A stretch of 64,000 bases of DNA, from positions 1 through 64,000 of the forward strand of contig NZ_JANFDG010000016.1 of NCBI RefSeq assembly GCF_024609765.1, given 5' to 3'. Positions 1 to 64,000 of this stretch are shown piece by piece. The translations under genes were made by a program, and so were the position numbers. Within the stretch, counting starts at the first letter, position 1. Each line of letters begins with the position of its first letter. The notes under the pieces are model-generated. The model did no database searches and had not been told where the DNA came from. It saw only the letters and a program-made list of their open reading frames with translations. Source of the stretch: Shinella pollutisoli. Lineage in GTDB: Bacteria; Pseudomonadota; Alphaproteobacteria; Rhizobiales; Rhizobiaceae.

Positions 1-2264
1 GCGGCGGCACGCGGAGCCTCGGCGCGGGCGCGCCGCTGCTGCGGCCGCGCGGCGGGCTGCGCCGCCTGCTGGACTGCCGGCGTGCCGCCGCCGGCGCGGA
101 AGCGGGCGACGAGCGACTTCAGCACCTGCGCCTCCTCGTTGAGCGCCATGCTGGCGGCGGTCGTCTCCTCAACCATCGCGGCGTTCTGCTGCGTCACCTG
201 GTCCATCTGGTTGACGGCCGCGTTGATCTCGCGAAGCCCCACGGCCTGCTCCGAGGCGGAGCTGGAGATCTGGCGGATGAGGCCGTTGATCTGCATCACC
301 TGCTCGGCGATCTTCTCCAGTGCGCCGCCGGCCCGGCCGACGAGATCGACCCCTTCGCGCACCTGCACCTCGGAGGTGTTGATCAGCGTCTTGATCTCCT
401 TGGCGGCATTGGCGGAGCGCTGGGCGAGCTCGCGCACCTCCTGGGCGACGACGGCGAAGCCCTTGCCGGCCTCGCCGGCGCGTGCGGCCTCGACGCCGGC
501 GTTCAGCGCCAGCAGGTTCGTCTGGAAGGCGATCTCGTCGATCACGCCGATGATGCGGCTCACCTCCGTCGAGGACTGCTCGATGCCGTGCATGGCGGCG
601 ATCGCCTTCTGCACGACCTCGCCGGAGCGCTCCGCGTCGGTGCTGGCCGTGGCGACGGACTGCGCGGCGGTGCGGGCGTTCTCGGCGCTCGAATTGACCT
701 GCGAGGTCAGCTCGTCGAGGGCGGCGGCGGTCTCTTCCAGCGAGGCGGCCTGCTGCTCGGTGCGGTGCGAGAGATCGGCCGCGCCGTTGGAGATCTCGCT
801 GGTGCCGTTGCCGATGTTGCCGATCGAGAGGTTGACCGTGCGGATCGTCTCCTCGAGGCTGGCGATCGCCGAGTTGAAGTCGGTCTTGAGCTTGGCGTAT
901 TCGCCCGGGAAATCGCCGTCGAGGCGGAAGGTGAGGTTGCCGGCGGAAAGCTGGGAGAGGCCGTCGCCGAGGCGGGCGACGATGTCGCGCTGGAGCGCAA
1001 CCGCCTGGGCGCGCTCGCTTTCGGAGCGGCTGCGTTCGGCCTCCGTCATCTGCCGCTGGCTGTCGGCCTCGGCCTCGAGCCGCCTCGCGTCGGCGAGCTG
1101 GTGGCGGAAGCCCTCCAGCGCCTTGGCGACGGCACCCGTCTCGTCCGAGCGGTTCTGTCCGGAGATCGGCTGGCCGTAATTGCCGTTGGAAAGCGTCGCG
1201 ACGTCGGCGACGAGGCCGGCGAGCGGCTTCTGCACGAAGCTGCGCAGGGCGAGATAGAGACCGGCGAGCACGGCGCCGAGCACGATGAGGCCGCCGGCGA
1301 TCATCATGTAGGTCTGGTCCATCACCGGCGCGTTGATCGCCGCGCGCGGCACGTCGACGAGGATGACCCAGCTCGTGTTGATGTCGGGCAGTGCGAAGGG
1401 GTAGACGACGCGGTCGAAGGCGGCCATCTCGTCGAAGCTGAGGTTCTCGATATGGCCGGTCCTGCCGGTCGCGAGCGCCTCGCGGATCACCTCGACGCCC
1501 TCGCCGTCATAGTCCTTCATCAGCAGGTCGGCATTCGGGGCGACGAGCCACTTGCCGGTCTGCGACAGGAGCGTGACGCGGCCGGTCTCGAAGGGATGCA
1601 GCGCGTTCAGCTTGTCGGACAGCGTCTTCAGGGAGACGTCGACGCCGGCCACGCCGATGCGCTTGGCCCCCGACGTGACGGGATAGGCGATCGACGCCAT
1701 GGTGAAGTTCTCGCCCGTCGAGCTTTCCACGTAAGGCTGGCTCATCGCGCCCTTGCCGCTCCTGGCGGCCAGCGCGTACCACTCGGCCTCGTAGTCGGAG
1801 GCGAACGTCGAGAGCGCGATGCCGTCCTTGCGCTTCGTCCAGTAGGCGTTGAACGAGCCGTCCTTGTGCGTGCCGTTCTGCACGTCTTCCGCCATCTCGC
1901 GGGACCTGCCGTCGAATGCGTTCGGCTCCTCGGCGAACCAGCTTCCGAGCGCGAAGCTGTTCTTCTCGACATTGGCCTTGAGGATGCTGACGACCTCCTG
2001 GCGATCCATGTGCCCGCCGGCATGGGCCTGCTCGATGACGCCCGCCATCGAGCGCGCCGCGCTGGCGAGCTGGCCGATATCGCCGGTGATATCCGCCGCG
2101 ATCGCCTTGGCCTCGGTGTCGGCCCCGCTGTAGACGAGATGGGCGACCCGGTCCTGGGTCTGGGAAATGAGCACGACATTGGATGCGAGCATCACCAGGG
2201 CGATCGTGCCGCCGGTGACGGCGATGAGCTTCGTCGCGAGCGACTTGGCCTTGAAGCTGAACAT
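1..2264 (-). CDS. methyl-accepting chemotaxis protein, C-terminus beyond the left edge
   Basis: Transmembrane chemoreceptor that would signal to CheA/CheW. The ATG at 2264 has a GAGGAT ribosome site 5 bases upstream. An N-terminal membrane segment (about residues 13-33) is followed by a large periplasmic region that looks like a double-Cache sensor (it contains WYALAARSGKG and TGRVTLLSQTGKW). A second membrane helix, a HAMP region and the conserved signalling hairpin (FQTNLLALNAGVEAARAGEA, then GKGFAVVAQEVRELAQRS) follow. The C-terminal tail is rich in Pro and Ala and runs off the window at about residue 754. No che genes are adjacent, so the ligand is unknown. The Cache assignment comes from fold-like patterns and is less certain than the receptor call. 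Confidence 0.92.
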   Translation of the reverse strand, partial: MFSFKAKSLATKLIAVTGGTIALVMLASNVVLISQTQDRVAHLVYSGADTEAKAIAADITGDIGQLASAARSMAGVIEQAHAGGHMDRQEVVSILKANVEKNSFALGSWFAEEPNAFDGRSREMAEDVQNGTHKDGSFNAYWTKRKDGIALSTFASDYEAEWYALAARSGKGAMSQPYVESSTGENFTMASIAYPVTSGAKRIGVAGVDVSLKTLSDKLNALHPFETGRVTLLSQTGKWLVAPNADLLMKDYDGEGVEVIREALATGRTGHIENLSFDEMAAFDRVVYPFALPDINTSWVILVDVPRAAINAPVMDQTYMMIAGGLIVLGAVLAGLYLALRSFVQKPLAGLVADVATLSNGNYGQPISGQNRSDETGAVAKALEGFRHQLADARRLEAEADSQRQMTEAERSRSESERAQAVALQRDIVARLGDGLSQLSAGNLTFRLDGDFPGEYAKLKTDFNSAIASLEETIRTVNLSIGNIGNGTSEISNGAADLSHRTEQQAASLEETAAALDELTSQVNSSAENARTAAQSVATASTDAERSGEVVQKAIAAMHGIEQSSTEVSRIIGVIDEIAFQTNLLALNAGVEAARAGEAGKGFAVVAQEVRELAQRSANAAKEIKTLINTSEVQVREGVDLVGRAGGALEKIAEQVMQINGLIRQISSSASEQAVGLREINAAVNQMDQVTQQNAAMVEETTAASMALNEEAQVLKSLVARFRAGGGTPAVQQAAQPAARPQQRRARAEAPRAA

Positions 2265-2497
2265 GAAATCCTCACGGCAAGGGGTGTTCGCGGCAGGCAG
2301 GCCGCGAGACAGCGCATTCGGTGTAGGGGTGGACTCCGTCATGGAGGACGGGCGCAGGACCAGCGCCGAGACGGACCGTCCTCGATGCCGCGGCGGTCGA
2401 CGTCCGGTGATTTGAGTAGCCGATCAAGTCTTAATAAAACGCCAAGTTTCGAGGGCGACTAATATGCAACCGCCTGGCTTTTCGGGATCCGCCGCGG

Positions 2498-3397
2498 CTA
2501 GGCCTGGGCGTCCACGGCCGCCGCGAAGGGGATCGAGGGCTGCGCGCCCGGCTTGAGGCAGGCGAGCGACCCGGCGACCGCGGCCCGGCGCAGCGCGCGG
2601 GCGAAGTCGAGGCCGCCGTCGAGCGAGGCGGCGAGGTAGCCGCAGAACGTGTCGCCGGCGCCCACCGTGTCGACGGGCTCGATCTTCAGGCCCTGGGCGC
2701 GGACGATCTCGCCGCGGCGGATGGCGACGACGCCGTCGGCGCCGAGCGTGACGATGATCGTCTGGCCGGTCCCGGCATGCAGAGCCCGCATCGTCTCCTC
2801 GCGCTCCGCGGCCGTCTGGTCGTCCTTGCCCGAATAGAGCGCGAATTCCGTCTCGTTGGCGACGAGGATGTCGGCGAGCGCGCCGAGGCGGCGGGCATCG
2901 GCGGTGAGCGGCGCGATGTTGACGATGGAGAGGACGCCCTTGGCCTTCGCGCCCGTCAGCGCGGCCTCGACGGCGTCGGCCGGGATCTCGAACTGCAGCA
3001 GCAGGTAGTCGCCGCGCGACATCGCGCCGATCGCCTTCCTCGCGTCCTCCGCCGTGACGGTGCCGTTGGCGCCGGGCACGACGACGATCATGTTCTCCCC
3101 GTCCTCCGCCACGAGGATATGCGCGGTGCCGGTCGCCTCCGCCGCCACGCGCACGTTCGAGAGGTCCACCGCCGCGTCCGCGAGCAGCGCCAGCGCCTGG
3201 CTCGCCATGGCGTCGTCGCCGACGGCACCCGCCATGCGGACGATCGATCCCGCCCGGCGCGCCGCCAGCGCCTGGTTGGCGCCCTTGCCGCCGGCCGCCG
3301 TCGTAAAGGCGCTGCCCATGACGGTCTCGCTCGGCTTCGGCAGGCGGGCGGTCATGGCGTTGAGATCCATGTTGATGGAGCCGAAAACTGTGATCAT
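2498..3397 (-). CDS. rbsK: ribokinase (PfkB family)
   Basis: Cytoplasmic sugar kinase that phosphorylates D-ribose to ribose 5-phosphate. The 299 residues fit the family length. The N-terminal PfkB signature GGKGANQALAARR is at residues 36-48 and the second signature VGAGDTFCG at 245-253, with Asp249 as the expected catalytic base. The substrate-binding N-terminus GSINMDLN is also typical of RbsK. It stands alone here, 101 bp from rmuC with no ribose transporter beside it. The sugar ABC transporter in this window is 47 kb away and is of the YtfQ type. Ribokinase is the best call among PfkB sugar kinases. Confidence 0.88.
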   Translation of the reverse strand: MITVFGSINMDLNAMTARLPKPSETVMGSAFTTAAGGKGANQALAARRAGSIVRMAGAVGDDAMASQALALLADAAVDLSNVRVAAEATGTAHILVAEDGENMIVVVPGANGTVTAEDARKAIGAMSRGDYLLLQFEIPADAVEAALTGAKAKGVLSIVNIAPLTADARRLGALADILVANETEFALYSGKDDQTAAEREETMRALHAGTGQTIIVTLGADGVVAIRRGEIVRAQGLKIEPVDTVGAGDTFCGYLAASLDGGLDFARALRRAAVAGSLACLKPGAQPSIPFAAAVDAQA

Positions 3398-3441
3398 GGC
3401 GGCGCGTTCCCCTGTTTGAGCCGCGACACTGCCCGAGGCGG

Positions 3442-4641
3442 TCAGTCCTCGTCAACCACCCTCAGGCGCAACTGGCCGGTCCGGCTCTCCACGGCCCTCT
3501 CCTCCCCGCGGTCGGGATCGGCTCCGGCCGCCTCGAATTCCAGCTCGCCGATCCTGAGGCCCCGCTTGGCGAGCTTCTCGGTGGAGGTCAGGATCTGGTC
3601 CACGTCCCTCTGCGCGGCAGTGAAATGACCGTGCAGTTTTCGCACCCGGTCGTCGAGCCGCGTCAGGTCATCCATCAGCCGCACCACCTCGCCCTGGATG
3701 ACATGGGCCTGCTCGCGCATCCGCTGGTCCTTGAGGAGCGCCTGCAGGACCTGCACGGAGAGCATCAGCAGCGAGGGGGAGACGATGACGATGCGGGCGC
3801 GCTGCGCGCGCTGCACGATCGCCTCGAAATGCTCGTGGATGCCGGCGAAGATCGATTCGGACGGAACGAAGAGGAAGGCCGTGTCCTGCGTCTCGCCGGC
3901 GATCAGGTACTTCTCGGCGATATCGCGCACATGCGTCTCCATGTCGCGGCGGAACTGCTGGCCCGCGGCCTTGGCGGCCTCCGGCGTCTTCGCCGCCGCC
4001 AAGGCGTTCCAGGCCTCCAGCGGGAACTTCGCATCGACGACGAGCGGCGGCTGGCCGTTCGGCATGCGGATCGTGCAGTCGGGCCTGACCCCGTTGGAGA
4101 GCTGCGGCTGGAACTGGTAGGCGCCGGTCGGCAGGGCGTCGGCGACGATCGTCTCCATGCGCGACTGGCCGAAGGCGCCGCGGGTCTGCTTGTTGGAGAG
4201 GATGGCCTGCAGCCCGACCACGTCCTTCGCCAGCGACTGGATGTTGGTCTGGGCGTTGTCGATCACGGCGAGCCGCTCCTGCAGGCGGCGCAGGTTCTCG
4301 TGCGTCGCCCGCGTCTGCTCGGAGATCGACTGGCCGAGCCGCTGGGTGAGGCCGTCGAGGCGGGCGTTGATCGCCTGGTTCGTCTCCGCCTGGCGGCTGC
4401 CGAAGACCTCGGCCATGGCGGCGAGCCGCCCCTGCATCTCCGTCTGCGCCTTCAGGAGCTCGGCGAAACGCTGCCCGGCCGCTTCCGCCGCCAAGCGCTG
4501 CCGCGCAGCATTCCGGCGGGCGGCGATCAGGCCGAAGAGCACGACCGCGGCGGCCGCAAGCAGCATCAGCGCCGGGACGGGGCCGCCCAGCCGGTCGGCG
4601 AAGGCGAGAAGCGTATTTTCAAGGGAAGGATCGAACTCCAT
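3442..4641 (-). CDS. rmuC: DNA recombination protein RmuC
   Basis: 399-residue RmuC-family protein. An N-terminal membrane anchor (ALMLLAAAAVVLFGLIAA, about residues 23-40) is followed by a long predicted coiled coil (residues 45-140) and the conserved RmuC nuclease-like core, with VRPDCTIRMPNGQPPLVVDAKFPLEAW containing the PD-(D/E)xK-type Asp...DAKFP signature. Family members are linked to limiting DNA inversion and recombination at repeats; the exact reaction is not established. It is divergent from def, with about 110 bp between them. Confidence 0.9.
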   Translation of the reverse strand: MEFDPSLENTLLAFADRLGGPVPALMLLAAAAVVLFGLIAARRNAARQRLAAEAAGQRFAELLKAQTEMQGRLAAMAEVFGSRQAETNQAINARLDGLTQRLGQSISEQTRATHENLRRLQERLAVIDNAQTNIQSLAKDVVGLQAILSNKQTRGAFGQSRMETIVADALPTGAYQFQPQLSNGVRPDCTIRMPNGQPPLVVDAKFPLEAWNALAAAKTPEAAKAAGQQFRRDMETHVRDIAEKYLIAGETQDTAFLFVPSESIFAGIHEHFEAIVQRAQRARIVIVSPSLLMLSVQVLQALLKDQRMREQAHVIQGEVVRLMDDLTRLDDRVRKLHGHFTAAQRDVDQILTSTEKLAKRGLRIGELEFEAAGADPDRGEERAVESRTGQLRLRVVDED

Positions 4642-4753
4642 CTATAAACCTTAGCATGAATTGCGGCGGAAACCAGATCATATCGTGAACAAACTGCGCG
4701 TCCCGGCCCCGGAAGTCGATTGAAAGCGCAGGCGAACCGCGCTAAGGAGGCGC

Positions 4754-5278
4754 ATGACCATCAAGCCGCTGATCATCCTCCCCGACCCGCTCCTGCGTCA
4801 GGTCTCGAAGCCCGTCGAGACCGTGAACGACGAGGTGAAGAAGCTCGCCGACGACATGCTGGAGACGATGTACGACGCGCCGGGCATCGGCCTTGCGGCG
4901 ATCCAGGTCGGCGTGCCGCGCCGCATGCTGGTGCTGGATGTCGCCAAGGACGGCGAGGAGAAGGCGCCGCGCGTCTTCATCAATCCCGAGATCGTCGCCT
5001 CCTCGAACGACCGCTCGGTCTACGAGGAAGGCTGCCTGTCGATCCCCGACTACTATGCCGAGGTGGAGCGCCCGGCCTCCGTCACCGTGCGGCACCTCGA
5101 CCGGGAGGGCAGGGAGCAGATCATCGAGGCCGACGGCCTGCTCGCCACCTGTCTCCAGCACGAGATCGACCACCTGAACGGCGTCCTCTTCATCGACCAT
5201 ATCTCGAAGCTGAAGCGCGAGATGGTGATCCGCAAGTTCACCAAGGCGGCGCGGCTGCGCGGCGCGAAGGCGATCTGA
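4754..5278 (+). CDS. def: peptide deformylase
   Basis: Metalloenzyme that removes the N-formyl group from nascent proteins. All three metal-site motifs are present: [10 protein letters not shown] at 44-53, EEGCLS at 91-96 (Cys94 ligand) and HEIDH at 136-140. Its 174 residues are normal for a class I enzyme. The start ATG follows AAGGAGG at 4743-4749. It is the first gene of def-fmt-truA; Fmt adds the formyl group that Def removes. Confidence 0.97.
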
Positions 5279-5354
5279 CGAACGCTTTGTTTCCACGCAG
5301 TTCCGGGCGCAAGACCGTCTTGCGCTTCGCCGGAATTGCCCACGGAGGCTCACC

Positions 5355-6287
5355 ATGGCCCTTCGCATCATCTTCATGGGCACGCCGGACTTCTCCGTTC
5401 CCACGCTGGAGGCGCTCGCCGAAGCCGGCCACGACATCGTCGCCGTCTATTCGCAGCCGCCGCGGCCTGCCGGCCGGCGCGGGCTGGAACTGGTGAAGTC
5501 GCCCGTGCACCGGGCGGCCGAACGGCGCGGCATCCCGGTGTTCACGCCGGCCGATTTCCGCGACGAAGCCGACCGCGCCGCCTTCCGGGCGCTCGACGCG
5601 GACGTCGCGGTGGTCGTCGCCTACGGCCTGCTGTTGCCCGAGGCGATCCTGACGGGCACGCGGCTCGGCGCGTACAACGGCCATGCCTCGCTCCTGCCGC
5701 GCTGGCGGGGGGCGGCGCCGATCCAGCGGGCGATCATGGCGGGCGATGCCGAGACGGGCATGATGGTCATGAAGATGGACAAGGGGCTCGACACCGGCCC
5801 GGTCGCGCTGACGGCGCGCCTCGCCATCGGCGGGGACATGACCGGCGGCGAGCTGCACGGCGCGCTCTCGGCGGCCGGCGCCGCGCTGATGGTCGAGGCG
5901 ATGGCGCGGCTCGAAGCCGGCGACCTGCCGCTGACGCCGCAGGCGGAGGAGGGCGTGCTCTACGCCGCCAAGATCGACAAGGCGGAGACGCGCATCGACT
6001 TCTCCCGTCCCGCCCGTAACGTGCACGACCATATCCGCGCGCTCTCGCCCTTCCCGGGCGCGTGGTTCGAGCTTGCGGGGGAACGGGTCAAGGTGCTGGG
6101 AAGCCGGCTTGCCGGCGAGGCGCCGGGCCATGCGCCGGGCACGGTCGTCGACGACCCGCTTGCGGTCGCCTGCGGCGACGGCCGGGCCGTGCGGCTCGTG
6201 CGCCTGCAGAAGGCCGGCGGCAAGCCGCTCGACGCGGCCGATTTCCTGCGCGGCACGCCGGTCGTGCCCGGTACGGCGCTCGCCTGA
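5355..6287 (+). CDS. fmt: methionyl-tRNA formyltransferase
   Basis: Transfers a formyl group from 10-formyl-THF to initiator Met-tRNA. The 310-residue protein has the N-terminal GTPDFS motif (9-14), the catalytic set N108, H110 and D146 in [12 protein letters not shown] and LDTGP, and the C-terminal tRNA-binding domain starting near residue 205. A GGAG ribosome site precedes the ATG. Its stop codon overlaps the truA start (TGATG), so the two are translationally coupled. Confidence 0.97.
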
Positions 6288-7030
6288 TGCCGCGCTACCG
6301 CCTCACCATCGAATATGACGGCATGCCCTATGTCGGCTGGCAGCGGCAGGACAACGGGCCGTCCGTGCAGGGTGCGATCGAGGCGGCGATCCTCTCGCTC
6401 ACCGGCGAGACCGTGTCGATCCGCGGCGCGGGGCGGACGGATTCCGGCGTGCACGCGCTCGGCCAGGTGGCGCATGCGGACCTGTCGCGCCCCTGGAAGG
6501 AGCACGTGCTCCGCAACGCGCTGAACGCGCATCTGGCGCTCGCCGGCGAACGCGTGGCGATCCTCGACGCGGCGGCGGTGCCGGACGATTTCGACGCCCG
6601 CTTCTCGGCGGTCCGGCGTCACTATCTCTATCGCATCATCTCGCGCCGCGCGCCGCTGGCGCTGGAGGCCAGGCGCGCCTGGCTGGTGATGAAGCCGCTC
6701 GATCACGAGGTGATGCACGCCGCCGGGCAGGTGCTCGTCGGCAAGCACGACTTCTCCACCTTCCGCGCCGCCCAGTGCCAGGCGAACAGCCCCGTGCGCA
6801 CCATCGACCGGCTCGACGTCACCCGTTCGGGCGAACGGATCGAGATCCGCGTCTCCGCCCAGAGTTTCCTGCACAACCAGATCCGCTCCTTCGCCGGAAC
6901 GCTGAAGCTTGCGGGCGAGGGCAAGTGGAGCGTGGGCGACGTGCGCGCGGCGCTGGAGGCGAAGGACCGCCGCGCCTGCGGCCCGGTCGCGCCGCCGGAC
7001 GGGCTCTATTTCGTCGGCGTCGACTATTGA
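6287..7030 (+). CDS. truA: tRNA pseudouridine(38-40) synthase
   Basis: Modifies uridines 38-40 in the tRNA anticodon arm. The catalytic motif GRTDSGVHA is present with Asp52, preceded by [12 protein letters not shown] and followed by the conserved [15 protein letters not shown] and SFLHNQIR blocks. The 247 residues are standard. The start was chosen at the TGATG overlap with fmt rather than at the longer upstream frame, which lies inside fmt. It converges with the minus-strand dap genes, with only 4 bases between the stop codons. Confidence 0.97.
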
Positions 7031-7034
7031 AGGG

Positions 7035-7631
7035 TCAGGCCGGCATGGTGCCGAGGAGGCGCTGCAACTCCTGGCCGACGATCATCGGCGGCAGCACGTA
7101 GATCGCCGTCATCGCCGAGGCGAGCAGTGTCTGGCGGCCGACGCACATCCAGACGAGCCGGTATTGCAGGATGACGCTCGCACCGAAGACGGCATAGAGC
7201 ATGAGGCCCGCCACGGGGCCGCTCGACGGCACGAGCAGCGTCAGCGCGAAGGGGACGGCCGCCGCGTAGCCGAAGGGCACGGCGATCCAGTTGCTCGCCG
7301 TGATCACCGTCGCAAGCTGCCGGCCGTAGCCGAGCGGGCGGGCCAGCGCGGCGAGGATGACGGGCGGCAGCAGCCAGCCGGCGACGTCGATGGCCAGCAG
7401 CTTGCCGATGAAGCCGATCCCCGCCGCGGTGCCCTCGGGCATGCCGGCGAGGTAGTAGAGCCGCCAGGAGGCCCAGATGACGGCGAAGGCCGGCACGCAC
7501 CAGGCGAAGGCCCAGAAGGAACGCAGCAGCCCCCGGAAGCTGAGGTCGAGCCAGCCGAACCCCTCCGGCTTCTGCCTCAGGAGCAGCCAGATGCCGTTGA
7601 GATAGTGGAGGACCTCGTCAAGACCGGGCAT
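7035..7631 (-). CDS. conserved integral membrane protein, Yip1-like
   Basis: 198-residue protein with about five hydrophobic segments (around residues 40-60, 72-95, 105-135, 138-158 and 165-185). It resembles Yip1-domain-like membrane proteins found next to dapE in rhizobia. No enzyme motif is visible. Its start lies inside dapE (14-bp overlap), so it is probably co-translated with dapE, but no role in lysine synthesis is implied by its sequence. Function unknown. Confidence 0.7.
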
Positions 7632-8811
7632 CGCCGAACCAGCGCGCGATGAAGGTTTCGTAGATGTCGGTCAGCGTCCCGAGATCGGCGAGCGCCACCC
7701 GCTCGTCCACCATGTGCATCGTCTGGCCGACGAGGCCGAACTCGACCACCGGGCAATAGTCCTTGATGAAGCGCGCGTCCGAGGTGCCGCCGGTCGTGGA
7801 GAGTGCCGGCTGCCGCCCTGTCACGGCGGCGACCGCGCCCGACAGCGAGGCGATCAGGCGGTCGTCGCGGGTGAGGAAGACGTGGCTCGGCCGCTCGGCC
7901 CAGGCGATGTGGTAGCGGATCGGCGGACGGCCGGGTCGGAGCGTCTCGTCGCGCGCGGCGGCGTCGAGCCGGCGGACGATCTCGGCCATCACCGTCTCGG
8001 CGCTCCAGGCGTCGTTGAAGCGGATGTTGAAGCCGGCGCTGGCCTTCGCCGGGATGACGTTGGTGGCGCGGTTGCCGACGTCGATCGTCGTGACTTCCAG
8101 GTTCGAGGGCTGGAAATCGGCGGTGCCGGCGTCGAAGGGCGGGTGCATCAGCGCCCTGGCGAGCGCGATGACGCCGCGCACCGGATTGTCGGCGAGGTGC
8201 GGATAGGCGGCGTGGCCCTGCACGCCGTGCACGGTGACCGTGCCGGAGACGGAGCCGCGCCGGCCGATCTTGATCATGTCGCCGAGCGCGTCCGGATTGG
8301 TCGGCTCGCCGACGAGGCAGGCGTCCCATTTCTCGCCGCGCGCGGCGGCCCATTCGAGGAGCTTCACGGTGCCGTTGACCGCCGGCCCCTCCTCGTCGCC
8401 GGTGATGAGGAAGGAGATCGACCCGTCCGGCGCCCCGTGTTTCCCGATGTGGCGCGCGACGGCGGCGACGAAGCAGGCGATGCCGCCCTTCATGTCCACC
8501 GCGCCGCGGCCGAACATCTGGCCATCGGCGATCTCGGCGGCGAAGGGGCCGTGCGTCCAGGCCGCCTCGTCGCCGACCGGCACCACGTCCGTGTGCCCGG
8601 CGAACATCAGGTGCGGGCCGCCGGTGCCGAGCCGGGCATAGAGGTTCTCGATGTCCGGCGTTCCGGGCTCGCGCGCCACCATGCGCTCGACCGCAAAGCC
8701 GAGCGGTTGCAGCATCGCCGCCAGCGCCGCCAGCGCGCCGCCCTCGGCGGGGGTCACGGACGGGCAGCGGATGAGGGTGGCGAGGTTGGCGATCGGATCG
8801 GTGGATGTCAT
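7618..8811 (-). CDS. dapE: succinyl-diaminopimelate desuccinylase
   Basis: Di-zinc M20 peptidase-family enzyme that makes LL-diaminopimelate in lysine and peptidoglycan synthesis. Visible metal and catalytic residues are H73 and D75 in [12 protein letters not shown]106 in [10 protein letters not shown] and the Glu pair in GDEEGPA (about 139-144); a C-terminal metal His lies in the last 50 residues. The 397 residues fit DapE. It sits downstream of dapD with a small DUF805 gene between, forming a diaminopimelate operon on the minus strand. Confidence 0.95.
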
Positions 8812-8875
8812 GGCGTCGCGATTCGCGGACTGGAAGGAAGGGTTCCGGCAGTCTTAGCCGATCGCCCCCGCCCTG

Positions 8876-9280
8876 TCATCCACGGCCTGCGGGGGGATCC
8901 CGGGGGCCGTTCTGCAGCGTGCCGTGGTCGTTGGGGCCCTTGGTGCCGGGCCAGACCATGAAGGCGATGAGGGCGATGAAGGAGATCGCCGGGATGAAGA
9001 GACAGATGACGAGCGCCGCCGGCAGGTCCATGTCGTGCAGCCGCTTGACCGTCATCATGATCGTGGAGACCGTCGAGGCGATCGCCGTGCCGAAGAAGAC
9101 GAAGGCCCAGAACAGGAAGGACGGGTCGTCGTTGGGCACGATCATGATGCGGGCGAGGGCCGCCGACAGCAGCATCAGCCAGAACAGCCAGCCGAGAGCA
9201 TAGGGCGCCCGGCCGATCCGGCCGGACCAGCCGAAGAAGAACCAGCCGAGGCCCGGCCCGCGCCCGTCTTCGGCCGCCAT
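8876..9280 (-). CDS. DUF805 family membrane protein
   Basis: 134-residue protein starting with a soluble stretch that ends in FFFGWSGRIGRAPYALG, the typical DUF805 entry motif, followed by three or four membrane helices and the conserved VKRLHDMDLPA and WPGTKGPNDHG motifs. Family function is unknown. It lies between dapD (4 bp away) and dapE on the same strand, so it is probably part of that transcript. Confidence 0.85.
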   Translation of the reverse strand: MAAEDGRGPGLGWFFFGWSGRIGRAPYALGWLFWLMLLSAALARIMIVPNDDPSFLFWAFVFFGTAIASTVSTIMMTVKRLHDMDLPAALVICLFIPAISFIALIAFMVWPGTKGPNDHGTLQNGPRDPPAGRG

Positions 9281-9283
9281 GCC

Positions 9284-10144
9284 TCAATCCCGGAGCAGTT
9301 CGTTGATGCCGGTCTTGGCGCGGGTCTTCTCGTCCACGCGCTTGACGATGACGGCGCAGTAGAGGTTCGGAGAAGGCAGGCCGTTCGGCATGGTCGGGCT
9401 GCCCGACGGCATGGAGCCGGCGACGACGACGGAATAGGGCGGCACCTCGCCGTAGGTCACCTCGCCGGTGGCGCGGTCGACGATCTTCGTCGACTTGCCG
9501 ATGAAGACGCCCATGCCGAGCACCGAGCCCTCGCGGACGATGCAGCCCTCGACCACCTCCGAGCGGGCGCCGATGAAGCAGTTGTCCTCGATGATCGTCG
9601 GGCCCGCCTGCATCGGCTCCAGCACGCCGCCGATGCCGACGCCGCCGGACAGATGCACGTTCCTGCCGATCTGCGCGCAGGAGCCGACCGTCGCCCAGGT
9701 GTCGACCATCGTGCCCTCGCCGACATAGGCGCCGAGATTGACGAAGGAGGGCATCAGGATGGCGCCCGGCGCGATATAGGCCGAGCGGCGCACGACGCAG
9801 TTCGGCACGGCGCGGAAGCCCGCCTTCTCGAATTCGTTGACGCTCCAGCCGTCGAACTTCGAGGGCACCTTGTCCCACCAGGCAGACTCGCCGGGACCGC
9901 CCTTGACGATCTCCATCGGGTTGAGGCGGAAGGAGAGGAGCACGGCCTTCTTCAGCCACTGGTTCACCGTCCAGGCGCCGTCCGCGCCGCGCTCGGCGAC
10001 GCGCGCCTTGCCGCTGTCGAGCAGGTTCAGCGCAGCCTCCACCGCCTCGCGGACCTCGCCGCGCGTGGACGTGTTGACGCCGTCGCGATCCTCGAAGGCG
10101 CGCTCGATGGTGGCGGAAAGGGCGGCGAGATCAGTCGTGCTCAT
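9284..10144 (-). CDS. dapD: tetrahydrodipicolinate N-succinyltransferase
   Basis: Transfers succinate from succinyl-CoA to tetrahydrodipicolinate in diaminopimelate synthesis. The 286 residues comprise an N-terminal helical domain and a left-handed beta-helix of hexapeptide repeats (around [20 protein letters not shown] and [15 protein letters not shown]). It is the first gene of the minus-strand dap cluster, and its promoter should lie in the repeat-containing gap to its right. Confidence 0.96.
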
Positions 10145-10225
10145 CGGAATTCCTTAAACTTCGAGGCTTATTTTCGATTGTCGGGATACCGGAAGATCGA
10201 TTTCATCGAACTGCGGATTGCTCTA

Positions 10226-10330
10226 GGGCGCCGCGCGTCCTCACGGACGCGCAAAGGCCGCTCTAGCACTTTGAAGTTAGAGCATCTTATCTGCGATCGG
10301 GTGATTCCACCCGATCGCAGGATGCTCTAG
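10226..10330. repeat. rhizobial intergenic mosaic repeat with two hairpins
   Basis: Two consecutive inverted repeats lie between dapD and the LOG gene. The first is GCGCGTCC (10233-10240) with GGACGCGC (10245-10252). The second is larger: TAGAGCATC (10278-10286) pairs with GATGCTCTA (10321-10329), and inside it CTGCGATCGGGTG (10291-10303) pairs perfectly with CACCCGATCGCAG (10308-10320). The phrases GGGCGCCGCGCGTCC, GACGCGCAAAGG and TAGCACTTTGAA are familiar from intergenic repeats in Rhizobiaceae genomes. Copy number cannot be checked in one window. Confidence 0.75.
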
Positions 10331-10392
10331 AGCAAGTGCCCGGAAAGATGAAGCCCCCTCGGGGACATAAGTCGCAAGAGCAGGACAGGACG

Positions 10393-11289
10393 ATGGCAAG
10401 ACTGAAGAAGAAGAATCTCCGCCGCAAGGACGGCGTCTGGGATACGTTGGCCGACAGCGCACAGGACCGGCGCCGCGCGCTCGCCACCCCGCAGACGCCC
10501 CAATCGGCAAACCCCGCCTACCGGCTCGCCTATGTCGACGAGGATTTCCTCTGCCGCGAGGAACTGCGGCCGGTGCGCCTGCAGCTCGAACTCCTGAAGG
10601 TGGAGATGATGCTCGCCGAGCGCGGTATCCGCTCGACCGTGGTGATGTTCGGCGGCGCGCGCATTCCGGCGCCCGGCATGGAGGCCTGGGCCGCGCGCAA
10701 CGAGACGCAGCGCGCCAACCTGGAGGCCGCCTCGGTCTATTACGACGAGGCGCGCAAGTTCGCCCGGCTGTGTTCGGAGCGCTCGGCGGAGCTCGGCTAC
10801 AAGGAATATGTCGTCGTCACCGGCGGCGGCCCGGGCGTCATGGAGGCCGGCAACCGCGGGGCGGCGGAAGTCGGCGCGCCGTCGATCGGCCTCAACATCG
10901 TGCTGCCGCACGAGCAGGCGCCGAACGCCTACGTGACGCCGGAGCTCAGCTTCAACTTCCACTATTTCGCCATCCGCAAGATGCATTTCCTGCTGCGCGC
11001 CAAGGCGGTGACGGTGTTCCCGGGCGGCTTCGGCACGCTGGACGAGCTGTTCGAGACGGTGACGCTGATGCAGACGGGGCGCATGGCGCTGGTGCCGCTC
11101 ATCCTGTTCGGGCGGGAATTCTGGCGCCGGATCATCGATCTCGACGCGCTCGCCGCCTTCGGCACGATCGCGCCCGCCGACGTCGACCTCCTGCAATTCG
11201 TCGAGACGGCCGACGAGGCCTGGGACATCATCGTCCGCTTCTACGAGCGGCTCGAGGCCGAGCAGGCCGCCGCCGTCGCCAACGGTTGA
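10393..11289 (+). CDS. LOG/TIGR00730-family protein (putative nucleoside monophosphate phosphoribohydrolase)
   Basis: 298 residues from the ATG at 10393, preceded by AGGACAGGACG; a longer frame starts at 10336 inside the repeat and is less likely. It has the Rossmann-like LOG signatures: GGGPGVMEAGNRGA and PGGFGTLDELFE. LOG family members cleave cytokinin or AMP-type nucleotides to the base and ribose phosphate; the substrate of this long-form member is not known from sequence. The N-terminal 80 residues are an extension relative to plant-type LOG proteins. Confidence 0.85.
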   Translation: MARLKKKNLRRKDGVWDTLADSAQDRRRALATPQTPQSANPAYRLAYVDEDFLCREELRPVRLQLELLKVEMMLAERGIRSTVVMFGGARIPAPGMEAWAARNETQRANLEAASVYYDEARKFARLCSERSAELGYKEYVVVTGGGPGVMEAGNRGAAEVGAPSIGLNIVLPHEQAPNAYVTPELSFNFHYFAIRKMHFLLRAKAVTVFPGGFGTLDELFETVTLMQTGRMALVPLILFGREFWRRIIDLDALAAFGTIAPADVDLLQFVETADEAWDIIVRFYERLEAEQAAAVANG

Positions 11290-11296
11290 GGCGGAA

Positions 11297-11320
11297 ACGC
11301 CCCGGCCATGGCCGGGGCGT
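11297..11320. terminator. bidirectional terminator between convergent genes
   Basis: A perfect 24-bp palindrome (half-site ACGCCCCGGCCA) lies 7 bp past the LOG stop and 6 bp before the end of the EF-hand gene. It can form a very stable hairpin in either transcript. A T-run is lacking, so termination is inferred from position and stability. Confidence 0.6.
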
Positions 11321-11326
11321 CGGGGC

Positions 11327-12262
11327 TTACCTGTGGCGCCGGCCGATCTCGTCGGCGGCGATGAAGCCGTCGCCGTTGCGGTCGCGCTGCTTGAACATCG
11401 CCGCCGCGGCCGTCTCCATCTCGGCCTTCGTGAGCGTGCCGTTGCCGTCGGCGTCCGCGCGGGAGAAGAGCCGCCCGGCCATCGGCCCGGGCCGCGCCTC
11501 GCGCAGGGCGCGGCGCGCTTCCTGCCGCGCTTCGCCGCCGGTCGCCTTGACCTCGCGGAACGCCTTGCGGGCATCGCGGAAGGCTTCGCGCTTCGCATCG
11601 ACCTCGGCCCGGGTGACCTCGCCGTTGCCGTCCGCGTCGACGCGCTGGAAGGCATCCGAGGCGCGCCGCAGGAACTCGTCCTGCGAGACCTTGCCGTCGC
11701 CGTCGGCGTCGAGGCGCTTCAGCATGCGGGCGGCGTGCTGCTCGCCGCGGCGGCCCTTGCCCTTGCGCGGGCCGGCGTCCGCCCGGTCGAGCGCGCCGTC
11801 GCCGCTGCGGTCGCGGCGTTCGAAGATCCGTTCCGCCGAGGCGAGCACCTCGGCCTCGGAGAGCGAGCCGTTGCCGTCGGCATCGGCGCGTTCGAACGTG
11901 CGGCCGGCACCCGGCAGCATGAACGGCCCGGCGGCGCGCAGCGCCTCGCGTGCCTTGTCCTTGTCGGCTGCGGCCGCCGTGCGGAGGGCCTTGCGGGCCT
12001 CCTTGAAGGCGTCGCGGCGGGCCTCGATCTCGGCCTTGGTCACCTGGCCGTCGCCGTCGGCGTCGAACACCTTGAAGGTGGCGGCGACGTGCGCCTTGAA
12101 CTCGTCGAGCGAGACCTTGCCGTCCTTGTCGCCGTCGAGGCGCTCGATCATCCGCGCGCCGCGGGCCTCGTGTCCGCCCTTCGCCGCGAAGGCCGGGGCA
12201 CTGTAGCCGGAAAGCAGAAGGCCGGCGGCAACCGCGCCGAGAAGAAGGTCTTTTGCTGCCAT
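11327..12262 (-). CDS. exported protein with eight EF-hand motifs
   Basis: 311 residues starting at 12262 with an N-terminal signal peptide (MAAKDLLLGAVAAGLLLSG...AFAAKG). Eight calcium-loop motifs of the DxDxDG type follow in four pairs, for example LDGDKDGKVSLDEF, FDADGDGQVTKAEI, ADADGNGSLSEAEV, LDADGDGKVSQDEF, VDADGNGEVTRAEV, ADADGNGTLTKAEM and RDRNGDGFIAADEI; one loop (RDRSGDGALDRADA) is degenerate. Linkers are rich in Ala and Arg, with EAR repeats. It probably binds Ca2+ in the periplasm; no catalytic domain is visible. The longer frame starting at 12325 would put the signal peptide internally and was not used. Confidence 0.85.
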   Translation of the reverse strand: MAAKDLLLGAVAAGLLLSGYSAPAFAAKGGHEARGARMIERLDGDKDGKVSLDEFKAHVAATFKVFDADGDGQVTKAEIEARRDAFKEARKALRTAAAADKDKAREALRAAGPFMLPGAGRTFERADADGNGSLSEAEVLASAERIFERRDRSGDGALDRADAGPRKGKGRRGEQHAARMLKRLDADGDGKVSQDEFLRRASDAFQRVDADGNGEVTRAEVDAKREAFRDARKAFREVKATGGEARQEARRALREARPGPMAGRLFSRADADGNGTLTKAEMETAAAAMFKQRDRNGDGFIAADEIGRRHR

Positions 12263-12392
12263 GGTCGTTTCCTTTCGTCCATCGTCGTCCCTGAGGGGCA
12301 GGATAGGCGGAAAGGCTGTCGGCACCAGTTACAAATTCGTAATTCAACCTTTTGACGGGAAAGGGTTTTTTCCGTGTCCGGAATGTGTCCGG

Positions 12393-13088
12393 CTAGCGCA
12401 GCGCGTTGAGGAAGGCCGTCAGGTCGGACGTGGTGTAGTCGATATGGATGTCCTCTTGCGAGTGCTTCTCCCAGGCGTCGGCGAATTCGTGTCCGGCGTC
12501 GCGGGGCGTGAGAAGCACGGTCTTCATGCCGAGCGCTTTCGGCACGAGAAGGTTGCGCGGCAGGTCCTCGAACATCACGGCGTGGAGCGTGTCGACCCGG
12601 TGCAGCGCCATGAACTTGTCGTAGGTGGCGCCGGCCGGCTTCGGCACGTATTCCGCCGCGACGATGTCGAAGACGTCGTCGAAATGATCGAAGATGCCGA
12701 GCGCGCGCGCCGCCATCTCGGCATGCTTCACGCTGCCGTTGGTGAAGATGAACTTGCGCCCCGGCAGCGCGCGGATCGCCTCGCCGAGGTCCGGGTCCGG
12801 CGAGAGCACGCCGTAGTCGATGGCGTGCGCCTTCTCCAGGAAGTCCAGCGGGTCGATGCCGTGATGGATCATCAGCCCTTTCAGCGTCGTGCCGTGATCG
12901 TGGTAGTAGCGCTTCTGCAGCGCGCGGGCCTCCTCGCGGGAAAGGTCCAGCAGCGCGGAGACATAGGCCGTCATGTTCCGGTCGATCTGCGCGAAGAGGT
13001 CGACGTGGTGGGGATAGAGCGTGTTGTCCAGGTCGAAGACCCAGTCGCGCACGTGGGAGAAATCGGTCTTGGTCGGCAGGTTCGTCAT
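12393..13088 (-). CDS. HAD-superfamily pyrimidine 5'-nucleotidase
   Basis: 231-residue HAD hydrolase. Motif I is DLDNTLY near residue 18, motif II TNGS (in KFIFTNGSVKHAE), then a Lys in KPAGATYDKF and motif IV FEDLPRN. The four motifs and length match the TIGR01993 pyrimidine 5'-nucleotidase group (SDT1/YjjG-like), which dephosphorylates UMP and CMP. The start at 13088 was chosen because upstream residues of the longer frame overlap the divergent permease gene. It is divergent from the DMT permease, with about 90 bp between. Confidence 0.88.
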   Translation of the reverse strand: MTNLPTKTDFSHVRDWVFDLDNTLYPHHVDLFAQIDRNMTAYVSALLDLSREEARALQKRYYHDHGTTLKGLMIHHGIDPLDFLEKAHAIDYGVLSPDPDLGEAIRALPGRKFIFTNGSVKHAEMAARALGIFDHFDDVFDIVAAEYVPKPAGATYDKFMALHRVDTLHAVMFEDLPRNLLVPKALGMKTVLLTPRDAGHEFADAWEKHSQEDIHIDYTTSDLTAFLNALR

Positions 13089-13178
13089 GGGCCGTCTTAT
13101 CGCACGCGCGTGCGGCGAGGGGAACGGAATTTTCCGCGCCCGATGGATTTCGCGTGAACCCCGTGCTAGCGGCGGGCC

Positions 13179-14093
13179 ATGGAAACCTGGGTCCTCATCA
13201 CCGTCGCGGCGGCCTTCCTGCAGAACGTCCGCTCCGCCATGCAGAAACACCTGAAGGGACGGATGGGCACGACGGGCGCGACCTTCGTGCGCTTCGGCTT
13301 CGGCGTGCCCTTCGCGCTCCTCTACATGGCGCTCCTCGCCGTCGTGCTCGCCCGGCCGATGCCGGTGCCGGACGCGCGCTTCTTCGCCTGGGCCGTCGTC
13401 GGCGGCATCGCGCAGATCGCCGCGACCTTCCTGCTGGTGCACCTGTTCTCGTTCCGCAATTTCGCGGTCGGCACCGCCTATTCGCGCACCGAGCCGGCGC
13501 AGGCGGCGCTCTTCGCGCTCGTCTTCCTCGGCGAGAAGGCGTCTGCCGGAACGCTTGTCGCGATCGCCATCTCGGTCGCGGGCGTCATGGTGATCTCGGT
13601 CGCGCGCAGCGTCGTCTCCGTGCGCTCGCTGTTCCTATCGGTGTTCACGCGGACGGCCGGGATCGGGCTTCTCTCCGGCACCTGCTTCGGCATCTCCGCC
13701 GTCGCCTACCGCTCGGCCTCGCTGGCGCTCGCCCCGAGCCTGCCCGCACCCGACTACATGATCCAAGCGAGCTACACGCTGGTCTTCGTCATCGTGCTGC
13801 AGACGCTGCTGATGCTCGGCTGGCTCGTCATGAGAGAGCGGGGCGAGCTTGCCCGCATCGCGAGCGCCTGGCGGCCGGCGCTCCTCGTCGGCTTCGTCGG
13901 CGCCACGGCCTCCTTCGGCTGGTTCATGGCGATGACGCTGCAGCAGGCGGCGGTCGTCAAGGCGCTGGCGCAGGTGGAGATGCTCTTCACCTTCGCCTCC
14001 GCCGTCCTCGTCTTCAAGGAGCGCGTCAACCGGCTGGAGATCGCCGGCTGCACGCTGATCGTCATCGGCGTGCTGGCGCTGCTGATGACCTGA
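13179..14093 (+). CDS. EamA/DMT-family permease
   Basis: 304-residue inner-membrane protein with about ten hydrophobic helices and two EamA-like halves. The conserved RTEPAQAALFALVFLGEKASAGT at the end of the first half and QVEMLFTFASAVLVFKERVNRLEIAGCTLIVIG at the end of the second match the drug/metabolite transporter fold. Substrate cannot be inferred. It is a single-gene unit convergent with argB. Confidence 0.85.
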   Translation: METWVLITVAAAFLQNVRSAMQKHLKGRMGTTGATFVRFGFGVPFALLYMALLAVVLARPMPVPDARFFAWAVVGGIAQIAATFLLVHLFSFRNFAVGTAYSRTEPAQAALFALVFLGEKASAGTLVAIAISVAGVMVISVARSVVSVRSLFLSVFTRTAGIGLLSGTCFGISAVAYRSASLALAPSLPAPDYMIQASYTLVFVIVLQTLLMLGWLVMRERGELARIASAWRPALLVGFVGATASFGWFMAMTLQQAAVVKALAQVEMLFTFASAVLVFKERVNRLEIAGCTLIVIGVLALLMT

Positions 14094-14118
14094 CCAGGAC
14101 CCAAGATCAAGGCCCGGA

Positions 14119-15006
14119 TCAGGGGATGATCAGGGTGCCGGCGCCATGCTCCGTGAAGAGCTCGAGCAGCACGGAATGGGCGGTCTTGCCGTTGAGGATG
14201 ACGACGCCCTGCACGCCCGCCTGGATCGCCTCGATGCAGGTCTCGACCTTCGGGATCATGCCGCCGGAAATCGTGCCGTCCTTGATGAGCGCGCGGGCCT
14301 CGGCGACCGACAGCTCCTTGATGAGCTGGCCGTTGCGGTCGAGCACGCCCGGCACGTCGGTGAGGAAGAGCAGGCGCGTGGCGTTGAGCGCGCCGGCGAT
14401 GGCGCCGGCGAAGGTGTCGGCGTTGATGTTGTAGGTGTGGCCGTCGCGGCCGGGCGCCACCGGCGCGATCACCGGGATCATCTCCGAGCGGGCGAGCAGG
14501 TCGATCAGCGTGCGGTCGACCTCGACCACCTTGCCGACGAAGCCGAGGTCGAGGATACGCTCGATGTTGCTGTCCGGGTCGACCACGGTCTTCCTGGCCT
14601 TCTCGGCGAAGACCATGTTGCCGTCCTTGCCGCAGAGCCCGATCGCCCATTCGCCGGTCTGGTTGATGAGCGCGACGATCTCCTTGTTGATCGAGCCGGC
14701 GAGCACCATCTCGACGATCTCGACGGTCTTCTCGTCGGTGACGCGCAAGCCTCCCTCGAACTTCGATTCGATGCCCATCTTCTTGAGCATGGCGCCGATC
14801 TGCGGGCCGCCGCCGTGCACCACGACGGGGTTGACGCCGGACTGCTTGAGGAGCGCGATGTCGCTGGCGAAGGCCTTGCCGAGTTCCGGATTGCCCATGG
14901 CATGGCCGCCGTATTTCACCACGATGGTCTTGTTCTCGTAGCGCTGCATGTAGGGCAGCGCCTGGGCGAGAAGGCGGGCTTGGGTTTCGCTTTCGGAAAG
15001 GGACAT
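14119..15006 (-). CDS. argB: acetylglutamate kinase
   Basis: Phosphorylates N-acetyl-L-glutamate, the second step of arginine synthesis. 295 residues with the amino-acid kinase signatures [18 protein letters not shown] and [15 protein letters not shown]. The start at 15006 ([20 protein letters not shown]) is the conserved one; the longer frame to 15195 overlaps the neighbouring gene's leader. It belongs to the rpmH-rnpA-yidC-engB-argB gene order but is separated from engB by a plus-strand gene, so it must have its own promoter. Confidence 0.95.
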
Positions 15007-15172
15007 GGGCGGCCTCGTCGATCTGGTGCCGGTCTCTTTAGCGCATGTCCGACGACGATGGAATGACGCGTCCCGGCAAAAAGAGGCGAGGAACCGCGTG
15101 CGAAGATGGTGGCAAGGCGCGCCGATGCGGCCTATGATGCCGGTTCGCTGGAACCCGGAGAATGCAGCGCCG

Positions 15173-15583
15173 ATGACGGCCTTCGACAAGGACATGAGCG
15201 ACCCGCGCCGCGACGAGGTGATCGCCGGGGAATATGTGCTCGGCGCGCTTTCGGCGGAGGATCGCCGCAGGGTGGAGCGCCGGCTGGCGCGGGACCGCCG
15301 CTTTGCCGCCGTGGTCAGCCGCTGGGAGAGGAATCTTGCGGATTTCGACGAGGATCATCCGGCCTATCCCGCCGTCGCCCGGCGTCTGCGCGTCACCGCC
15401 ACGCCCTGCGACGTCCGGTTCGCCGGAACGGTCTCGGGCGGCCTGTGGAATTCGCTCGTCTTCTGGCGCGCGCTGGCGCTCGCCCTGCTCGCCGTCGTGG
15501 TCGCCCTCGCCGTCACGGCGAGGTTGCCGGTGCCGGACACGGCCGCCCCGGCGCCCGCCTCGGGCAGCGTGCGCGTCGACTGA
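15173..15583 (+). CDS. short anti-sigma-like membrane protein
   Basis: 136 residues. The N-terminal part ([45 protein letters not shown]) matches the helical sigma-binding domain of RskA/anti-sigma-K proteins. One membrane helix (about residues 95-115, [20 protein letters not shown]) and a short Pro/Ala tail follow. The usual extracytoplasmic anti-sigma-K domain of about 100 residues is missing, so it is either a natural short form or a truncated gene. No sigma-factor gene is adjacent. It is inserted on the opposite strand between argB and engB. Confidence 0.7.
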
Positions 15584-15592
15584 CGCAGGCCG

Positions 15593-16237
15593 TCAGCGGC
15601 GGATGGCGGTGAGGATGGCGTCCCGCAGCGCGTCCAGCCCCTTGCCCTTTTCCGAGGAGGTGGCGATCACGTCCGGAAAGGCGGCCGGGCGCTTGGCGAT
15701 CTTCTGCAGCGTCTCCTCGACGAGCCGCGGCACGCCGGCCTCCTTGATCTTGTCCGTCTTGGTCAGCACGACCTGGTAGGAGACGGCCGCCTTGTCGAGG
15801 AGCGCGAAGACCTCCTCGTCGTTCTTCTTGATGCCGTGGCGGCTGTCGATGAGGACATAGACGCGCTTCAGCGTCGAGCGGCCGCGCAGGTAGTCGAAGA
15901 CGAGCTTCGTCCAGGCATCGACCTGTTCCTTCGGCGCCTGGGCATAGCCGTAGCCCGGCATGTCGACCAGCGCCATCGGCGGCAGGTCGTCGGCCGCCCC
16001 CGAATGGCCGTCCGGCACGAAGTAGTTGAGCTCCTGCGTGCGGCCCGGCGTGTTCGAGGTGCGCGCCAGACCCTTGTGGCCGACGAGCGCGTTGATGAGC
16101 GAGGACTTGCCGACGTTCGAGCGACCGGCGAAGGCGACCTCGGGCGGACCTTCCGGGGGCAGGAACTTCATGGCCGGCACGCCGCGGATGAAGATCCACG
16201 GCGTGGCGAACAGAGGCTTGTCGTCCGGTTCCGTCAT
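15593..16237 (-). CDS. engB: ribosome-biogenesis GTPase EngB/YihA
   Basis: 214-residue GTPase needed for 50S subunit assembly. P-loop GRSNVGKSS near residue 38, switch region [10 protein letters not shown]3 DMPGYGYA, G4 TKTDK and a C-terminal SSEKGKG (G5). It follows yidC in the rpmH cluster with a 16-bp gap. Standard length. Confidence 0.95.
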
Positions 16238-16253
16238 AGCGCCTTCGCCATCG

Positions 16254-18059
16254 TCAGGCCGATCCGGCCTTCTTCCGGAACAATCCCTTGAGATTGTCGA
16301 AGAGCTCGATCTTCACGCCGTGGCGCTTCATGATGATCCCCTGCTGGATGATCGAGAGCAGGTTGTTCCAGGCCCAGTAGATGACGAGGCCCGCCGGGAA
16401 GGCCGCCAGCATGAAGGTGAAGATCAGCGGCATCCAGGTGAAGATCATCGCCTGGGTCGGATCCGGCGGCGTCGGGTTCATGCGCATCTGCAGGAACATC
16501 GTGATGCCCATGACGATCGGCCACACGCCGATCATGAGGAAATGCGGCACGTCGTAGGGAAGCAGGCCGAACAGGTTGAAGAGCGACGTCGGATCCGGTG
16601 CCGAAAGGTCCTGGATCCAGCCGAAGAACGGTGCGTGCCGCATCTCGATGGTGACGTAGATGACCTTGTAGAGCGCGAAGAACACCGGGATCTGCAGGAG
16701 GATCGGCCAGCAGCCCGCGAGCGGGTTGATCTTCTCCTCCTTGTAGAGCTGCATCATCGCCTGCTGCAGCGCCATGCGGTCGTCGCCGTGCTTGGCCTTC
16801 AGCTCCTCCATCTTCGGCTGGATCTTCTTCATGTTCGCCATCGACGCGTACTGCTTGTTGGCGAGCGGGAAGAACAGCGCCTTGACGACGATCGTGGTGA
16901 TCAGGATGGCGATGCCGAAATTGCCGAAATAGCGGTAGAAGAAGTCCATGAGCTGGAACATCGGCTTGGTGAAGAACCAGAACCAGCCCCAGTCGATCAT
17001 CAGGTCGAAGCGCGGGATGGAATAGGACGCCTCGTACTGGTCGATGATCGGCACCTCCTTGGCGCCGCCGAAGACGAGGTTCTTGAGCTCCAGCGTCTGG
17101 CCGGGCGCGACGGTGACGGCGTCCTGGCGATAGTCGGCCTGGTAGCGCGCGCGCCCGTCGGTAAAGTGCGAGAAGCGCGTCTCGTAGGGCGTGCCCTGCG
17201 GGGGCACAAGCGCGGCCGCCCAGTACTTGTCGGTGATGCCGAGCCAGCCGCCCGTCGCCTTGCCGGGCGCGACGGTCGTCTCGTCCTCGGTCTCGGAATA
17301 CTTGACCTCGTGCAGGCCGAGCTCGCCGAGCACCCCGATGAAGCCTTCGTGCAGCACGTAGACCGACGGATCGGTGGGCTTGAAGAAGCGCGTGACGCGG
17401 CCGTAGGGCGAGAGCGAGACGGGCGCTTCCGACCGGTTCTCGATGGCGTCGACCACCTGGAACATGTAGTGCTCGTCGACCGAGATCGTGCGGGTGAAGG
17501 TGAGGCCCTTGTCGTTGACGAAGGAAAGCTTCACCGGCGTCGTCGCCGTCAGCTTGCCGCTGCCCTCGTGGGTCCAGACGGTCTGTGGGCCGGGCACCTG
17601 GCCGGTCGCCTCGCTGCCGACATAGCCGAGTTCGGCGAAGTAGCCGTGCTCGGTCTCCGCGGGGCTGAGAAGCGTGATGATCGGGCTCGACTTGTCCACC
17701 GTCTGGTGGAAGTCCTTGAGCTTGAGGTCGTCGAGGCGGGCGCCGGCGAGGTTGATGGAGCCGGAAAGCGAGGGCGTGTCGATCTCGACGCGCTGCGAGC
17801 CGCCGAGCGCCGCTTCGCGGCTTTCCGTCGTGCTGCCGGGCGTGGCGCCGGCCGGCAGCGTGCCGCTCGCGCCGGTCTCGGTCGTGGTCGTCGCCGTGCC
17901 GCCCGCAGCCTTGTTCTGCTCGGCCTGGACGGCCTGCTGGGCTTCGAGCGCGGCGCGGTCGGCCTCGATCTTCGGGTTCACGTAGAGAAACTGCCAGGCG
18001 ACGAGGATCAGCACCGACAGTGCGATCGCCACGAAGTAATTACGGTTGTTTTCCATCAC
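16254..18059 (-). CDS. yidC: membrane protein insertase YidC
   Basis: 601-residue inner-membrane insertase and chaperone. An N-terminal helix ([20 protein letters not shown]) with the conserved NRN start, a large periplasmic beta domain (about 60-350), then the conserved five-helix core including [32 protein letters not shown] and [19 protein letters not shown]. The N-terminal Thr/Gly/Ala-rich linker (about residues 52-80) is low complexity. The start overlaps the rnpA stop by 4 bp (ATGA), so rnpA and yidC are coupled. Confidence 0.97.
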
Positions 18060-18448
18060 TCTTTCCCGGGCGCGGCGGGGTCCTGCCGCTGCTTCTGTTT
18101 CTGCCTCGGCGCGATCCTGTCCTTGAGACCGGCTTGCAGGGCTTTAAAGGGCGCGGTGAGCACGTCCCGCCTGGCGACAACCACATAGTCGTGTCCGGGC
18201 TGCATTGCAAATCCGGCCGAAAGCCGCACGGCCTCCTTGAGGCGGCGGCGCATGCGGTTGCGCTCCACGGCATTGCCGTGTTTCTTGGTCACGGTGAAGC
18301 CGACGCGGGGCGGCTCGTCGGGTGCCTGCCTGTCGCGCACCTCGAGGAGGAACAGCGGTCCCTTGCGCCGTTCGCCCTCGCGCACGAAAAGAAACTGCGG
18401 ACGGCTTTTCAGCCGTCCGACAGCGGGTTTTCTAGCAGTTTTCGCCAT
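18056..18448 (-). CDS. rnpA: ribonuclease P protein component
   Basis: Basic 130-residue protein subunit of RNase P, which trims tRNA 5' ends. The RNR signature is visible as [18 protein letters not shown] (about 63-80), together with [10 protein letters not shown]. It follows rpmH closely, the usual bacterial order. Confidence 0.95.
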
Positions 18449-18481
18449 TGCCCGTCGTCTCCGTTCGGGCGGGCACGGCCC

Positions 18482-18619
18482 TTAGGCCGAGAGGCGGGCG
18501 CGGCCGCGTGCACGACGGGCGGACAGGACCTTGCGGCCGCCCTTGGTCGCCATGCGGGCGCGGAAGCCGTGGCGACGCTTGCGCACGAGCTTGGAGGGTT
18601 GGTAGGTACGCTTCGACAT
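18482..18619 (-). CDS. rpmH: 50S ribosomal protein L34
   Basis: 45 residues: it begins [20 protein letters not shown], continues [20 protein letters not shown] and ends ARLSA, an unmistakable L34. First gene of the rpmH-rnpA-yidC-engB block. A good promoter lies about 112 bp upstream (18732-18760). Confidence 0.97.
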
Positions 18620-18731
18620 TTATTTAATACCGCGGTGTGCGGCCCTTCTTGGGTTTGCGTTTCAGCAAGGAGCGTTACCGCCCGGCACAGCTTCGCGCTT
18701 ACGGGAAGCGGGCTTTCCGGACGTGCGCGGC

Positions 18732-18760
18732 TTATAAGGGCAAAGGCGGTGGAGAGTCAA
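18732..18760 (-). promoter_or_regulatory. promoter of the rpmH operon
   Basis: On the minus strand TTGACT (18760-18755) is followed after 17 bp by TTATAA (18737-18732), close to the sigma-70 consensus. It would give a leader of about 105 nt before rpmH. The rest of the 380-bp gap 18620-18999 holds no gene. Its right end (18895-18940) is AT-rich and should carry the promoter of the chemoreceptor at 19000. Confidence 0.6.
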
Positions 18761-18999
18761 TCGCGCGCCGCCGTCACGAAGGTTAACGCCGCTTCGCCCG
18801 CCGGTCCGGCAACGACACGGGCTGCCTTCCGTAACGTGAAGCAATATCTGCTGTTTTCCTGAGCAGACGAAGCGCCTGCCCGCCCGACTCCTGACAAATA
18901 TTAAAACTCTAATTAACTTTTCACTGTCACAATCCGACGGAATGCTTGGGATGCACTGGTCATCCCGCCGACCCCGTTTCCGGATTTTGGAGTTGTGAC

Positions 19000-21003
19000 G
19001 TGAAGATACGCGGCAAGATCTATCTCATCGTGGGCGTTATGAGCCTCATCTCGATGCTCATCGGCGGCATCGCGCTGCATGTCGTCTCGGAATACAACAA
19101 GAAGCTCCGCCAGTACGAGAACGCCGCCGACCGCGCCTTCCTCGGCGAGCATCTCAACCGCCAGGTCACGGCGGTGGTGATGGAGGCGCGCGGCATCTAC
19201 GCCTCGAAGGACGCCGAGGGCGCCAAGAAGTTCGGCGAGGGCATCGCCAGGGAACTGGACGGCATCGACGAGACGCTCGCGCAGTGGCGCCCGCTGGTTC
19301 CCGCCGCGCAGATGGCCGCCTTCGACGCGGTCGTCGCCCGCGCCGCCGAGTTCCGCACCTTCCGCATGGAGACGGTCCGCCTCGGCACCGAGGTGTCGAT
19401 CGCCGCGGCCAACGAGCAGGGCAACAACGAGGGCAACCGCGCCAACCGCAAGGCCTTCCAGCAGGAGATCGACGCCGTCGTCCAGACGGACCGCGAGAAC
19501 CTCGACGCGATCAAGGCGGAGATCGCCTCCTTCGAGACCTTCATGCTCACGCTGGTGCTCGGCACCGTCGGCGTCGGCATCGTCATCGGCGGCGGCACGG
19601 CCTTCTACATCGCCACGAACCAGTTGAGCCGTCCGATCCAGAACGTGACGGAGACGATGAACCGGCTCGCCGGCGGCGACCTCGACACGGAAGTGCCCTA
19701 TGCCGGCCGCAAGGACGAGATCGGCGAGATGGCCGCCGCCGTCGCCGTCTTCCGCCAGAACGCGCTGACGGTGCGCGACCTCAACGCCCAGGAGCAGGCG
19801 CTGCGCGAGAAGAGCGCCGACCTGCAGTCCTCGATCGCCACCGTGGTGCACGCGGCCGCCGACGGCGACTTCAGCGCCCGCATCGACAAGGACTACGGCA
19901 ACGACGACCTGAACCGCTTCGCCGAAAGCGTGAACGCGCTGGTGAGCGGCGTCGAGGACGGCATCGCCGAGACCCGCCGCGTCATCGGCGCGCTCGCCGA
20001 GGGCGACCTGACGCAGACCATGAACGGCAGCTTCCGCGGCGCCTTCGCCGAGCTGCAGCAGAACGTCAACGCCACGCTCGCCACCCTCCAGCGCACGATG
20101 CGCGAGGTGCGCGCCTCCACCGACTCGCTGAACGCCGGCTCCGGCGAGCTGCGCACCGCCTCCGACGACCTTTCCAAGCGCACCGAGCAGCAGGCGGCCG
20201 CGCTGGAGGAGACCTCCGCCGCGCTGGAGGAGATCACCGCCGCCGTCAAGAACTCGACGGAGCGCGCCCAGGAGGCGACCGTCATGGTGGGCGAGGCGAC
20301 GCAGAGCGCCAAGCAGTCCGGCGACGTCGTGCGCAACGCCGTCGACGCCATGGGCCGCATCGAGCAGGCCTCGAACGAGATCACCCAGATCATCAACGTC
20401 ATCGACGAGATCGCCTTCCAGACCAACCTCCTGGCGCTCAACGCGGGCGTCGAGGCGGCCCGCGCCGGCGATGCCGGCAAGGGCTTCGCCGTCGTCGCCC
20501 AGGAAGTCCGCGAGCTCGCCCAGCGCGCGGCGAGTGCGGCCAAGGACATCAAGGGCCTCATCACCAAGTCGAGCGACGAGGTGGCCGTCGGCGTCAAGTA
20601 CGTCCAGGCGACGGGCTCGGCGCTCTCCGACATCGAAAGCCGCGTGCTGAAGATCAACGACCACATCCATTCGATCGCGACGGCCGCCCGCGAGCAGTCG
20701 ACCGGCCTGCAGGAGGTCTCCACCGCGATCAACCAGATGGACCAGGTGACGCAGCACAACGCCGCGATGGTCGAGGAGACCTCGGCCGTCACCCACAAGC
20801 TGAAGAACGAGGCCGACGGCCTTGCCGACCTCGTCGCCCGCTTCCGCACCGGCGAGGCCGCCGCCCGCCCGGCCGTCGCGGTCGCCGCGGCGGATGCCCG
20901 GCCGGCCGCTTCGCCCGCGCGGCGGATGATGGGCAGCGTCGCCCGCGCCTTCAGCGGACGCCAGGCGGCCGCAGCCGTGCAGGAGAACTGGGAAGAGTTC
21001 TGA
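19000..21003 (+). CDS. methyl-accepting chemotaxis protein with C-terminal WEEF tail
   Basis: 667 residues from a GTG at 19000 (VKIRGKIYLIVGVMSLISM). Two membrane helices (about 7-27 and 180-204) enclose a helical periplasmic sensor of about 150 residues with no Cache or PAS pattern. A HAMP domain, a second HAMP-like linker and the signalling hairpin (FQTNLLALNAGVEAARAGDA, then GKGFAVVAQEVRELAQRA) follow. The last five residues, NWEEF, match the CheR/CheB-recruiting pentapeptide of high-abundance receptors, so it should be efficiently methylated and may help other receptors adapt. It has a single-gene transcript with its own terminator. Confidence 0.93.
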   Translation: MKIRGKIYLIVGVMSLISMLIGGIALHVVSEYNKKLRQYENAADRAFLGEHLNRQVTAVVMEARGIYASKDAEGAKKFGEGIARELDGIDETLAQWRPLVPAAQMAAFDAVVARAAEFRTFRMETVRLGTEVSIAAANEQGNNEGNRANRKAFQQEIDAVVQTDRENLDAIKAEIASFETFMLTLVLGTVGVGIVIGGGTAFYIATNQLSRPIQNVTETMNRLAGGDLDTEVPYAGRKDEIGEMAAAVAVFRQNALTVRDLNAQEQALREKSADLQSSIATVVHAAADGDFSARIDKDYGNDDLNRFAESVNALVSGVEDGIAETRRVIGALAEGDLTQTMNGSFRGAFAELQQNVNATLATLQRTMREVRASTDSLNAGSGELRTASDDLSKRTEQQAAALEETSAALEEITAAVKNSTERAQEATVMVGEATQSAKQSGDVVRNAVDAMGRIEQASNEITQIINVIDEIAFQTNLLALNAGVEAARAGDAGKGFAVVAQEVRELAQRAASAAKDIKGLITKSSDEVAVGVKYVQATGSALSDIESRVLKINDHIHSIATAAREQSTGLQEVSTAINQMDQVTQHNAAMVEETSAVTHKLKNEADGLADLVARFRTGEAAARPAVAVAAADARPAASPARRMMGSVARAFSGRQAAAAVQENWEEF

Positions 21004-21023
21004 TCCCGGGCTATCTTTCAAGG

Positions 21024-21058
21024 AAGGGCGCGGCGGCCAGGGGCTGCCGCGCCCTTTT
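21024..21058 (+). terminator. rho-independent terminator after the chemoreceptor
   Basis: AAGGGCGCGGC (21024-21034) pairs perfectly with GCCGCGCCCTT (21046-21056) and ends in TTTT, 20 bp after the stop codon. Confidence 0.8.
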
Positions 21059-21152
21059 GCCGCCTGCCCTGCGGCGTTGGAAAATCCCGGCCGATCCCCT
21101 ATTATGGCCGCCGATCGATTTGCCGCCGCGGCGGCATGGCCGGAGCAGAGAG

Positions 21153-22622
21153 ATGATGGACAGGGAGCCTCCTCCGCCCGAAGCCGGGGCGCCGGTTCCG
21201 GTGGCGGGTTTCTTGTCCGGCCTTTCCGGCAAGCTCCTGATGCTCACCGTCGCCTTCGTGATGATCGCCGAGGTGCTGATCTTCGTGCCGTCCGTCGCCA
21301 ACATGCGGCTGATGTGGCTGCGCGACCGGCTGAGCACGGCGGCCGCCGCGAGCGTCGTGATCGAGGGGCTGCCGGACCGCGAGCTGCCGCGCCCCGTCCA
21401 GGACGAGACGCTGATGGCGACGGGCACCAAGGCGATCGTGCTGCGCCGCGCCGACGCCTCGCGCATGGTCGCCGCCGTCGACATGCCGCCGAGCGTCGAC
21501 GCCCAGTACGACATCGCCCACGTCTCCTTCCCCGGGGCGATCTACGATGCCTTCGACACGCTCCTCTTCGGCGGCAAGCGCATCATCCGCGTCTATGGCC
21601 CGGTGGCCGATTCGCAGACGACGATCGAGCTGCTGCTCGACGAAGGGGCGCTCAGGCGCGCCATGCTCGTCTATGCGCGCAACGTCTTCGCACTCTCCAT
21701 CATCATCTCGCTGATCACGGCGAGCCTCATCTTCTTCGCCATCAACCGCCTGCTGATCCGGCCGATCCGCCGGATGACGGCGAACATGCGCGACTTCTCC
21801 GAGGAGCCCGCCAACCCGGCGCGCGTCCTGGTGCCCTCGCCGGGCAGGGACGAGCTCGCGGTCGCCGGCATCCACCTCTCGCAGATGCAGCAGACCCTGC
21901 AGCGCACGCTCAAGGAACAGAAGAACCTCGCCGATCTCGGCCTTGCCGTGTCGAAGATCAACCACGACATGCGCAACATCCTCTCCTCGGCGCAACTGAT
22001 GTCCGACCGGCTTGCCGCCGTCGACGATCCGGTCGTCAAGCGTTTCGCGCCGAAGCTCCTGCGCAGCATCGACCGCGCCGTGGGCTACACCAACGAGGTG
22101 CTGTCTTACGGCCGCATGAAGGAGCCGGAGCCGCGGCGGCGCTTCGTGGCCCTGCGGCCGCTCGTGCTGGAAGTGTCGGAGATGCTGGCGCTCGACGCGC
22201 GCGCCGACATCGATTTCGGCCTCCAGGTCGAGCCGGGGCTGCAGGTCGACGCCGACGGCGAGCAGCTCTTCCGCGTCATCCACAATCTCTGCCGCAACGC
22301 CGTCGAGGCCTTGTCGCAGGACAGCGGCGCGGCGCGGCGCAGCCTCACCGTCACAGGCTTGCGCACCGGCAGCGTCGTGTCGATCGCCATCGAGGACAAC
22401 GGCCCCGGCATGCCCCCCAAGGCGCGGGAGAACCTCTTCGCCGCCTTCCGCGGCTCGGTGCGCTCCGGCGGCACCGGCCTCGGCCTGGCGATCGCCCGCG
22501 AGCTGGTGCTCGCCCACGGCGGCACGATCGCGCTCGTCGAGAAGAACACGCCCGGCACGCTCTTCCGCATCGAGCTGCCGGACCGGCCCGTTCCGCTGGA
22601 CGCCTTCCGCCACCGTGCCTGA
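21153..22622 (+). CDS. orphan sensor histidine kinase
   Basis: 489-residue membrane kinase. Membrane helices at about 28-48 and 178-198 bracket a periplasmic domain of about 130 residues; a HAMP region follows. The phosphoacceptor is His271 in SKINHDMRNILSSAQL, an HDMRN rather than HELRT-type box. The N box is NLCRNAVEAL, with G1 IEDNGPGMP and G2 GTGLGLAIA. Start codons ATG ATG at 21153/21156. No response regulator is adjacent, so the partner is unknown. It ends 120 bp before tRNA-Arg. Confidence 0.9.
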   Translation: MMDREPPPPEAGAPVPVAGFLSGLSGKLLMLTVAFVMIAEVLIFVPSVANMRLMWLRDRLSTAAAASVVIEGLPDRELPRPVQDETLMATGTKAIVLRRADASRMVAAVDMPPSVDAQYDIAHVSFPGAIYDAFDTLLFGGKRIIRVYGPVADSQTTIELLLDEGALRRAMLVYARNVFALSIIISLITASLIFFAINRLLIRPIRRMTANMRDFSEEPANPARVLVPSPGRDELAVAGIHLSQMQQTLQRTLKEQKNLADLGLAVSKINHDMRNILSSAQLMSDRLAAVDDPVVKRFAPKLLRSIDRAVGYTNEVLSYGRMKEPEPRRRFVALRPLVLEVSEMLALDARADIDFGLQVEPGLQVDADGEQLFRVIHNLCRNAVEALSQDSGAARRSLTVTGLRTGSVVSIAIEDNGPGMPPKARENLFAAFRGSVRSGGTGLGLAIARELVLAHGGTIALVEKNTPGTLFRIELPDRPVPLDAFRHRA

Positions 22623-22675
22623 GCGTCCGGCCGCGTGCGAAAGGGACGAAAAGTGCATTTTTTCTCCGAAAGGCG

Positions 22676-22706
22676 CTTGCAATAGGCCGGCGGACGCTTT
22701 AGGAGA
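22676..22706 (+). promoter_or_regulatory. possible promoter of tRNA-Arg
   Basis: CTTGCAA at 22676-22682 with a CTTTAGGAG stretch at 22697-22705 lies about 40 bp before the tRNA and resembles tRNA promoters in rhizobia, which often keep TTGC at -35. The -10 match is weak. Confidence 0.3.
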
Positions 22707-22742
22707 TCGCCTCGCAGCCGGGCGCTAAGCCCCGCTGCCAGC

Positions 22743-22819
22743 GCACCCGTAGCTCAGCTGGATAGAGCACCAGACTACGAATCTGGGGGTCAGGAGTTCG
22801 AATCTCTTCGGGTGCGCCA
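22743..22819 (+). tRNA. tRNA-Arg(ACG)
   Basis: 77-nt cloverleaf. Acceptor GCACCCG (22743-22749) pairs with CGGGTGC (22809-22815); D stem GCTC/GAGC; anticodon stem CCAGA/TCTGG around loop CTACGAA, anticodon ACG at 22777-22779; T stem AGGAG/CTCTT around TTCGAAT; discriminator G and encoded CCA (22817-22819). The last 9 bases are the attachment core of the integrated element, so the gene stays complete after integration. A functional tRNA-Arg(ACG), read after A34-to-I editing. Confidence 0.97.
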
Positions 22820-24430
22820 TTTGCGAACAAAACTGGGCACTCCTGCGGGAGTGGCCCCGCCTCCCATGACAAGACGCTCCAGAACGGTCCGGCGACCGTG
22901 GATGCGGATTTCCCGGTCATCGACTTCCACCCCGTCGATGACGGCGCGCAGCCAGGCGCGGCGGAAGGGCGTGTCGCCCGACAGCACGTTGTCGCGCATC
23001 GTGCCGACGAAGGAAGCGATCTTTTCTTCCGTGATTCGCGCTTCCGGGCGCATTTCGGCGACGGCGCGGTCGAACGCGGCCTGCGCAATGTCGCGTTCGG
23101 TCTTCACCGCCGCGATGCGGTCTTTCAGCGTCGGGTCGTTCGGATCGGCAATGCCGTTTTCGATGGCCTGATAGAGCCGCGTCAGCCGCCCTTCCGCCTC
23201 TGACAGCTTGCCCCGCAGCGCCGTCAGGCGGTTGCCGTAGTCCTCATCCCTCTTCGTCTGGCGATCCATCAGGCCGCGCAGCATGTCCGCCACGCGGTCG
23301 GGCATCAGCAGCTCGTCGGAGACGCGGTCCATGACCGCATTGTCGAGCCGGTCCATCGGCACCGAGCGGCCGGCGCAGGCGGTCTTGCCCTTCTGCGCTG
23401 CCGCCGCACAGACATAGTAGCGGTAGCGCCCCGACTTGCCCGTGCGGATGGTCATGCCCCCGCCGCAACTGGCGCAGGTGGCGATGCCAGTCAGCAGGAT
23501 CGGCCCGGTAACGACGCGCGGCGGCAGAACCTTGGGATTGCGTTCCCTCATCTGCGCCTGGAGCGCATCGAAGACGGCCGGGTCGATGATCGGATCGACC
23601 GGCACGATGATGTGCTCGGAGACGGGCTTGGGCTTCCGGGTCTTCGAGTCCATGCGGTTGAAGACAGCCTCGCCCTTGTAGACCGTGTTCGAGATCAGAT
23701 TGTAGAGCGGGCCGATGCCCCACCGCGCGCCGCCGCGTGTGCGGTAGCCGCGCTCGTTCAGCCAGCACACCGCCGCCTTGACGCCCATCGGCCCCGTGGT
23801 GCCGTCCCCTTCCGTCAGCAGCCGGAACATCAGGCGCACGGTCTCGGCCTCGACCGGGTCGATGGCGAGCTTCTTCTTGAAGCGCGCGCCGCGCTGCCCG
23901 ACCACGACCGTCGTATAGCCGAAGGGCGGAGCCGCACCGTTCCAGAAGCCCTGCCGCGCATTCTCGTTCATCGAGCGGCTGACATGCTTGCGAATCTCGT
24001 TCGACTGATACTCGTCGAACAGCGCGAAGACCTGACGCACCATGACGCCGACCGGATCGTCGCCGACATCCTGCGTCATCGACACGAGCCGCACGCCCGC
24101 CTTGGCGAGACGCCGGACGTGCATCTCCTGAAGGAAGGCGTCGCGCATGAAGCGGCTCAGAGAATGGACGACCACCACGTCGAACGGCGGCGCGCCGTTC
24201 GTCGCCAGATCGAGCAGGCGCTGCAATTCGGGGCGGTTGTCCGTGGTGCCGGACAGGCCCGCATCGACAAACTCGTTGACGACCTCCCAGCCCCGCGCCT
24301 TGCAAAAGGCGGTGGCCTGGCGGCGCTGATCGGGAATCGACAGATCGCTTTCAGCCTGACGGCCCGTGGACACACGCATGTAGAGCGCGGCGCGCGAGGC
24401 GACTGGCTGTTCGGCAGGTGCGGTTTTCAT
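22790..24430 (-). CDS. large serine recombinase (integrase of the element)
   Basis: 546 residues. N-terminal resolvase domain with the catalytic Ser21 in YMRVSTGRQ, then SLSRFMRD and the conserved QVFALFDEYQSNEIRKHVSR helix. A recombinase domain with WGIGPLYNLISNTVYKGEAVFNR follows, then a zinc ribbon with Cys319, 322, 341 and 352, and a C-terminal coiled coil (about 385-450). It catalyses strand exchange between attP and attB, cutting in the tRNA-Arg core. The last six codons and the stop lie in the tRNA, outside the element. In the excised circle the frame would continue instead into the right end (stop at 50382). Its start overlaps the upstream small gene by 4 bp. Confidence 0.93.
   Translation of the reverse strand: MKTAPAEQPVASRAALYMRVSTGRQAESDLSIPDQRRQATAFCKARGWEVVNEFVDAGLSGTTDNRPELQRLLDLATNGAPPFDVVVVHSLSRFMRDAFLQEMHVRRLAKAGVRLVSMTQDVGDDPVGVMVRQVFALFDEYQSNEIRKHVSRSMNENARQGFWNGAAPPFGYTTVVVGQRGARFKKKLAIDPVEAETVRLMFRLLTEGDGTTGPMGVKAAVCWLNERGYRTRGGARWGIGPLYNLISNTVYKGEAVFNRMDSKTRKPKPVSEHIIVPVDPIIDPAVFDALQAQMRERNPKVLPPRVVTGPILLTGIATCASCGGGMTIRTGKSGRYRYYVCAAAAQKGKTACAGRSVPMDRLDNAVMDRVSDELLMPDRVADMLRGLMDRQTKRDEDYGNRLTALRGKLSEAEGRLTRLYQAIENGIADPNDPTLKDRIAAVKTERDIAQAAFDRAVAEMRPEARITEEKIASFVGTMRDNVLSGDTPFRRAWLRAVIDGVEVDDREIRIHGRRTVLERLVMGGGATPAGVPSFVRKWRTRRDSNS
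22811..22840 (+). other. attL: core plus left arm
   Basis: Core GGTGCGCCA (22811-22819) is the tRNA 3' end. After a 9-bp spacer, the arm AAAACTGGGCAC (22829-22840) is the exact inverted complement of the right arm. The site lies inside the recombinase reading frame. Confidence 0.88.
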
Positions 24431-24651
24431 TGTCTGGCCCCCCGGCGTTTCGGAATTTCCTCAAGTTCACCATGCATTTGCGGCGGTTCCGAGTCCGGCG
24501 CGAACAAATCGCGCAGCGCCTGTCCGAGAAAGGCTTCGATGGCGTCGAGTTCGGCATTCGTGACCGGCAGGCCGGCAAGATCGTCCGTCACCACGAAGTC
24601 AAACGACTTGGCGGGCGAAGGCATGCCGGTCCTGGGATCGACGGTTTCCAT
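24427..24651 (-). CDS. small protein of unknown function upstream of the recombinase
   Basis: 74 residues from the ATG at 24651 (METVDPRTGMPSPAKSFDF); a GTG at 24693 would add 14 residues but has no ribosome site and falls inside a repeated operator-like motif. Its stop overlaps the recombinase start (ATGA), so both are in one transcript. Acidic, with a predicted helix NAELDAIEAFLGQALRDLFA. It could be a recombination directionality factor because of position and size, but it has no recognisable HTH. Confidence 0.6.
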   Translation of the reverse strand: METVDPRTGMPSPAKSFDFVVTDDLAGLPVTNAELDAIEAFLGQALRDLFAPDSEPPQMHGELEEIPKRRGARQ

Positions 24652-24684
24652 GCCACCGTGATCGCACCGACCGCACCACCCCGT

Positions 24685-24705
24685 ATTGCGCACAAACTGG
24701 TCAGG
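24685..24705 (+). promoter_or_regulatory. operator-like repeat, copy 1 (recombinase operon)
   Basis: ATTGCGCACAAACTGGTCA (24685-24703) is identical to 24 kb-distant-element copy 36887-36905 over 19 bp. It contains TGCGCA and TGGTCA half-sites 11 bp apart and lies 34 bp upstream of the ATG at 24651. Related direct repeats occur at 33067 and 38500. Confidence 0.5.
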
Positions 24706-24914
24706 ATGGCTGCGCTGGCCTGTCCGGCCCTGCCCGACTCCTGCCTTCGCGGTTTCATTGACACCGGCGTTCTGGCGGACCGCGCCGAACCCGCAATGGC
24801 CTGCCCGCTCCTTCGCTCATCGCTCCCGTGTTGACCATTCCCCTCGCGGTGCGCGCCCGGCTTCTTCGGCCCGCCCTGTCACGCGGCATCAACCGCAACA
24901 GGCAGGAGGATGCC

Positions 24915-25562
24915 ATGACCTACAAGACCAACCAGCTCCGCAATTCGATCCAGCGCGGCGACTGCATCGAGGTGATGCGGCAGATGCCGGCCCGCTCCGT
25001 CGATTTCATCCTGACGGACCCGCCCTATCTCGTCCGCTACAAGTCGCGCGACGGGCGCTCGATCGCCAACGACGACAATGCCGACTGGCTGGAGCCGGCA
25101 TCGCGCGCGATGTTCCGCGTCCTGAAGAACGACAGCCTGTGCGTGAGCTTCTACGGCTGGACCCAGACGGACCGCTTCATGAGCGCCTGGCGCGCGGCGG
25201 GATTCCGCATCGTCGGCCATATCGTCTTCCGCAAACGCTATGCCTCGCGGGCACGGTTCGTCAGCTACACGCACGAATCGGCCTATGTGCTGGCCAAGGG
25301 CCGCCCGGTGCTGCCGGCGAACCCGCCGGCCGATGTGATCGATTTCCCCTACAGCGGCAACCGGCTCCATCCGACGCAGAAGCCGGTGGCGGCGCTGAAG
25401 CCCCTGATCGAGGCGTTCTGCCCCGAAGGCGGGCTGGTGCTGGACCCGTTCTGCGGCTCAGGCTCGACCCTGGTCGCGGCCTGTGAGGCAAACTGCGACT
25501 ATCTCGGGATCGAGCTGGACCCTGCCTATCACGGGATCGCAGCCCGGAGGCTGGCGGCATGA
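24915..25562 (+). CDS. orphan DNA methyltransferase (beta-class N6-adenine/N4-cytosine)
   Basis: 215 residues from the ATG at 24915 with CAGGAGG upstream. Motif order is beta-class: the catalytic DPPY motif (TDPPYLVRY, residues 34-42) comes first and the SAM-binding FCGSGST (179-185) near the C-terminus. There is no separate target-recognition domain and no restriction enzyme beside it. It probably modifies element or host DNA to protect the element against host restriction, complementing ArdC. Target site cannot be predicted. Confidence 0.88.
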   Translation: MTYKTNQLRNSIQRGDCIEVMRQMPARSVDFILTDPPYLVRYKSRDGRSIANDDNADWLEPASRAMFRVLKNDSLCVSFYGWTQTDRFMSAWRAAGFRIVGHIVFRKRYASRARFVSYTHESAYVLAKGRPVLPANPPADVIDFPYSGNRLHPTQKPVAALKPLIEAFCPEGGLVLDPFCGSGSTLVAACEANCDYLGIELDPAYHGIAARRLAA

Positions 25563-25696
25563 CGCCGCCGCCTTTGGCCGAGGATCGCTCAGGATGCGTT
25601 CTGGCCCTGACCGGGCCGAACCACCTCCTGAAGGCAATACTGCACTCTCCGGCCCGCTATCGGGCAGGAATCGGCATCGACGGAGAAGCCGCTGCC

Positions 25697-26425
25697 CTAT
25701 GCCGGCAGGACCGGCGGCAGGCCGGCGAGCGGGTTTGTTTCCATATAGCGGCGGAATATCCCGTCCATGCAGCGCATCGCCCATTGCTGGACGCCCATGC
25801 GCTGGCCTTCGACCTGCGCATGGGCGTCCTTCGCCTTGGAATAATATCCCTTGCTCTGATTCAGTGACTCCGGTGTCGCCCCTGGATTTCCAAGGCTTCC
25901 GGGCCAGCGATGGCGGTGATGCGCGGCCATGAGGTTGCCAAGCAGGCGCACGACGAGGCCGACGCACATGCGCGCCCGCTGCGAGACGACTACATCGACC
26001 GCGACATAGCCTTCCCTCTCAAGCTGGCGGAGATAGCGTTGCACGGTGCGCCGGCAACGGCCGAGCGCCCGCGCGAGGTATGTGACTGTCACCGGCAGCG
26101 CCCGGTCTTCCCGGTTCCGGCGATAGGTCAGCTCGGCGAGCTTGCGGGCGCAGCGCCGCGCGCCGTCGCAAAGGTTCGGATCGTCCTCGATGCGCGCGGC
26201 CAGCTCGGGCACATAGGCCCGGCTGTCGCGCGGCGCGGGCTTGCGCGGCCGCCCCGTCTGCGCATAGCGATGGCAGGTGTTGAGCGAGCGTCTGCCCCGT
26301 TCGGTGCGCGGCACAGGCACGGGCTCCCGCTCCCGCGACGCCGGCCCGCCCTGGCTGGCGATCCGGTTCTTGAGACGCGCCGCCGATTCGATGAAGGCGG
26401 CTTGCGGATCATTTTGCATAGTCAC
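25697..26425 (-). CDS. winged-HTH protein, replication-initiator-like
   Basis: 242 residues from a GTG at 26425 preceded by GGGAGG. The N-terminal half is basic and Arg/Pro-rich. Residues about 115-165 form a helix-turn-helix that reads as a winged helix (VTVTYLARALGRCRRTVQRYLRQLEREGYVAVDVV). Hydrophobic residues follow at about 165-185. It sits downstream of a parAB-like pair on the same strand, the arrangement of a plasmid replication/partition block, so a Rep or transcription-factor role is inferred. Not matched to a named Rep family. Confidence 0.6.
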   Translation of the reverse strand: MTMQNDPQAAFIESAARLKNRIASQGGPASREREPVPVPRTERGRRSLNTCHRYAQTGRPRKPAPRDSRAYVPELAARIEDDPNLCDGARRCARKLAELTYRRNREDRALPVTVTYLARALGRCRRTVQRYLRQLEREGYVAVDVVVSQRARMCVGLVVRLLGNLMAAHHRHRWPGSLGNPGATPESLNQSKGYYSKAKDAHAQVEGQRMGVQQWAMRCMDGIFRRYMETNPLAGLPPVLPA

Positions 26426-26482
26426 TGGTTTCCTCCCTTTGGCATGGAGAAAACCCGCAGAAACTCAGGGCGCACAAATCTG

Positions 26483-26501
26483 TCGCAAAATATACTTGCG
26501 A
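26483..26501. promoter_or_regulatory. palindrome upstream of the Rep-like gene
   Basis: TCGCAA (26483-26488) and TTGCGA (26496-26501) form an inverted repeat in an AT-rich stretch 58 bp before the Rep-like start. A second one, GATATTCG/CGAATATC, is at 26519-26526/26541-26548. Either could be an autoregulatory operator or part of an origin. Between these sites and 26779 there is no gene. Confidence 0.45.
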
Positions 26502-26560
26502 TGTTTTTAGATGTCTGAGATATTCGGATTGTTCAGTTCGCGAATATCAAGATTTGAAAC

Positions 26561-26586
26561 ACCCGCTTCGGCGGGTTTTCTTTTTG
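26561..26586 (+). terminator. plus-strand rho-independent terminator in the Rep-like leader
   Basis: ACCCGC (26561-26566), tetraloop TTCG, GCGGGT (26571-26576), then TTTTCTTTTT. It acts on plus-strand transcripts, yet no plus-strand gene precedes it, which suggests a short antisense RNA over the Rep-like leader. A possible promoter is TTGCGA (26496) with GATATT (26519) 17 bp later. Confidence 0.65.
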
Positions 26587-26778
26587 TTAGTTCACTAAAT
26601 CCTCATTTCAGATCAGGCATGACTTCACGCGGCCCGAAACGGGCCAATGCGAATTGTCCGCAATGTCCGGCGCTATAGCAAGTCAGTTCTGTCCGGCAAG
26701 GGTTTCTGCGCCTTTCAGCGCAATGCGAGACATGCGGCAGCGGCCCGTTGCCGCCGCCATCGGCGAATCGCCCGATGG

Positions 26779-27252
26779 CTAGGCGCGGCCGGCGTCCTCT
26801 TCCAGCTCGGCCGTGCGACGCTCGATAAAGGCGCGAACCTCATCGACCATCTTCCGCTTCGTCATGGCGCAGGCGGTCTTGAACCGGGTGTGGGCCGGCT
26901 CCGACAGGTCGATCGTCAGCCGCACGACGGAGCCGGAAATCCGTGTTTCCGTGTTCACGGATTTCCGGGGTTCAGGCTTTGCGGCGATCTGTGAATCCGT
27001 ATCGGCAGGTTTCTGTGAAGGCGGGTTTCCGTGTTCACGGGATTCCGCCTCTGCGGGAATGCGGGTTCCCACATTGTCGTGTTCACGGCCTTCCGCGTTC
27101 ACGCCTGCACGGCTTTCCGCATTGGCGGCTTTCCGTGTTTCCGTGTTCACGGAAGGAGAAGCCCTGCCGGTTTCCTCGAAAGCGGCGATCTGCTCAGGCG
27201 TCGGCTGCCTGACGGGCTTTTTCAGGTCCGCGAATGTTTTCGTGCTCGCCAT
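26779..27252 (-). CDS. ParB-like partition partner with ribbon-helix-helix C-terminus and internal repeats
   Basis: 157 residues. The first 110 are low complexity, built from degenerate repeats such as [21 protein letters not shown] and AEAESREH. The C-terminal 48 ([36 protein letters not shown]) look like a ribbon-helix-helix DNA-binding domain. The start overlaps the end of parA by 59 bp, so it is co-expressed with parA as the likely centromere-binding partner. The repeats are also conspicuous as DNA (TTTCCGTGTTCACGG at 26946, 27026 and 27138). Confidence 0.65.
26946..27152. repeat. TTTCCGTGTTCACGG repeats inside the ParB-like gene
   Basis: Three exact 15-bp copies at 26946-26960, 27026-27040 and 27138-27152, and partial copies at 27077-27088 (GTCGTGTTCACG) and 27092-27102. 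Each holds the inverted repeat CCGTG-TT-CACGG. They encode the protein repeats but may also be a partition-complex binding array. Confidence 0.65.
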
Positions 27253-27868
27253 AACGCAACAACTCCTTCACCAGTCGTTCAATGTCCTTTGCAGCCTCGC
27301 TTTTTGCCGCCCACTCGAAGATCGTCCGGCCTGCCGTCAGCGCCTCTGCGAAGGCGACGCGGTTCTGGATCTCCGTGCGGAGGATCTGAATGCCGGCGTC
27401 GGCGGCGTAGGCTTTGGCCTCGCGGCCGATCACCGTGTTTGCCTGTTTCCGTGAAACCAGAAACACGGCTTCGAGCTGTTCCTTCAGCGCCCGGCCGTTG
27501 TTGACGGCCTCGATCGTTTCGGTTGCCGCCCACAGGGAGGGGCCGCCCGGCTCGATCGGAATGACGACGAGGTCGGAGGCGATCACGACCGAATGCGCGA
27601 TGTCCTTGCCGCGCGCCGGACCGTCGATGATGGTGTGCGTATAGTCGGCGGCCATCGCCATCGCGTCGCGCGCCATCTTCGGGCGCGGCAGCGAGGCGAC
27701 GACGAAGGGTGTCGTCTCGCGCAAGCTGGCCCATTGCGCGGAGGTCTGCTGCGGATCGGCGTCGATCAGCAGGACCTTGTGGCCGGAGCGGGCGAGACGA
27801 GCGGCCGTGTTGACCGCGAGAGTAGTTTTTCCGACGCCGCCTTTTTGATTGAGGAATGAAATAATCAT
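27194..27868 (-). CDS. parA: ParA-family partition ATPase
   Basis: 224 residues, a short ParA without an N-terminal HTH. Deviant Walker A KGGVGKTT at 9-16, A' [11 protein letters not shown] near 39, and Walker B-like [10 protein letters not shown] near 78. ParA ATPases move or position DNA bound by a ParB-type partner. In an integrated element this would stabilise the excised circle. It heads the minus-strand transcript through the ParB-like gene and perhaps the Rep-like gene. Confidence 0.9.
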
Positions 27869-28011
27869 ACCGATATTCTACGGCGGTCATGCGGAAACAC
27901 GGAAACAAAGAAAAAATTCTATCCACATGACCCAGCTTGCCATAATTCTACTTCTTGAAGATTCCTCGATGCGCGAATGCTGATCGTCTACAATTGCGGC
28001 GGAGGATAGTG

Positions 28012-28707
28012 ATGCCCGATATCGACGATCATGATGCCGAATGGCGGGAACGCCCGCAGGACGACCCGCGCTACGTCGCAGCGGCGAAGGCAGCCCGCGA
28101 GGCGTATCTGGCCGCGCATCCGCCTGTCGATTGCTGGATCGACTCGGTTCAGACGATTGACCTCTATCTGGAAGGCCGGCACCGCGCCCGCGTCTTTCCG
28201 CGCAAGGCACGGGCCGACATCTTCGATGAAAACGGCAACACGACAGCTACCGTCACCTATCTGCGATCGGAGACGGCATTCGGCGCTGTCGAAGGCCACC
28301 TTCGCGTCGGACATATTGCCGAGGTGCGCGACGACAGCAACGAGGGCGGCGGAGAGATCAGCCGTTTCCTTCGCAAACAAGCGGAGAAAGATGCCGCGAA
28401 TTTCCGTTCAGCCTGTCCGCCTCCTGATGAGGCCGCCCACTATTTGCAGGAGGCCATCCGCGCCTCGAAGTCTTTCGGCGGCGAAGAAATTCCGGCGGCA
28501 CGCAAATGGCGCGACCTGATCGGCGACGCCCTGGACGCGATCGCCGCCAACGACCGCGCTGCCGCCCACGGCATCGTGCTCACGGCGCTATCCGGCATGG
28601 ACGAGGATGCCCTCTTTGACTGGCAGATGGCCTGGGTTGACTGCGCCCGCGCCGCAGAGGCGCTGCGCAGGGATTTGGAGAAGGCAGGCGGCGAAAGCCG
28701 GGGCTAG
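28012..28707 (+). CDS. hypothetical protein
   Basis: 231 residues from ATG 28012 with GGAGG 6 bp upstream. It begins MPDIDDHDAEWRERPQDDPRY. A predicted beta-rich segment (TIDLYLEGRHRARVFPRKARADIFDENGNTTATVTYL) is followed by a helical C-terminal half (ARKWRDLIGDALDAIAANDRAAAHGIVLTALSGM). No recognised domain and no membrane helix. It diverges from parA. Its TAG stop lies in the loop of the hairpin GGGGCTAGAAGCCCC, one copy of a 20-bp direct repeat. Confidence 0.7.
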   Translation: MPDIDDHDAEWRERPQDDPRYVAAAKAAREAYLAAHPPVDCWIDSVQTIDLYLEGRHRARVFPRKARADIFDENGNTTATVTYLRSETAFGAVEGHLRVGHIAEVRDDSNEGGGEISRFLRKQAEKDAANFRSACPPPDEAAHYLQEAIRASKSFGGEEIPAARKWRDLIGDALDAIAANDRAAAHGIVLTALSGMDEDALFDWQMAWVDCARAAEALRRDLEKAGGESRG

Positions 28708-28719
28708 AAGCCCCGCGCT
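28700..28719. repeat. 20-bp direct repeat, left copy
   Basis: GGGGCTAGAAGCCCCGCGCT, identical to 29591-29610. It is palindromic (GGGGCT/AGCCCC around AGA) and holds the stop of the gene at 28012. Confidence 0.85.
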
Positions 28720-28803
28720 GGATATTACACGCTTCGACGAGTGCTGATAAAAGCAGAACGGTCGTTGATTGATAATCGAGGCGATCAAGAGGGGAGTTTA
28801 GTC

Positions 28804-29235
28804 ATGCGATACAACGAGCTTTTAATTGATGAACGTCTAGATGAAATCGATGACGGACCGTTCCAGATCACCATCGAAACAATTTTCGACGACGAATCGT
28901 GTTCGGTTGATTACTTTATTCGAATCATGAAACCCGATAATTCGCCTTTGTGCGTTCTTAGCCTTCGGGGAACCGTCACCAACCCTCTTGATGTTAGTGC
29001 GGTAGTCACGGTGGCAGCCGGTTACTACGGCATCTGTGTCGCCAGTGGTATGTTGGGCGCGGTCGGCAAAGCTGCCTTTCAGTCGTATGAGGCAGCCAAG
29101 AAAGAGATGCCAGAAGCATCGCGCACGGATAAAGCTCGGCGCGTCTGGAAAGGGACTCTCGAAAAGAAATCCGAACTGAAGGCCGAAGCGGCGAAGTCGC
29201 TAACGGGTTGCGTTACGAAAATTTTCGGGGCCTAG
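28804..29235 (+). CDS. hypothetical protein of the low-GC cassette
   Basis: 143 residues from ATG 28804 with GAGGGGAG upstream. Acidic N-terminus (YNELLIDERLDEIDDGPFQI), a beta-rich middle, one hydrophobic stretch (VSAVVTVAAGYYGICVASGMLGAVGKAAF, about 62-90), then a basic helical C-terminus. Base composition is visibly lower in GC than its neighbours. It is convergent with a small membrane-protein gene 3 bp away. No family recognised; it could be a membrane-active effector or a structural protein. Confidence 0.65.
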   Translation: MRYNELLIDERLDEIDDGPFQITIETIFDDESCSVDYFIRIMKPDNSPLCVLSLRGTVTNPLDVSAVVTVAAGYYGICVASGMLGAVGKAAFQSYEAAKKEMPEASRTDKARRVWKGTLEKKSELKAEAAKSLTGCVTKIFGA

Positions 29236-29238
29236 CCA

Positions 29239-29478
29239 TCAAGGGGCGGATGGCGCTGTCGGCTTTAGCATATAGCCCGCGACGCGATAGCCCAATCCGA
29301 TGCCCTGATAGACAGTCGGCACGGACAAAATGAAGAGCGTAGCGGAGAGGCTAAACGGCAGAGCAGCAACTCCCATAAGCACCGCTGAACCGACGAACCA
29401 GGGATTGACCATTCCAATGATGCCATCAGCGCGGCGATTGAACTTTTCATTCAATTGATGGCGAGTTTCTATTTTCAT
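29239..29478 (-). CDS. small membrane protein of the low-GC cassette
   Basis: 79 residues from ATG 29478 with AAAGGG upstream. A soluble N-terminus (MKIETRHQLNEKFNRRADGI) is followed by two hydrophobic segments (about 24-45 and 47-65). Function unknown. It is convergent with the gene at 28804, and both lie between the 20-bp direct repeats. Confidence 0.65.
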   Translation of the reverse strand: MKIETRHQLNEKFNRRADGIIGMVNPWFVGSAVLMGVAALPFSLSATLFILSVPTVYQGIGLGYRVAGYMLKPTAPSAP

Positions 29479-29590
29479 ATTGCAGCCCTTTGTTGTTTTT
29501 CTTGGACGCATTCATCTTACCACGACGCGCGGGTAAAGTCCGATTTACCGCAATGTTTCATCCACAGGCCCTGGTCGAGATGGGAAAGGC

Positions 29591-29610
29591 GGGGCTAGAA
29601 GCCCCGCGCT
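29591..29610. repeat. 20-bp direct repeat, right copy
   Basis: Second copy of GGGGCTAGAAGCCCCGCGCT. It overlaps the 3' end of the minus-strand gene at 29595, whose TAG stop lies in the palindrome. Confidence 0.85.
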
Positions 29611-29783
29611 CCCGCCGTCATCGCCAGCGCCCGCGAGATATTCTCGATGCTGGCGAGGCCGTTGCGGCGCTCCGGCGTGCCGGTGGCGGTGCGGGCCAGA
29701 GCCTGCGACGCCTGCCGGAACAGGGCGTGCAGTTCCGTCTCGGTGCGCTGTTGCAGTTCGGCGATGGTCAGTAAGCGGTTCAT
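29595..29783 (-). CDS. small hypothetical protein
   Basis: 62 residues, MNRLLTIAELQQRTETELHA at the start, mainly helical, with GGAGG-like GGAGGAACTC just before the ATG. No domain recognised. Possibly a small regulator. Its stop sits in the palindromic 20-bp repeat. Confidence 0.6.
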   Translation of the reverse strand: MNRLLTIAELQQRTETELHALFRQASQALARTATGTPERRNGLASIENISRALAMTAGARGF

Positions 29784-30416
29784 GAGTTCCTCCACTCTGT
29801 TGCGACCGGCTTGATTGCCGGCCTTGTGAATGACCCCGGCGTCGGGATGGACGGCGCGCATGCGAAAAAACCGAGGGGAATCGCCCGCCTGCAACCCTTG
29901 TGGTGAAGGCAGGGGATACGGGGCTTTTCGCTTGCGCGGGGAACGGACAGACCGGCGCACATTCACAGCAGGACCGGCAGGAAAGGCAGGTCGTGAACAC
30001 GGGTTCGGAAGGGACTCGGGAAGCGATTGCTGATCTTTGTTGAACAGGACAGGGCAGCGGCAGGGAACGGGCGCGCCCGCGTTGCGGCCAGGCTCGCAGG
30101 CTTCGCCCGGAACCGACCACGGGCCGTTTCCGCCATCCGGTTTTGATCCTTCGCGCGAAGAATAGCGGTGCCGGCCTTGCCGGCGCTTTGACACGCGGGC
30201 CGGTGCCCGCCGTCAGAAGACGGGGGCTTGCAGCCCCCCTTCGTCAAGGACTGGACGCAAGCGCAGCGCGCCGGGTTTCCCCGGCCTTCCGCGCCTTCGG
30301 CTTGTGCAGGCCGGGTGATCCCCCTCCCGGCGCACTGGTCCTTGTCGATCTCCCCCCGCTCATTGGCGCGGGCCTAGTCCGGTTGCATGCGCAACCGAAA
30401 AACTAGGAGAAGATCA
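29784..30416 (+). promoter_or_regulatory. long structured leader of ardC, no gene seen
   Basis: 633 bp with no convincing coding frame. It contains a hairpin GGGGGCT (30222-30228)/AGCCCCC (30232-30238) and a 31-bp motif (30304-30334) about 90% identical to 33515-33544, which lies upstream of another small gene. Such leaders in transferred elements can carry promoters active on incoming single strands; that role is an inference. Confidence 0.4.
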
Positions 30417-31322
30417 ATGAAATCAGACGTTTATCAACGTGTAACCGACAGCATCGTGGCCGAACTGGAAAAGGGCGTGCGCCCTTGGTTCAAGCCGTGG
30501 AACGCCGAGCACACCGCAGGGCGCATTACGCGCCCGCTACGCGCCAACGGCATTCCCTATCGCGGCATCAACATCCTGTTGCTGTGGGACTCAGCCATCA
30601 TGCACGGCTTCACCGCGCCGCTGTGGATGACCTACAAGCAGGCGCAGGAGATGGGCGGACAGGTGCGGAAAGGCGAGAAGGGGAGTCTTGTCGTTTACGC
30701 CAACACCATCACCAAGACCGAGCAGGACGAGGCGACCGGCGAGGACGTGGAGCGGGAAATTCCGTTCATGAAGGGATACACCGTTTTCAACGCCGAGCAG
30801 GTGGACGGGCTGCCCGCGCATTTCTACGCCGTGCAGGCCCCGGCGCTCGACCCCGTGCAGCGCATCGACAGGGCGGAGGCTTTCTTTGCCGCCACCGGCG
30901 CGGAGATCAGGGAAGGCGGAGACCGCGCCTATTACACCGCCGCCGGCGACTATGTGCAGATGCCGCCCTTTGTCGCGTTCGCGCAGCCGGAAGGATTTTA
31001 CGCCATCTTGGCCCATGAGCTGACTCACTGGACGAAGGCCCCGCAGCGCCTCGGCCGTGATCTTGGCCGCAAGCGTTGGGGCGATGAAGGCTATGCGATG
31101 GAGGAACTTGTCGCCGAGCTGGGCGCGGCTTTCATCTGCGCCGATCTGGCGCTGACGCCGGAGCCACGCGCCGAACACGCCGCCTATATCGGATCGTGGC
31201 TGAAGGCGCTGAAGGATGACAAGCGCGCCATCTTCACCGCCGCCGCCCATGCGCAGCGTGCCGCCGACTATCTGACCGGCTTGCAGCCGCAGGAGGCGGA
31301 GGAAGAAAAGGCGGCCGCGTGA
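30417..31322 (+). CDS. ardC: ArdC-like antirestriction protein
   Basis: 301 residues from ATG 30417. The N-terminal ssDNA-binding-type domain (VYQRVTDSIVAELEKG, VRPWFKPW, YRGINILLLW) is followed by a zincin-like metallopeptidase domain with HELTH at 200-204 and downstream Glu in EELVAELGAAF. ArdC proteins protect incoming DNA from type I and II restriction after transfer. It probably works with the orphan methyltransferase. The start was placed at MKSDVY because AGGAG precedes it. Confidence 0.9.
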   Translation: MKSDVYQRVTDSIVAELEKGVRPWFKPWNAEHTAGRITRPLRANGIPYRGINILLLWDSAIMHGFTAPLWMTYKQAQEMGGQVRKGEKGSLVVYANTITKTEQDEATGEDVEREIPFMKGYTVFNAEQVDGLPAHFYAVQAPALDPVQRIDRAEAFFAATGAEIREGGDRAYYTAAGDYVQMPPFVAFAQPEGFYAILAHELTHWTKAPQRLGRDLGRKRWGDEGYAMEELVAELGAAFICADLALTPEPRAEHAAYIGSWLKALKDDKRAIFTAAAHAQRAADYLTGLQPQEAEEEKAAA

Positions 31323-31359
31323 GCAGCTACCGACCTGCGCGCAGGGCCAAAAAAATCGC

Positions 31360-31380
31360 GCCGCCGGGCATTCCGGCGGC
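31360..31380 (+). terminator. hairpin after ardC
   Basis: GCCGCCGG (31360-31367) and CCGGCGGC (31373-31380), followed by GTTTCC. A second GC hairpin lies at about 31410-31437. Weak T-runs. Confidence 0.45.
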
Positions 31381-31462
31381 GTTTCCGCTTGCGGCGACCG
31401 ACGAAAAATTGCCGCCCGGCATCGGGCCGGGCGGCGGCGCGCTGCGCGCGGGCAGGCAGCAC

Positions 31463-31490
31463 TTGCAAAATATTGCAAAAATGGTATATT
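31463..31490 (+). promoter_or_regulatory. promoter/operator of the HigBA-type pair
   Basis: TTGCAA (31463-31468), 16 bp, TATATT (31485-31490). TTGCAAAA is repeated at 31473, one helical turn on, a likely antitoxin operator. The predicted transcription start coincides with the toxin ATG (31497), and no ribosome site is visible, so the toxin mRNA may be leaderless. Confidence 0.6.
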
Positions 31491-31496
31491 CTGGTA

Positions 31497-31820
31497 ATGG
31501 AGTGGTCAGTCGAGTTCTTGGATGCGGATGTAAGGGCGGAGCTTTCCGCCTTGCCGCGCGACATCCGGGCGAGTTTCGAGCGAATCGTTGGGCTGATCCA
31601 GTCTCATGGCCTGGAAAGGATGCGAGAACCCTACATCAAGCATCTGGAAGGGCCGCTTTGGGAAATGCGCATGAAGGGCAAGGATGGCATTGCCCGCGCC
31701 GCCTATGTCACGGCAACCGGACGCCGGGTGGTTGTCGTCAGGGTATTCCCGAAGAAGACCCAGAAGACGCCCCGGCGCGAAATCGAGCTGGCCCTGAAAC
31801 GGGCGAAGGAGGTTCTATGA
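31497..31820 (+). CDS. higB: RelE/HigB-type toxin (phage Gp49-like)
   Basis: 107 residues, MEWSVEFLDADVRAELSALP at the start. The core HLEGPLWEMRMKGKDGIARAAYVTATGRRVVVVRVFPKKTQKTPRREIELALKRAKE is the Gp49/HigB pattern of ribosome-dependent mRNA interferases. The toxin precedes the antitoxin, as in HigBA systems, and overlaps it by 4 bp. It would stabilise the element by post-segregational killing. Confidence 0.85.
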   Translation: MEWSVEFLDADVRAELSALPRDIRASFERIVGLIQSHGLERMREPYIKHLEGPLWEMRMKGKDGIARAAYVTATGRRVVVVRVFPKKTQKTPRREIELALKRAKEVL

Positions 31821-32134
31821 GCCGCAAGTTCATCCCGGTCGAGGAGGCTTTCGCCGAATGGCGGAAAGACCCCGAATACATGGCCGAATACGACGCGCTG
31901 GAGGAGGAGTTCGCGCTTGCCTCCGCGCTGATCCGCGCACGCGGCGAAGCCGACATGACGCAGGAGGAAGTGGCGAAGGCTATGGGCACGACCCAGGCCG
32001 TTGTCGCCCGGCTTGAAAGCGGGCGCACCATGCCTTCGACCCGGACGCTGCAACGCTTCGCCAAGGCCACGAAGTCCCGGCTGCGCATCAGCTTCGAGCC
32101 GGATACGTCCGACTCCGCTCCGGCGGGCCGATAG
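31817..32134 (+). CDS. higA: XRE-family antitoxin
   Basis: 105 residues. N-terminal acidic helix (PVEEAFAEWRKDPEYMAEYDAL) that would mask the toxin, and a C-terminal helix-turn-helix (MTQEEVAKAMGTTQAVVARLESGR). The start overlaps the toxin stop (ATGA). Expected to repress its own promoter through the TTGCAAAA repeats. Confidence 0.85.
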   Translation: MSRKFIPVEEAFAEWRKDPEYMAEYDALEEEFALASALIRARGEADMTQEEVAKAMGTTQAVVARLESGRTMPSTRTLQRFAKATKSRLRISFEPDTSDSAPAGR

Positions 32135-32214
32135 TCCCGATGGCTGAACCGAAAACCGCGAGGCCATCGCCGCCGGGCTGACGGTGCTCTATTCGCCATG
32201 GTGGTGACGAAAAC

Positions 32215-32242
32215 GCTGCGGCGGCCGTCCGGCCGCCGCAGC
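32215..32242. terminator. bidirectional terminator hairpin
   Basis: GCTGCGGCGGCCG (32215-32227) pairs perfectly with CGGCCGCCGCAGC (32230-32242), 13 bp, between convergent higA and the minus-strand gene ending at 32249. Confidence 0.65.
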
Positions 32243-32248
32243 TACATT

Positions 32249-32590
32249 TCAGAATGGTATCCCGTCAGGGTCGGGATCATCGTCATCAGGCGACCGGTCG
32301 ATGATGACTGGCGAGCCGAAGATCACGACGGTGCCGGCGTCTTCGGCCTCTCGCTTTGCGTCGGCCTCGATCTCCCGGAACTGCCGCTCCAATTCCTCAA
32401 TCCCCGTCCTGAGCGCAATCATCCAGAACGCCTGATCGTCCGCTATCGCGGAGCCGAGGAACGACGCCGCCCGGTCGGAGAGGGCCGGCGGGATCGTCAC
32501 CGTCAGCATGGCGAGCGTGGAAGCGGGCTTTCGGGCCGGCTTCGCCGCCGGCCCGGATTTCTTTCGCTTGTCAGTGGAGCGTCGAGCCAT
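32249..32590 (-). CDS. hypothetical protein
   Basis: 113 residues from ATG 32590. Basic Lys/Ala-rich N-terminus, then STLAMLTVTIPPALSDRAASFLGSAIADDQAFWMIALRTGIEELE, which has a ribbon-helix-helix-like beta-helix pattern, and an Asp-rich tail (RSPDDDDPDPDGIPF). Overlaps the upstream gene by 20 bp. Possibly a small DNA-binding protein; unproven. Confidence 0.6.
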   Translation of the reverse strand: MARRSTDKRKKSGPAAKPARKPASTLAMLTVTIPPALSDRAASFLGSAIADDQAFWMIALRTGIEELERQFREIEADAKREAEDAGTVVIFGSPVIIDRSPDDDDPDPDGIPF

Positions 32591-33008
32591 CGGGCGCTCT
32601 CCTTTCCACCGGGGCAAAGAGGAGAGGATGACGGCCTTCACGGCACGCCTCGAACTCCTCATCCAGTCGGGCTACCAGCATTCCCGACAGATAGCGCAGC
32701 GCGTCCGCCATAGCGGTCGGATCGTCGAGGTCGAGGGGTTCCCCGACCAGATGCAACCCGCCGCGACGGCTTCTCCGTTCGAGGCGGCCGAGGAACGCGA
32801 GCGCGATCAGACCTGCCTCGTTGACGTGGATCACAACGGGTTTGTCCTTGGTCCCGTCGCCATCGTCCGCAGCCACCGATTGCCGAACCTGCATCTCCGC
32901 AGCTTCAAATTCGGCCACCCGCGACGGCATGGGACGCTCGCCGCGACGCATGCGGCAGGCCAAGCAGTCGGGGTTGCCGCAGTCACGGTTTTCGAGATCG
33001 TCTGACAT
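32571..33008 (-). CDS. hypothetical protein with N-terminal Cys cluster
   Basis: 145 residues from ATG 33008. CGNPDCLAC (Cys10, 15, 18) near the N-terminus may bind a metal. The remainder is mixed helix and strand (VVIHVNEAGLIALAFLGRLERR; LSGMLVARLDEEFEACREGR). Overlapping the next gene suggests a two-gene operon. Its leader carries the operator-like repeat at 33067. Confidence 0.6.
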   Translation of the reverse strand: MSDDLENRDCGNPDCLACRMRRGERPMPSRVAEFEAAEMQVRQSVAADDGDGTKDKPVVIHVNEAGLIALAFLGRLERRSRRGGLHLVGEPLDLDDPTAMADALRYLSGMLVARLDEEFEACREGRHPLLFAPVERRAPDGSTLH

Positions 33009-33624
33009 GGTGCAACTCCTTTCGTTCGAGCTGCATCCCATATGAAGCACGTCGCGCCGCCGGTCGTGGTCACTAACTGGTCACGCCATCGGTGCCGTGC
33101 GGTCTCGATTTTCCAGAACGCACTTTTTCGGTGAGCCTCCAAGCCGTTGATACGCTTGGGCTTTACGCCCCCTATTTCCCAGAATGGTTGTTATCACATC
33201 AGCGATAGAGGACTCTGGCCGTATCATTTCCGGCATTTCGATGCCCGGCCGGACAGCCCTTCCGCCGCTCCGCGCGACCACGGCTGCCGATGTTTTCCGG
33301 GTCCGCGCTTTGTCCTCGATCCCCGCGACATGACGGACATTCCCGATCATGGTTTCGCGGCCGGACGGCGGTGTCGTCGTTTCAGAGTGCCTGTGACGCT
33401 GCCTTGCGCGTTGGGTTTGCCTCGACTTTTCACGCCATAACCTGACCGGGCGCGCGTCCGGTTCAAGGCCCTTCGGCCCTTCGGGTGATGCCCCGGTATC
33501 CCCGACCTTCCTGCGTGCAGGCCGGGCGATTCCCCTCCGGCGCATCAGCCGTGAACCCGCCGCTTCTCCGCCCGCTCAAACGGTTGGCGTGTCGAGATCA
33601 ACCCAAGCGAAAGGAGCTTACATC
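33009..33624. promoter_or_regulatory. 616-bp divergent spacer, no convincing gene
   Basis: Contains the direct repeat TGGTCACTAACTGGTCACG (33067-33085; TGGTCA half-sites 11 bp apart) and a 30-bp motif (33515-33544) shared with the ardC leader. Short frames here (89 residues minus from 33347; 97 plus from 33147) have no ribosome site or familiar motif. Confidence 0.4.
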
Positions 33625-33858
33625 ATGGCACGTAACGACCAACAGAACCGCCGCCCCGCCCGCGAGAACCGCAGCCCGGCCTACATCGCCTGGCACGTCG
33701 CGGGGAACGAGGACAAAGCCTTCTGGACCCGCATCGGCGCGGCGTGGACCCACCAGGACGGCGAAGGGCTGACCCTACAGCTCGATCTGGTTCCGGTGAA
33801 CGGCGGCCGCATCGTCCTCCGCTTCCCGAGTGAAAACAACAACGGAGCGGGCGCGTAA
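33625..33858 (+). CDS. small conserved hypothetical protein of mobile elements
   Basis: 77 residues from ATG 33625 with AAAGGAG upstream. Basic N-terminus (MARNDQQNRRPARENRSPAY) followed by a beta-rich part (IAWHVAGNEDKAFWTRIGAAW, LTLQLDLVPVNGGRIVLRFP). It resembles small proteins common on alphaproteobacterial mobile elements. Function unknown. Confidence 0.65.
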   Translation: MARNDQQNRRPARENRSPAYIAWHVAGNEDKAFWTRIGAAWTHQDGEGLTLQLDLVPVNGGRIVLRFPSENNNGAGA

Positions 33859-33912
33859 GCGCCCCTCCCACAAACGGCCCGCTACGGCCCAACAACAAGA
33901 GGAGTTCTAGAC

Positions 33913-34152
33913 ATGGAAAATCACGACCCTATTACGCAGCGCATTGGCAATTTCAGTGTTTGCATGGATGTTATCGACGGCGATCTGCAAATCCGCGTTT
34001 ATCCGGTAGGAGCAGACGGCCAAACGTGGGACTACCCCGTCGATACTTTCGATGTGCGGGCCGCAGATTGTTCCCTTGATGGCAACGGTGAGCCTGACGA
34101 CGACCGTCGCGCGGTCAAGCATTTCAACGACGAGACCGGGGGCGCGTCATGA
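33913..34152 (+). CDS. small hypothetical protein
   Basis: 79 residues with GAGGAG 8 bp upstream. Acidic, beta-rich (IGNFSVCMDVIDGDLQIRVYPV). Its stop overlaps the start of the next gene (ATGA). Not recognised. Confidence 0.6.
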   Translation: MENHDPITQRIGNFSVCMDVIDGDLQIRVYPVGADGQTWDYPVDTFDVRAADCSLDGNGEPDDDRRAVKHFNDETGGAS

Positions 34153-34493
34153 CGCGCTCCCTCATCGAGGCCGACAAGCGCGAGGGTTTCTTGCGTGCAA
34201 CCGGCGGGTTCTCCCGCGCGGGCGAGCGCTGGACCGAACGCGCCGCGCGCGGCATGACCGACGCGGAGCTTGCCGAGGCGCTGGCGTTCGAGCTGGGCAT
34301 CTTCGGTGGATCGTGCGGCCCCGGTGCGCTGCATCTGACCTTTCAGGGCGCGGGCCTGAAGATCTGGATTTCGTGGGAAATCCACAATCACGTCACCACG
34401 AAGCCGACCTTCGAGGGCAAGAGCACCATCGCAATGGCCCGCCTGATCTACGGCATCAAAGACCCTGCCGACAAGCAGCTTGCCCTCTTTTGA
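34149..34493 (+). CDS. small hypothetical protein
   Basis: 114 residues, translationally coupled to the previous gene. Helical N-terminus (SLIEADKREGFLRATGGFSR) and a mixed C-terminal half with a Gly-rich centre. No domain recognised. Confidence 0.6.
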   Translation: MTRSLIEADKREGFLRATGGFSRAGERWTERAARGMTDAELAEALAFELGIFGGSCGPGALHLTFQGAGLKIWISWEIHNHVTTKPTFEGKSTIAMARLIYGIKDPADKQLALF

Positions 34494-34555
34494 GGGCAGG
34501 CTTTCGATCCCTCCAGTAGCGTCCGCGCTAAAAGTGATACCTAAGCAATCTCACG

Positions 34556-34590
34556 TTGATTATGATATATTATAACGTATCATCAATTGA
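34556..34590 (+). promoter_or_regulatory. AT-rich promoter/operator region
   Basis: A very AT-rich stretch in otherwise GC-rich DNA. ATGATA (34562-34567) and TATCAT (34578-34583) form an inverted repeat; TTGAT at 34556 may be part of a -35. It precedes the gene at 34605. Confidence 0.4.
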
Positions 34591-34604
34591 GTGAGGAAAT
34601 ACAT

Positions 34605-34853
34605 ATGGCAATGTCAAGTAAATCAGCCCGCTACGATCTGATAGTCTTCGAGAATTTCGAGCATAACGGCCAGAAGCGCAGCCGCGCTTTCCGTGTCGGC
34701 AGCGCGGTGACGACCGCCAAGGGGACCGCCCTCTATATCCCGGCCGGCATTTCCATCACCGGCCGGGTTCTGCTGGTGCCCGAGAAAACCCCTCTCAACG
34801 AGGTGGACGTTCTCGAAACCTACCAGTCCGCCGCCGACGCCTTCGGCGTCTGA
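34605..34853 (+). CDS. small hypothetical protein
   Basis: 82 residues from ATG 34605 with GAGG upstream. It reads MAMSSKSARYDLIVFENFEH and continues with strands (RSRAFRVGSAVTTAKGTALYIPAGISITGRVLLVPE). Looks like a small single-domain beta protein. Not recognised. Confidence 0.6.
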   Translation: MAMSSKSARYDLIVFENFEHNGQKRSRAFRVGSAVTTAKGTALYIPAGISITGRVLLVPEKTPLNEVDVLETYQSAADAFGV

Positions 34854-34861
34854 CGGCCGCG

Positions 34862-35170
34862 TCAGCGCAGGGTGAACGGCGAGCATCCGTCCCGGCGGTC
34901 GGCCGCCATGCCCTTTTTCATGCCGGTGATCCCGACATAATCGCAGCTATAGGCGCGCTCGGGCGTGCAGCGCCCGATGGAGCAGCGATAGGTCACGAGC
35001 ATATGCGGCGTGCCGAAGATCAGGCCCCCCGCGACGAGCGCCGCGAGCGTCCAGAACCGGACGCCGAGACGGGCATCGAGCCAGTCCGCAGCAGCTATGC
35101 TGCGCTGCTGCCATTCCGGCTTGGGCTTGTCGCCCTTCGCCGAGTCCACTTTCACCTTGAAGTCGGGCAT
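34862..35170 (-). CDS. small membrane protein next to the coupling protein
   Basis: 102 residues. One hydrophobic helix (WTLAALVAGGLIFGTPHMLVT, about 40-60) then a Cys-containing periplasmic part (CSIGRCTPERAYSCDYVG; four Cys). It follows the T4CP gene by 13 bp on the same strand, so a role at the transfer apparatus is possible. Unnamed. Confidence 0.65.
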   Translation of the reverse strand: MPDFKVKVDSAKGDKPKPEWQQRSIAAADWLDARLGVRFWTLAALVAGGLIFGTPHMLVTYRCSIGRCTPERAYSCDYVGITGMKKGMAADRRDGCSPFTLR

Positions 35171-35183
35171 CGGGATTCTCCTT

Positions 35184-36809
35184 TCAGTAGTAGCTCAGGC
35201 GGAATGACGGCTCCGGGCGCGGATGCGCGCCCTCGACCGGATTGGGTGCGGCCCACTCGCCCCACGGCGCGACATTCCAGAACGGCACGCGCACCGCGCG
35301 GATCGGCGGCAGGGACTGGATCAGCAGCAGTTGCTCCCCCGTCCCCATCAGACGAATTTCATCGGGCGACATCAGCGGCCGGGCGGCCTCGCCCCGGCTC
35401 ACGCCGGGATCGTCGTCCTCCTTGCGGCCGAGATTGATGGAGGTCGTCTTGACCGTCCGCTGCCCGAGCGCGTCCGACAGCATCTTCGCCAGGCCCAAAT
35501 CCTGGACCGCGAAGAACTGCCGGACTTCCGCCTGCGACAGGATGGTGTTGGTCGCTGCCGTGCCGTAGACGACGCGCAACTGATCGAGCGATTGCACGAT
35601 CATCCACACGCGCACGCCCAGCCCCGGCAGCAGCGTCAGCGCGTCCGACAGGCCCGCGAGCTTGCCCATGTTGGCGAACTCATCGAGCATGAACAGCACC
35701 GGCGTATTGCCGGGCTGGCGCGCGACCGCCGCGATGGCCTGCCGGGCGAGAAGCCCGAGCCACATGCCATGCGTGGCGACGCGATCGGGCGGGATGACCA
35801 GATAGACGCTGACCTTCCCGGTCTTCATTTCGGCGAAGGAGAAGTCCGACGCCTCGACGCTCCCCGCCAGCCAGCCGGCGGGGTCGAAGATCGAAACGGT
35901 CTGCCGCGCGCCTTCCGCGAAGCTCTGGAAGCTCTCGGGACTTTTCTCGATGGCACCGGCGATGTCGTCGGCGAGGTCTGCGACCACGCCGCCGAGCACA
36001 TCCGATCCGGCCATTTCGACCAGCGCCGCATCCAGCCTTCGGCTGTTCTGAAGGAGCCGCCACAGCTCCGGCAGGGTGCATCCCTCCGGCTGTCCGCGCG
36101 TCGCCAGATGCAGCATCAGAGCGCGCAGCAGCTTGCGGCTGCCCTCCCGGAAGAAGCGGTTGCGCGCGTCCTCCGGCTCGGGGAGTAGTTGCAGCGCCAG
36201 CGCCGCGACTTCCTCCGTCAGCCCACGCCGGCCGGCTTCGTCGTTGTAGAGATCGACCAGATAGGCGAGCGGGTTGAAGCGGTGCTGCGGCAGCCCGTGC
36301 AGGCCCCACGGGTTAAGGATGACGACCTTTTGCCCGAAGCGGCTTTGACGGTGCCCGGCGGTGACGCCGGCCAGCTCGCCCTTCGGATCGGTCACGAAAA
36401 CACTGCCCTGCCAGTGCAGCAGGTTGGGCACGACGACCGAGATTCCCTTGCCCGAGCGGGCCGGAGCCACGGTCAACAGATGCGCCTTGCCCTTGTGGAA
36501 CAGCATGCGGCCGTCGAGCGCGCCGAGGAACAGGCCCGAAGGATCGGTCAGGCCCGCACCCGCCGCCGCGTCGCCGTTCAGCCACGCCGCCGTGCCGTAG
36601 ACGCCGCTTGGCGTATCCGCTTCCTTGCGGCGGCGATCGCGCTCCAGCTCTCCGCGCAGGCGATCCGCGCCGGCAATGAGAGAGATCGCGCTGACCGTGC
36701 CGAGTGCCCATGTCGCGGCATCGTTCGGCACCGACCACGCCCCCCAGGCGCAGCCGGCGGCCACCAAAAACGCGCCCCACGGCGACGGATGCTGCGGATT
36801 GTTAGCCAT
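35184..36809 (-). CDS. traG: type IV coupling protein (VirD4/TraG family)
   Basis: 541 residues. Two N-terminal membrane helices (about 11-25 and 33-48), Walker A in APARSGKG (115-122), the DPKGE box at 141-145, Walker B VLFMLDEF (371-378) and the conserved QSLDQLRVVYG. It is the hexameric ATPase that passes the relaxase-DNA complex to a type IV channel. It is shorter than typical TraG proteins (about 600-650) through a short C-terminus. With no mating-pair genes here, it must dock to a channel encoded elsewhere. Confidence 0.92.
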   Translation of the reverse strand: MANNPQHPSPWGAFLVAAGCAWGAWSVPNDAATWALGTVSAISLIAGADRLRGELERDRRRKEADTPSGVYGTAAWLNGDAAAGAGLTDPSGLFLGALDGRMLFHKGKAHLLTVAPARSGKGISVVVPNLLHWQGSVFVTDPKGELAGVTAGHRQSRFGQKVVILNPWGLHGLPQHRFNPLAYLVDLYNDEAGRRGLTEEVAALALQLLPEPEDARNRFFREGSRKLLRALMLHLATRGQPEGCTLPELWRLLQNSRRLDAALVEMAGSDVLGGVVADLADDIAGAIEKSPESFQSFAEGARQTVSIFDPAGWLAGSVEASDFSFAEMKTGKVSVYLVIPPDRVATHGMWLGLLARQAIAAVARQPGNTPVLFMLDEFANMGKLAGLSDALTLLPGLGVRVWMIVQSLDQLRVVYGTAATNTILSQAEVRQFFAVQDLGLAKMLSDALGQRTVKTTSINLGRKEDDDPGVSRGEAARPLMSPDEIRLMGTGEQLLLIQSLPPIRAVRVPFWNVAPWGEWAAPNPVEGAHPRPEPSFRLSYY

Positions 36810-36886
36810 GACCGTTTTCCTTTCCGCGCCCGTGTGAGAAAGTGCCGGGGCGTAGTCGGGAGAAAGCCAGAAATCAGACGCCTGCG

Positions 36887-36907
36887 ATTGCGCACAAACT
36901 GGTCACG
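36887..36907 (+). promoter_or_regulatory. operator-like repeat, copy in the T4CP/HTH divergent spacer
   Basis: ATTGCGCACAAACTGGTCA (36887-36905) followed by CG, in the 100-bp spacer between divergent traG and the gene at 36910. Same 19 bp as at 24685. Confidence 0.55.
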
Positions 36908-36909
36908 GT

Positions 36910-37728
36910 ATGGAGAACGCGGTGGAGGCGAGGACACCTCCGACAGTCACGTTCTATGACGACGCGGAGCGCGGCCGCATCCGCGCCGCCCTGCGGCGTT
37001 ACCTTGCGCAAAATGGAATCGGTGCGCCGAAGCTCCGCGATCTGATCGCGGACGCCAATGGCCTCGCCTTCAGGAAGGACGGCGGCGAACCCATCGCCCT
37101 GAGCACCGTTCAGCGTTTCATCACCGGAAAGCATCGTGTGAACGACAGCTTCGTCCGCCTGTGCGCCCGCTTCGCCGAGGGCCTGCCGGGCGATGATCCG
37201 GTCGCGGTCTTTGGCGAACAGTTGACGGCCTTCCTCGGCGTTCGGCGCGGCGAGGGCGAATTTCCGCCCGTGCCTGCGGAGGTCGCCGGATCATATACGT
37301 GCCACGCAAAGCGCGCCCTGCCGACCGGCCAGCTTCTGCGGCTCTTGCCCAAGGGCAATCCCGCAGACCTGGTGCCGTTCTCGCGAATTGAGATCGACCT
37401 GATTCCGGACCGCCCCTTCGCGTCCATCCGCGAAACCATCGAGAATTGGGGAGCCGCCGCGCCTACCGCCGCCGACATCAAACTGGAGACGCCGCCACGC
37501 CGCTCTTACGTGGGGATCGTCGCCTGCCCCGAAGGTTTGCTGTTTGCCCTCATGCGTAATGTCACCACCGGGATGCCGCGCGTCTATTGGCTGGCCCAAA
37601 CCGGCGGCAATGGCCTGGGCGGCTACGGGCACGAATCCATCTCCAATCTCGACAGCGGAGAGGCAATCGAGCGAGCCGTCCACACGACCACTCAAGTCGC
37701 GCTCTCCCTGGCGAAGGAGGCTGTCTGA
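36910..37728 (+). CDS. putative HTH regulator/sensor coupled to an ankyrin protein
   Basis: 272 residues. Residues about 18-92 look like a helical DNA-binding region (RIRAALRRYLAQNGIGAPKLRDLIADANG, then ALSTVQRFITGKHRVNDSFVRLCARF), which has XRE-like character. The rest is a mixed fold with SYVGIVACPEGLLFALMRNVTT near 195. No named family. The stop overlaps the ankyrin gene start (TGATG), so the two form a unit. Its ATG is only a few bases after an operator-like repeat, compatible with autoregulation. Confidence 0.6.
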   Translation: MENAVEARTPPTVTFYDDAERGRIRAALRRYLAQNGIGAPKLRDLIADANGLAFRKDGGEPIALSTVQRFITGKHRVNDSFVRLCARFAEGLPGDDPVAVFGEQLTAFLGVRRGEGEFPPVPAEVAGSYTCHAKRALPTGQLLRLLPKGNPADLVPFSRIEIDLIPDRPFASIRETIENWGAAAPTAADIKLETPPRRSYVGIVACPEGLLFALMRNVTTGMPRVYWLAQTGGNGLGGYGHESISNLDSGEAIERAVHTTTQVALSLAKEAV

Positions 37729-38084
37729 TGGCCGAAACTCCCCAGCCGAAGCCGCGCTCTGCCGGCAACGACGAAACGCTCACCCCGGACTACAATCAGC
37801 TCATGCTGCGGTGTGCCTACGCTGCCGACATCAAGGGCGTGGTCGAAGCGCTCAAGGCGGGTGCGGACGTGAATGCCACCGACCCGTTCATGGGACTGAC
37901 GGCCCTCCACATTGCGGTCAGCACCAACAATCTGAGCTTGACCCGCATTCTGGTCGAGGACTGGCATGCTGCGTTCAAAGCCGACGCTGCGGGCCGGTGG
38001 CCGACCCTGATCGCCGCCGAAGCCGAAGTCGATGACGCCCTGTCGGATTATATTGTTGAGGCCGAGGCGGAATTTATTGGATAG
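37728..38084 (+). CDS. ankyrin-repeat protein, copy 1
   Basis: 118 residues. After a charged N-terminus (MAETPQPKPRSAGNDETLTP), two to three ankyrin-like units: CAYAADIKGVVEALKAGADVNATDPFMG, LTALHIAVSTNNLSLTRILVEDW, and WPTLIAAEAEVDDALSDYIVEAEA. No signal peptide. Probably a protein-binding partner of the upstream product. Its core is nearly identical to that of the gene at 38178. Confidence 0.75.
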   Translation: MAETPQPKPRSAGNDETLTPDYNQLMLRCAYAADIKGVVEALKAGADVNATDPFMGLTALHIAVSTNNLSLTRILVEDWHAAFKADAAGRWPTLIAAEAEVDDALSDYIVEAEAEFIG

Positions 38085-38120
38085 AATTTTCACGTCAGAT
38101 CAGTAATTTATAATATTAAA

Positions 38121-38149
38121 TTGATATTTTCTGTAAAATAATATATACA
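38121..38149 (+). promoter_or_regulatory. promoter of the second ankyrin gene
   Basis: TTGATA (38121-38126), 17 bp, TATACA (38144-38149) in an AT-rich 93-bp gap, so copy 2 can be expressed apart from copy 1. Confidence 0.5.
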
Positions 38150-38177
38150 TACTCTACATTTTCGGAATGGAGGATAT

Positions 38178-38504
38178 GTGAAAGATACTGGATTGAGCAT
38201 TAAATTATTGCGTTCGGCCTACAGTGCAGAAAACAAGACTGTCATTAACCTTCTGAAATCTGGCGCGGACGTGAACGCCACAGACCCGTTCATGGGACTG
38301 ACGGCTCTCCACATCGCTGTCAGCACCAACAATCTGACCTTGACCCGTATCCTAGTCGAAGACTGGAACGCCGCGTTCAAGGCCGATGCCACTGGACGGT
38401 GGCCGACGCTCATTGCTGCCGAAGCCGAGGTCGATGACGCCCTGTCCGACTATATCGTGGAGGCCGAAGCCAAGGCATACTGTGCCAACTGTAGCCCTGC
38501 GTGA
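38178..38504 (+). CDS. ankyrin-repeat protein, copy 2
   Basis: 108 residues from GTG 38178 with TGGAGG upstream. From GADVNATDPFMGLTALHIAV to DALSDYIVEAEA it is about 90% identical in protein to copy 1, while most DNA differences are synonymous. The N-terminus differs and the C-terminus carries a CANC motif. A tandem duplicate kept under selection. Confidence 0.75.
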   Translation: MKDTGLSIKLLRSAYSAENKTVINLLKSGADVNATDPFMGLTALHIAVSTNNLTLTRILVEDWNAAFKADATGRWPTLIAAEAEVDDALSDYIVEAEAKAYCANCSPA

Positions 38505-38518
38505 CCAGTTTTTGACCA
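38500..38518 (-). promoter_or_regulatory. operator-like direct repeat, copy at the mob region
   Basis: On the minus strand: TGGTCAAAAACTGGTCACG, with TGGTCA half-sites 11 bp apart. It overlaps the end of ankyrin copy 2. Confidence 0.5.
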
Positions 38519-38635
38519 ATGGCACTAAGTTCTGTAAATTGTTTGGGAATTTGAGCGGCGCATACAGGCGTATGTCATCTTAAGCCGTTCCTAAACTTGA
38601 TCCCCCATACTGAAATCTACACCTACTGAGCGTTG

Positions 38636-38691
38636 CAAGATGTGCGCGGATTATCCGCGCCATCTTGGCAAGGGGGCTTTAGCCAGCCCCC
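38636..38691. other. candidate oriT hairpins
   Basis: In the 410-bp gene-free stretch before mobC. The first hairpin pairs CAAGATG (38636-38642) and GCGCGGAT (38644-38651) with ATCCGCGC (38653-38660) and CATCTTG (38661-38667), with a single bulged T. The second is GGGGGCT (38672-38678)/AGCCCCC (38685-38691), followed by GTTGCATCC. Position beside the relaxase and the paired inverted repeats fit an origin of transfer; the nick site is not identified. Confidence 0.5.
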
Positions 38692-38914
38692 GTTGCATCC
38701 CCCGGCATTGCCCGGCGGGCGGCATCGAGCCTTGCCGTGCAACGCAGCGTATCCCGCTGCACCGGACCGAAGGAGCCTTCGTGCTCCCTCTGGACACCCA
38801 TCGACCGGGAGGGAGGATATTGCCTCTCCCTCCTGGACCACCCATGCACCAGCGCCCCGGCGCTGGACCCGGCCGGGGACACCGTGCCCCCGGACCCGCG
38901 AAAGGAGGTGCGCC

Positions 38915-39265
38915 GTGGCCAGTGGCAGCGAGTCCCGCCAGCGCCCGATCATGCTGGCGGCACGCTTCAACGAACAGGAAGCCGAAGCGATCCGGCAAAT
39001 GGCCGATCGCGCGGGTATCCCCGTGGCTTCCCTCATTCGCTCCGCGACGTTGAGCCTGCCGCCGCCGCATGCCGTCCGGCGTCCCACGGCCAGCCACACG
39101 CTGACCGCCCGTCTGCTCGGCGAGGTCGGCCGCCTTGCCGAAACCCTGCATGCGGCCGGCGCGGCGGGCACGCTGGATTTGGACAATCCGCATGTCGCCG
39201 CCGCGCTGCGGGACATCGCCGAGATACGCACCGCCTGCTTCCTGGCCCTCGGGAGGCAGCCATGA
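38915..39265 (+). CDS. mobC: MobC-like relaxosome accessory protein
   Basis: 116 residues from GTG 38915 with AAAGGAGG upstream. MLAARFNEQEAEAIRQMADRAGIPVASLIRSATL is a ribbon-helix-helix pattern of MobC-type plasmid mobilization proteins. It would bind oriT and help the relaxase. The stop overlaps the relaxase start (ATGA). Confidence 0.8.
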   Translation: MASGSESRQRPIMLAARFNEQEAEAIRQMADRAGIPVASLIRSATLSLPPPHAVRRPTASHTLTARLLGEVGRLAETLHAAGAAGTLDLDNPHVAAALRDIAEIRTACFLALGRQP

Positions 39266-40704
39266 TCCTCAAGGGCAGCCAGCGGGCCGGCGGCGCGGAT
39301 CTCGCCACGCACCTGTCGAACGAATACGACAATGAGCGTGTCGAGATCGCGCAGGTGCGCGGGACCGCCGCCCGCGACCTTCACGGCGCGCTCGCGGAAT
39401 ACGAGGCGGTGGCGGCCGGCACCCGCTGCAAGGAGCCGCTTTACAGCCTTGCCATCAACCCGTCCTCGCCTCTGTCCCGCGAGCAATACATGGCGGCCAT
39501 CGACCATATCGAAGGCAAGCTGGGCCTGACCGGCCAGCCGCGCGCCGTGGTCTTCCATGTGAAGAACGGCCGCGAGCATTGCCATGTCGTATGGTCGCGC
39601 ATCGACCTCGACAACATGCGGGCGATCGGCCTCAGCCACGACCGCATGAAGCTCCGCACCTGCGCCCGGGAGCTGGCCCATGCCTACGGCTTGTCCCTGC
39701 CTGCCGGCCTTGCCGAGGATCGCGGCGACGCCCGGTTCGAGAAGAACCGCGACGTGACCTTCGCCGAGAAGGCGATGGCCGAGGCATCCGGTCTCACACC
39801 GGAGCAGCGACGCAGCGAGATCACCGTCCTGTTCCGGGCGTCCGACAGTGCGGAAGCCTTCCGCGCCGGACTGGAACGGGCGGGCTATGTGCTGGCCCAG
39901 GGTGAGCGCCGTGCCTATGTCGTCGTGGACCGGGCCGGCCACGTCCATGCCCTTGCGCGTCAGATCGACGGCGCGAAGACCAGAGACGTGAAAGCCCGCC
40001 TTGCAGACCTGCCGGCCGAGAGGCTGCCGACCGTCAACGCGGCGCAGGCGCAGCAGGTCGCGCGCCAGCAGGCCGTCGATGAACGGCTGCGCGAGAAGGC
40101 CCGTGCGCGTGGCGCGAAGTCGGCGTCGGACCTGAAGGCCAAGCAGGAAACCCGTCGCCACCGTCAGATCGAGGGAAAGCGCCAGCAGCTTGCCGTCACC
40201 CATGCCGCCGAGCGCATCGCGCTTCATGCCGCCCACAAGGCCGAGGAAGGAAAGCTATTCAACATCATCGCCGGCAGGATGTTCGCGCTGTTCGAGCGCG
40301 TTCCCGCCCTGCGGTCGGTGATCGCGCATCTCCGCCGCAATCCGGCGATCAATGCCGCCGAGCGGCATCGCCTCGAGGACGAGGCGCTGGATCGCCGGCA
40401 CGACCGGGAGCGCCATCAGATCGACCGGCGCGCGGTCGCGCTCGACAAGATCGAGGCCCGCGAACGGCGAAGCCTTGTCCGCGATCTTGTCAGGCAGGTG
40501 CGCGTCGAGGATCAATTGCGCGAGGCGCAGAGCGAGCAGCGCGAGCGCGAATTGCGTCAGACGGCCCGCGATATCACGGCCGAAAAGCCTGACAATGAAC
40601 AGCGCACAACGACAGACGATCGACGTGCCCGCATGCAGGAACGGCTTGAACAGGCGCGGCAAAAACCGTCAGGCCCGCAGCGCGGCGGACCGGGATGGGA
40701 ATAG
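39262..40704 (+). CDS. relaxase/mobilization nuclease
   Basis: 480 residues. It begins MILKGSQRAGGADLATHLSN, an entry typical of a relaxase group found on alphaproteobacterial elements. The metal-binding His cluster is HVKNGREHCHVVWSRID with H99, H106 and H108. A Tyr at 22 is a candidate nucleophile but is not proven. The C-terminal half (about 270-480) is a long, highly charged coiled coil. It nicks oriT and pilots the strand through the T4CP. Best described as a PF03432-type relaxase. Confidence 0.88.
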   Translation: MILKGSQRAGGADLATHLSNEYDNERVEIAQVRGTAARDLHGALAEYEAVAAGTRCKEPLYSLAINPSSPLSREQYMAAIDHIEGKLGLTGQPRAVVFHVKNGREHCHVVWSRIDLDNMRAIGLSHDRMKLRTCARELAHAYGLSLPAGLAEDRGDARFEKNRDVTFAEKAMAEASGLTPEQRRSEITVLFRASDSAEAFRAGLERAGYVLAQGERRAYVVVDRAGHVHALARQIDGAKTRDVKARLADLPAERLPTVNAAQAQQVARQQAVDERLREKARARGAKSASDLKAKQETRRHRQIEGKRQQLAVTHAAERIALHAAHKAEEGKLFNIIAGRMFALFERVPALRSVIAHLRRNPAINAAERHRLEDEALDRRHDRERHQIDRRAVALDKIEARERRSLVRDLVRQVRVEDQLREAQSEQRERELRQTARDITAEKPDNEQRTTTDDRRARMQERLEQARQKPSGPQRGGPGWE

Positions 40705-40723
40705 TCCAAAGGAGAAGAACAGC

Positions 40724-41062
40724 ATGAGCGACGATCAATATGAGGAAGACCGCCTTGCCGCACTCAAGGAGCGGTGGCGCGCGGAAGCCGAAGGGCCGGA
40801 CCACCGCAGCCTGCAAGCCCGATTCGGGCCGGGATCGTTCGGCTGCCACGAGGCGGTTCACACCACCCTGCTGGTCGTGGAATTGATCGAGCGGCAGTTG
40901 GCGAACCACAGCGCCGTGCTGCTCGATCCGTTCTGGTATAGGAGCGTGCGCGAGGCGCAGGCGATACTCCATCACGCCTACAGCGCCGCCGCGCAGATGC
41001 ACCTGGACGCGCCGCTACCGACCGGCGACCGCCCGAACCTGACGCTTGTTCCGAAGGACTGA
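40724..41062 (+). CDS. hypothetical protein downstream of the relaxase
   Basis: 112 residues, 19 bp after the relaxase with AAAGGAG upstream. Mostly helical (MSDDQYEEDRLAALKERWRA; CHEAVHTTLLVVELIERQLAN). Likely co-transcribed with mobC and the relaxase. Not recognised. Confidence 0.6.
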   Translation: MSDDQYEEDRLAALKERWRAEAEGPDHRSLQARFGPGSFGCHEAVHTTLLVVELIERQLANHSAVLLDPFWYRSVREAQAILHHAYSAAAQMHLDAPLPTGDRPNLTLVPKD

Positions 41063-41170
41063 CTTTGCCGGCGATGTAGCATCCTATGAGTGCCAGCCGG
41101 CGCGAGAAGGAAGTGGAGCGGTTCCTCCCCATTCGTTTGGCCTCATACAAAACCAACAAAAAGAAAGGCG

Positions 41171-41566
41171 ATGGCGATGACCGATATTCCTTACCCGCTT
41201 TGCAGACCGGAAGAATATGACCCGTTGGACCTCCGAAAACGGCCGAGCGCGATTGATCTGTTCAAGGTCGGGGATGCTCCCATGATGGGGCAATTCGTGG
41301 AGGCCGCGAAAAAGACCCGCGACTCTATCGTGCCGGCGGACCTGATCGACCAGCTATCGCGGACGAGCGGGAGCGACATGGGAGCATGGCTCGATCGGAA
41401 CCGTGAATCCATCACCCTCGCGCTGAATGTGCTGGACTGCTGGAAGTCGTATATGGACGGCGGGTTCCTGAACGACGACGAGTTCGTCGGCGAAACGCTC
41501 GCTCATTTCGCCGAGGCCGGCGGCTGGTATGTTGATCCCGAAACTGGTGAAGGGGTCATCATATAG
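41171..41566 (+). CDS. hypothetical protein
   Basis: 131 residues from ATG 41171 (an ATG two codons later is possible), AAAGG upstream. Acidic and helical. Unknown. It marks the right end of the mobility core; the exporter cargo begins at 41648. Confidence 0.55.
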   Translation: MAMTDIPYPLCRPEEYDPLDLRKRPSAIDLFKVGDAPMMGQFVEAAKKTRDSIVPADLIDQLSRTSGSDMGAWLDRNRESITLALNVLDCWKSYMDGGFLNDDEFVGETLAHFAEAGGWYVDPETGEGVII

Positions 41567-41647
41567 TGCGCTCGTCTCACCTATGCAGGAAATAATGCTT
41601 GGAAGCTACGTCGTCGGTAAGAGCGAATGAGACTTGACGGCGGTAAT

Positions 41648-42760
41648 TCAAGCCATCCGATTCCGGAACAGCCATGCGGCGAGTGGCAGGGTGACGGCGG
41701 CGACGGCGAGCAGTGGCACGAAGTTGGACGCCACATCCGCGAAGGTGGCACCTTCGAGATAAACGCGGCGCACGAGGTCGACGCCGAAGCGCAGCGGGTT
41801 CACATAGGTGGCGACCTGCAGGATCGCCGGCATATTGCGTACAGGCGTCAGCAACCCGGATAGCAGCATCAAGGGCATGACCAGCATGAAGGTGTAGAGC
41901 ATGGCCTGCTGCATGGTCAGCGACACCGCCGATACCGACAGGCCGATGCCGACGGAAGCCAGCGTGAACATGGCGAGCCCGAGATAGAGCAGCCAGACCG
42001 AGCCGTTCATCGGAATCTGGAACCAGAACAGGATGATCAGGAAGATGAGGGTCGACTGGAGGATGCCGACCAGCATGGACGGCAGCGCCTTGCCGATCAG
42101 AATCTGCAACGGCGTCATCGGTGTCACCAGCAACTGGTCGAACGTGCCCTGTTCGCGCTCACGGGCGACGGACAGCGCCGCCAGCATGAGCGTCTGCATC
42201 ATGCTGAGTGCCGCGATCAGCGCGGGCATGATGTTCCAGCGGGATTCGAGGTTCGGATTGAACCAGGCGCGGCGGACGATCGTCAGTGAAGAGGTGTTGC
42301 CGAGTGACTGGTTGTAGGCGGTGACGATCGAGCTGACATAGGCCGAGGCGAGGCCAGCGGTGGAGGAGTTGCGGCCGTCGAGGATGAGCTGCAACGGCGC
42401 TTGCTGGCCGGAAGCCAAGCGCTGCTGGAAATCCGAGGGGATACCGATGACGAGCAGCGCATCGCCGCTGTCGATCATCTCCGCAATCTGATCGGATGAT
42501 GTCAGCGACGCGACGCGACGAAACACGCCAGTTCCATCAAGGCGGGCCAGCAGTTCGGTGGAGGCCGCGCTCCTGCTCTGGTCGAGCACGACATAGGGTG
42601 CATTGGTGAGGTCGTATGTCGCGCCGTAACCGAACAACAGCGCCTGCATGATCGCCGGAGCGAAGAGCAGCGTCCGGTTCGCCGGGTCCTTGACCAGCGC
42701 CAGCAGTTCCTTGCGGATGAGCGACAGCACTTGCGCGATATAGGTGATCAGTCTGGCCAT
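41648..42760 (-). CDS. ABC-2 exporter permease (YbhR-like)
   Basis: 370 residues. N-terminal helix (about 25-45, TLLFAPAIMQALLFGYGATYD), a large extracytoplasmic loop (50-170), then five C-terminal helices including MPLMLLSGLLTPVRNMPAILQVATYVNP, the ABC-2 signature. EREQGTFDQLLVTPMTPLQILIGK is the conserved cytoplasmic motif. Paired with the next permease as a heterodimer. Confidence 0.88.
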   Translation of the reverse strand: MARLITYIAQVLSLIRKELLALVKDPANRTLLFAPAIMQALLFGYGATYDLTNAPYVVLDQSRSAASTELLARLDGTGVFRRVASLTSSDQIAEMIDSGDALLVIGIPSDFQQRLASGQQAPLQLILDGRNSSTAGLASAYVSSIVTAYNQSLGNTSSLTIVRRAWFNPNLESRWNIMPALIAALSMMQTLMLAALSVAREREQGTFDQLLVTPMTPLQILIGKALPSMLVGILQSTLIFLIILFWFQIPMNGSVWLLYLGLAMFTLASVGIGLSVSAVSLTMQQAMLYTFMLVMPLMLLSGLLTPVRNMPAILQVATYVNPLRFGVDLVRRVYLEGATFADVASNFVPLLAVAAVTLPLAAWLFRNRMA

Positions 42761-42764
42761 CGCG

Positions 42765-43895
42765 TCAGTCCAGCTTCTTGGCGAGCGACCTGCGCGACAG
42801 CGCGATCAGCACAGTGGCGTAGAGCGCGAGGATGGCGCAGTTGCGCAGGATGTCGGGCCAGTAGTCTCCGGCCATGAATAGCGTCTTGATCAGTCCCATG
42901 AAGTGAGTAGCCGGCAGGACCTGGCTGATCACCTGGATGACCACGGGCATGTTGCGCAAGTCGAAGACGAAGCCGGACAGCATCATCGCCGGCATGAAGC
43001 TCGCCAGCAGCGCCATCTGGCTGGCGGCGAACTGGTTGCGCGTCGTGGCGGAGATGAACAGCCCGAGACCGAGCGACACCAGCAGATAGAGAAGCGACGA
43101 GACGATGATGATCCAGAGCGAGCCGCGCATCGGCACCTGGAACAGGTACTTCGCGGCGAGCAGGCACATGATCAGGTCGATGGCGCCGATGACGATGTAC
43201 GGGGCGAGCTTGGCCAGAACCAGTTCCAGCGGCCTGACCGGGGTGACGAAGAGTGATTCCAGCGTGCCGCGTTCCCATTCGCGGGCCACGAGCAGCGAGG
43301 TCAGGAAGGCGCCGATCAGCGTCATGACCAGCACGATCAATCCCGGCACCAGATACCAGGTGCTTTCGCTCGCCTCGTTGAACCACATGCGCTGCACGAT
43401 GGTGATGTTGGCCGCAGCGGCCGGCTTGTTGCCGCCCCGATCCACCTGCTGCTGGCCCGGCAGCGCGAGCGACCCGCCGACATACCCTTCGATCGCCGCC
43501 GCCGTATTGGAATCGACACCGTTGAGCAGCAACTGCAATTGCCCGTCGCCGGCGGCAAGACGCCGTGAGAAATCGCCCGGTACTCGCAGGATGGCGTCGG
43601 TCTGGCCGGCCCGGATCATCCGTTCGGCCTCGGCCATCGAGGACGCCCAAGTGGGCGCGATATAAGGCGAGCCGCGAAGGCCGGCGACAACGTTGCGCGC
43701 GGTCGGCGAACTGTCCTCCAGCACCACCGTCACACGGGCATCCTTCACGTCGAAGGAGAGGCCGTAGCCGAACAGCAGGATCAGCACGACCGGCAGCACA
43801 AGCCCGACGACCAGATTGCTGCGGTCGCGCAGCATCTGCCGGGTTTCCTTGCGTGTCAGCGCGACGAGACGAGTGGCGAAGCCGGATGCGCTCAT
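42765..43895 (-). CDS. ABC-2 exporter permease (YbhS-like)
   Basis: 376 residues with the same ABC-2 architecture: N-terminal helix (LVVGLVLPVVLILLFGYGLSFD), big external loop, EWERGTLESLFVTPVRPLELVLAK, and C-terminal helices with MMLSGFVFDLRNMP. It overlaps the ATPase gene by 4 bp (ATGA). Second half of the permease pair. Confidence 0.88.
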   Translation of the reverse strand: MSASGFATRLVALTRKETRQMLRDRSNLVVGLVLPVVLILLFGYGLSFDVKDARVTVVLEDSSPTARNVVAGLRGSPYIAPTWASSMAEAERMIRAGQTDAILRVPGDFSRRLAAGDGQLQLLLNGVDSNTAAAIEGYVGGSLALPGQQQVDRGGNKPAAAANITIVQRMWFNEASESTWYLVPGLIVLVMTLIGAFLTSLLVAREWERGTLESLFVTPVRPLELVLAKLAPYIVIGAIDLIMCLLAAKYLFQVPMRGSLWIIIVSSLLYLLVSLGLGLFISATTRNQFAASQMALLASFMPAMMLSGFVFDLRNMPVVIQVISQVLPATHFMGLIKTLFMAGDYWPDILRNCAILALYATVLIALSRRSLAKKLD

Positions 43896-45673
43896 GCCGC
43901 CCGCTCCTTGTCCTTTGCCTTGTTGTCACGGGCGGCGCGGCCCTGCTCGACGATGGCGATGAAGGCGCTGTTCATGTCGGTGCCGGCATCGCCCGCCTGC
44001 TTGCGCACCTCGCGCGGCGTACCCAGCGCCAGCATCTCGCCGGCGTCCTGAATGGCGATCCGGTCGCAGTATTCCGCCTCCTCCATGAAGTGCGTGGTGA
44101 TAATGATCGTCACGCCGCTCATGGCGAGCGAGGTGATCGTGCGCCAGAAGGCGCGGCGGGCCAGCGGATCGATGCCGCTCGTCGGCTCGTCCAGGAACAG
44201 GATGTCGGGCTCGTGCAGAAGGCCTGTCGCCATGGCAAGGCGCTGCTTGTAGCCGGCGGGCAGGATGCCGCTCTGCGCGGCAGGATCGAGGTTGAACTGT
44301 TCGATCGAGGCGGAGACACGCTTGCGCAGTGCCTTGCCTCGCAAGCCATAGGCGCCGCCGAAGAACTCCATGTTCTCGCGCACGGAAAGATTGCCGTAGA
44401 GCGCGAATTTTTGCGACACATAGCCGATGCGGCCGCGGGCCTCGGCGCGTGCGTTGCGCAGGTTGAGGCCAGCCACTTCGAGATGGCCGCTGGTCGCCGG
44501 CAGGAGGCCGCAGAGCATGCGGAAGGTGGTCGTCTTGCCCGCGCCGTTCGGGCCGAGCAGCCCGAAGATCTCGCCCTGGGCGACATCGAAGGAGGTGCTG
44601 GCGACGGCGGTGAAGTCGCCGAACTTGCGCACGAGATCGCGTACGACGATGACGGGCTTGTCTTCATTGCGCCGGGGTTCCGGGGCTGCTTTGTCGGTCG
44701 CAGGTTTCGCCGCTGCCTCGCCGTCCTGCGCCTCGTGCTGGCGCAGCATCATCATGAAGGCGTCTTCCAGTTCCTCATCGCGCGGCTCGCTTTCGGCGTC
44801 GCGCAGAAGCTCACCGATTCGGGCTTCATCGGCGTCCTGCTGCCGGATGAAGCTGACATTGCCGCCTTTCGGCACGGCATCGACGATGAAGTCGGGCGCG
44901 TCGATCAGCCGGGCCTGAAGTTCGCGCGCCGGCATGCCGTCGGGCGTCGTCGCGGTGAAGGTCAGACCCCGCGCACGTTTCTTCAGTTCGTCGGGCGCGC
45001 CCTCTGCCAGCAGCTTGCCCTTGTTCATCACGAAAACCTGCGCGCAGCGCTCGGCCTCGTCCATATAGGCGGTGCTGACGATGACGCTGAGCTTCTCGTC
45101 GTCGATAAGCTGCTGCACGATTGTCCAGAGATCGCGCCGCGACAGCGGATCGACGCCGACGCTCGGCTCGTCCAGCAGCAGGAGGTCGGGCGAGCGGACG
45201 AGCGTGCAGGCAAGCCCGAGCTTCTGCTTCATGCCGCCCGACAGTTTTCCGGCCGGGCGCTCGGTGAAGCGCGCCATATCCGTCATTTCGAGCATGCGTG
45301 TGAAGCGTTGTTTCCGTTCGCCCTCGGGGACGCCGTGCAGGTCGGCATAGAGGTCGAGGTTTTCCTGAACGGAGAGGTCCTCATAGAGGCCGAAGCGCTG
45401 CGGCATGTAGCTGATGCGGTCCTGCACCGACTGCGGGTCGGCCGCGACGTCGATACCGAGCACGGAAAGCGAACCGGCATCAGGTTTCAGCAAACCGGCC
45501 ATCATGCGCATGAGCGTGGTCTTGCCGGCGCCGTCAGGTCCGACCAGCGCCGTCAGTTCGCCGGCCCGCACCGACATCGAAATCCCGTCGATCGCGGCAA
45601 CTTCGCCGCCATCAGGTCCTTTGAAGGTCTTGCGCAGGTTCTCGACCGAAACGGTAAGGTCTTGATCGCTCAT
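43892..45673 (-). CDS. fused double ABC ATPase of the exporter (YbhF-like)
   Basis: 593 residues with two nucleotide-binding domains. First: Walker A GPDGAGKTT (45-53), signature LSGGMKQKLGLA, Walker B LLLLDEPSVGVD. Second: GPNGAGKTT, a degenerate signature LPAGYKQRLAMA, Walker B ILFLDEPTSGID. The Asp/Glu-rich linker around residues 300-340 is low complexity. Powers the two permeases; close to the YbhFSR drug/cation exporter of enterobacteria. Confidence 0.9.
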   Translation of the reverse strand: MSDQDLTVSVENLRKTFKGPDGGEVAAIDGISMSVRAGELTALVGPDGAGKTTLMRMMAGLLKPDAGSLSVLGIDVAADPQSVQDRISYMPQRFGLYEDLSVQENLDLYADLHGVPEGERKQRFTRMLEMTDMARFTERPAGKLSGGMKQKLGLACTLVRSPDLLLLDEPSVGVDPLSRRDLWTIVQQLIDDEKLSVIVSTAYMDEAERCAQVFVMNKGKLLAEGAPDELKKRARGLTFTATTPDGMPARELQARLIDAPDFIVDAVPKGGNVSFIRQQDADEARIGELLRDAESEPRDEELEDAFMMMLRQHEAQDGEAAAKPATDKAAPEPRRNEDKPVIVVRDLVRKFGDFTAVASTSFDVAQGEIFGLLGPNGAGKTTTFRMLCGLLPATSGHLEVAGLNLRNARAEARGRIGYVSQKFALYGNLSVRENMEFFGGAYGLRGKALRKRVSASIEQFNLDPAAQSGILPAGYKQRLAMATGLLHEPDILFLDEPTSGIDPLARRAFWRTITSLAMSGVTIIITTHFMEEAEYCDRIAIQDAGEMLALGTPREVRKQAGDAGTDMNSAFIAIVEQGRAARDNKAKDKERAA

Positions 45674-46668
45674 GGAGCCGCCCTAGTCGACAGACGCACC
45701 GTGGCGGGTTGACCGAGACGCAGAACATTGTCGGCATCGGCGACGATGATCCTCACCTCATAGACGAGATTGGTGCGCAGCTCTTCAGTCTGCACCGATT
45801 TGGGCGTAAACTCCGCGACCGACGAAATATATCCAACCCTGCCGCTGATCGGTTGGTCAGGCTGGCTATCGATGAAAACACGCGCTTCCATGCCGGGCCT
45901 GATCCTGCCGAGATCGGCCTCCCTGACATAGACGCGCACCCATTTCGGCTCGGTCAGCGCCAGCGCGAACACCGCCGATGAGGAGGTCACCATGTCGCCG
46001 GGCTCGCGCAGCCGCGAACGCACGACGGCATCGACAGGGGCGCGAAGCTGACCCTGCTCAATCTGGTGGCGAAGAAGCGCAAGACTGGCTTCCGATGCCT
46101 TGAATTGCGCTTCGGCGCCAGCGATGTCCTCGGCGCGCGCGCCCGCTTGCGCGAGTGCGAGCGCTGCACGCAGCTCATTGACCTTCGCCTGGGCAGCCTG
46201 CGCGTCAGCGCGTCTCTGATCGACGGTCTGCTCGCTGATCGCACCACTCGCGGAACGCTGCAGGCTCGTCGCTCGAGCATAGTCCTGGTCGGCGCGCGTC
46301 GCCGCCGCCTCGGCTGATGCCAGTTGTGCGCGCGCCTGCTCGATCTCCTCTGGTCGCGATCCGTTGCGAAGTTTCGCGAGCGTTTGCCGCTGCGCCTCGA
46401 CATTGGCCTCCTGCTGCTCGGCCTGAAGCGCCAGTGTCTTCGTGTCGAGAAGGCCGATGACCTGTCCGGCCTTGACGCTGTCGCCTTCTTCGGCCCGGAG
46501 CTCGGCGATCCGGCCGCTGCCGTCGAAAGCGAGCGACACCTGCCGGATGTCGACATTGCCGAAAACCGTCAGCGCGCTCGCATCGTCGGTATTCCGATGG
46601 TTCCACCAGTACCAGCCGCCTGCGGCGAGTGCGGCGATGAGTAGGACGATGACACGGGCTTTCTTCAT
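45670..46668 (-). CDS. HlyD-family membrane-fusion subunit (YbhG-like)
   Basis: 332 residues from ATG 46668. N-terminal anchor (VIVLLIAALAAGGWYWW), barrel-sandwich half (VSLAFDGSGRIAELRAEEGDSVKAGQVIGLLD), a long coiled-coil hairpin (about 80-200) and the second half (LRAPVDAVVRSRLREPGDMV). First gene of the exporter operon, linking the inner-membrane pump to the periplasm or an outer-membrane channel. Stop overlaps the ATPase start. Confidence 0.88.
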   Translation of the reverse strand: MKKARVIVLLIAALAAGGWYWWNHRNTDDASALTVFGNVDIRQVSLAFDGSGRIAELRAEEGDSVKAGQVIGLLDTKTLALQAEQQEANVEAQRQTLAKLRNGSRPEEIEQARAQLASAEAAATRADQDYARATSLQRSASGAISEQTVDQRRADAQAAQAKVNELRAALALAQAGARAEDIAGAEAQFKASEASLALLRHQIEQGQLRAPVDAVVRSRLREPGDMVTSSSAVFALALTEPKWVRVYVREADLGRIRPGMEARVFIDSQPDQPISGRVGYISSVAEFTPKSVQTEELRTNLVYEVRIIVADADNVLRLGQPATVRLSTRAAP

Positions 46669-46715
46669 GAGGCGGACTTTCGGCAACGCGGCTGAGCGGG
46701 CGACCAAATATGGAC

Positions 46716-46738
46716 ACTAAATTTAAATTGAATTTAGT
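46716..46738. promoter_or_regulatory. AT-rich palindromic operator between exporter and regulator operons
   Basis: ACTAAATT (46716-46723) and AATTTAGT (46731-46738), perfect inverted repeat with a 7-bp AT-rich spacer, in the divergent gap. Well placed for the TetR protein at 48024 to control both directions. Confidence 0.7.
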
Positions 46739-46752
46739 CACAAAGATGGTTA

Positions 46753-48024
46753 TTGTCGAGTCCTGTTTGCGAGGAGCCGCCTTTGCCGCACGCCTGCTCT
46801 CCCATCGTCGCGCCTGCGCCTCACATGCCCGGAGCGCCCCCCAACGCTGGAGCCGTGTCCGCATGCTGTGGTTCCTCCGGCCCGGAGGCAGCGCGGGCGC
46901 CGATCGGCATTCGCGGGCGGTCCTTGGGGCTGTCTTGCCGTGTATCCTTTCTGGTTCTTGCAACAGCGCTGGCAGGATGTGCGAGCCGGCCGGGGCCGGA
47001 GACGCTCAATCCTGTCGCGGCCCGTCCAACGGACACACAGGACATCGCCGTCTTCGCCGTGACGGATCGTTCCCTTTCGGGTACGCCGTCCGCTTTCGGT
47101 GGGGATCGTGGGGCTTTGACCTACGAGCAGTTCACGATGCAGACGGTCGGGCCGGCCGGTGCATCTGCGCCGTCGCGCGAAGGCGATCCGTCAAAGGACT
47201 TCATCACTGTCGGGCGGCGGGAGCACGACCGGAAAAGCTTCGAGGCGAGCGTCAGCCGCATGCGGCAAGCCGAAGGCAACAATGTGGTCGTCTTCGTCCA
47301 CGGCTATAATTACAGTTATCAGGAGGCGGTGTTCCGGCTCGCCCAACTGAAGGCCGAGGCGGGCGCTCACGCTGTGCCCGTGCTGTTCTCCTGGCCATCG
47401 CAGGCCGATTTCAGGGGCTATGTCGCCGATCGGGATTCGACGACCTATGCCCGTGACGACCTCGTTCAGCTTCTCACGATGCTCAGCCGTTCGCGCTCTG
47501 GCGGTCGCGTGACGGTCGTCGGTCACAGCATGGGCGCGTGGCTGGTCATGGAAGCGCTGCGCCAGTTGCGGCTTCAGGGTCGGGGCGACGTGATCGCGCG
47601 GCTTCAGGTCGGACTTGCCTCCCCCGACATCGATGTCGACGTCTTCCGCAAGCAGGTGGCGATCGTCGGGCGGCTGTCGCCGCCGCTGACGGTGCTCGTC
47701 TCAAACGATGATCGCGCGCTGGCCGTGTCGAGCCGGATCACCGGCGGCAAGCCTCGCCTCGGCGCGGCCAAGGTGGACGATCCGGAAATCCAGAAGATTG
47801 CCGCGCTCAACGGCGTGCAGATCATCGATATCAGCACATTGCCTTCAAACGACGCCTTCAACCACGACCGTTTCGTGACCTTCGCCGCCCGCTATTCCAC
47901 GGCGGAGCGGGACAGAACGGCGGGTGGCTTCCGGCAGGCCGGGGTCTTTCTGCTCGATACAACAGGCCGCATCCTGTCGGCGCCGTTCAACGGCACGGCG
48001 CAGATCATTGCGGGGGCACAGTGA
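46753..48024 (+). CDS. alpha/beta-hydrolase lipoprotein (DUF900), cargo copy
   Basis: Up to 423 residues; the true start is probably later because the lipoprotein signal (VSFLVLATALAGC) lies about 75 residues in. Then a DUF900 hydrolase: VVVFVHGYNYSYQEAV, nucleophile in VVGHSMGAWLVMEAL, and ASPDIDVDVFRKQ. Likely an envelope esterase or lipase-like protein; substrate unknown. The chromosomal gene at 56122 is a clear relative. The stop overlaps the tetR start. Confidence 0.78.
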   Translation: MSSPVCEEPPLPHACSPIVAPAPHMPGAPPNAGAVSACCGSSGPEAARAPIGIRGRSLGLSCRVSFLVLATALAGCASRPGPETLNPVAARPTDTQDIAVFAVTDRSLSGTPSAFGGDRGALTYEQFTMQTVGPAGASAPSREGDPSKDFITVGRREHDRKSFEASVSRMRQAEGNNVVVFVHGYNYSYQEAVFRLAQLKAEAGAHAVPVLFSWPSQADFRGYVADRDSTTYARDDLVQLLTMLSRSRSGGRVTVVGHSMGAWLVMEALRQLRLQGRGDVIARLQVGLASPDIDVDVFRKQVAIVGRLSPPLTVLVSNDDRALAVSSRITGGKPRLGAAKVDDPEIQKIAALNGVQIIDISTLPSNDAFNHDRFVTFAARYSTAERDRTAGGFRQAGVFLLDTTGRILSAPFNGTAQIIAGAQ

Positions 48025-48767
48025 TGGTGTCGATAGAGGCCGGAGAGAAGCGTGAACCGGAACAAGTGGTCGCCATGAAGAAGACAGTTCGCACCCAGCG
48101 CACGGACGGGGGAGTGACCTATCACCGCATTCTCGACGCGGCGGGCGAGTTGTTTGCTTCGATTGGTCTCGCGGAAACGACAAACAAGATGATTGCGGCG
48201 AAAGCCGAAGTTGACCTTGCTTCGATCAACTATCACTTCGGCAGCCGCAATGGCCTCTATCAGGCGGTCCTGGTCGAGGCCCATCGACGGCTGGTCAGCA
48301 TCGAGAGCCTTCAGCAACTGGTCTCAACCGATTTGCCGGCGCGCGAAAAACTGAGACTGCTCATCGAAATGCTGGTGGAGAGCGCGACCCTCGACCACGG
48401 CTGGCACGCGAGGGTTCTGAGCCGCGAGTTCTTGTCCCCGACCTCCAATCTTCAGGCGCTGCAGCGGAGCGAGATACCGGGCAAGTTTCCCTTCGTGCTC
48501 GCCATTCTGGCCGAGATCACAGCGATCCCATCCGGCGATCCGGCCCTGCTCCGTTGCTTGATCAGCGTCGTTGCCCCTTGCGCGATGCTTCTCGTCGTCG
48601 GGCGGAACGTCTCGGCCTTGGCAGACGAGATCCGTCACATGCCGCGCGAGGATCTGGTCGAGCATCTCTACAGCTTCGCGATCGCCGGACTGGAGGCGAT
48701 CGGCAACTGTCAAGCGAGCCCCGACGCGCGGGGTTCCGCATCTGCCTCCAACGGCCACACTGACTAG
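48024..48767 (+). CDS. TetR-family regulator (CecR-like)
   Basis: 247 residues (a later ATG at 48075 is possible). N-terminal HTH: YHRILDAAGELFASIGLAETTNKMIAAKAEVDLASINYHFGSRNGLYQAV. The C-terminal domain resembles DUF1956 of CecR/YbiH, which in Enterobacteria represses ybhGFSR. Its location opposite an exporter of the same type makes that control likely here, through the palindrome at 46716. Confidence 0.85.
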   Translation: MVSIEAGEKREPEQVVAMKKTVRTQRTDGGVTYHRILDAAGELFASIGLAETTNKMIAAKAEVDLASINYHFGSRNGLYQAVLVEAHRRLVSIESLQQLVSTDLPAREKLRLLIEMLVESATLDHGWHARVLSREFLSPTSNLQALQRSEIPGKFPFVLAILAEITAIPSGDPALLRCLISVVAPCAMLLVVGRNVSALADEIRHMPREDLVEHLYSFAIAGLEAIGNCQASPDARGSASASNGHTD

Positions 48768-48781
48768 AACGGAAAAGAACA

Positions 48782-49945
48782 ATGAAACCACGTGCACTCG
48801 TCGTCGGACTCGGCATCGCCGGTATGTCCAGCGCCATCTCGCTCAAGAAGAACGGTTGGGAGCCGATCATCGTCGAACGCGCGCCTGAAAGGCGTACCGG
48901 CGGCTATTTCATCGGATTGAACGACATCGGGAAAGAGGCGGCCGAAAAGCTTGGAGTGACCGCAGGCATTCACGTCCGCACTCCCGAGAACTCGGAAAAC
49001 TGGCACCTGACAGGAGACGGCAGCCGCGTGCGCGTCGCAGGCTTTGCCGACCAGCCCACCAAGCCCGCAACCCTTCTGCGCGGGGACATAGAGGCCGGGT
49101 TGTGGCAGGCGGTCGACGGCCAGATCGAGGTTCGCTTCGCCACCACCCCGATTGAGATTGCGGAGGGGGGTGAGCGGGTACACGTCCGGCTACGTCACGC
49201 CGACGAGGCCGAAACCGAAGAGACCTTCGACCTCGTAGTCGGCGCGGACGGCCTTCGCTCCACTGTGCGCAAGATGGTGTTCGGACCACATGAAGAATTC
49301 ATGCATTCGCTCAATGCCATCATCTGCGCCTATCAGCTCAGCGGCCAGATTGAGACCTTCCGCCCGAGGGACGGCATCATCCTGAACGACGGCCCGCGCT
49401 CGCTATACGTATTTCCTCTCCAGGATCATACGCCAACAGCGCTCTTCAGTTACCGTACAGATGATATCGATGCGCAATTCAAGAAGCCCCCGGTCGAAAC
49501 GCTTCGGGAGGCGTACAAGGACATGAAAAGCTCTGGCATTGTCGACGAGGCACTGAGCGATCTCGAAAGAGCTGGAAAGAACTATCTGTTCGATTCGGTG
49601 CACGAGGTCCGAATGCCGAAATGGCATAAGGGCCGCGTCGTGCTCGTCGGCGACTCCGCCTGGTGCCTGACGCTCTATTCCGGCGTCGGCGCTTCGATGG
49701 CGATGAAGGGCGGCTACGAGCTGGGCGAGGCGGTTTCCGTAACGAAGGGCGATGTCGCCACCGGACTGGCCAAATGGGAAGAAACGCTCCGTCCGATGGT
49801 GAAAAAGGAGCTGCGCCTCGTCTGGTTCAAGTCGCAGATTTTCGTTCCCACGAACGGGTTCATGTTCATCGTGCGCAGGCTCGTGCTGCGGCTCGGCGGC
49901 CGCTACATCGCCAAGCTCTCGCAAGGTCCCGGAGCGGCTGCATAG
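48782..49945 (+). CDS. FAD-dependent monooxygenase (PHBH/TetX-like)
   Basis: 387 residues. FAD-binding GLGIAGMSSAISLKKNGWEPIIVER at the N-terminus, DG motif VGADGLRSTVRK, and GD motif VLVGDSAWCLTLYSGVGASMA. Class A flavoprotein hydroxylases use NAD(P)H and O2 to hydroxylate aromatic compounds or drugs. Within an exporter operon, drug modification is plausible, but the substrate is not shown by the sequence. A C-terminal helix (about 330-375) is somewhat hydrophobic. Confidence 0.82.
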   Translation: MKPRALVVGLGIAGMSSAISLKKNGWEPIIVERAPERRTGGYFIGLNDIGKEAAEKLGVTAGIHVRTPENSENWHLTGDGSRVRVAGFADQPTKPATLLRGDIEAGLWQAVDGQIEVRFATTPIEIAEGGERVHVRLRHADEAETEETFDLVVGADGLRSTVRKMVFGPHEEFMHSLNAIICAYQLSGQIETFRPRDGIILNDGPRSLYVFPLQDHTPTALFSYRTDDIDAQFKKPPVETLREAYKDMKSSGIVDEALSDLERAGKNYLFDSVHEVRMPKWHKGRVVLVGDSAWCLTLYSGVGASMAMKGGYELGEAVSVTKGDVATGLAKWEETLRPMVKKELRLVWFKSQIFVPTNGFMFIVRRLVLRLGGRYIAKLSQGPGAAA

Positions 49946-50001
49946 ACACATCTACAAACGGTATGAAAGGCTGTCGAAAGGTATTTTCTCGGAGGTCGTG
50001 C

Positions 50002-50292
50002 ATGAAGGGCAATTTATACAGGATAACAATCGATCAACTTGAAGACGCAAAAGGCAATTCCGTGCGGGATTCCTCACTGTCATTCGATTTGAGAAATCAT
50101 GATGACATCTTTGTGGTCGTGCAAAGAATGAAAGACAAAGCTCTTTTCTCTGAAGATGAGGCTACCGCTCTCGCTATAGGACTGAAGCTGTTCGGCGAGG
50201 TCATGTTGGCACATCGCAGCCACGAACTATTTAAGCCCCTCCTGCCGCATTTCGGCGAGTTTATGAAGGAGCTGAAGAAAGGGGCGCGGTAA
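50002..50292 (+). CDS. DUF3861 family protein
   Basis: 96 residues with GGAGG 6 bp upstream. MKGNLYRITIDQLEDAKGNS through LSFDLRNHDDIFVVVQRMK and FGEVMLAHR matches DUF3861. Function unknown. Last gene of the cargo, 138 bp before attR. Confidence 0.8.
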   Translation: MKGNLYRITIDQLEDAKGNSVRDSSLSFDLRNHDDIFVVVQRMKDKALFSEDEATALAIGLKLFGEVMLAHRSHELFKPLLPHFGEFMKELKKGAR

Positions 50293-50408
50293 GAGAGATT
50301 ACCGTGCAGCGCTCATCTCGTTCACCGGCATGAGACGGAACAAGCCGAACACGGACCGGATCAAGCCGGGTTCAACCAAAATTATAAAGGCCCTGCAATG
50401 ACATAGCG

Positions 50409-50438
50409 GTGCCCAGTTTTATCCTGAACGGTGCGCCA
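50409..50438 (+). other. attR: right arm plus core
   Basis: GTGCCCAGTTTT (50409-50420), 9-bp spacer, core GGTGCGCCA (50430-50438). Mirror image of attL. Between 50293 and 50656 there is no gene; the part right of 50438 is chromosomal and would originally have followed the tRNA. Confidence 0.88.
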
Positions 50439-50580
50439 CTTCCCTCTTCCTGAAAATCGATCGTTTTTGCCGCGTGCGCATCGCCTTCTCGCGTGCGTCG
50501 ACGCCTTTGCGGCTTTCGCCGGCAAGGGCCGCGTTCTGCCGTTTTGCGGCCGCCGGCCGGAAAAGTGCGCCGTCGCCAAT

Positions 50581-50606
50581 TTGATGGTTTACAATAGTAA
50601 TATAAT
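50581..50606 (+). promoter_or_regulatory. promoter region of the sugar transporter operon
   Basis: An AT-rich island with TTGATG (50581-50586), TTTACA (50588) and TATAAT (50601-50606). Spacing to either -35 candidate is not ideal, so the exact promoter is uncertain. It lies about 50 bp before the binding-protein gene, whose ribosome site is GGGAGG. Confidence 0.45.
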
Positions 50607-50656
50607 ATGATGTTTTAAGCCGGCTGCCGCGCGGCAGCTTTCTTTGGGAGGAAATC

Positions 50657-51619
50657 ATGACATTCAAAGTCGCACTCGCGAGTGCCACGATCCTTGCTGC
50701 CTCGTTTTTCGGCACCGCCTCGGCCGCGGATCTCACCGTCGGCTTCTCGCAGATCGGGTCGGAATCCGGCTGGCGCGCCGCCGAGACCACGCTGACCAAG
50801 CAACAGGCCGAGGAACGCGGCATCGACCTCAAGTTCGCCGATGCCCAGCAGAAGCAGGAAAACCAGATCAAGGCGCTGCGCTCCTTCATCGCCCAGGGGG
50901 TCGACGCCATCCTGCTCGCCCCCGTCGTCGCCACCGGCTGGGACGAGGTGCTGCAGGAGGCTAAGGACGCCGAGATCCCGGTCGTGCTGCTCGACCGCAC
51001 GGTCGACGCCCCCGACGATCTCTATCTCACCGCCGTCACCTCCGACCTCGTCCATGAGGGCAAGGTCGCCGGCCAGTGGCTGGTCGACACCGTTGCCGGC
51101 AAGGACTGCAACGTCGTCGAGCTCCAGGGGACGACCGGCTCCTCGCCGGCCATCGATCGCAAGAAGGGCTTCGAGGAAGCGCTCGCCGGCCACGCCAACC
51201 TGAAGATCATCCGCAGCCAGACCGGCGACTTCACCCGCACCAAGGGCAAGGAAGTCATGGAGAGCTTCCTGAAGGCCGAAGACGGCGGCAAGAACATCTG
51301 TGCGCTCTATGCCCACAACGACGACATGGCCGTCGGCGCCATCCAGGCGATCAAGGAGGCGGGCCTGAAGCCCGGCACGGACATCCTCGTCGTCTCGATC
51401 GACGCCGTCCCGGACATCTTCCAGGCGATGGCCGCCGGCGAGGCGAACGCCACCGTGGAGCTGACGCCGAACATGGCCGGCCCCGCCTTCGACGCGCTCG
51501 AAGCCTACCGCAAGGACGGCAAGGCCCCGCCGAAGTGGATCCAGACGGAATCGAAGCTCTACACCCAGGCCGACGATCCGATGAAGGTCTACGAGGAGAA
51601 GAAGGGCCTCGGCTACTGA
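50657..51619 (+). CDS. ytfQ: periplasmic sugar-binding protein (YtfQ-like)
   Basis: 320 residues with a signal peptide (MTFKVALASATILAASFFGTASA). The mature start ADLTVGFSQIGSESGWRAAET is a YtfQ hallmark. Two Cys (in GKDCNVVELQG and KNICALYAHNDDMA) match the pair that forms a disulfide in galactofuranose-binding YtfQ. First gene of a complete four-component importer, probably for galactofuranose or a related sugar. Confidence 0.88.
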   Translation: MTFKVALASATILAASFFGTASAADLTVGFSQIGSESGWRAAETTLTKQQAEERGIDLKFADAQQKQENQIKALRSFIAQGVDAILLAPVVATGWDEVLQEAKDAEIPVVLLDRTVDAPDDLYLTAVTSDLVHEGKVAGQWLVDTVAGKDCNVVELQGTTGSSPAIDRKKGFEEALAGHANLKIIRSQTGDFTRTKGKEVMESFLKAEDGGKNICALYAHNDDMAVGAIQAIKEAGLKPGTDILVVSIDAVPDIFQAMAAGEANATVELTPNMAGPAFDALEAYRKDGKAPPKWIQTESKLYTQADDPMKVYEEKKGLGY

Positions 51620-51695
51620 TCTCTCCCGCGCGCTCCGCTATCCTGCGGGAAGCGGGGCGCGTGCCTCGACAGTCCATATCATTCGGGTCGGGATC

Positions 51696-53216
51696 ATGCA
51701 GTCGGCCAGTTCCTATGTTCTTTCGGCGGTGGGGATCGACAAGGTCTTTCCCGGCGCCAGGGCGCTCGACCGCGTCGATTTCTCGCTTGCGCGCGGCGAG
51801 GTGCATGCGCTGCTCGGCGAGAACGGCGCCGGCAAGTCGACGCTCGTCAAGTGCCTCACAGGCGCCTATCGCCGCGATGGCGGGCGCATCCTCCTCGACG
51901 GCGGGGAGGTGGACCCGCGCGACACGCTGGAGGCCCAGAAGCTCGGCATCGGCACGGTCTACCAGGAGGTGAACCTGCTGGCGAACCTGACGGTCGCCGA
52001 GAACCTCTTCCTCGGCCGCCAGCCGCGCCGCTTCGGCCTCGTCGACGCGCGCGAGATGAACCGCCGCGCCCGGGCGCTGCTTTCCGAATACGATCTCGAC
52101 ATCGACGTCACGGCCGGCCTTTCGGCCTATTCCGTCGCCGTGCAGCAGGTCGTCGCCATCGCCCGTGCGGTCGATCTCTCCGGCAAGGTGCTGATCCTCG
52201 ACGAGCCGACGGCCAGCCTCGACACGCACGAGGTCGCGCTGCTCTTCCGCATCGTCCGCCGTCTCAAGGAGCGCGGCCTCGGCATCGTCTTCATCACCCA
52301 TTTCCTCGAGCAGGTCTACGAGATCTCCGATCGCATCACCGTGCTGCGCAACGGCCAGCTCGTCGGCACGCGCGAGACGGCGGCGTTGCCGCGGCGCGAT
52401 CTCATCGCCATGATGCTTGGCCGCGAGCTCGTCGGCGAGGTGGGGAGCGGTAACCGCCATGCGGCACCGGGCGGCGACGTGCGCTACCGCTTCCGCGGCT
52501 TCGGCCGCAAGGGCCATATCCGCCCCTTCGATCTCGACGTGCGCACGGGCGAGGTCGTCGGCATCGCCGGCCTGCTCGGCTCCGGCCGCACCGAGACGGC
52601 GGAAATCCTCTTCGGCGCCGAGCGTGCCGACAGCGGCACGGCCGAGGCCGACGGCCGCCCGCTCGACCTCTCCTCGCCGCGCGCCGCCATCCGCGAGAAA
52701 TTCGGTTTCTGCCCGGAGGATCGCAAGGTCGACGGCATCATTGGAGACCTCTCGGTGCGCGAGAACATCGCGCTGGCGCTCCAGGCCCGTCGCGGCTGGG
52801 CGCGACCGCTCAGCCGCGGCGAGCAGGACCGGCTCGCCGACCACTACATCAGGGCGCTCGACATCCGCACCTCCGACCGCGAGAAGCCGATCCGCCTGCT
52901 TTCCGGCGGCAACCAGCAGAAGGCGATCCTCGCGCGCTGGCTCGCCACCAATCCGGATTTCCTGATCCTGGACGAGCCGACTCGCGGCATCGACGTCGGG
53001 GCGCATGCGGAGATCATCCGCCTCATCGAGGAGCTTTGCGAAAAGGGCATGTCGCTGATCGTCATCTCGTCCGAGCTGGAGGAGCTCGTCGCCTATTCGA
53101 GCCGCGTGCTGGTGCTGCGCGACCGCGCCCATGTGGCGGAGCTCGCCGGTGAGCGCGTCACCACCGGGGCCATCGTCGAGGCCATCGCCGCATCCGACGG
53201 GAGGGCCGGGACATGA
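51696..53216 (+). CDS. ytfR: sugar ABC transporter ATPase, two domains (YtfR-like)
   Basis: 506 residues. N-terminal domain with GENGAGKST (Walker A) and LILDEPTASLDTHE; C-terminal domain with a degenerate P-loop (GLLGSGRTE) but intact LSGGNQQKAILARWL and LILDEPTRGIDVGAH, the usual asymmetry of carbohydrate-uptake type-2 ATPases. Stop overlaps the first permease start. Confidence 0.93.
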   Translation: MQSASSYVLSAVGIDKVFPGARALDRVDFSLARGEVHALLGENGAGKSTLVKCLTGAYRRDGGRILLDGGEVDPRDTLEAQKLGIGTVYQEVNLLANLTVAENLFLGRQPRRFGLVDAREMNRRARALLSEYDLDIDVTAGLSAYSVAVQQVVAIARAVDLSGKVLILDEPTASLDTHEVALLFRIVRRLKERGLGIVFITHFLEQVYEISDRITVLRNGQLVGTRETAALPRRDLIAMMLGRELVGEVGSGNRHAAPGGDVRYRFRGFGRKGHIRPFDLDVRTGEVVGIAGLLGSGRTETAEILFGAERADSGTAEADGRPLDLSSPRAAIREKFGFCPEDRKVDGIIGDLSVRENIALALQARRGWARPLSRGEQDRLADHYIRALDIRTSDREKPIRLLSGGNQQKAILARWLATNPDFLILDEPTRGIDVGAHAEIIRLIEELCEKGMSLIVISSELEELVAYSSRVLVLRDRAHVAELAGERVTTGAIVEAIAASDGRAGT

Positions 53217-54241
53217 GCGCGACCCTCAAGGCTTATGCGCGCCGCCTCTTCCCGCAGGTCGCGGCTCTTGCCGTCATCCTGCTGATGGTCTCGCTCGCCT
53301 TTCCGGGCTTCTTCAAGCTGGAGATCCAGAACGGAAGGCTCTACGGCAGCCTGATCGACATTCTCAACCGCGGCGCGCCGGTGGCGCTGCTCGCCATCGG
53401 CATGACGGTGGTGATCGCCACCAAGGGCATCGACCTGTCGGTCGGCGCGGTGATGGCGATCTGCGGCGCGGTCGCCGCCGCCTGCATCACCTCCGGTTAC
53501 GGACTGGCCGCGACGCTTGCGATCACGCTCGGCACCGGCGTGCTGTGCGGCCTTTGGAACGGCCTGCTCGTCGCGGTCCTCGACATCCAGCCGATCATCG
53601 CCACGCTGGTGCTGATGGTGGCCGGCCGCGGTATCGCCCAGCTTGTCACCGAGGGCGCGATCCTCACCTTCAACGATCCGGGACTGATCTTCATCGGCAG
53701 CGGTTCGTTCCTCGGCCTGCCGATGCCGGTCGTCATCTGGCTCGTCTTCGGGCTCGCCGTCGCGCTGGTGGTCCGGCGCACCGCGCTCGGCATGCTGATC
53801 GAGGCGCTTGGCGTCAACCGCCGCGCCGCCATGCTGTCGGGCGTCTCGACCGGCGTGCTGCTGATCGCCGCCTACATGCTGTCCGGCCTCTGCGCGGCGA
53901 TCGCCGGCATCATCGCCGCCGCCGATATCCGCGGCGCCGACGCCAACAATGCCGGCCTCTGGCTGGAGCTCGACGCGATCCTCGCCGTCGTCGTCGGCGG
54001 CACCTCGCTGCTCGGCGGCCGGTTCAGCATCGCCGCCTCGCTGATCGGCGCGCTGATCATCCAGGCGATCAACACCGGCATCCTGCTGTCCGGCTTCCCG
54101 CCGGAGTTCAACCTCATCATCAAGGCGGCGATCATCGTCCTGATCCTGGTCATCCAGTCGCCGCGGGCGCAGTCCGCCTTCGTCTGGTTCTCGCGTCCGC
54201 GGGCAACGGCGGCCGGCAAGGCGGGCGAGGAGGCGAAATGA
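53213..54241 (+). CDS. ytfT: sugar ABC transporter permease (YtfT-like)
   Basis: 342 residues, about nine helices. GMTVVIATKGIDLSVGAVMAICG and ELDAILAVVVGGTSLLGGRFSI are the conserved RbsC-type motifs. Overlaps both neighbours by 4 bp. Confidence 0.92.
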   Translation: MSATLKAYARRLFPQVAALAVILLMVSLAFPGFFKLEIQNGRLYGSLIDILNRGAPVALLAIGMTVVIATKGIDLSVGAVMAICGAVAAACITSGYGLAATLAITLGTGVLCGLWNGLLVAVLDIQPIIATLVLMVAGRGIAQLVTEGAILTFNDPGLIFIGSGSFLGLPMPVVIWLVFGLAVALVVRRTALGMLIEALGVNRRAAMLSGVSTGVLLIAAYMLSGLCAAIAGIIAAADIRGADANNAGLWLELDAILAVVVGGTSLLGGRFSIAASLIGALIIQAINTGILLSGFPPEFNLIIKAAIIVLILVIQSPRAQSAFVWFSRPRATAAGKAGEEAK

Positions 54242-55206
54242 ACGCGCGCTATCTTCCGCTGACGGCGACCGTCGCGATCTTCCTCGCCGCCTATCTCGTC
54301 TGCGTGCTGCAATATCCGAACATGCTGTCGACGCGGGTGATCGGCAATCTCCTCACCGACAACGCCTTCCTCGGCATCGCCGCCGTCGGCATGACCTTCG
54401 TGATCCTGTCGGGCGGCATCGATCTCTCGATCGGCGCGGTCATCGCGTTTACCGGCGTTTTCCTCGCCGTGCTGCTGCAGGCGACGGACATCCACCCGCT
54501 CGCCGCCTTCGCGCTGGCGCTTCTCGTCACCACGGCCTTCGGCGCGCTGATGGGGGCGATCATCCATCATCTCGACATGCCGCCCTTCATCGTCACACTC
54601 GCCGGCATGTTCCTGGCGCGCGGCATGGCCTTCGTGCTGTCGATCGATTCCATTCCGGTGCGCCACCCCTTCTACGCGACGCTGAAGGGCCTCTATTACA
54701 AGCTGCCCGGCGGCGGGCGCATCACGCTGATCGGCGGGCTGATGCTGGTCGTCTTCGCGGCCGGCATCCTGATCGCCCACCGCACCCGCTTCGGCGCCAA
54801 TGTCTATGCGCTCGGCGGCGGGGCCGCGACGGCCGAGCTGATGGGCGTGCCCATCGGCCGCACGACGGTCGCGATCTACGCGCTCTCCGGCTTCCTCGCC
54901 GGCCTCTCGGGCATCGTCTTCTCGCTCTACACCTCGGCCGGCTATTCGCTCGCCGCCGTCGGCGTCGAGCTCGACGCCATCGCCGCCGTCGTCATCGGCG
55001 GCACGCTGCTCACCGGCGGTTCCGGTTTCGTCGCCGGCACGCTGGTCGGCATCCTGATCCAGGGCCTGATCCAGACCTACATCACCTTCGACGGATCGCT
55101 GTCGAGCTGGTGGACGAAGATCCTGATCGGCCTGCTGCTCTTCATCTTCATCCTGCTCCAGAAGGGGCTGATCCACGTGACGGAACGACGAAGGCGTCAT
55201 GCCTGA
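54238..55206 (+). CDS. yjfF: sugar ABC transporter permease (YjfF-like)
   Basis: 322 residues. GMTFVILSGGIDLSIGAVIAF and ELDAIAAVVIGGTLLTGGSGFVAGT motifs. Second permease of the heterodimer, as in the YtfT-YjfF galactofuranose importer. Confidence 0.92.
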   Translation: MNARYLPLTATVAIFLAAYLVCVLQYPNMLSTRVIGNLLTDNAFLGIAAVGMTFVILSGGIDLSIGAVIAFTGVFLAVLLQATDIHPLAAFALALLVTTAFGALMGAIIHHLDMPPFIVTLAGMFLARGMAFVLSIDSIPVRHPFYATLKGLYYKLPGGGRITLIGGLMLVVFAAGILIAHRTRFGANVYALGGGAATAELMGVPIGRTTVAIYALSGFLAGLSGIVFSLYTSAGYSLAAVGVELDAIAAVVIGGTLLTGGSGFVAGTLVGILIQGLIQTYITFDGSLSSWWTKILIGLLLFIFILLQKGLIHVTERRRRHA

Positions 55207-55224
55207 CGGGAAAGGACGGGGCGC

Positions 55225-55974
55225 ATGCCGCGCGGCAGGAGGGGAGTGCTGGAGACGGTGATGGGCGGATCGGCCGCGCGCACCAGCCACGCCCAGGTGG
55301 TGCACGCGCTCGGCAAGGCCATCGTCGCCGGCGAGTTTCCGGTCGGCACGACGCTGCCGGGCGACCAGGAGCTCGAGGCCCGCTTCGGCGTCTCCCGCAC
55401 CGTGCTGCGCGAGGCGATGAAGACGCTCGCCGCCAAGGGGCTCGTGGTGCCGCGCGCCCGCATCGGCACGCGGGTGACGCCGCGCGAGCAATGGAACCTG
55501 TTCGACGGCGACATCCTCACCTGGCATTTCGCCGTCGGCGTCGACGAGGATTTCCTGCTGCACCTGAGCGACATCCGCCTCGGCTTCGAGCCGCATGCGG
55601 CGGCGCTCGCCGCCCGGCACGCGAGCGAGGCCGACATCAACCAGATGATGCATCTGGCGCTCGCCATGGGCGATCCGGCGCACACGCCCGAGACGCTGGC
55701 GCTCGCCGACCTGCGCTTCCATCTCTCCGTCATGGAGGCCTCCGGCAATCCCTTCCTGCGCACCGTCGGCAGCCTGATCGAGGCCGCGCTCGCCGGCGTG
55801 TTCAAGCTGAGCTCGCCCAAGGCCGACCGCATCCGCATCGGCGACGTCGCCGCCTCGCACATGCGCATCGTCGAGGAGATCCGACGCCGCGACGAGGCCG
55901 GCGCCCGCCGGGCGATGGAGGCGGTCATCCACGTCGGACGCAGCCGGGTGACGGGGGTGGCCGAGGCGCCGTGA
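55225..55974 (+). CDS. GntR-family regulator, FadR/FCD type
   Basis: 249 residues, with a possible shorter start at 55261. Winged HTH (VVHALGKAIVAGEFPVGTTL; ARFGVSRTVLREAMKTLAAKGLV) and an FCD effector domain with conserved Asp/His metal ligands (LADLRFHLSVMEASGNPF; ASHMRIVEEIRRRD). Located 18 bp after yjfF; likely controls the operon in response to the sugar or a breakdown product. Confidence 0.9.
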   Translation: MPRGRRGVLETVMGGSAARTSHAQVVHALGKAIVAGEFPVGTTLPGDQELEARFGVSRTVLREAMKTLAAKGLVVPRARIGTRVTPREQWNLFDGDILTWHFAVGVDEDFLLHLSDIRLGFEPHAAALAARHASEADINQMMHLALAMGDPAHTPETLALADLRFHLSVMEASGNPFLRTVGSLIEAALAGVFKLSSPKADRIRIGDVAASHMRIVEEIRRRDEAGARRAMEAVIHVGRSRVTGVAEAP

Positions 55975-56121
55975 GCCGGCCGTGGCGTGTCCGATAAGCC
56001 ACGCCGGGCGCTTCGCAGCCCGCCGCGGGCGGCTCGTCCCCTCCGCATCGCTTCAAAAGCCGCCGCCACTCGGCTAAGCAGGAGCGAGCGGCGTTCCGAC
56101 GCCGGTCGGAAGGAAGGCGGA

Positions 56122-57381
56122 ATGAAGCGGTCCATGACGATCCCCGGAATGCCGCGCGTGCTCGCAAGCCTGCTGCTTGCCGCCGCGCTTTCGCTTTCGG
56201 GCTGCGCGGGCCGGCCGGAGGGCGTGCTCGTTCCGAACGGCACGGCGCCGGCGGGCACCTCGACGGTCGACCTTCTCGTCGCCACCACGCGCGCGCCCAC
56301 CGAGGAGCCGGGCGTGCTCTTTTCCGGCGAGCGCGGCTCCGGCCTCATGCTTCGCGACATCGTCGTCTCCATCCCGCCGGAGAAGAACCGGAAGATCGGC
56401 CAGGTCCAATGGCCGAAGAAGCTTCCCGCCGATCCGCTCAAGGAATTCGCCACCGTCAGCGTGACGCCCGTCGAGAGCGCGAAGGCGGGCCGCGCCTGGC
56501 TCGCCCGCCACCTGCCGGAAAACCGGCGCGTGCTGGTCTTCGTGCACGGCTTCAACAACCGTTACGAGGATGCCGTCTACCGCTTCGCGCAGATCGTCCA
56601 CGATTCCAGGACGGATGCGGCGGCGGTCGTCTTCACCTGGCCCTCGCGCGCCAGCATCTTCGACTATTCCTACGACAAGGAAAGCACGAACTATTCGCGT
56701 GACGCGCTGGAGGACCTGTTGCGCGCGGCGATCGACACGCCGAACGTGAGCGAGATCACCATCATGGCCCATTCCATGGGCACCTGGCTTGCGGTCGAGA
56801 CGCTCAGGCAGATGGCGATCCGCGACGGGCGCGTGCCGAAGAAGATCCAGCAGGTCATCCTCGCCTCGCCCGATCTCGACGTCGACGTCTTCGCCCAGCA
56901 GCTCAACGCCATCGGCAAGGACAAGCCGAAGTTCACGCTCTTCGTCTCGCGCGACGACCGGGCGCTGACGCTGTCGCGGCGCATCTCCGGCAATGTCGAC
57001 CGCCTCGGCCAGATCGATCCGGCCGAGGAGCCCTACCGCACGCTGCTCGAGAAGCAGGGCATCACCGTGCTCGACCTGACGGCGCTCAAGACCGGCGACA
57101 GCCTGAACCACGGAAAGTTCGCCGAAAGCCCCGAGGTCGTCCGCCTCATCGGCAACCGGCTGATCGAGGGACAGACGATCACGGATTCCGAGGTGGGCTT
57201 CGGCGAGCGGATCGGCGCGGTGGCGCTCGGCACGGCGCAGACGGTCGGCAGTGCCGCGAGCATCGCCGTCTCCACGCCGATCGCCGTGTTCGATCCGGTC
57301 ACGCGCCGCAACTACGATGCCCAGTGGCGCCGTCTCGGCAGCTCGGTCGAGAACACCGCCGTCACCGCGACGGGGCAATGA
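56122..57381 (+). CDS. alpha/beta-hydrolase lipoprotein (DUF900), chromosomal copy
   Basis: 419 residues from ATG 56122 with GGAAGG upstream. Lipoprotein signal MKRSMTIPGMPRVLASLLLA ... LSGC. Hydrolase motifs FVHGFNNRYEDAV, AHSMGTWLAVETL (nucleophile Ser) and ASPDLDVDVFAQQL. Clear relative of the cargo gene at 46753. A C-terminal extension of about 70 residues is absent from that copy. Substrate unknown. Confidence 0.85.
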   Translation: MKRSMTIPGMPRVLASLLLAAALSLSGCAGRPEGVLVPNGTAPAGTSTVDLLVATTRAPTEEPGVLFSGERGSGLMLRDIVVSIPPEKNRKIGQVQWPKKLPADPLKEFATVSVTPVESAKAGRAWLARHLPENRRVLVFVHGFNNRYEDAVYRFAQIVHDSRTDAAAVVFTWPSRASIFDYSYDKESTNYSRDALEDLLRAAIDTPNVSEITIMAHSMGTWLAVETLRQMAIRDGRVPKKIQQVILASPDLDVDVFAQQLNAIGKDKPKFTLFVSRDDRALTLSRRISGNVDRLGQIDPAEEPYRTLLEKQGITVLDLTALKTGDSLNHGKFAESPEVVRLIGNRLIEGQTITDSEVGFGERIGAVALGTAQTVGSAASIAVSTPIAVFDPVTRRNYDAQWRRLGSSVENTAVTATGQ

Positions 57382-57382
57382 A

Positions 57383-57410
57383 AAGGGCGGCCCCGCGCGG
57401 AGCCGCCCTT
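57383..57410. terminator. bidirectional terminator
   Basis: AAGGGCGGC (57383-57391) pairs with GCCGCCCTT (57402-57410), right after the hydrolase stop and before the convergent gene ending at 57439. Confidence 0.7.
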
Positions 57411-57438
57411 CGTTCGTCCTACCGGGAAATCGCAGTCC

Positions 57439-58074
57439 TCAGCGCACCCAGATCACTTCGCGGGTACCGCGGTTGACGACGACCGGGCGTTCGTCGACAT
57501 AGATGTAGCCGTAGTCCGGGCTTTCGGGGATCTCGACGATCTGCACGGTGTCGGGGATGACGACGCCCGCCTCGACGGGGCCTTCGAGAATGACCGGATC
57601 GACCGGGTGGCGTTCCACATAGGTGATGGTCGTGTCCGGAACGCCGGACGAGATGCTCGCCGTCGTCTCGACCTCCGGCGCATAGATCACCTGGCGGCTG
57701 TCGGCGCGCACGATGACCGGACGGTTGTCGACATAGACATAGGCGAGGTCCGGGTGGTCCGGGATCGGCGTCAGGACGACGGTGTCGTCAAAGCGCGTGT
57801 CGGCGGAAATCTGGCCGTCCACGACGACTGGCGGCGTCGGGTTTTCGATGACGTAGACGCGGGCGTCGTCCGGGACGGCCGTTTCCGCGCCGATCGTCAT
57901 GCCGGCGATGCCGCCGACCACGGCGCCGACCGGCCCGCCGATGGCGGCACCTGCCGCGGCACCGACGGCGCCGCCAGCGGCTCCGCCGACGGCTTCCCGT
58001 TCCCGGTCATCCGCGTGGGCAGCCGTCGCGCCGATGAGGGCCAGGGCGGCCCCGGCCATGAGAATCTTGCGCAT
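57439..58074 (-). CDS. exported glycine-zipper protein with DUF1236 repeats
   Basis: 211 residues from ATG 58074. Signal peptide (MRKILMAGAALALIGATAAHA), a Gly/Ala-rich zipper (GGAAGGAVGAAAGAAIGGPV) and repeated DUF1236 units: PDHPDLAYVYVDNRPVIVRADSRQVIYA and PESPDYGYIYVDERPVVVNRGTREVIWV. Common in rhizobia; probably envelope-associated, function unknown. Confidence 0.82.
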   Translation of the reverse strand: MRKILMAGAALALIGATAAHADDREREAVGGAAGGAVGAAAGAAIGGPVGAVVGGIAGMTIGAETAVPDDARVYVIENPTPPVVVDGQISADTRFDDTVVLTPIPDHPDLAYVYVDNRPVIVRADSRQVIYAPEVETTASISSGVPDTTITYVERHPVDPVILEGPVEAGVVIPDTVQIVEIPESPDYGYIYVDERPVVVNRGTREVIWVR

Positions 58075-58198
58075 GGTGTTCTCCTTCGAGCGTTGGGTTT
58101 CCAACCCCTCGGCGGAGAAAACGTGGGATGCCTCCTTCTGTTCCCCGCAGGCGGCCCCGGAAAATCACGATGTGTAACGGACGATAAGATCGGTTTCC

Positions 58199-59005
58199 TC
58201 AGGCGACCGCGACCTCGCGCCCGGCGATCTCGTAATCCTCGTTGTGGACCTGCAGGCCGTGTTCCGTCACCACGACGATGCCGTAGGCGGCCGGCTCGTC
58301 CACGGAAAGCGAGGTGTCCGGCGTGTCGAAGGGCATCGGCTGCTGGTGCACGGGGCTCTTGAAGATCGAGAACGGGATGCCGCGATGCGAGCCGCCGATG
58401 GTGCGGTGGACATGGCCGGCGAAGATGTGGCGGACATTGCCGTGCCTCAGCACGACGTCGTAGAATGCGTCCTCGTTGCCGAGGCGGATCGCGTCCATGC
58501 CGGAAAAGCCCGTCTTGTGCGGCGGATGGTGCATGAAGAGGAGGACCGGCCTGCCGCCCGCGCCGCCGAGCGTGCGGTCGAGCCAGCCGAGCCGCCGCTC
58601 GCAGAGATAGCCGGCGTGGCTCAGCGGATAGTCGTAGGGCGGGGCGAACAGCGTGTCGAGCAGCACCGCGCGGCAGTCGGGAAAGTCGATCACCTGCTGC
58701 ACGAACCCGTGCTCGTCCGTCCCGACACGGGCGAAGGTCTCGAGGAAGCGGTCGCGGTGGTCGTGGTTGCCGATGGTGATCGCCGCCGGCGGCACCAGCA
58801 GCGAGAGGAGATCGCGCAGCCGCGCGTAGGAGGCGGCGTCGGACCGGTGGGTGAGGTCGCCGGTGAAGATCACCCGGTCGGCGTCCGCATGGTGGCGGTT
58901 GACGTGCTCGATGCCGGCGAGCAGGCGCTGGTAGGGATCGAGGCCGATGATCGTCGTGCCTTCCGGCACCATGTGGAGGTCGGTGAAGACGATGAGCTTG
59001 GTCAT
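58199..59005 (-). CDS. metallophosphoesterase (calcineurin-like)
   Basis: 268 residues from ATG 59005. All metal motifs: FTDLHM (D9, H11), FTGDLTH, GNHDHR, and AGHVHRTIGG; also MHHPPHKTG. It fits cyclic-nucleotide or glycerophosphodiester phosphodiesterases of the CpdA/GpdQ type. The adenylate cyclase at the right edge makes cAMP hydrolysis attractive, but this is inference. Confidence 0.85.
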   Translation of the reverse strand: MTKLIVFTDLHMVPEGTTIIGLDPYQRLLAGIEHVNRHHADADRVIFTGDLTHRSDAASYARLRDLLSLLVPPAAITIGNHDHRDRFLETFARVGTDEHGFVQQVIDFPDCRAVLLDTLFAPPYDYPLSHAGYLCERRLGWLDRTLGGAGGRPVLLFMHHPPHKTGFSGMDAIRLGNEDAFYDVVLRHGNVRHIFAGHVHRTIGGSHRGIPFSIFKSPVHQQPMPFDTPDTSLSVDEPAAYGIVVVTEHGLQVHNEDYEIAGREVAVA

Positions 59006-59191
59006 GGAGGCGGGTCTCGGCGGGACTCTCGGGGCAGGCGGACGGATTGCCGCAGGCATTCGTTTTAAGGCCATTCCCGTGCCGCGCAAGAGCCGGGAAC
59101 GGCCCGGAAAGCAGTTGGAATGGACGCCGACCTGATATATCAGTAGCGGCGAAAATCGGCCACGGGCCGGCAACCGGCGGAGCATATCGAC

Positions 59192-60226
59192 ATGAGATGG
59201 AAGCGCACGATCCAGCTTCTGGACGTTCACTGCGAGGGCGAGATCGGCAAGGTGGCGATCGGCGGCGTGCCGAAGATCCCCGGCGACACGATCGCCGAGC
59301 AGTTGAACCACATCAACACCGTGGACGACAGCCTGCGCCGCTTCCTCTGCCTGGAGCCGCGCGCGGCCGCCACCGGCTCGGTCAACCTGCTCGTGCCGGC
59401 CAAGCGCCCGGAGGCGGATGCGGGCTTCATCATCCTGCAGGCCGACCAGGCGCACGCCTCCTCCGGCTCGAACTCGATCTGCGTCACCACGGCACTGCTC
59501 GAATCCGGCATCGTCGAGATGAAGGAGCCGGAGACGGTGGTGGTGCTCGATACGGCCGCCGGCCTCGTCAAGGCGACGGCGACCTGCCGCGACGGCCGCT
59601 GCGAGAAGGTGAAGCTCACCATGGTGCCCTGCTTCGCCCACACGCTCGACGCCGAGATCGACACGCCGCACTGGGGCCGCGTGCGCTTCGACATCAGCTA
59701 TGGCGGCATCTTCTACGCATTGGTGGATGTCCGCGAGATCGGCACGACCATCGAGAAGGCCAATGCCCGCGCGCTGGTCGACGCCGGCATGGTGCTGAAG
59801 GACCTGATCAACAGGGCGATGCCCGTTGTCCATCCGGACATCCCGGAGATCAGCGGCATCGCCTATGTCATGTTCCGCGACCGCGATCCGGACGGCACGG
59901 TGCGCACGGCGACGACCATGTGGCCCGGCCGCGTCGACCGCTCGCCCTGCGGCACCGGCAATTCCGCCAACCTCGCGACGCTGCACGCGCGCGGCCTCGC
60001 CAAGGTCGGCGACACGTTCCGCTCGCGCTCGATCATCGGCTCCGAGTTCGAGGTGGGGCTTGCGGCGGAGACCACGGTCGCCGGACGCCCGGCGATCATC
60101 CCGACGATCACCGGCCGCGGCTGGACCTTCGGCCTGCACCAGATCGCCCTCGACCCGACCGACCCGCTCGCCGAGGGCTTCGCGATGACCGACACCTGGG
60201 GGCCGCAGGCGGGCGAGATCCGCTGA
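59192..60226 (+). CDS. proline-racemase-family enzyme, probably trans-3-hydroxy-L-proline dehydratase
   Basis: 344 residues. The first catalytic site reads ASSGSNSICVTTALLESG, with Ser where racemases and 4-hydroxyproline epimerases have Cys; the second site DRSPCGTGNSA keeps its Cys. This replacement is characteristic of trans-3-hydroxy-L-proline dehydratases, which eliminate water rather than racemise. HCEGEIGKVAIGG at the N-terminus is typical. No other hydroxyproline genes are beside it. Confidence 0.82.
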   Translation: MRWKRTIQLLDVHCEGEIGKVAIGGVPKIPGDTIAEQLNHINTVDDSLRRFLCLEPRAAATGSVNLLVPAKRPEADAGFIILQADQAHASSGSNSICVTTALLESGIVEMKEPETVVVLDTAAGLVKATATCRDGRCEKVKLTMVPCFAHTLDAEIDTPHWGRVRFDISYGGIFYALVDVREIGTTIEKANARALVDAGMVLKDLINRAMPVVHPDIPEISGIAYVMFRDRDPDGTVRTATTMWPGRVDRSPCGTGNSANLATLHARGLAKVGDTFRSRSIIGSEFEVGLAAETTVAGRPAIIPTITGRGWTFGLHQIALDPTDPLAEGFAMTDTWGPQAGEIR

Positions 60227-60230
60227 CCGC

Positions 60231-61265
60231 CTATTCCACGGCGTAGTGCTTCTCGATGGCGCCGAGGGTGATCGGGTCGATCTCGGCGTCGTCCGCCCCC
60301 TCGATCATCCTGCGCTCGGCGAGCACCCGCTTGATGGCGAGGCGGGCATCGGCGCTCAACTGCTCCGGCGCGTCGCGCAGGATGACCTCGAGGTCGACGT
60401 CGCGCATCTCGAAGGCGGCGACCAGGCTCGCCACGGCCTCCTCGATGTCCTTGACGATGCCGATGCCGCTCTGCTGCATCAGGCCGAGCTTCAGCTTGCC
60501 GAAGCTGTCGCCGCGCGCGGCCGCCTTCTGGAAATAGCCGGCGGCGGCCGTCAGGTCCTGCGCCACGCCCTCGCCGGCCTCCAGCATCAGGCCGAGGTTG
60601 ATCATGGCGTCGACGCTGCCGCGTTCGGCGGCGAGCCGGTACCAGGCGATGGCGCGGGCGTCGTCCTCCTCGACCAGGCCGCCGTCGTCGAAGAGCACGC
60701 CGAGATTGAAGGCGGCGGTCTCGTCGCCGCCGGCCGAGGCCTTCTCGAACCAGCGCACCGCCTGCTGCCCGTCGATTTCCGTGCCGATGCCGTCGCGATA
60801 GGCGACGCCGAGATTGTAGGCGCCGAGCACGTCGCCCAGTTCCGCGGACTTCCTGTAGAGGCCGAACTCGCTTGCCGCGTCGCCGCGCTTGCCGAGCATC
60901 GCCCCGTAATGGACCATGGCGACCGTATGGCCGAGGCTCGCCGCTTCCGCATAGAGCTTCATCGCGTCGAGGTCCTGGCCGGCGCGCTCCAGGGCGCGGG
61001 CGAGCTGGAACGCCATGCGCGCGCCGCCGCCGGCATTGTAGGCTTCGCGGCAGGCCGAAAGGGCGGGACCGAGCACGATGTCTTCCAGCGCGACCGGCGC
61101 GAAGGCTGCGTTGCGCGTCATGTCGTAGCGGCTCGCGGCCGCCGCGTCGCAACGGTCATCGAGCGAAAACCCGCTCGCCAGCGCGCCGCCGGCGACGGTG
61201 GAAAGGAGCGCCGCGAAGAAAAAGGTGCGGCCGGCCGTCTTCACTATCGTGGATCGCATGGTCAT
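60231..61265 (-). CDS. exported Sel1-repeat protein
   Basis: 344 residues from ATG 61265 (61259 also possible). Signal peptide (TFFFAALLSTVAGGALA), then at least five Sel1/TPR-like repeats, for example AMKLYAEAASLGHTVAMVHYG, AVRWFEKASAGGDETAAFNLG and AIAWYRLAAERGSVDAMINLG. Sel1 proteins scaffold protein complexes. Stop codons of this gene and the enzyme at 60226 are 5 bp apart. Confidence 0.85.
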   Translation of the reverse strand: MTMRSTIVKTAGRTFFFAALLSTVAGGALASGFSLDDRCDAAAASRYDMTRNAAFAPVALEDIVLGPALSACREAYNAGGGARMAFQLARALERAGQDLDAMKLYAEAASLGHTVAMVHYGAMLGKRGDAASEFGLYRKSAELGDVLGAYNLGVAYRDGIGTEIDGQQAVRWFEKASAGGDETAAFNLGVLFDDGGLVEEDDARAIAWYRLAAERGSVDAMINLGLMLEAGEGVAQDLTAAAGYFQKAAARGDSFGKLKLGLMQQSGIGIVKDIEEAVASLVAAFEMRDVDLEVILRDAPEQLSADARLAIKRVLAERRMIEGADDAEIDPITLGAIEKHYAVE

Positions 61266-61416
61266 GATCCGTCTCCCGTCTGATGATGGCCGCAGGATAG
61301 ACGGCCGGCCGCGGGCGGCTTGTTTCCGCGGGAACAGAGGCGGCGGCGGGGACGGACGCATAAAGGAAGAGGCGGGCGCGTCCCGCGCGGTTCAACGGGT
61401 TTCAGCGAGGTAAGTC

Positions 61417-62055
61417 ATGCGAAGGCTGCAATCTTCCGGTCCCTTCCCCCTCAGCCGCCGGCTTTTCGTGGCGGGCGGCGCGCTCGCGCTCACCGGCATC
61501 GGCATTCGCGCGACGCAGGCCAACACCGTCATCGGCAAGGCGGTGGAGATCACCGGCGACGTCACCCGCAAGCAGGCGAACCACCGCGAAGGCCTGAAGG
61601 CCGGGGCGAGCGTGATGGACCGCGATTTCGTTTCGACCGGCCGCGACAGCTTCGCCTCGCTCGAACTCGGCGGCGACACGATGCTCCTGCTCGGCAGCGA
61701 CACGGAACTGCTGGTCGACAGCTTCATCGCCGGCCAGGGCGGCGTCATCGAGCTCGGCACCGGACAGATGGTGTTCGACCGGCCGGAGGGCCTCGCCAAG
61801 ATCGACCTCACCATGCGCACCGCCTTCGGCATGATCGGCGTGCGCGGCACGAAGTTCTTCGCCGGCCCCAGCCGCGGCGTCTTCGCCGTCTTCGTCGAGC
61901 ACGGCCGCGTCGCCGTCACCGGCGCCGGCGTGACGAAGGAAGTGGGCGGCGGCGAGGGCGTCGAGATCGCGACGCCGGGCGCCGCGCCCGGCGAGGTCGT
62001 GCGATGGGGCGAGGCCCGCATCCGCGAGGCCTATGCCAGCGTCGGTCTTCGTTAG
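61417..62055 (+). CDS. Tat-exported FecR-domain protein
   Basis: 212 residues. Twin-arginine signal (SRRLFVAGGALALTGIG), then a FecR domain (GDVTRKQANHREGLKAG, TGRDSFASLELGGDTMLLLG, TAFGMIGVRGTKFFAG). FecR proteins are often paired with CHASE2-cyclase receptors, as here (convergent). Probably a periplasmic sensory partner. Confidence 0.85.
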   Translation: MRRLQSSGPFPLSRRLFVAGGALALTGIGIRATQANTVIGKAVEITGDVTRKQANHREGLKAGASVMDRDFVSTGRDSFASLELGGDTMLLLGSDTELLVDSFIAGQGGVIELGTGQMVFDRPEGLAKIDLTMRTAFGMIGVRGTKFFAGPSRGVFAVFVEHGRVAVTGAGVTKEVGGGEGVEIATPGAAPGEVVRWGEARIREAYASVGLR

Positions 62056-62491
62056 TCGAGCAGGTATCGCCTCGGTTTTGCCTCTCACCCTCACCCTTGT
62101 AACTTGGAATTTGCTTCCCGGACTGTCCGGTCCGGGAAGGTTGGCGACCAAGCCCGACAACTCTAAGAACTTCAAGTTCGTGGGAGAGCAAGGGACACCG
62201 GCCGGGATTTCCAAGCCCGTACAGTCGCTTGGGCCAAGCTCCGGCCGGGGACCAAGCCCGCTATGCGCAAGGATGGGACACCGAAACTCTCTACAAACTC
62301 CTCGTTCCTAAGCCCTTTCTTGGCTTGTAATTCAAGACAGTCGCTCTCCCCGCAAGCGGGGAGAGGGGACTTGCCCCGCGAAACGGTGATGCTTCGGGAA
62401 AACGATGCCGCGGATCCCCTTCTCCCCGCAGCCAGGGAGAAGGTGGCCGGCAGGCCGGATGAGGGGCCTTGTCCAGCCACGACAGCCTTGG
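62056..62491. repeat. intergenic repeats between fecR-like gene and cyclase
   Basis: 436 bp without a gene. CTCTCCCCGC (62344-62353)/GCGGGGAGAG (62356-62365) and CCTTCTCCC (62418-62426)/GGGAGAAGG (62435-62443) are hairpins of the CTCTCCCCGC-type repeats common in rhizobial genomes, with GGCCGGATGAGGGG after the second. Confidence 0.6.
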
Positions 62492-64000
62492 TCAGTCCAG
62501 CGTGAAGAGGTCCATCGTGCCGAAGCCGCGGATCTCGTGGCGGCCGATGGCGCGCAGCGGCCGGCTCGTCTCGCCCGCCGCGCGCGGGCCGACGCAGATC
62601 TGCGTGCCGAGGAACTTGTTGGCGTCCTGCAGGCGGGCGGCGAGGTTCACCGCGTCGCCATGCGCCGTGTAATCGAGCTTGCCGCCTGCCCCGACCTCCC
62701 CCAGCACCGCCATCCCCGTCTCGATGCCGATACGCGTGCGGCCGAAGTCCTTTTCGAGGAAGGCGGAACGGCGGCGCATCTCCTCGGTGAGCGCCCGGAT
62801 TTCCTCGGCGCAGGCGAGCGCCTTGTCGACGTGGCGGTCGAGATCGTCCGGCGCGTTGAAGAGCGCGTGCACCGCATCGCCCACCACCTTGTCGACCATG
62901 CCGCCGTGGCTGGCGACGAGCGCGTTCACCTCGGAGAAATAGATGTCGAGCAGCTTGACGAGATCATGCGGCCCGATCTTCTGGGCGAGCGCGGAAAAGC
63001 CCTCGATGTCGGTGAAGAGCGCCGTCACCTGGCGCTCCTCGCCCGCCACGCGCGCAAGCTCCGGATTGTCGATATAGCGGGCGACGACCGATTGCGGCAG
63101 GTATTGCGAGAAGCGCAGCCTGGCCGTCGCCTCCGCGCGGCGCACATGGGCATACTGCAGGAGCCCGGTGACGAGGGCGGCGAGCGCGACGACGAGCGAG
63201 ACGCCGATCGCGTCCGCCAGCAGGCCCGTGCGGACATAGAGCAGCAGCGCCGCGGCGAAGACCGCGCCGACGAGAAGAAGGCCGGCAAGGGCCGAGAGCA
63301 GCGGGCGCGAGCGCGATGCCGCAAGGGCCGCCGCCGCCCCGCCGAGGAAGGCGAAGCCCGTCTCGACGGGCAGGAGGGCCGGATCGCGCATCGGGATATA
63401 TCCGGTCAGGATGGCGTTGGCGACGTCGGCATGGATCTGCACGGAAGGTTCGAGCGGCATGGAGGCGCTGGCGCGCAGGCCCCCGAGATTGGGCAGGCTG
63501 CTACCGATCAGCACCACCTTGCCGGCAAGGCGCTCCGCCGGCACATGGCCTTGCGCCACGTCCGCCGCCGAGACGGTGCGCGCGGCGATCGCCTCGGCGC
63601 CGCTTGCGACGAAGCGCAGGCTGCCGTCCTCGTCGAGGCGCAGGATGCGCGTGTCGTGCCGCACCCAGGCGGGATCGCCGCCCAGCACCGGCGTGCGCGT
63701 GCCCGCCGCCAGCCGCGCCGCCTCGACGCCGAGCGCAGGATAGGCGGCATTGCCGACGATGGCATAGGCCTGCACGCGGCGCACCACCGCGTCCTCGTCG
63801 CCGACGAGGAAGGCTGCCGCTGCCGAGACCGCCCGGTCCTGCAGGAAGGCGCAGGACGTTTCCGTGCCGTCGATGAACCAGAGATCGGGCGCGACCAGCG
63901 GCCGTTGCAGCGCCAGCGCCGGCACCGGCCGCGGTGCCGCGTCCGCATCGTCGCCGATCAGGAAGCCGAGCACGGTCGGCACGCGGCCGATGGCGGCGGC
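62492..64000 (-). CDS. CHASE2-domain adenylate/guanylate cyclase, N-terminus beyond the right edge
   Basis: The frame stays open to the edge, with upstream codons reading AAAIGR before a GTG at 63982, so the gene continues outside. A CHASE2 periplasmic domain (GNAAYPALGVEAARLA, GKVVLIGSSLPNLGG), three membrane helices (about 215-290 of the visible part) and a class III cyclase domain: VTALFTDIEGFSALAQKIGP with metal Asp, KVVGDAVHALFNAP, YTAHGDAVNLAARLQ. Produces cAMP (or cGMP) in response to periplasmic signals, probably with the FecR protein. Confidence 0.9.
   Translation of the reverse strand, partial: AAAIGRVPTVLGFLIGDDADAAPRPVPALALQRPLVAPDLWFIDGTETSCAFLQDRAVSAAAAFLVGDEDAVVRRVQAYAIVGNAAYPALGVEAARLAAGTRTPVLGGDPAWVRHDTRILRLDEDGSLRFVASGAEAIAARTVSAADVAQGHVPAERLAGKVVLIGSSLPNLGGLRASASMPLEPSVQIHADVANAILTGYIPMRDPALLPVETGFAFLGGAAAALAASRSRPLLSALAGLLLVGAVFAAALLLYVRTGLLADAIGVSLVVALAALVTGLLQYAHVRRAEATARLRFSQYLPQSVVARYIDNPELARVAGEERQVTALFTDIEGFSALAQKIGPHDLVKLLDIYFSEVNALVASHGGMVDKVVGDAVHALFNAPDDLDRHVDKALACAEEIRALTEEMRRRSAFLEKDFGRTRIGIETGMAVLGEVGAGGKLDYTAHGDAVNLAARLQDANKFLGTQICVGPRAAGETSRPLRAIGRHEIRGFGTMDLFTLD

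What the first reader, a model, noticed from the sequence alone, without database searches (positions are those of the whole stretch)
22790..50438. Recombinase C-terminus should switch between the integrated and circular states
The attachment core is inside the recombinase reading frame. Integrated, the protein ends ...FVRKWRT-RRDSNS, the last six residues being read from host tRNA-Arg. If the ends are joined by excision, the same frame runs from the core (codons for WRT) into the right end and reads WRT-VQDKTGHRYVIAGPL, stopping at 50382. The recombinase would be 9 residues longer in the circle. A state-dependent tail next to the coiled coil could bias integration versus excision.
Basis: partly seen in the sequence, partly recalled or inferred. 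Interest (0 to 1): 0.75.

Follow-up and report, generated by a model that had tools for sequence, protein, structure and literature searches.

The report
Integration swaps a recombinase's own tail
A mobile DNA element recombines inside its own recombinase gene, so the enzyme is predicted to end in one tail while the element is a free circle and in a host tRNA-derived tail once it is integrated, and related elements in soil bacteria keep this arrangement, which suggests that the circle-only tail matters.

Summary
The large serine recombinase (22790-24430, minus) ends ...WRT-RRDSNS when integrated (546 aa). Joined at the 9-bp core it would read ...WRT-VQDKTGHRYVIAGPL (555 aa). The predicted junction is a symmetric attP: a 12-bp inverted repeat lies 9 bp from the core on each side. 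One same-genus genome shows the empty site.

I read 44 right ends (window included), found by patterns covering only their first 30 bp: 38 stop 14-18 codons after WRx, with xYVIVxxL-like or xYAYAIAL-like tails. Column permutations support coding constraint (joint P about 0.003 in each of two groups), but a simpler third-position test does not. The integrated tail is set by whichever antisense tRNA is entered (44 of 47 loci): six residues in 20, otherwise 1 to over 40.

So the circle-only tail is most likely the native C-terminus, replaced by host sequence at integration. That it controls integration versus excision is untested. The principle is published (Mx8; streptococcal rumA serine integrases; Dehalococcoides DsiB). 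Apparently new: a widespread tRNA-targeting alphaproteobacterial family, and evidence for selection on the tail.

The parts
22790..24430 (-). Large serine recombinase, integrated form, 546 aa; the last six codons are read from the antisense strand of tRNA-Arg
   Evidence: ORF; Pfam Resolvase, Recombinase, Zn_ribbon_recom
22743..22819 (+). Host tRNA-Arg (ACG), target of integration
   Evidence: ARAGORN
22811..22819 (+). Left core GGTGCGCCA (attL), end of the tRNA
22829..22840 (+). P arm, outer half of attP (AAAACTGGGCAC), inside the recombinase frame (V-P-S-F on the minus strand)
   Evidence: inverted repeat
50409..50420 (-). P' arm, other half of the attP inverted repeat
50430..50438 (+). Right core GGTGCGCCA (attR)
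50382..50429 (-). Circle-only C-terminal codons VQDKTGHRYVIAGPL plus stop
   Evidence: similar tails in relatives
24427..24693 (-). 88-aa ORF overlapping the recombinase start; similar sequence found in 9 of 31 relatives' elements; candidate accessory or directionality protein (inference)
   Evidence: no Pfam match
38737..40704 (+). Relaxase (MobA/VirD2-like) cargo
   Evidence: Pfam PF03432
35184..36809 (-). Type IV coupling protein cargo
   Evidence: Pfam PF02534
27194..27868 (-). ParA-like ATPase cargo
   Evidence: Pfam
30387..31322 (+). ArdC-like antirestriction cargo
   Evidence: Pfam PF08401 and PF18818

Best explanation
The attachment site attP lies inside the 3' end of the recombinase gene. 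In the excised circle the gene is complete and ends in a native tail of about 15 residues (close-group consensus W-R-x-GxDETGxxYVIVxxL). Integration at the 3' end of a tRNA gene exchanges the last codons: the native tail is left at the far end of the element, tens of kilobases away, and the integrated gene runs into the antisense strand of whichever tRNA was hit. Shown as sequence: the two frames, the symmetric attP, one empty site, the same design across the family, and a conserved circle tail beside a tRNA-dictated integrated tail. Inferred: the circle tail is under protein-level selection and helps the integration reaction (attP x attB), so that integration removes part of its own catalyst and leaves a changed enzyme that must do any excision alone or with a helper. 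A possible structural reason, from sequence only, is that SFVRKWR and xYVIVxxL are the two strands of a hairpin with DETGN as the turn, so integration would remove the second strand.
For: Frames and junction. attP symmetry. Empty site: (one genome). Of 52 homologous loci (window included; L046 and L010 dropped beforehand as a duplicate and a fragment), 47 have the conserved Trp codon and at least 27 bases after it, and 44 of these read in register into a T-loop-like antisense motif (leniently defined); integrated tails are 6 residues in 20, otherwise 1 to 44, with three not stopping in the stretch read, one of them a contig end. ARAGORN finds the tRNA at the junction in 29 of 34 loci scanned: 17 Arg, 9 Ser, 2 Asn, 1 Glu. 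Right ends chosen by core plus mirrored arm alone, scoring 19 or more of 21: 8 relatives, all 8 with an open frame. Right ends chosen by 30-bp patterns: 44 read, 23 with 15 codons, 8 with 14, 38 with 14-18; reversed-pattern control: none for the close group, one for the far group. Column permutations: close group 2 of 30 sequences with a stop against 11.6 expected, pN/pS 0.77, P(both) = 0.0032; far group 0 of 14 against 3.3, pN/pS 0.49, P(both) = 0.0026; the real frames +1/+2 have 17 and 12 (close) and 12 and 1 (far) sequences with stops. A gene remnant on Agrobacterium pAtCG920 keeps a P arm and tail in one frame; Sinorhizobium kummerowiae has a shorter example.
Against: A test of third-position diversity alone is not significant (p 0.15-0.18 close, 0.19-0.43 far). 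Singly, pN/pS is weak in the close group (P = 0.13) and lack of stops is weak in the far group (P = 0.14), and in the close group frame +1 has a similar ratio over codons 12-18 (0.75 against 0.73). The first 7 of the 15 tail codons lie in attP, and TATGTCATTG just outside it is conserved also at silent positions, so a DNA role is possible. The sequences are related and not independent. One of the 44 right ends has an early stop (L209), one is short (L225) and one has no stop in 40 codons (L212). A right end was recognised in only 15 of 31 other elements examined, some of them with the help of the tail itself; examples not found are G744 (100 kb read), G640 (80 kb) and G419 (31 kb). No circle or activity was observed. 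The AlphaFold model (7 sequences, mean pLDDT 62.8) says nothing useful about the tail.
Confidence: 0.7

Rival explanations
1. The open frame is a by-product of DNA constraint: the right end must keep the P' half-site and perhaps another protein-binding sequence, and the tail it happens to encode does nothing.
For: The first 7 of 15 tail codons lie in attP; TATGTCATTG outside the repeat is conserved at the DNA level, and the third-position test is not significant.
Against: Frame-specific lack of stops together with low pN/pS in two groups; stop position conserved outside the searched 30 bp; 14 of the 18 close-group tails that stop at 15 codons end in I or L, through different codons; close and far groups differ in DNA but keep a similar alternating hydrophobic tail.
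Confidence: 0.2
2. Self-disabling integration: without its native tail the integrated recombinase is essentially inactive, and excision depends on a complete relative supplied in trans or on tandem arrays that restore a tail.
For: Integrated tails are dictated by the tRNA and vary in length; remnants and stacked right ends exist; a hybrid tail-restored gene remnant occurs; archaeal suicidal integrases work this way (PMC8371274, passages).
Against: The resolvase, recombinase and zinc-ribbon domains remain in the integrated form; most integrated copies listed have no stop inside, though a few do.
Confidence: 0.2
3. The circle tail is a stability or degradation signal, so integration changes the amount of recombinase rather than its directionality, by analogy with integration-dependent immunity.
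For: Many circle tails end in a short hydrophobic stretch; precedent in mycobacteriophage repressors and integrases (PMC9262239, passages).
Against: None of the 43 tails with a stop ends in AA as an ssrA-like tag would; conservation runs through the tail and not only its end.
Confidence: 0.1

Closest known systems
Streptococcal ICEs in rumA with a single serine integrase (PMC4701971, passages)
   Same: Serine integrase whose att site lies in its own gene; [quoted passage not shown] the authors suggest a functional difference.
   Different: Target is a protein gene (rumA), with reciprocal exchange of both 3' ends and a frame change; no conserved circle tail or selection shown in the passages read.
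DsiB of Dehalococcoides ssrA islands (PMC3146451, passages)
   Same: [quoted passage not shown] authors suggest it may be fully functional only on the circle.
   Different: tmRNA target, CcrB-like with a small partner DsiA; the circle tail was not characterised in the passages read.
Myxococcus phage Mx8 integrase (PMC6070905 and PMC4701971, passages; original papers not held)
   Same: attP inside the integrase gene; integration gives a new 3' end and an integrase with altered activity or specificity.
   Different: Tyrosine integrase; 112 residues replaced by 13.
Archaeal suicidal (SSV-type) integrases (PMC8371274, passages)
   Same: Recombination target within the integrase gene.
   Different: Tyrosine enzymes; the gene is split into two parts, and the review calls such enzymes exclusive to archaea.
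Integration-dependent immunity of mycobacteriophages (PMC9262239, passages)
   Same: attP inside a gene; integration at a tRNA gene (tRNA-Arg for BPs) changes the C-terminus.
   Different: The altered protein is the repressor; loss of an ssrA-like tag stabilises it.

Membership tests
Large serine recombinases | Resolvase, Recombinase and zinc-ribbon domains in order | tested here: met
Large serine recombinases | Coiled coil after the zinc ribbon | tested here: inconclusive
   long helices at 385-424 and 433-459 in a low-confidence model
Large serine recombinases | Short core and a symmetric attP of about 50 bp | tested here: met
   9-bp shared core, 51-bp inverted-repeat site in the joined sequence
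Elements with attP inside the integrase gene (Mx8 / rumA-ICE type) | Integrated and circular frames encode different C-termini | tested here: met
   circle predicted by joining the ends; relatives
Elements with attP inside the integrase gene (Mx8 / rumA-ICE type) | The two protein forms differ in activity | not testable with these tools
   needs a recombination assay
Streptococcal rumA ICE serine integrases | Integration in rumA | tested here: not met
   tRNA-Arg target
Suicidal (SSV-type) integrases | Tyrosine recombinase split into two gene parts | tested here: not met
   serine recombinase, only the final codons exchanged
Integration-dependent immunity | attP inside a repressor gene | tested here: not met
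   attP lies in the recombinase gene
Integrative and mobilizable element | Own integrase plus relaxase | tested here: met
Integrative and mobilizable element | No full conjugation machinery of its own | not tested
   only ten further ORFs were scanned against Pfam

The most novel reading that the evidence does not exclude
A recombination reaction that edits its own enzyme. The full-length circle form, with a completed C-terminal hairpin, performs attP x attB; integration removes the second strand and leaves a form that can no longer integrate but can excise, so that DNA state sets directionality in cis across a large family of tRNA-targeting serine recombinases.
Probability: 0.3. Interest if true: 0.85.

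Novelty: new variant of a known kind. Interest (0 to 1): 0.62.

Why it matters
How serine integrases choose integration over excision is a long-standing question, and this family would supply natural paired forms that differ only in the last residues. The family is common: 36 of 397 order genomes, the window's own included, at E <= 1e-100. Recombinases cloned from integrated genomes would carry an accidental host-encoded tail and lack the native one, which would matter for genome-mined integration tools (inference). A 2014 paper stated that serine integrases were not known to target tRNA genes (PMC4383910, passages); by position this family does so repeatedly.

Tried and rejected
Intact circle junctions: not found in viral contigs with an exact joined pattern. 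In phages a joined peptide gave one weak partial match. In plasmids joined peptides gave contiguous remnants, not intact genes. The Haematobacter hit (H115) has the tail but no P arm.

Viral relatives: a protein query found only two distant ones, 26-27%. A P-arm DNA pattern gave 7 contigs: L037 and L043 carry a recombinase about 69% identical, L040 a partial 32% match without the tRNA motif; the other four were not followed.

Simple third-position diversity test: not significant; kept in the report.

Structure: one AlphaFold job on the window protein with a shallow alignment was too weak for the C-terminus. No fold search was run, since the model is low-confidence.

Rejected: read-through caused by a wrong core (the mirror repeat and the empty site fix the junction); pseudogene (the three domains are present).

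Counts: one search listed 33 places, of which the 30 with loci were read; one search listed 15, of which 14 were read (L227 was already counted). One search took 31 elements besides the window's (one of them the second copy in the own genome); G578 had no usable core and was not scored there, and a right end for it came from the pattern. That pattern, which includes part of the tail, matched in 13 of 16 genomes, not in G744, G080 or G389. L009 (32% identity), L019 and L040 do not show the tRNA motif.

Full report
What was claimed and whether it is there. Both are exact. The recombinase ORF is 22790-24430 on the minus strand, 546 aa, ending FVRKWRTRRDSNS; joined at the repeat GGTGCGCCA (22811-22819 and 50430-50438) the same frame gives 555 aa ending WRTVQDKTGHRYVIAGPL, with the stop at 50382-50384. 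The left repeat is the 3' end of tRNA-Arg(ACG), 22743-22819. The protein has the three Pfam domains of a large serine recombinase.

The junction as a site. In the joined sequence a perfect 12-bp inverted repeat sits 9 bp from the 9-bp core on each side, as expected for a serine recombinase attP of about 50 bp (the expectation is recalled). A scan for core plus mirrored arm over the element ranks the observed right end first with 21 of 21 matches, the next best being 14. One same-genus genome, G800, has the left flank up to the tRNA and then, within 5 bp of the expected spacing, the homologous right flank without the element; the first 148 bases of that flank did not align, while one search aligned 16 bases past the core. 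The other ten relatives' loci compared show the left flank only.

The family. The recombinase has relatives in 11 of 385 class genomes at E <= 1e-60 and in 36 of 397 order genomes at E <= 1e-100, the window's own included in both. I examined 52 loci for the 3' end, the window among them (L046 was dropped as a duplicate of L004 and L010 as a fragment). In 47 the conserved Trp codon and at least 27 bases followed, and in 44 of these the frame enters a T-loop-like antisense motif in register (usually x-D-S-N); L009, L019 and L040 do not. ARAGORN finds the tRNA gene at the junction in 29 of 34 loci scanned (17 Arg, 9 Ser, 2 Asn, 1 Glu), in 6 of 10 loci of the first set (Arg, Glu, Gln; L009's tRNA-Glu lies beyond its match and is not counted), and in four of eight database loci (Asn, Arg, Ser, Thr). 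Each tRNA supplies its own antisense codons, so the integrated tail follows the target: 6 residues in 20 of the 44, otherwise 1 to 44, with three not stopping in the stretch read.

The circle-only tail. I scanned 31 further elements (G578 could not be scored) for core plus mirrored arm, using nothing downstream. Eight relatives scored 19 or more of 21, and in all eight the frame is open: GQDETGHRYVIVGAL, GQDETGHSYVIVCPI, GQDETGHCYVIVGAL, GEDETGNAYVIVFEL, GQDETGNCYAIVCII, and at 44-46% identity GQNETANTYVIEIAR, VEHKNANWKMICSL and a longer one of 24 residues. With a looser search that uses the tail itself, right ends were recognised in 15 of the 31 in all; in the others I found none in the stretch read with these two searches. 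A 30-bp pattern covering only the start of the right end then found 33 places in 27 of 397 genomes with none in the reversed control, and a second pattern for the 50%-identity group found 15 places in 13 of 30 genomes with one control hit. I read 30 and 14 of these. The tail length after WRx is 15 in 23, 14 in 8 and 14-18 in 38 of 44; one has an early stop (L209), one no stop in 40 codons (L212), and the rest are 12, 20, 23 and 31. Of the 18 close-group tails with 15 codons, 14 end in I or L through different codons.

Is it protein-level selection? In the region outside the search pattern, permuting alignment columns shows fewer stops together with lower pN/pS than expected in both groups: close, 2 sequences with stops against 11.6 and pN/pS 0.77, joint P 0.0032; far, 0 against 3.3 and 0.49, joint P 0.0026. 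Taken singly the signals are weaker (close: stops P 0.038, pN/pS P 0.13; far: stops P 0.14, pN/pS P 0.027), and a plain third-position diversity test is not significant. The first 7 of 15 tail codons lie in attP and the next bases are conserved also at silent positions. The sequences are related, so I regard selection on the protein as likely rather than proven.

Natural joined examples. No intact circle junction was found in viral contigs, phages or plasmids; genome collections were not searched for it. On Agrobacterium plasmid pAtCG920 a gene remnant keeps 50 C-terminal residues 82% identical to the window recombinase, running without a break into a far-type circle tail; Sinorhizobium kummerowiae has a shorter example. 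In G392 an older, decayed P arm is followed in frame by the new right end. These look like the outcome of one element landing beside another, which would give the inner recombinase a tail back (inference).

How it probably works. The circle form is the complete gene; integration separates its last codons and replaces them with host antisense tRNA. Since the integrated tail follows the target and the circle tail is conserved, selection on the tail most simply acts on the circle form, for the integration reaction. The sequence pattern (SFVRKWR, turn DETGN, xYVIVxxL) suggests a hairpin whose second strand is lost; this is inference from sequence, and the one structure model made is too weak to test it. 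Excision must then be done by the changed form, perhaps with a helper. An 88-aa ORF overlaps the recombinase start; similar sequence is found in 9 of 31 other elements, in most just upstream of the recombinase, and it has no Pfam match, making it a candidate.

What is known. The principle is in print. Mx8 has attP inside its integrase gene (PMC6070905, passages). Streptococcal rumA ICEs have att inside a serine integrase gene, and the authors propose functional differences (PMC4701971, passages). DsiB of Dehalococcoides overlaps attL and can read into ssrA, and the authors suggest it may be fully functional only on the circle (PMC3146451, passages). Archaeal suicidal integrases and integration-dependent immunity are further analogues (PMC8371274 and PMC9262239, passages). 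In the paper searches I made I saw no description of this tRNA-targeting alphaproteobacterial family or of selection on a circle-only tail; most hits were seen only as listings, supplements were not read, and most subscription papers are not held. [quoted passage not shown] I therefore call it a new variant of a known kind.

Noticed in passing
window 24427-24693 (-): 88-aa ORF overlapping the recombinase start; similar sequence in 9 of 31 other elements, mostly just upstream of the recombinase. Candidate accessory or directionality protein.
   Followed up: partly
G000:C26:35211-36845 (L012): The same genome holds a second recombinase of the family (49% identical) at tRNA-Arg(CCG), and two far-type right ends on another contig (L245, L250).
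   Followed up: partly
G391:C23:112658-119074 (L200): Four right ends of the family lie 1.7-2.9 kb apart with no recombinase match in the 14 kb read, as if small units had been stacked.
   Followed up: partly
L001, L008, L062 just after the recombinase: The tRNA is cut in its 3' half and followed by the same short sequence (CTTCGGAGCAATTT) in three genomes, suggesting another element inserted in the tRNA.
   Followed up: no
window 22811-22819 / 50430-50438: The centre of the predicted attP falls on a palindromic CG or GC, unusual for a serine recombinase crossover (recalled), which normally needs a non-palindromic dinucleotide to fix orientation.
   Followed up: no
attB half-site in the tRNA: The half-site on the tRNA side is the conserved T-arm (antisense GATTCGAAC), which may explain why relatives are found at Arg, Ser, Glu, Gln, Asn and Thr tRNAs.
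   Followed up: partly
L170, L171, L172 (Enterobacter, Klebsiella, Brevundimonas plasmids): Relatives about 48-49% identical occur on plasmids where the 3' end is not at a tRNA; insertion sequences (L170, L171) or mercury- and aminoglycoside-resistance genes (L172) lie nearby. Described only.
   Followed up: partly
L251 and L252 just after the tail: The tail's stop codon is followed on the same strand by a tRNA 3'-end-like sequence (GGTTCGAATCCCGC...).
   Followed up: no
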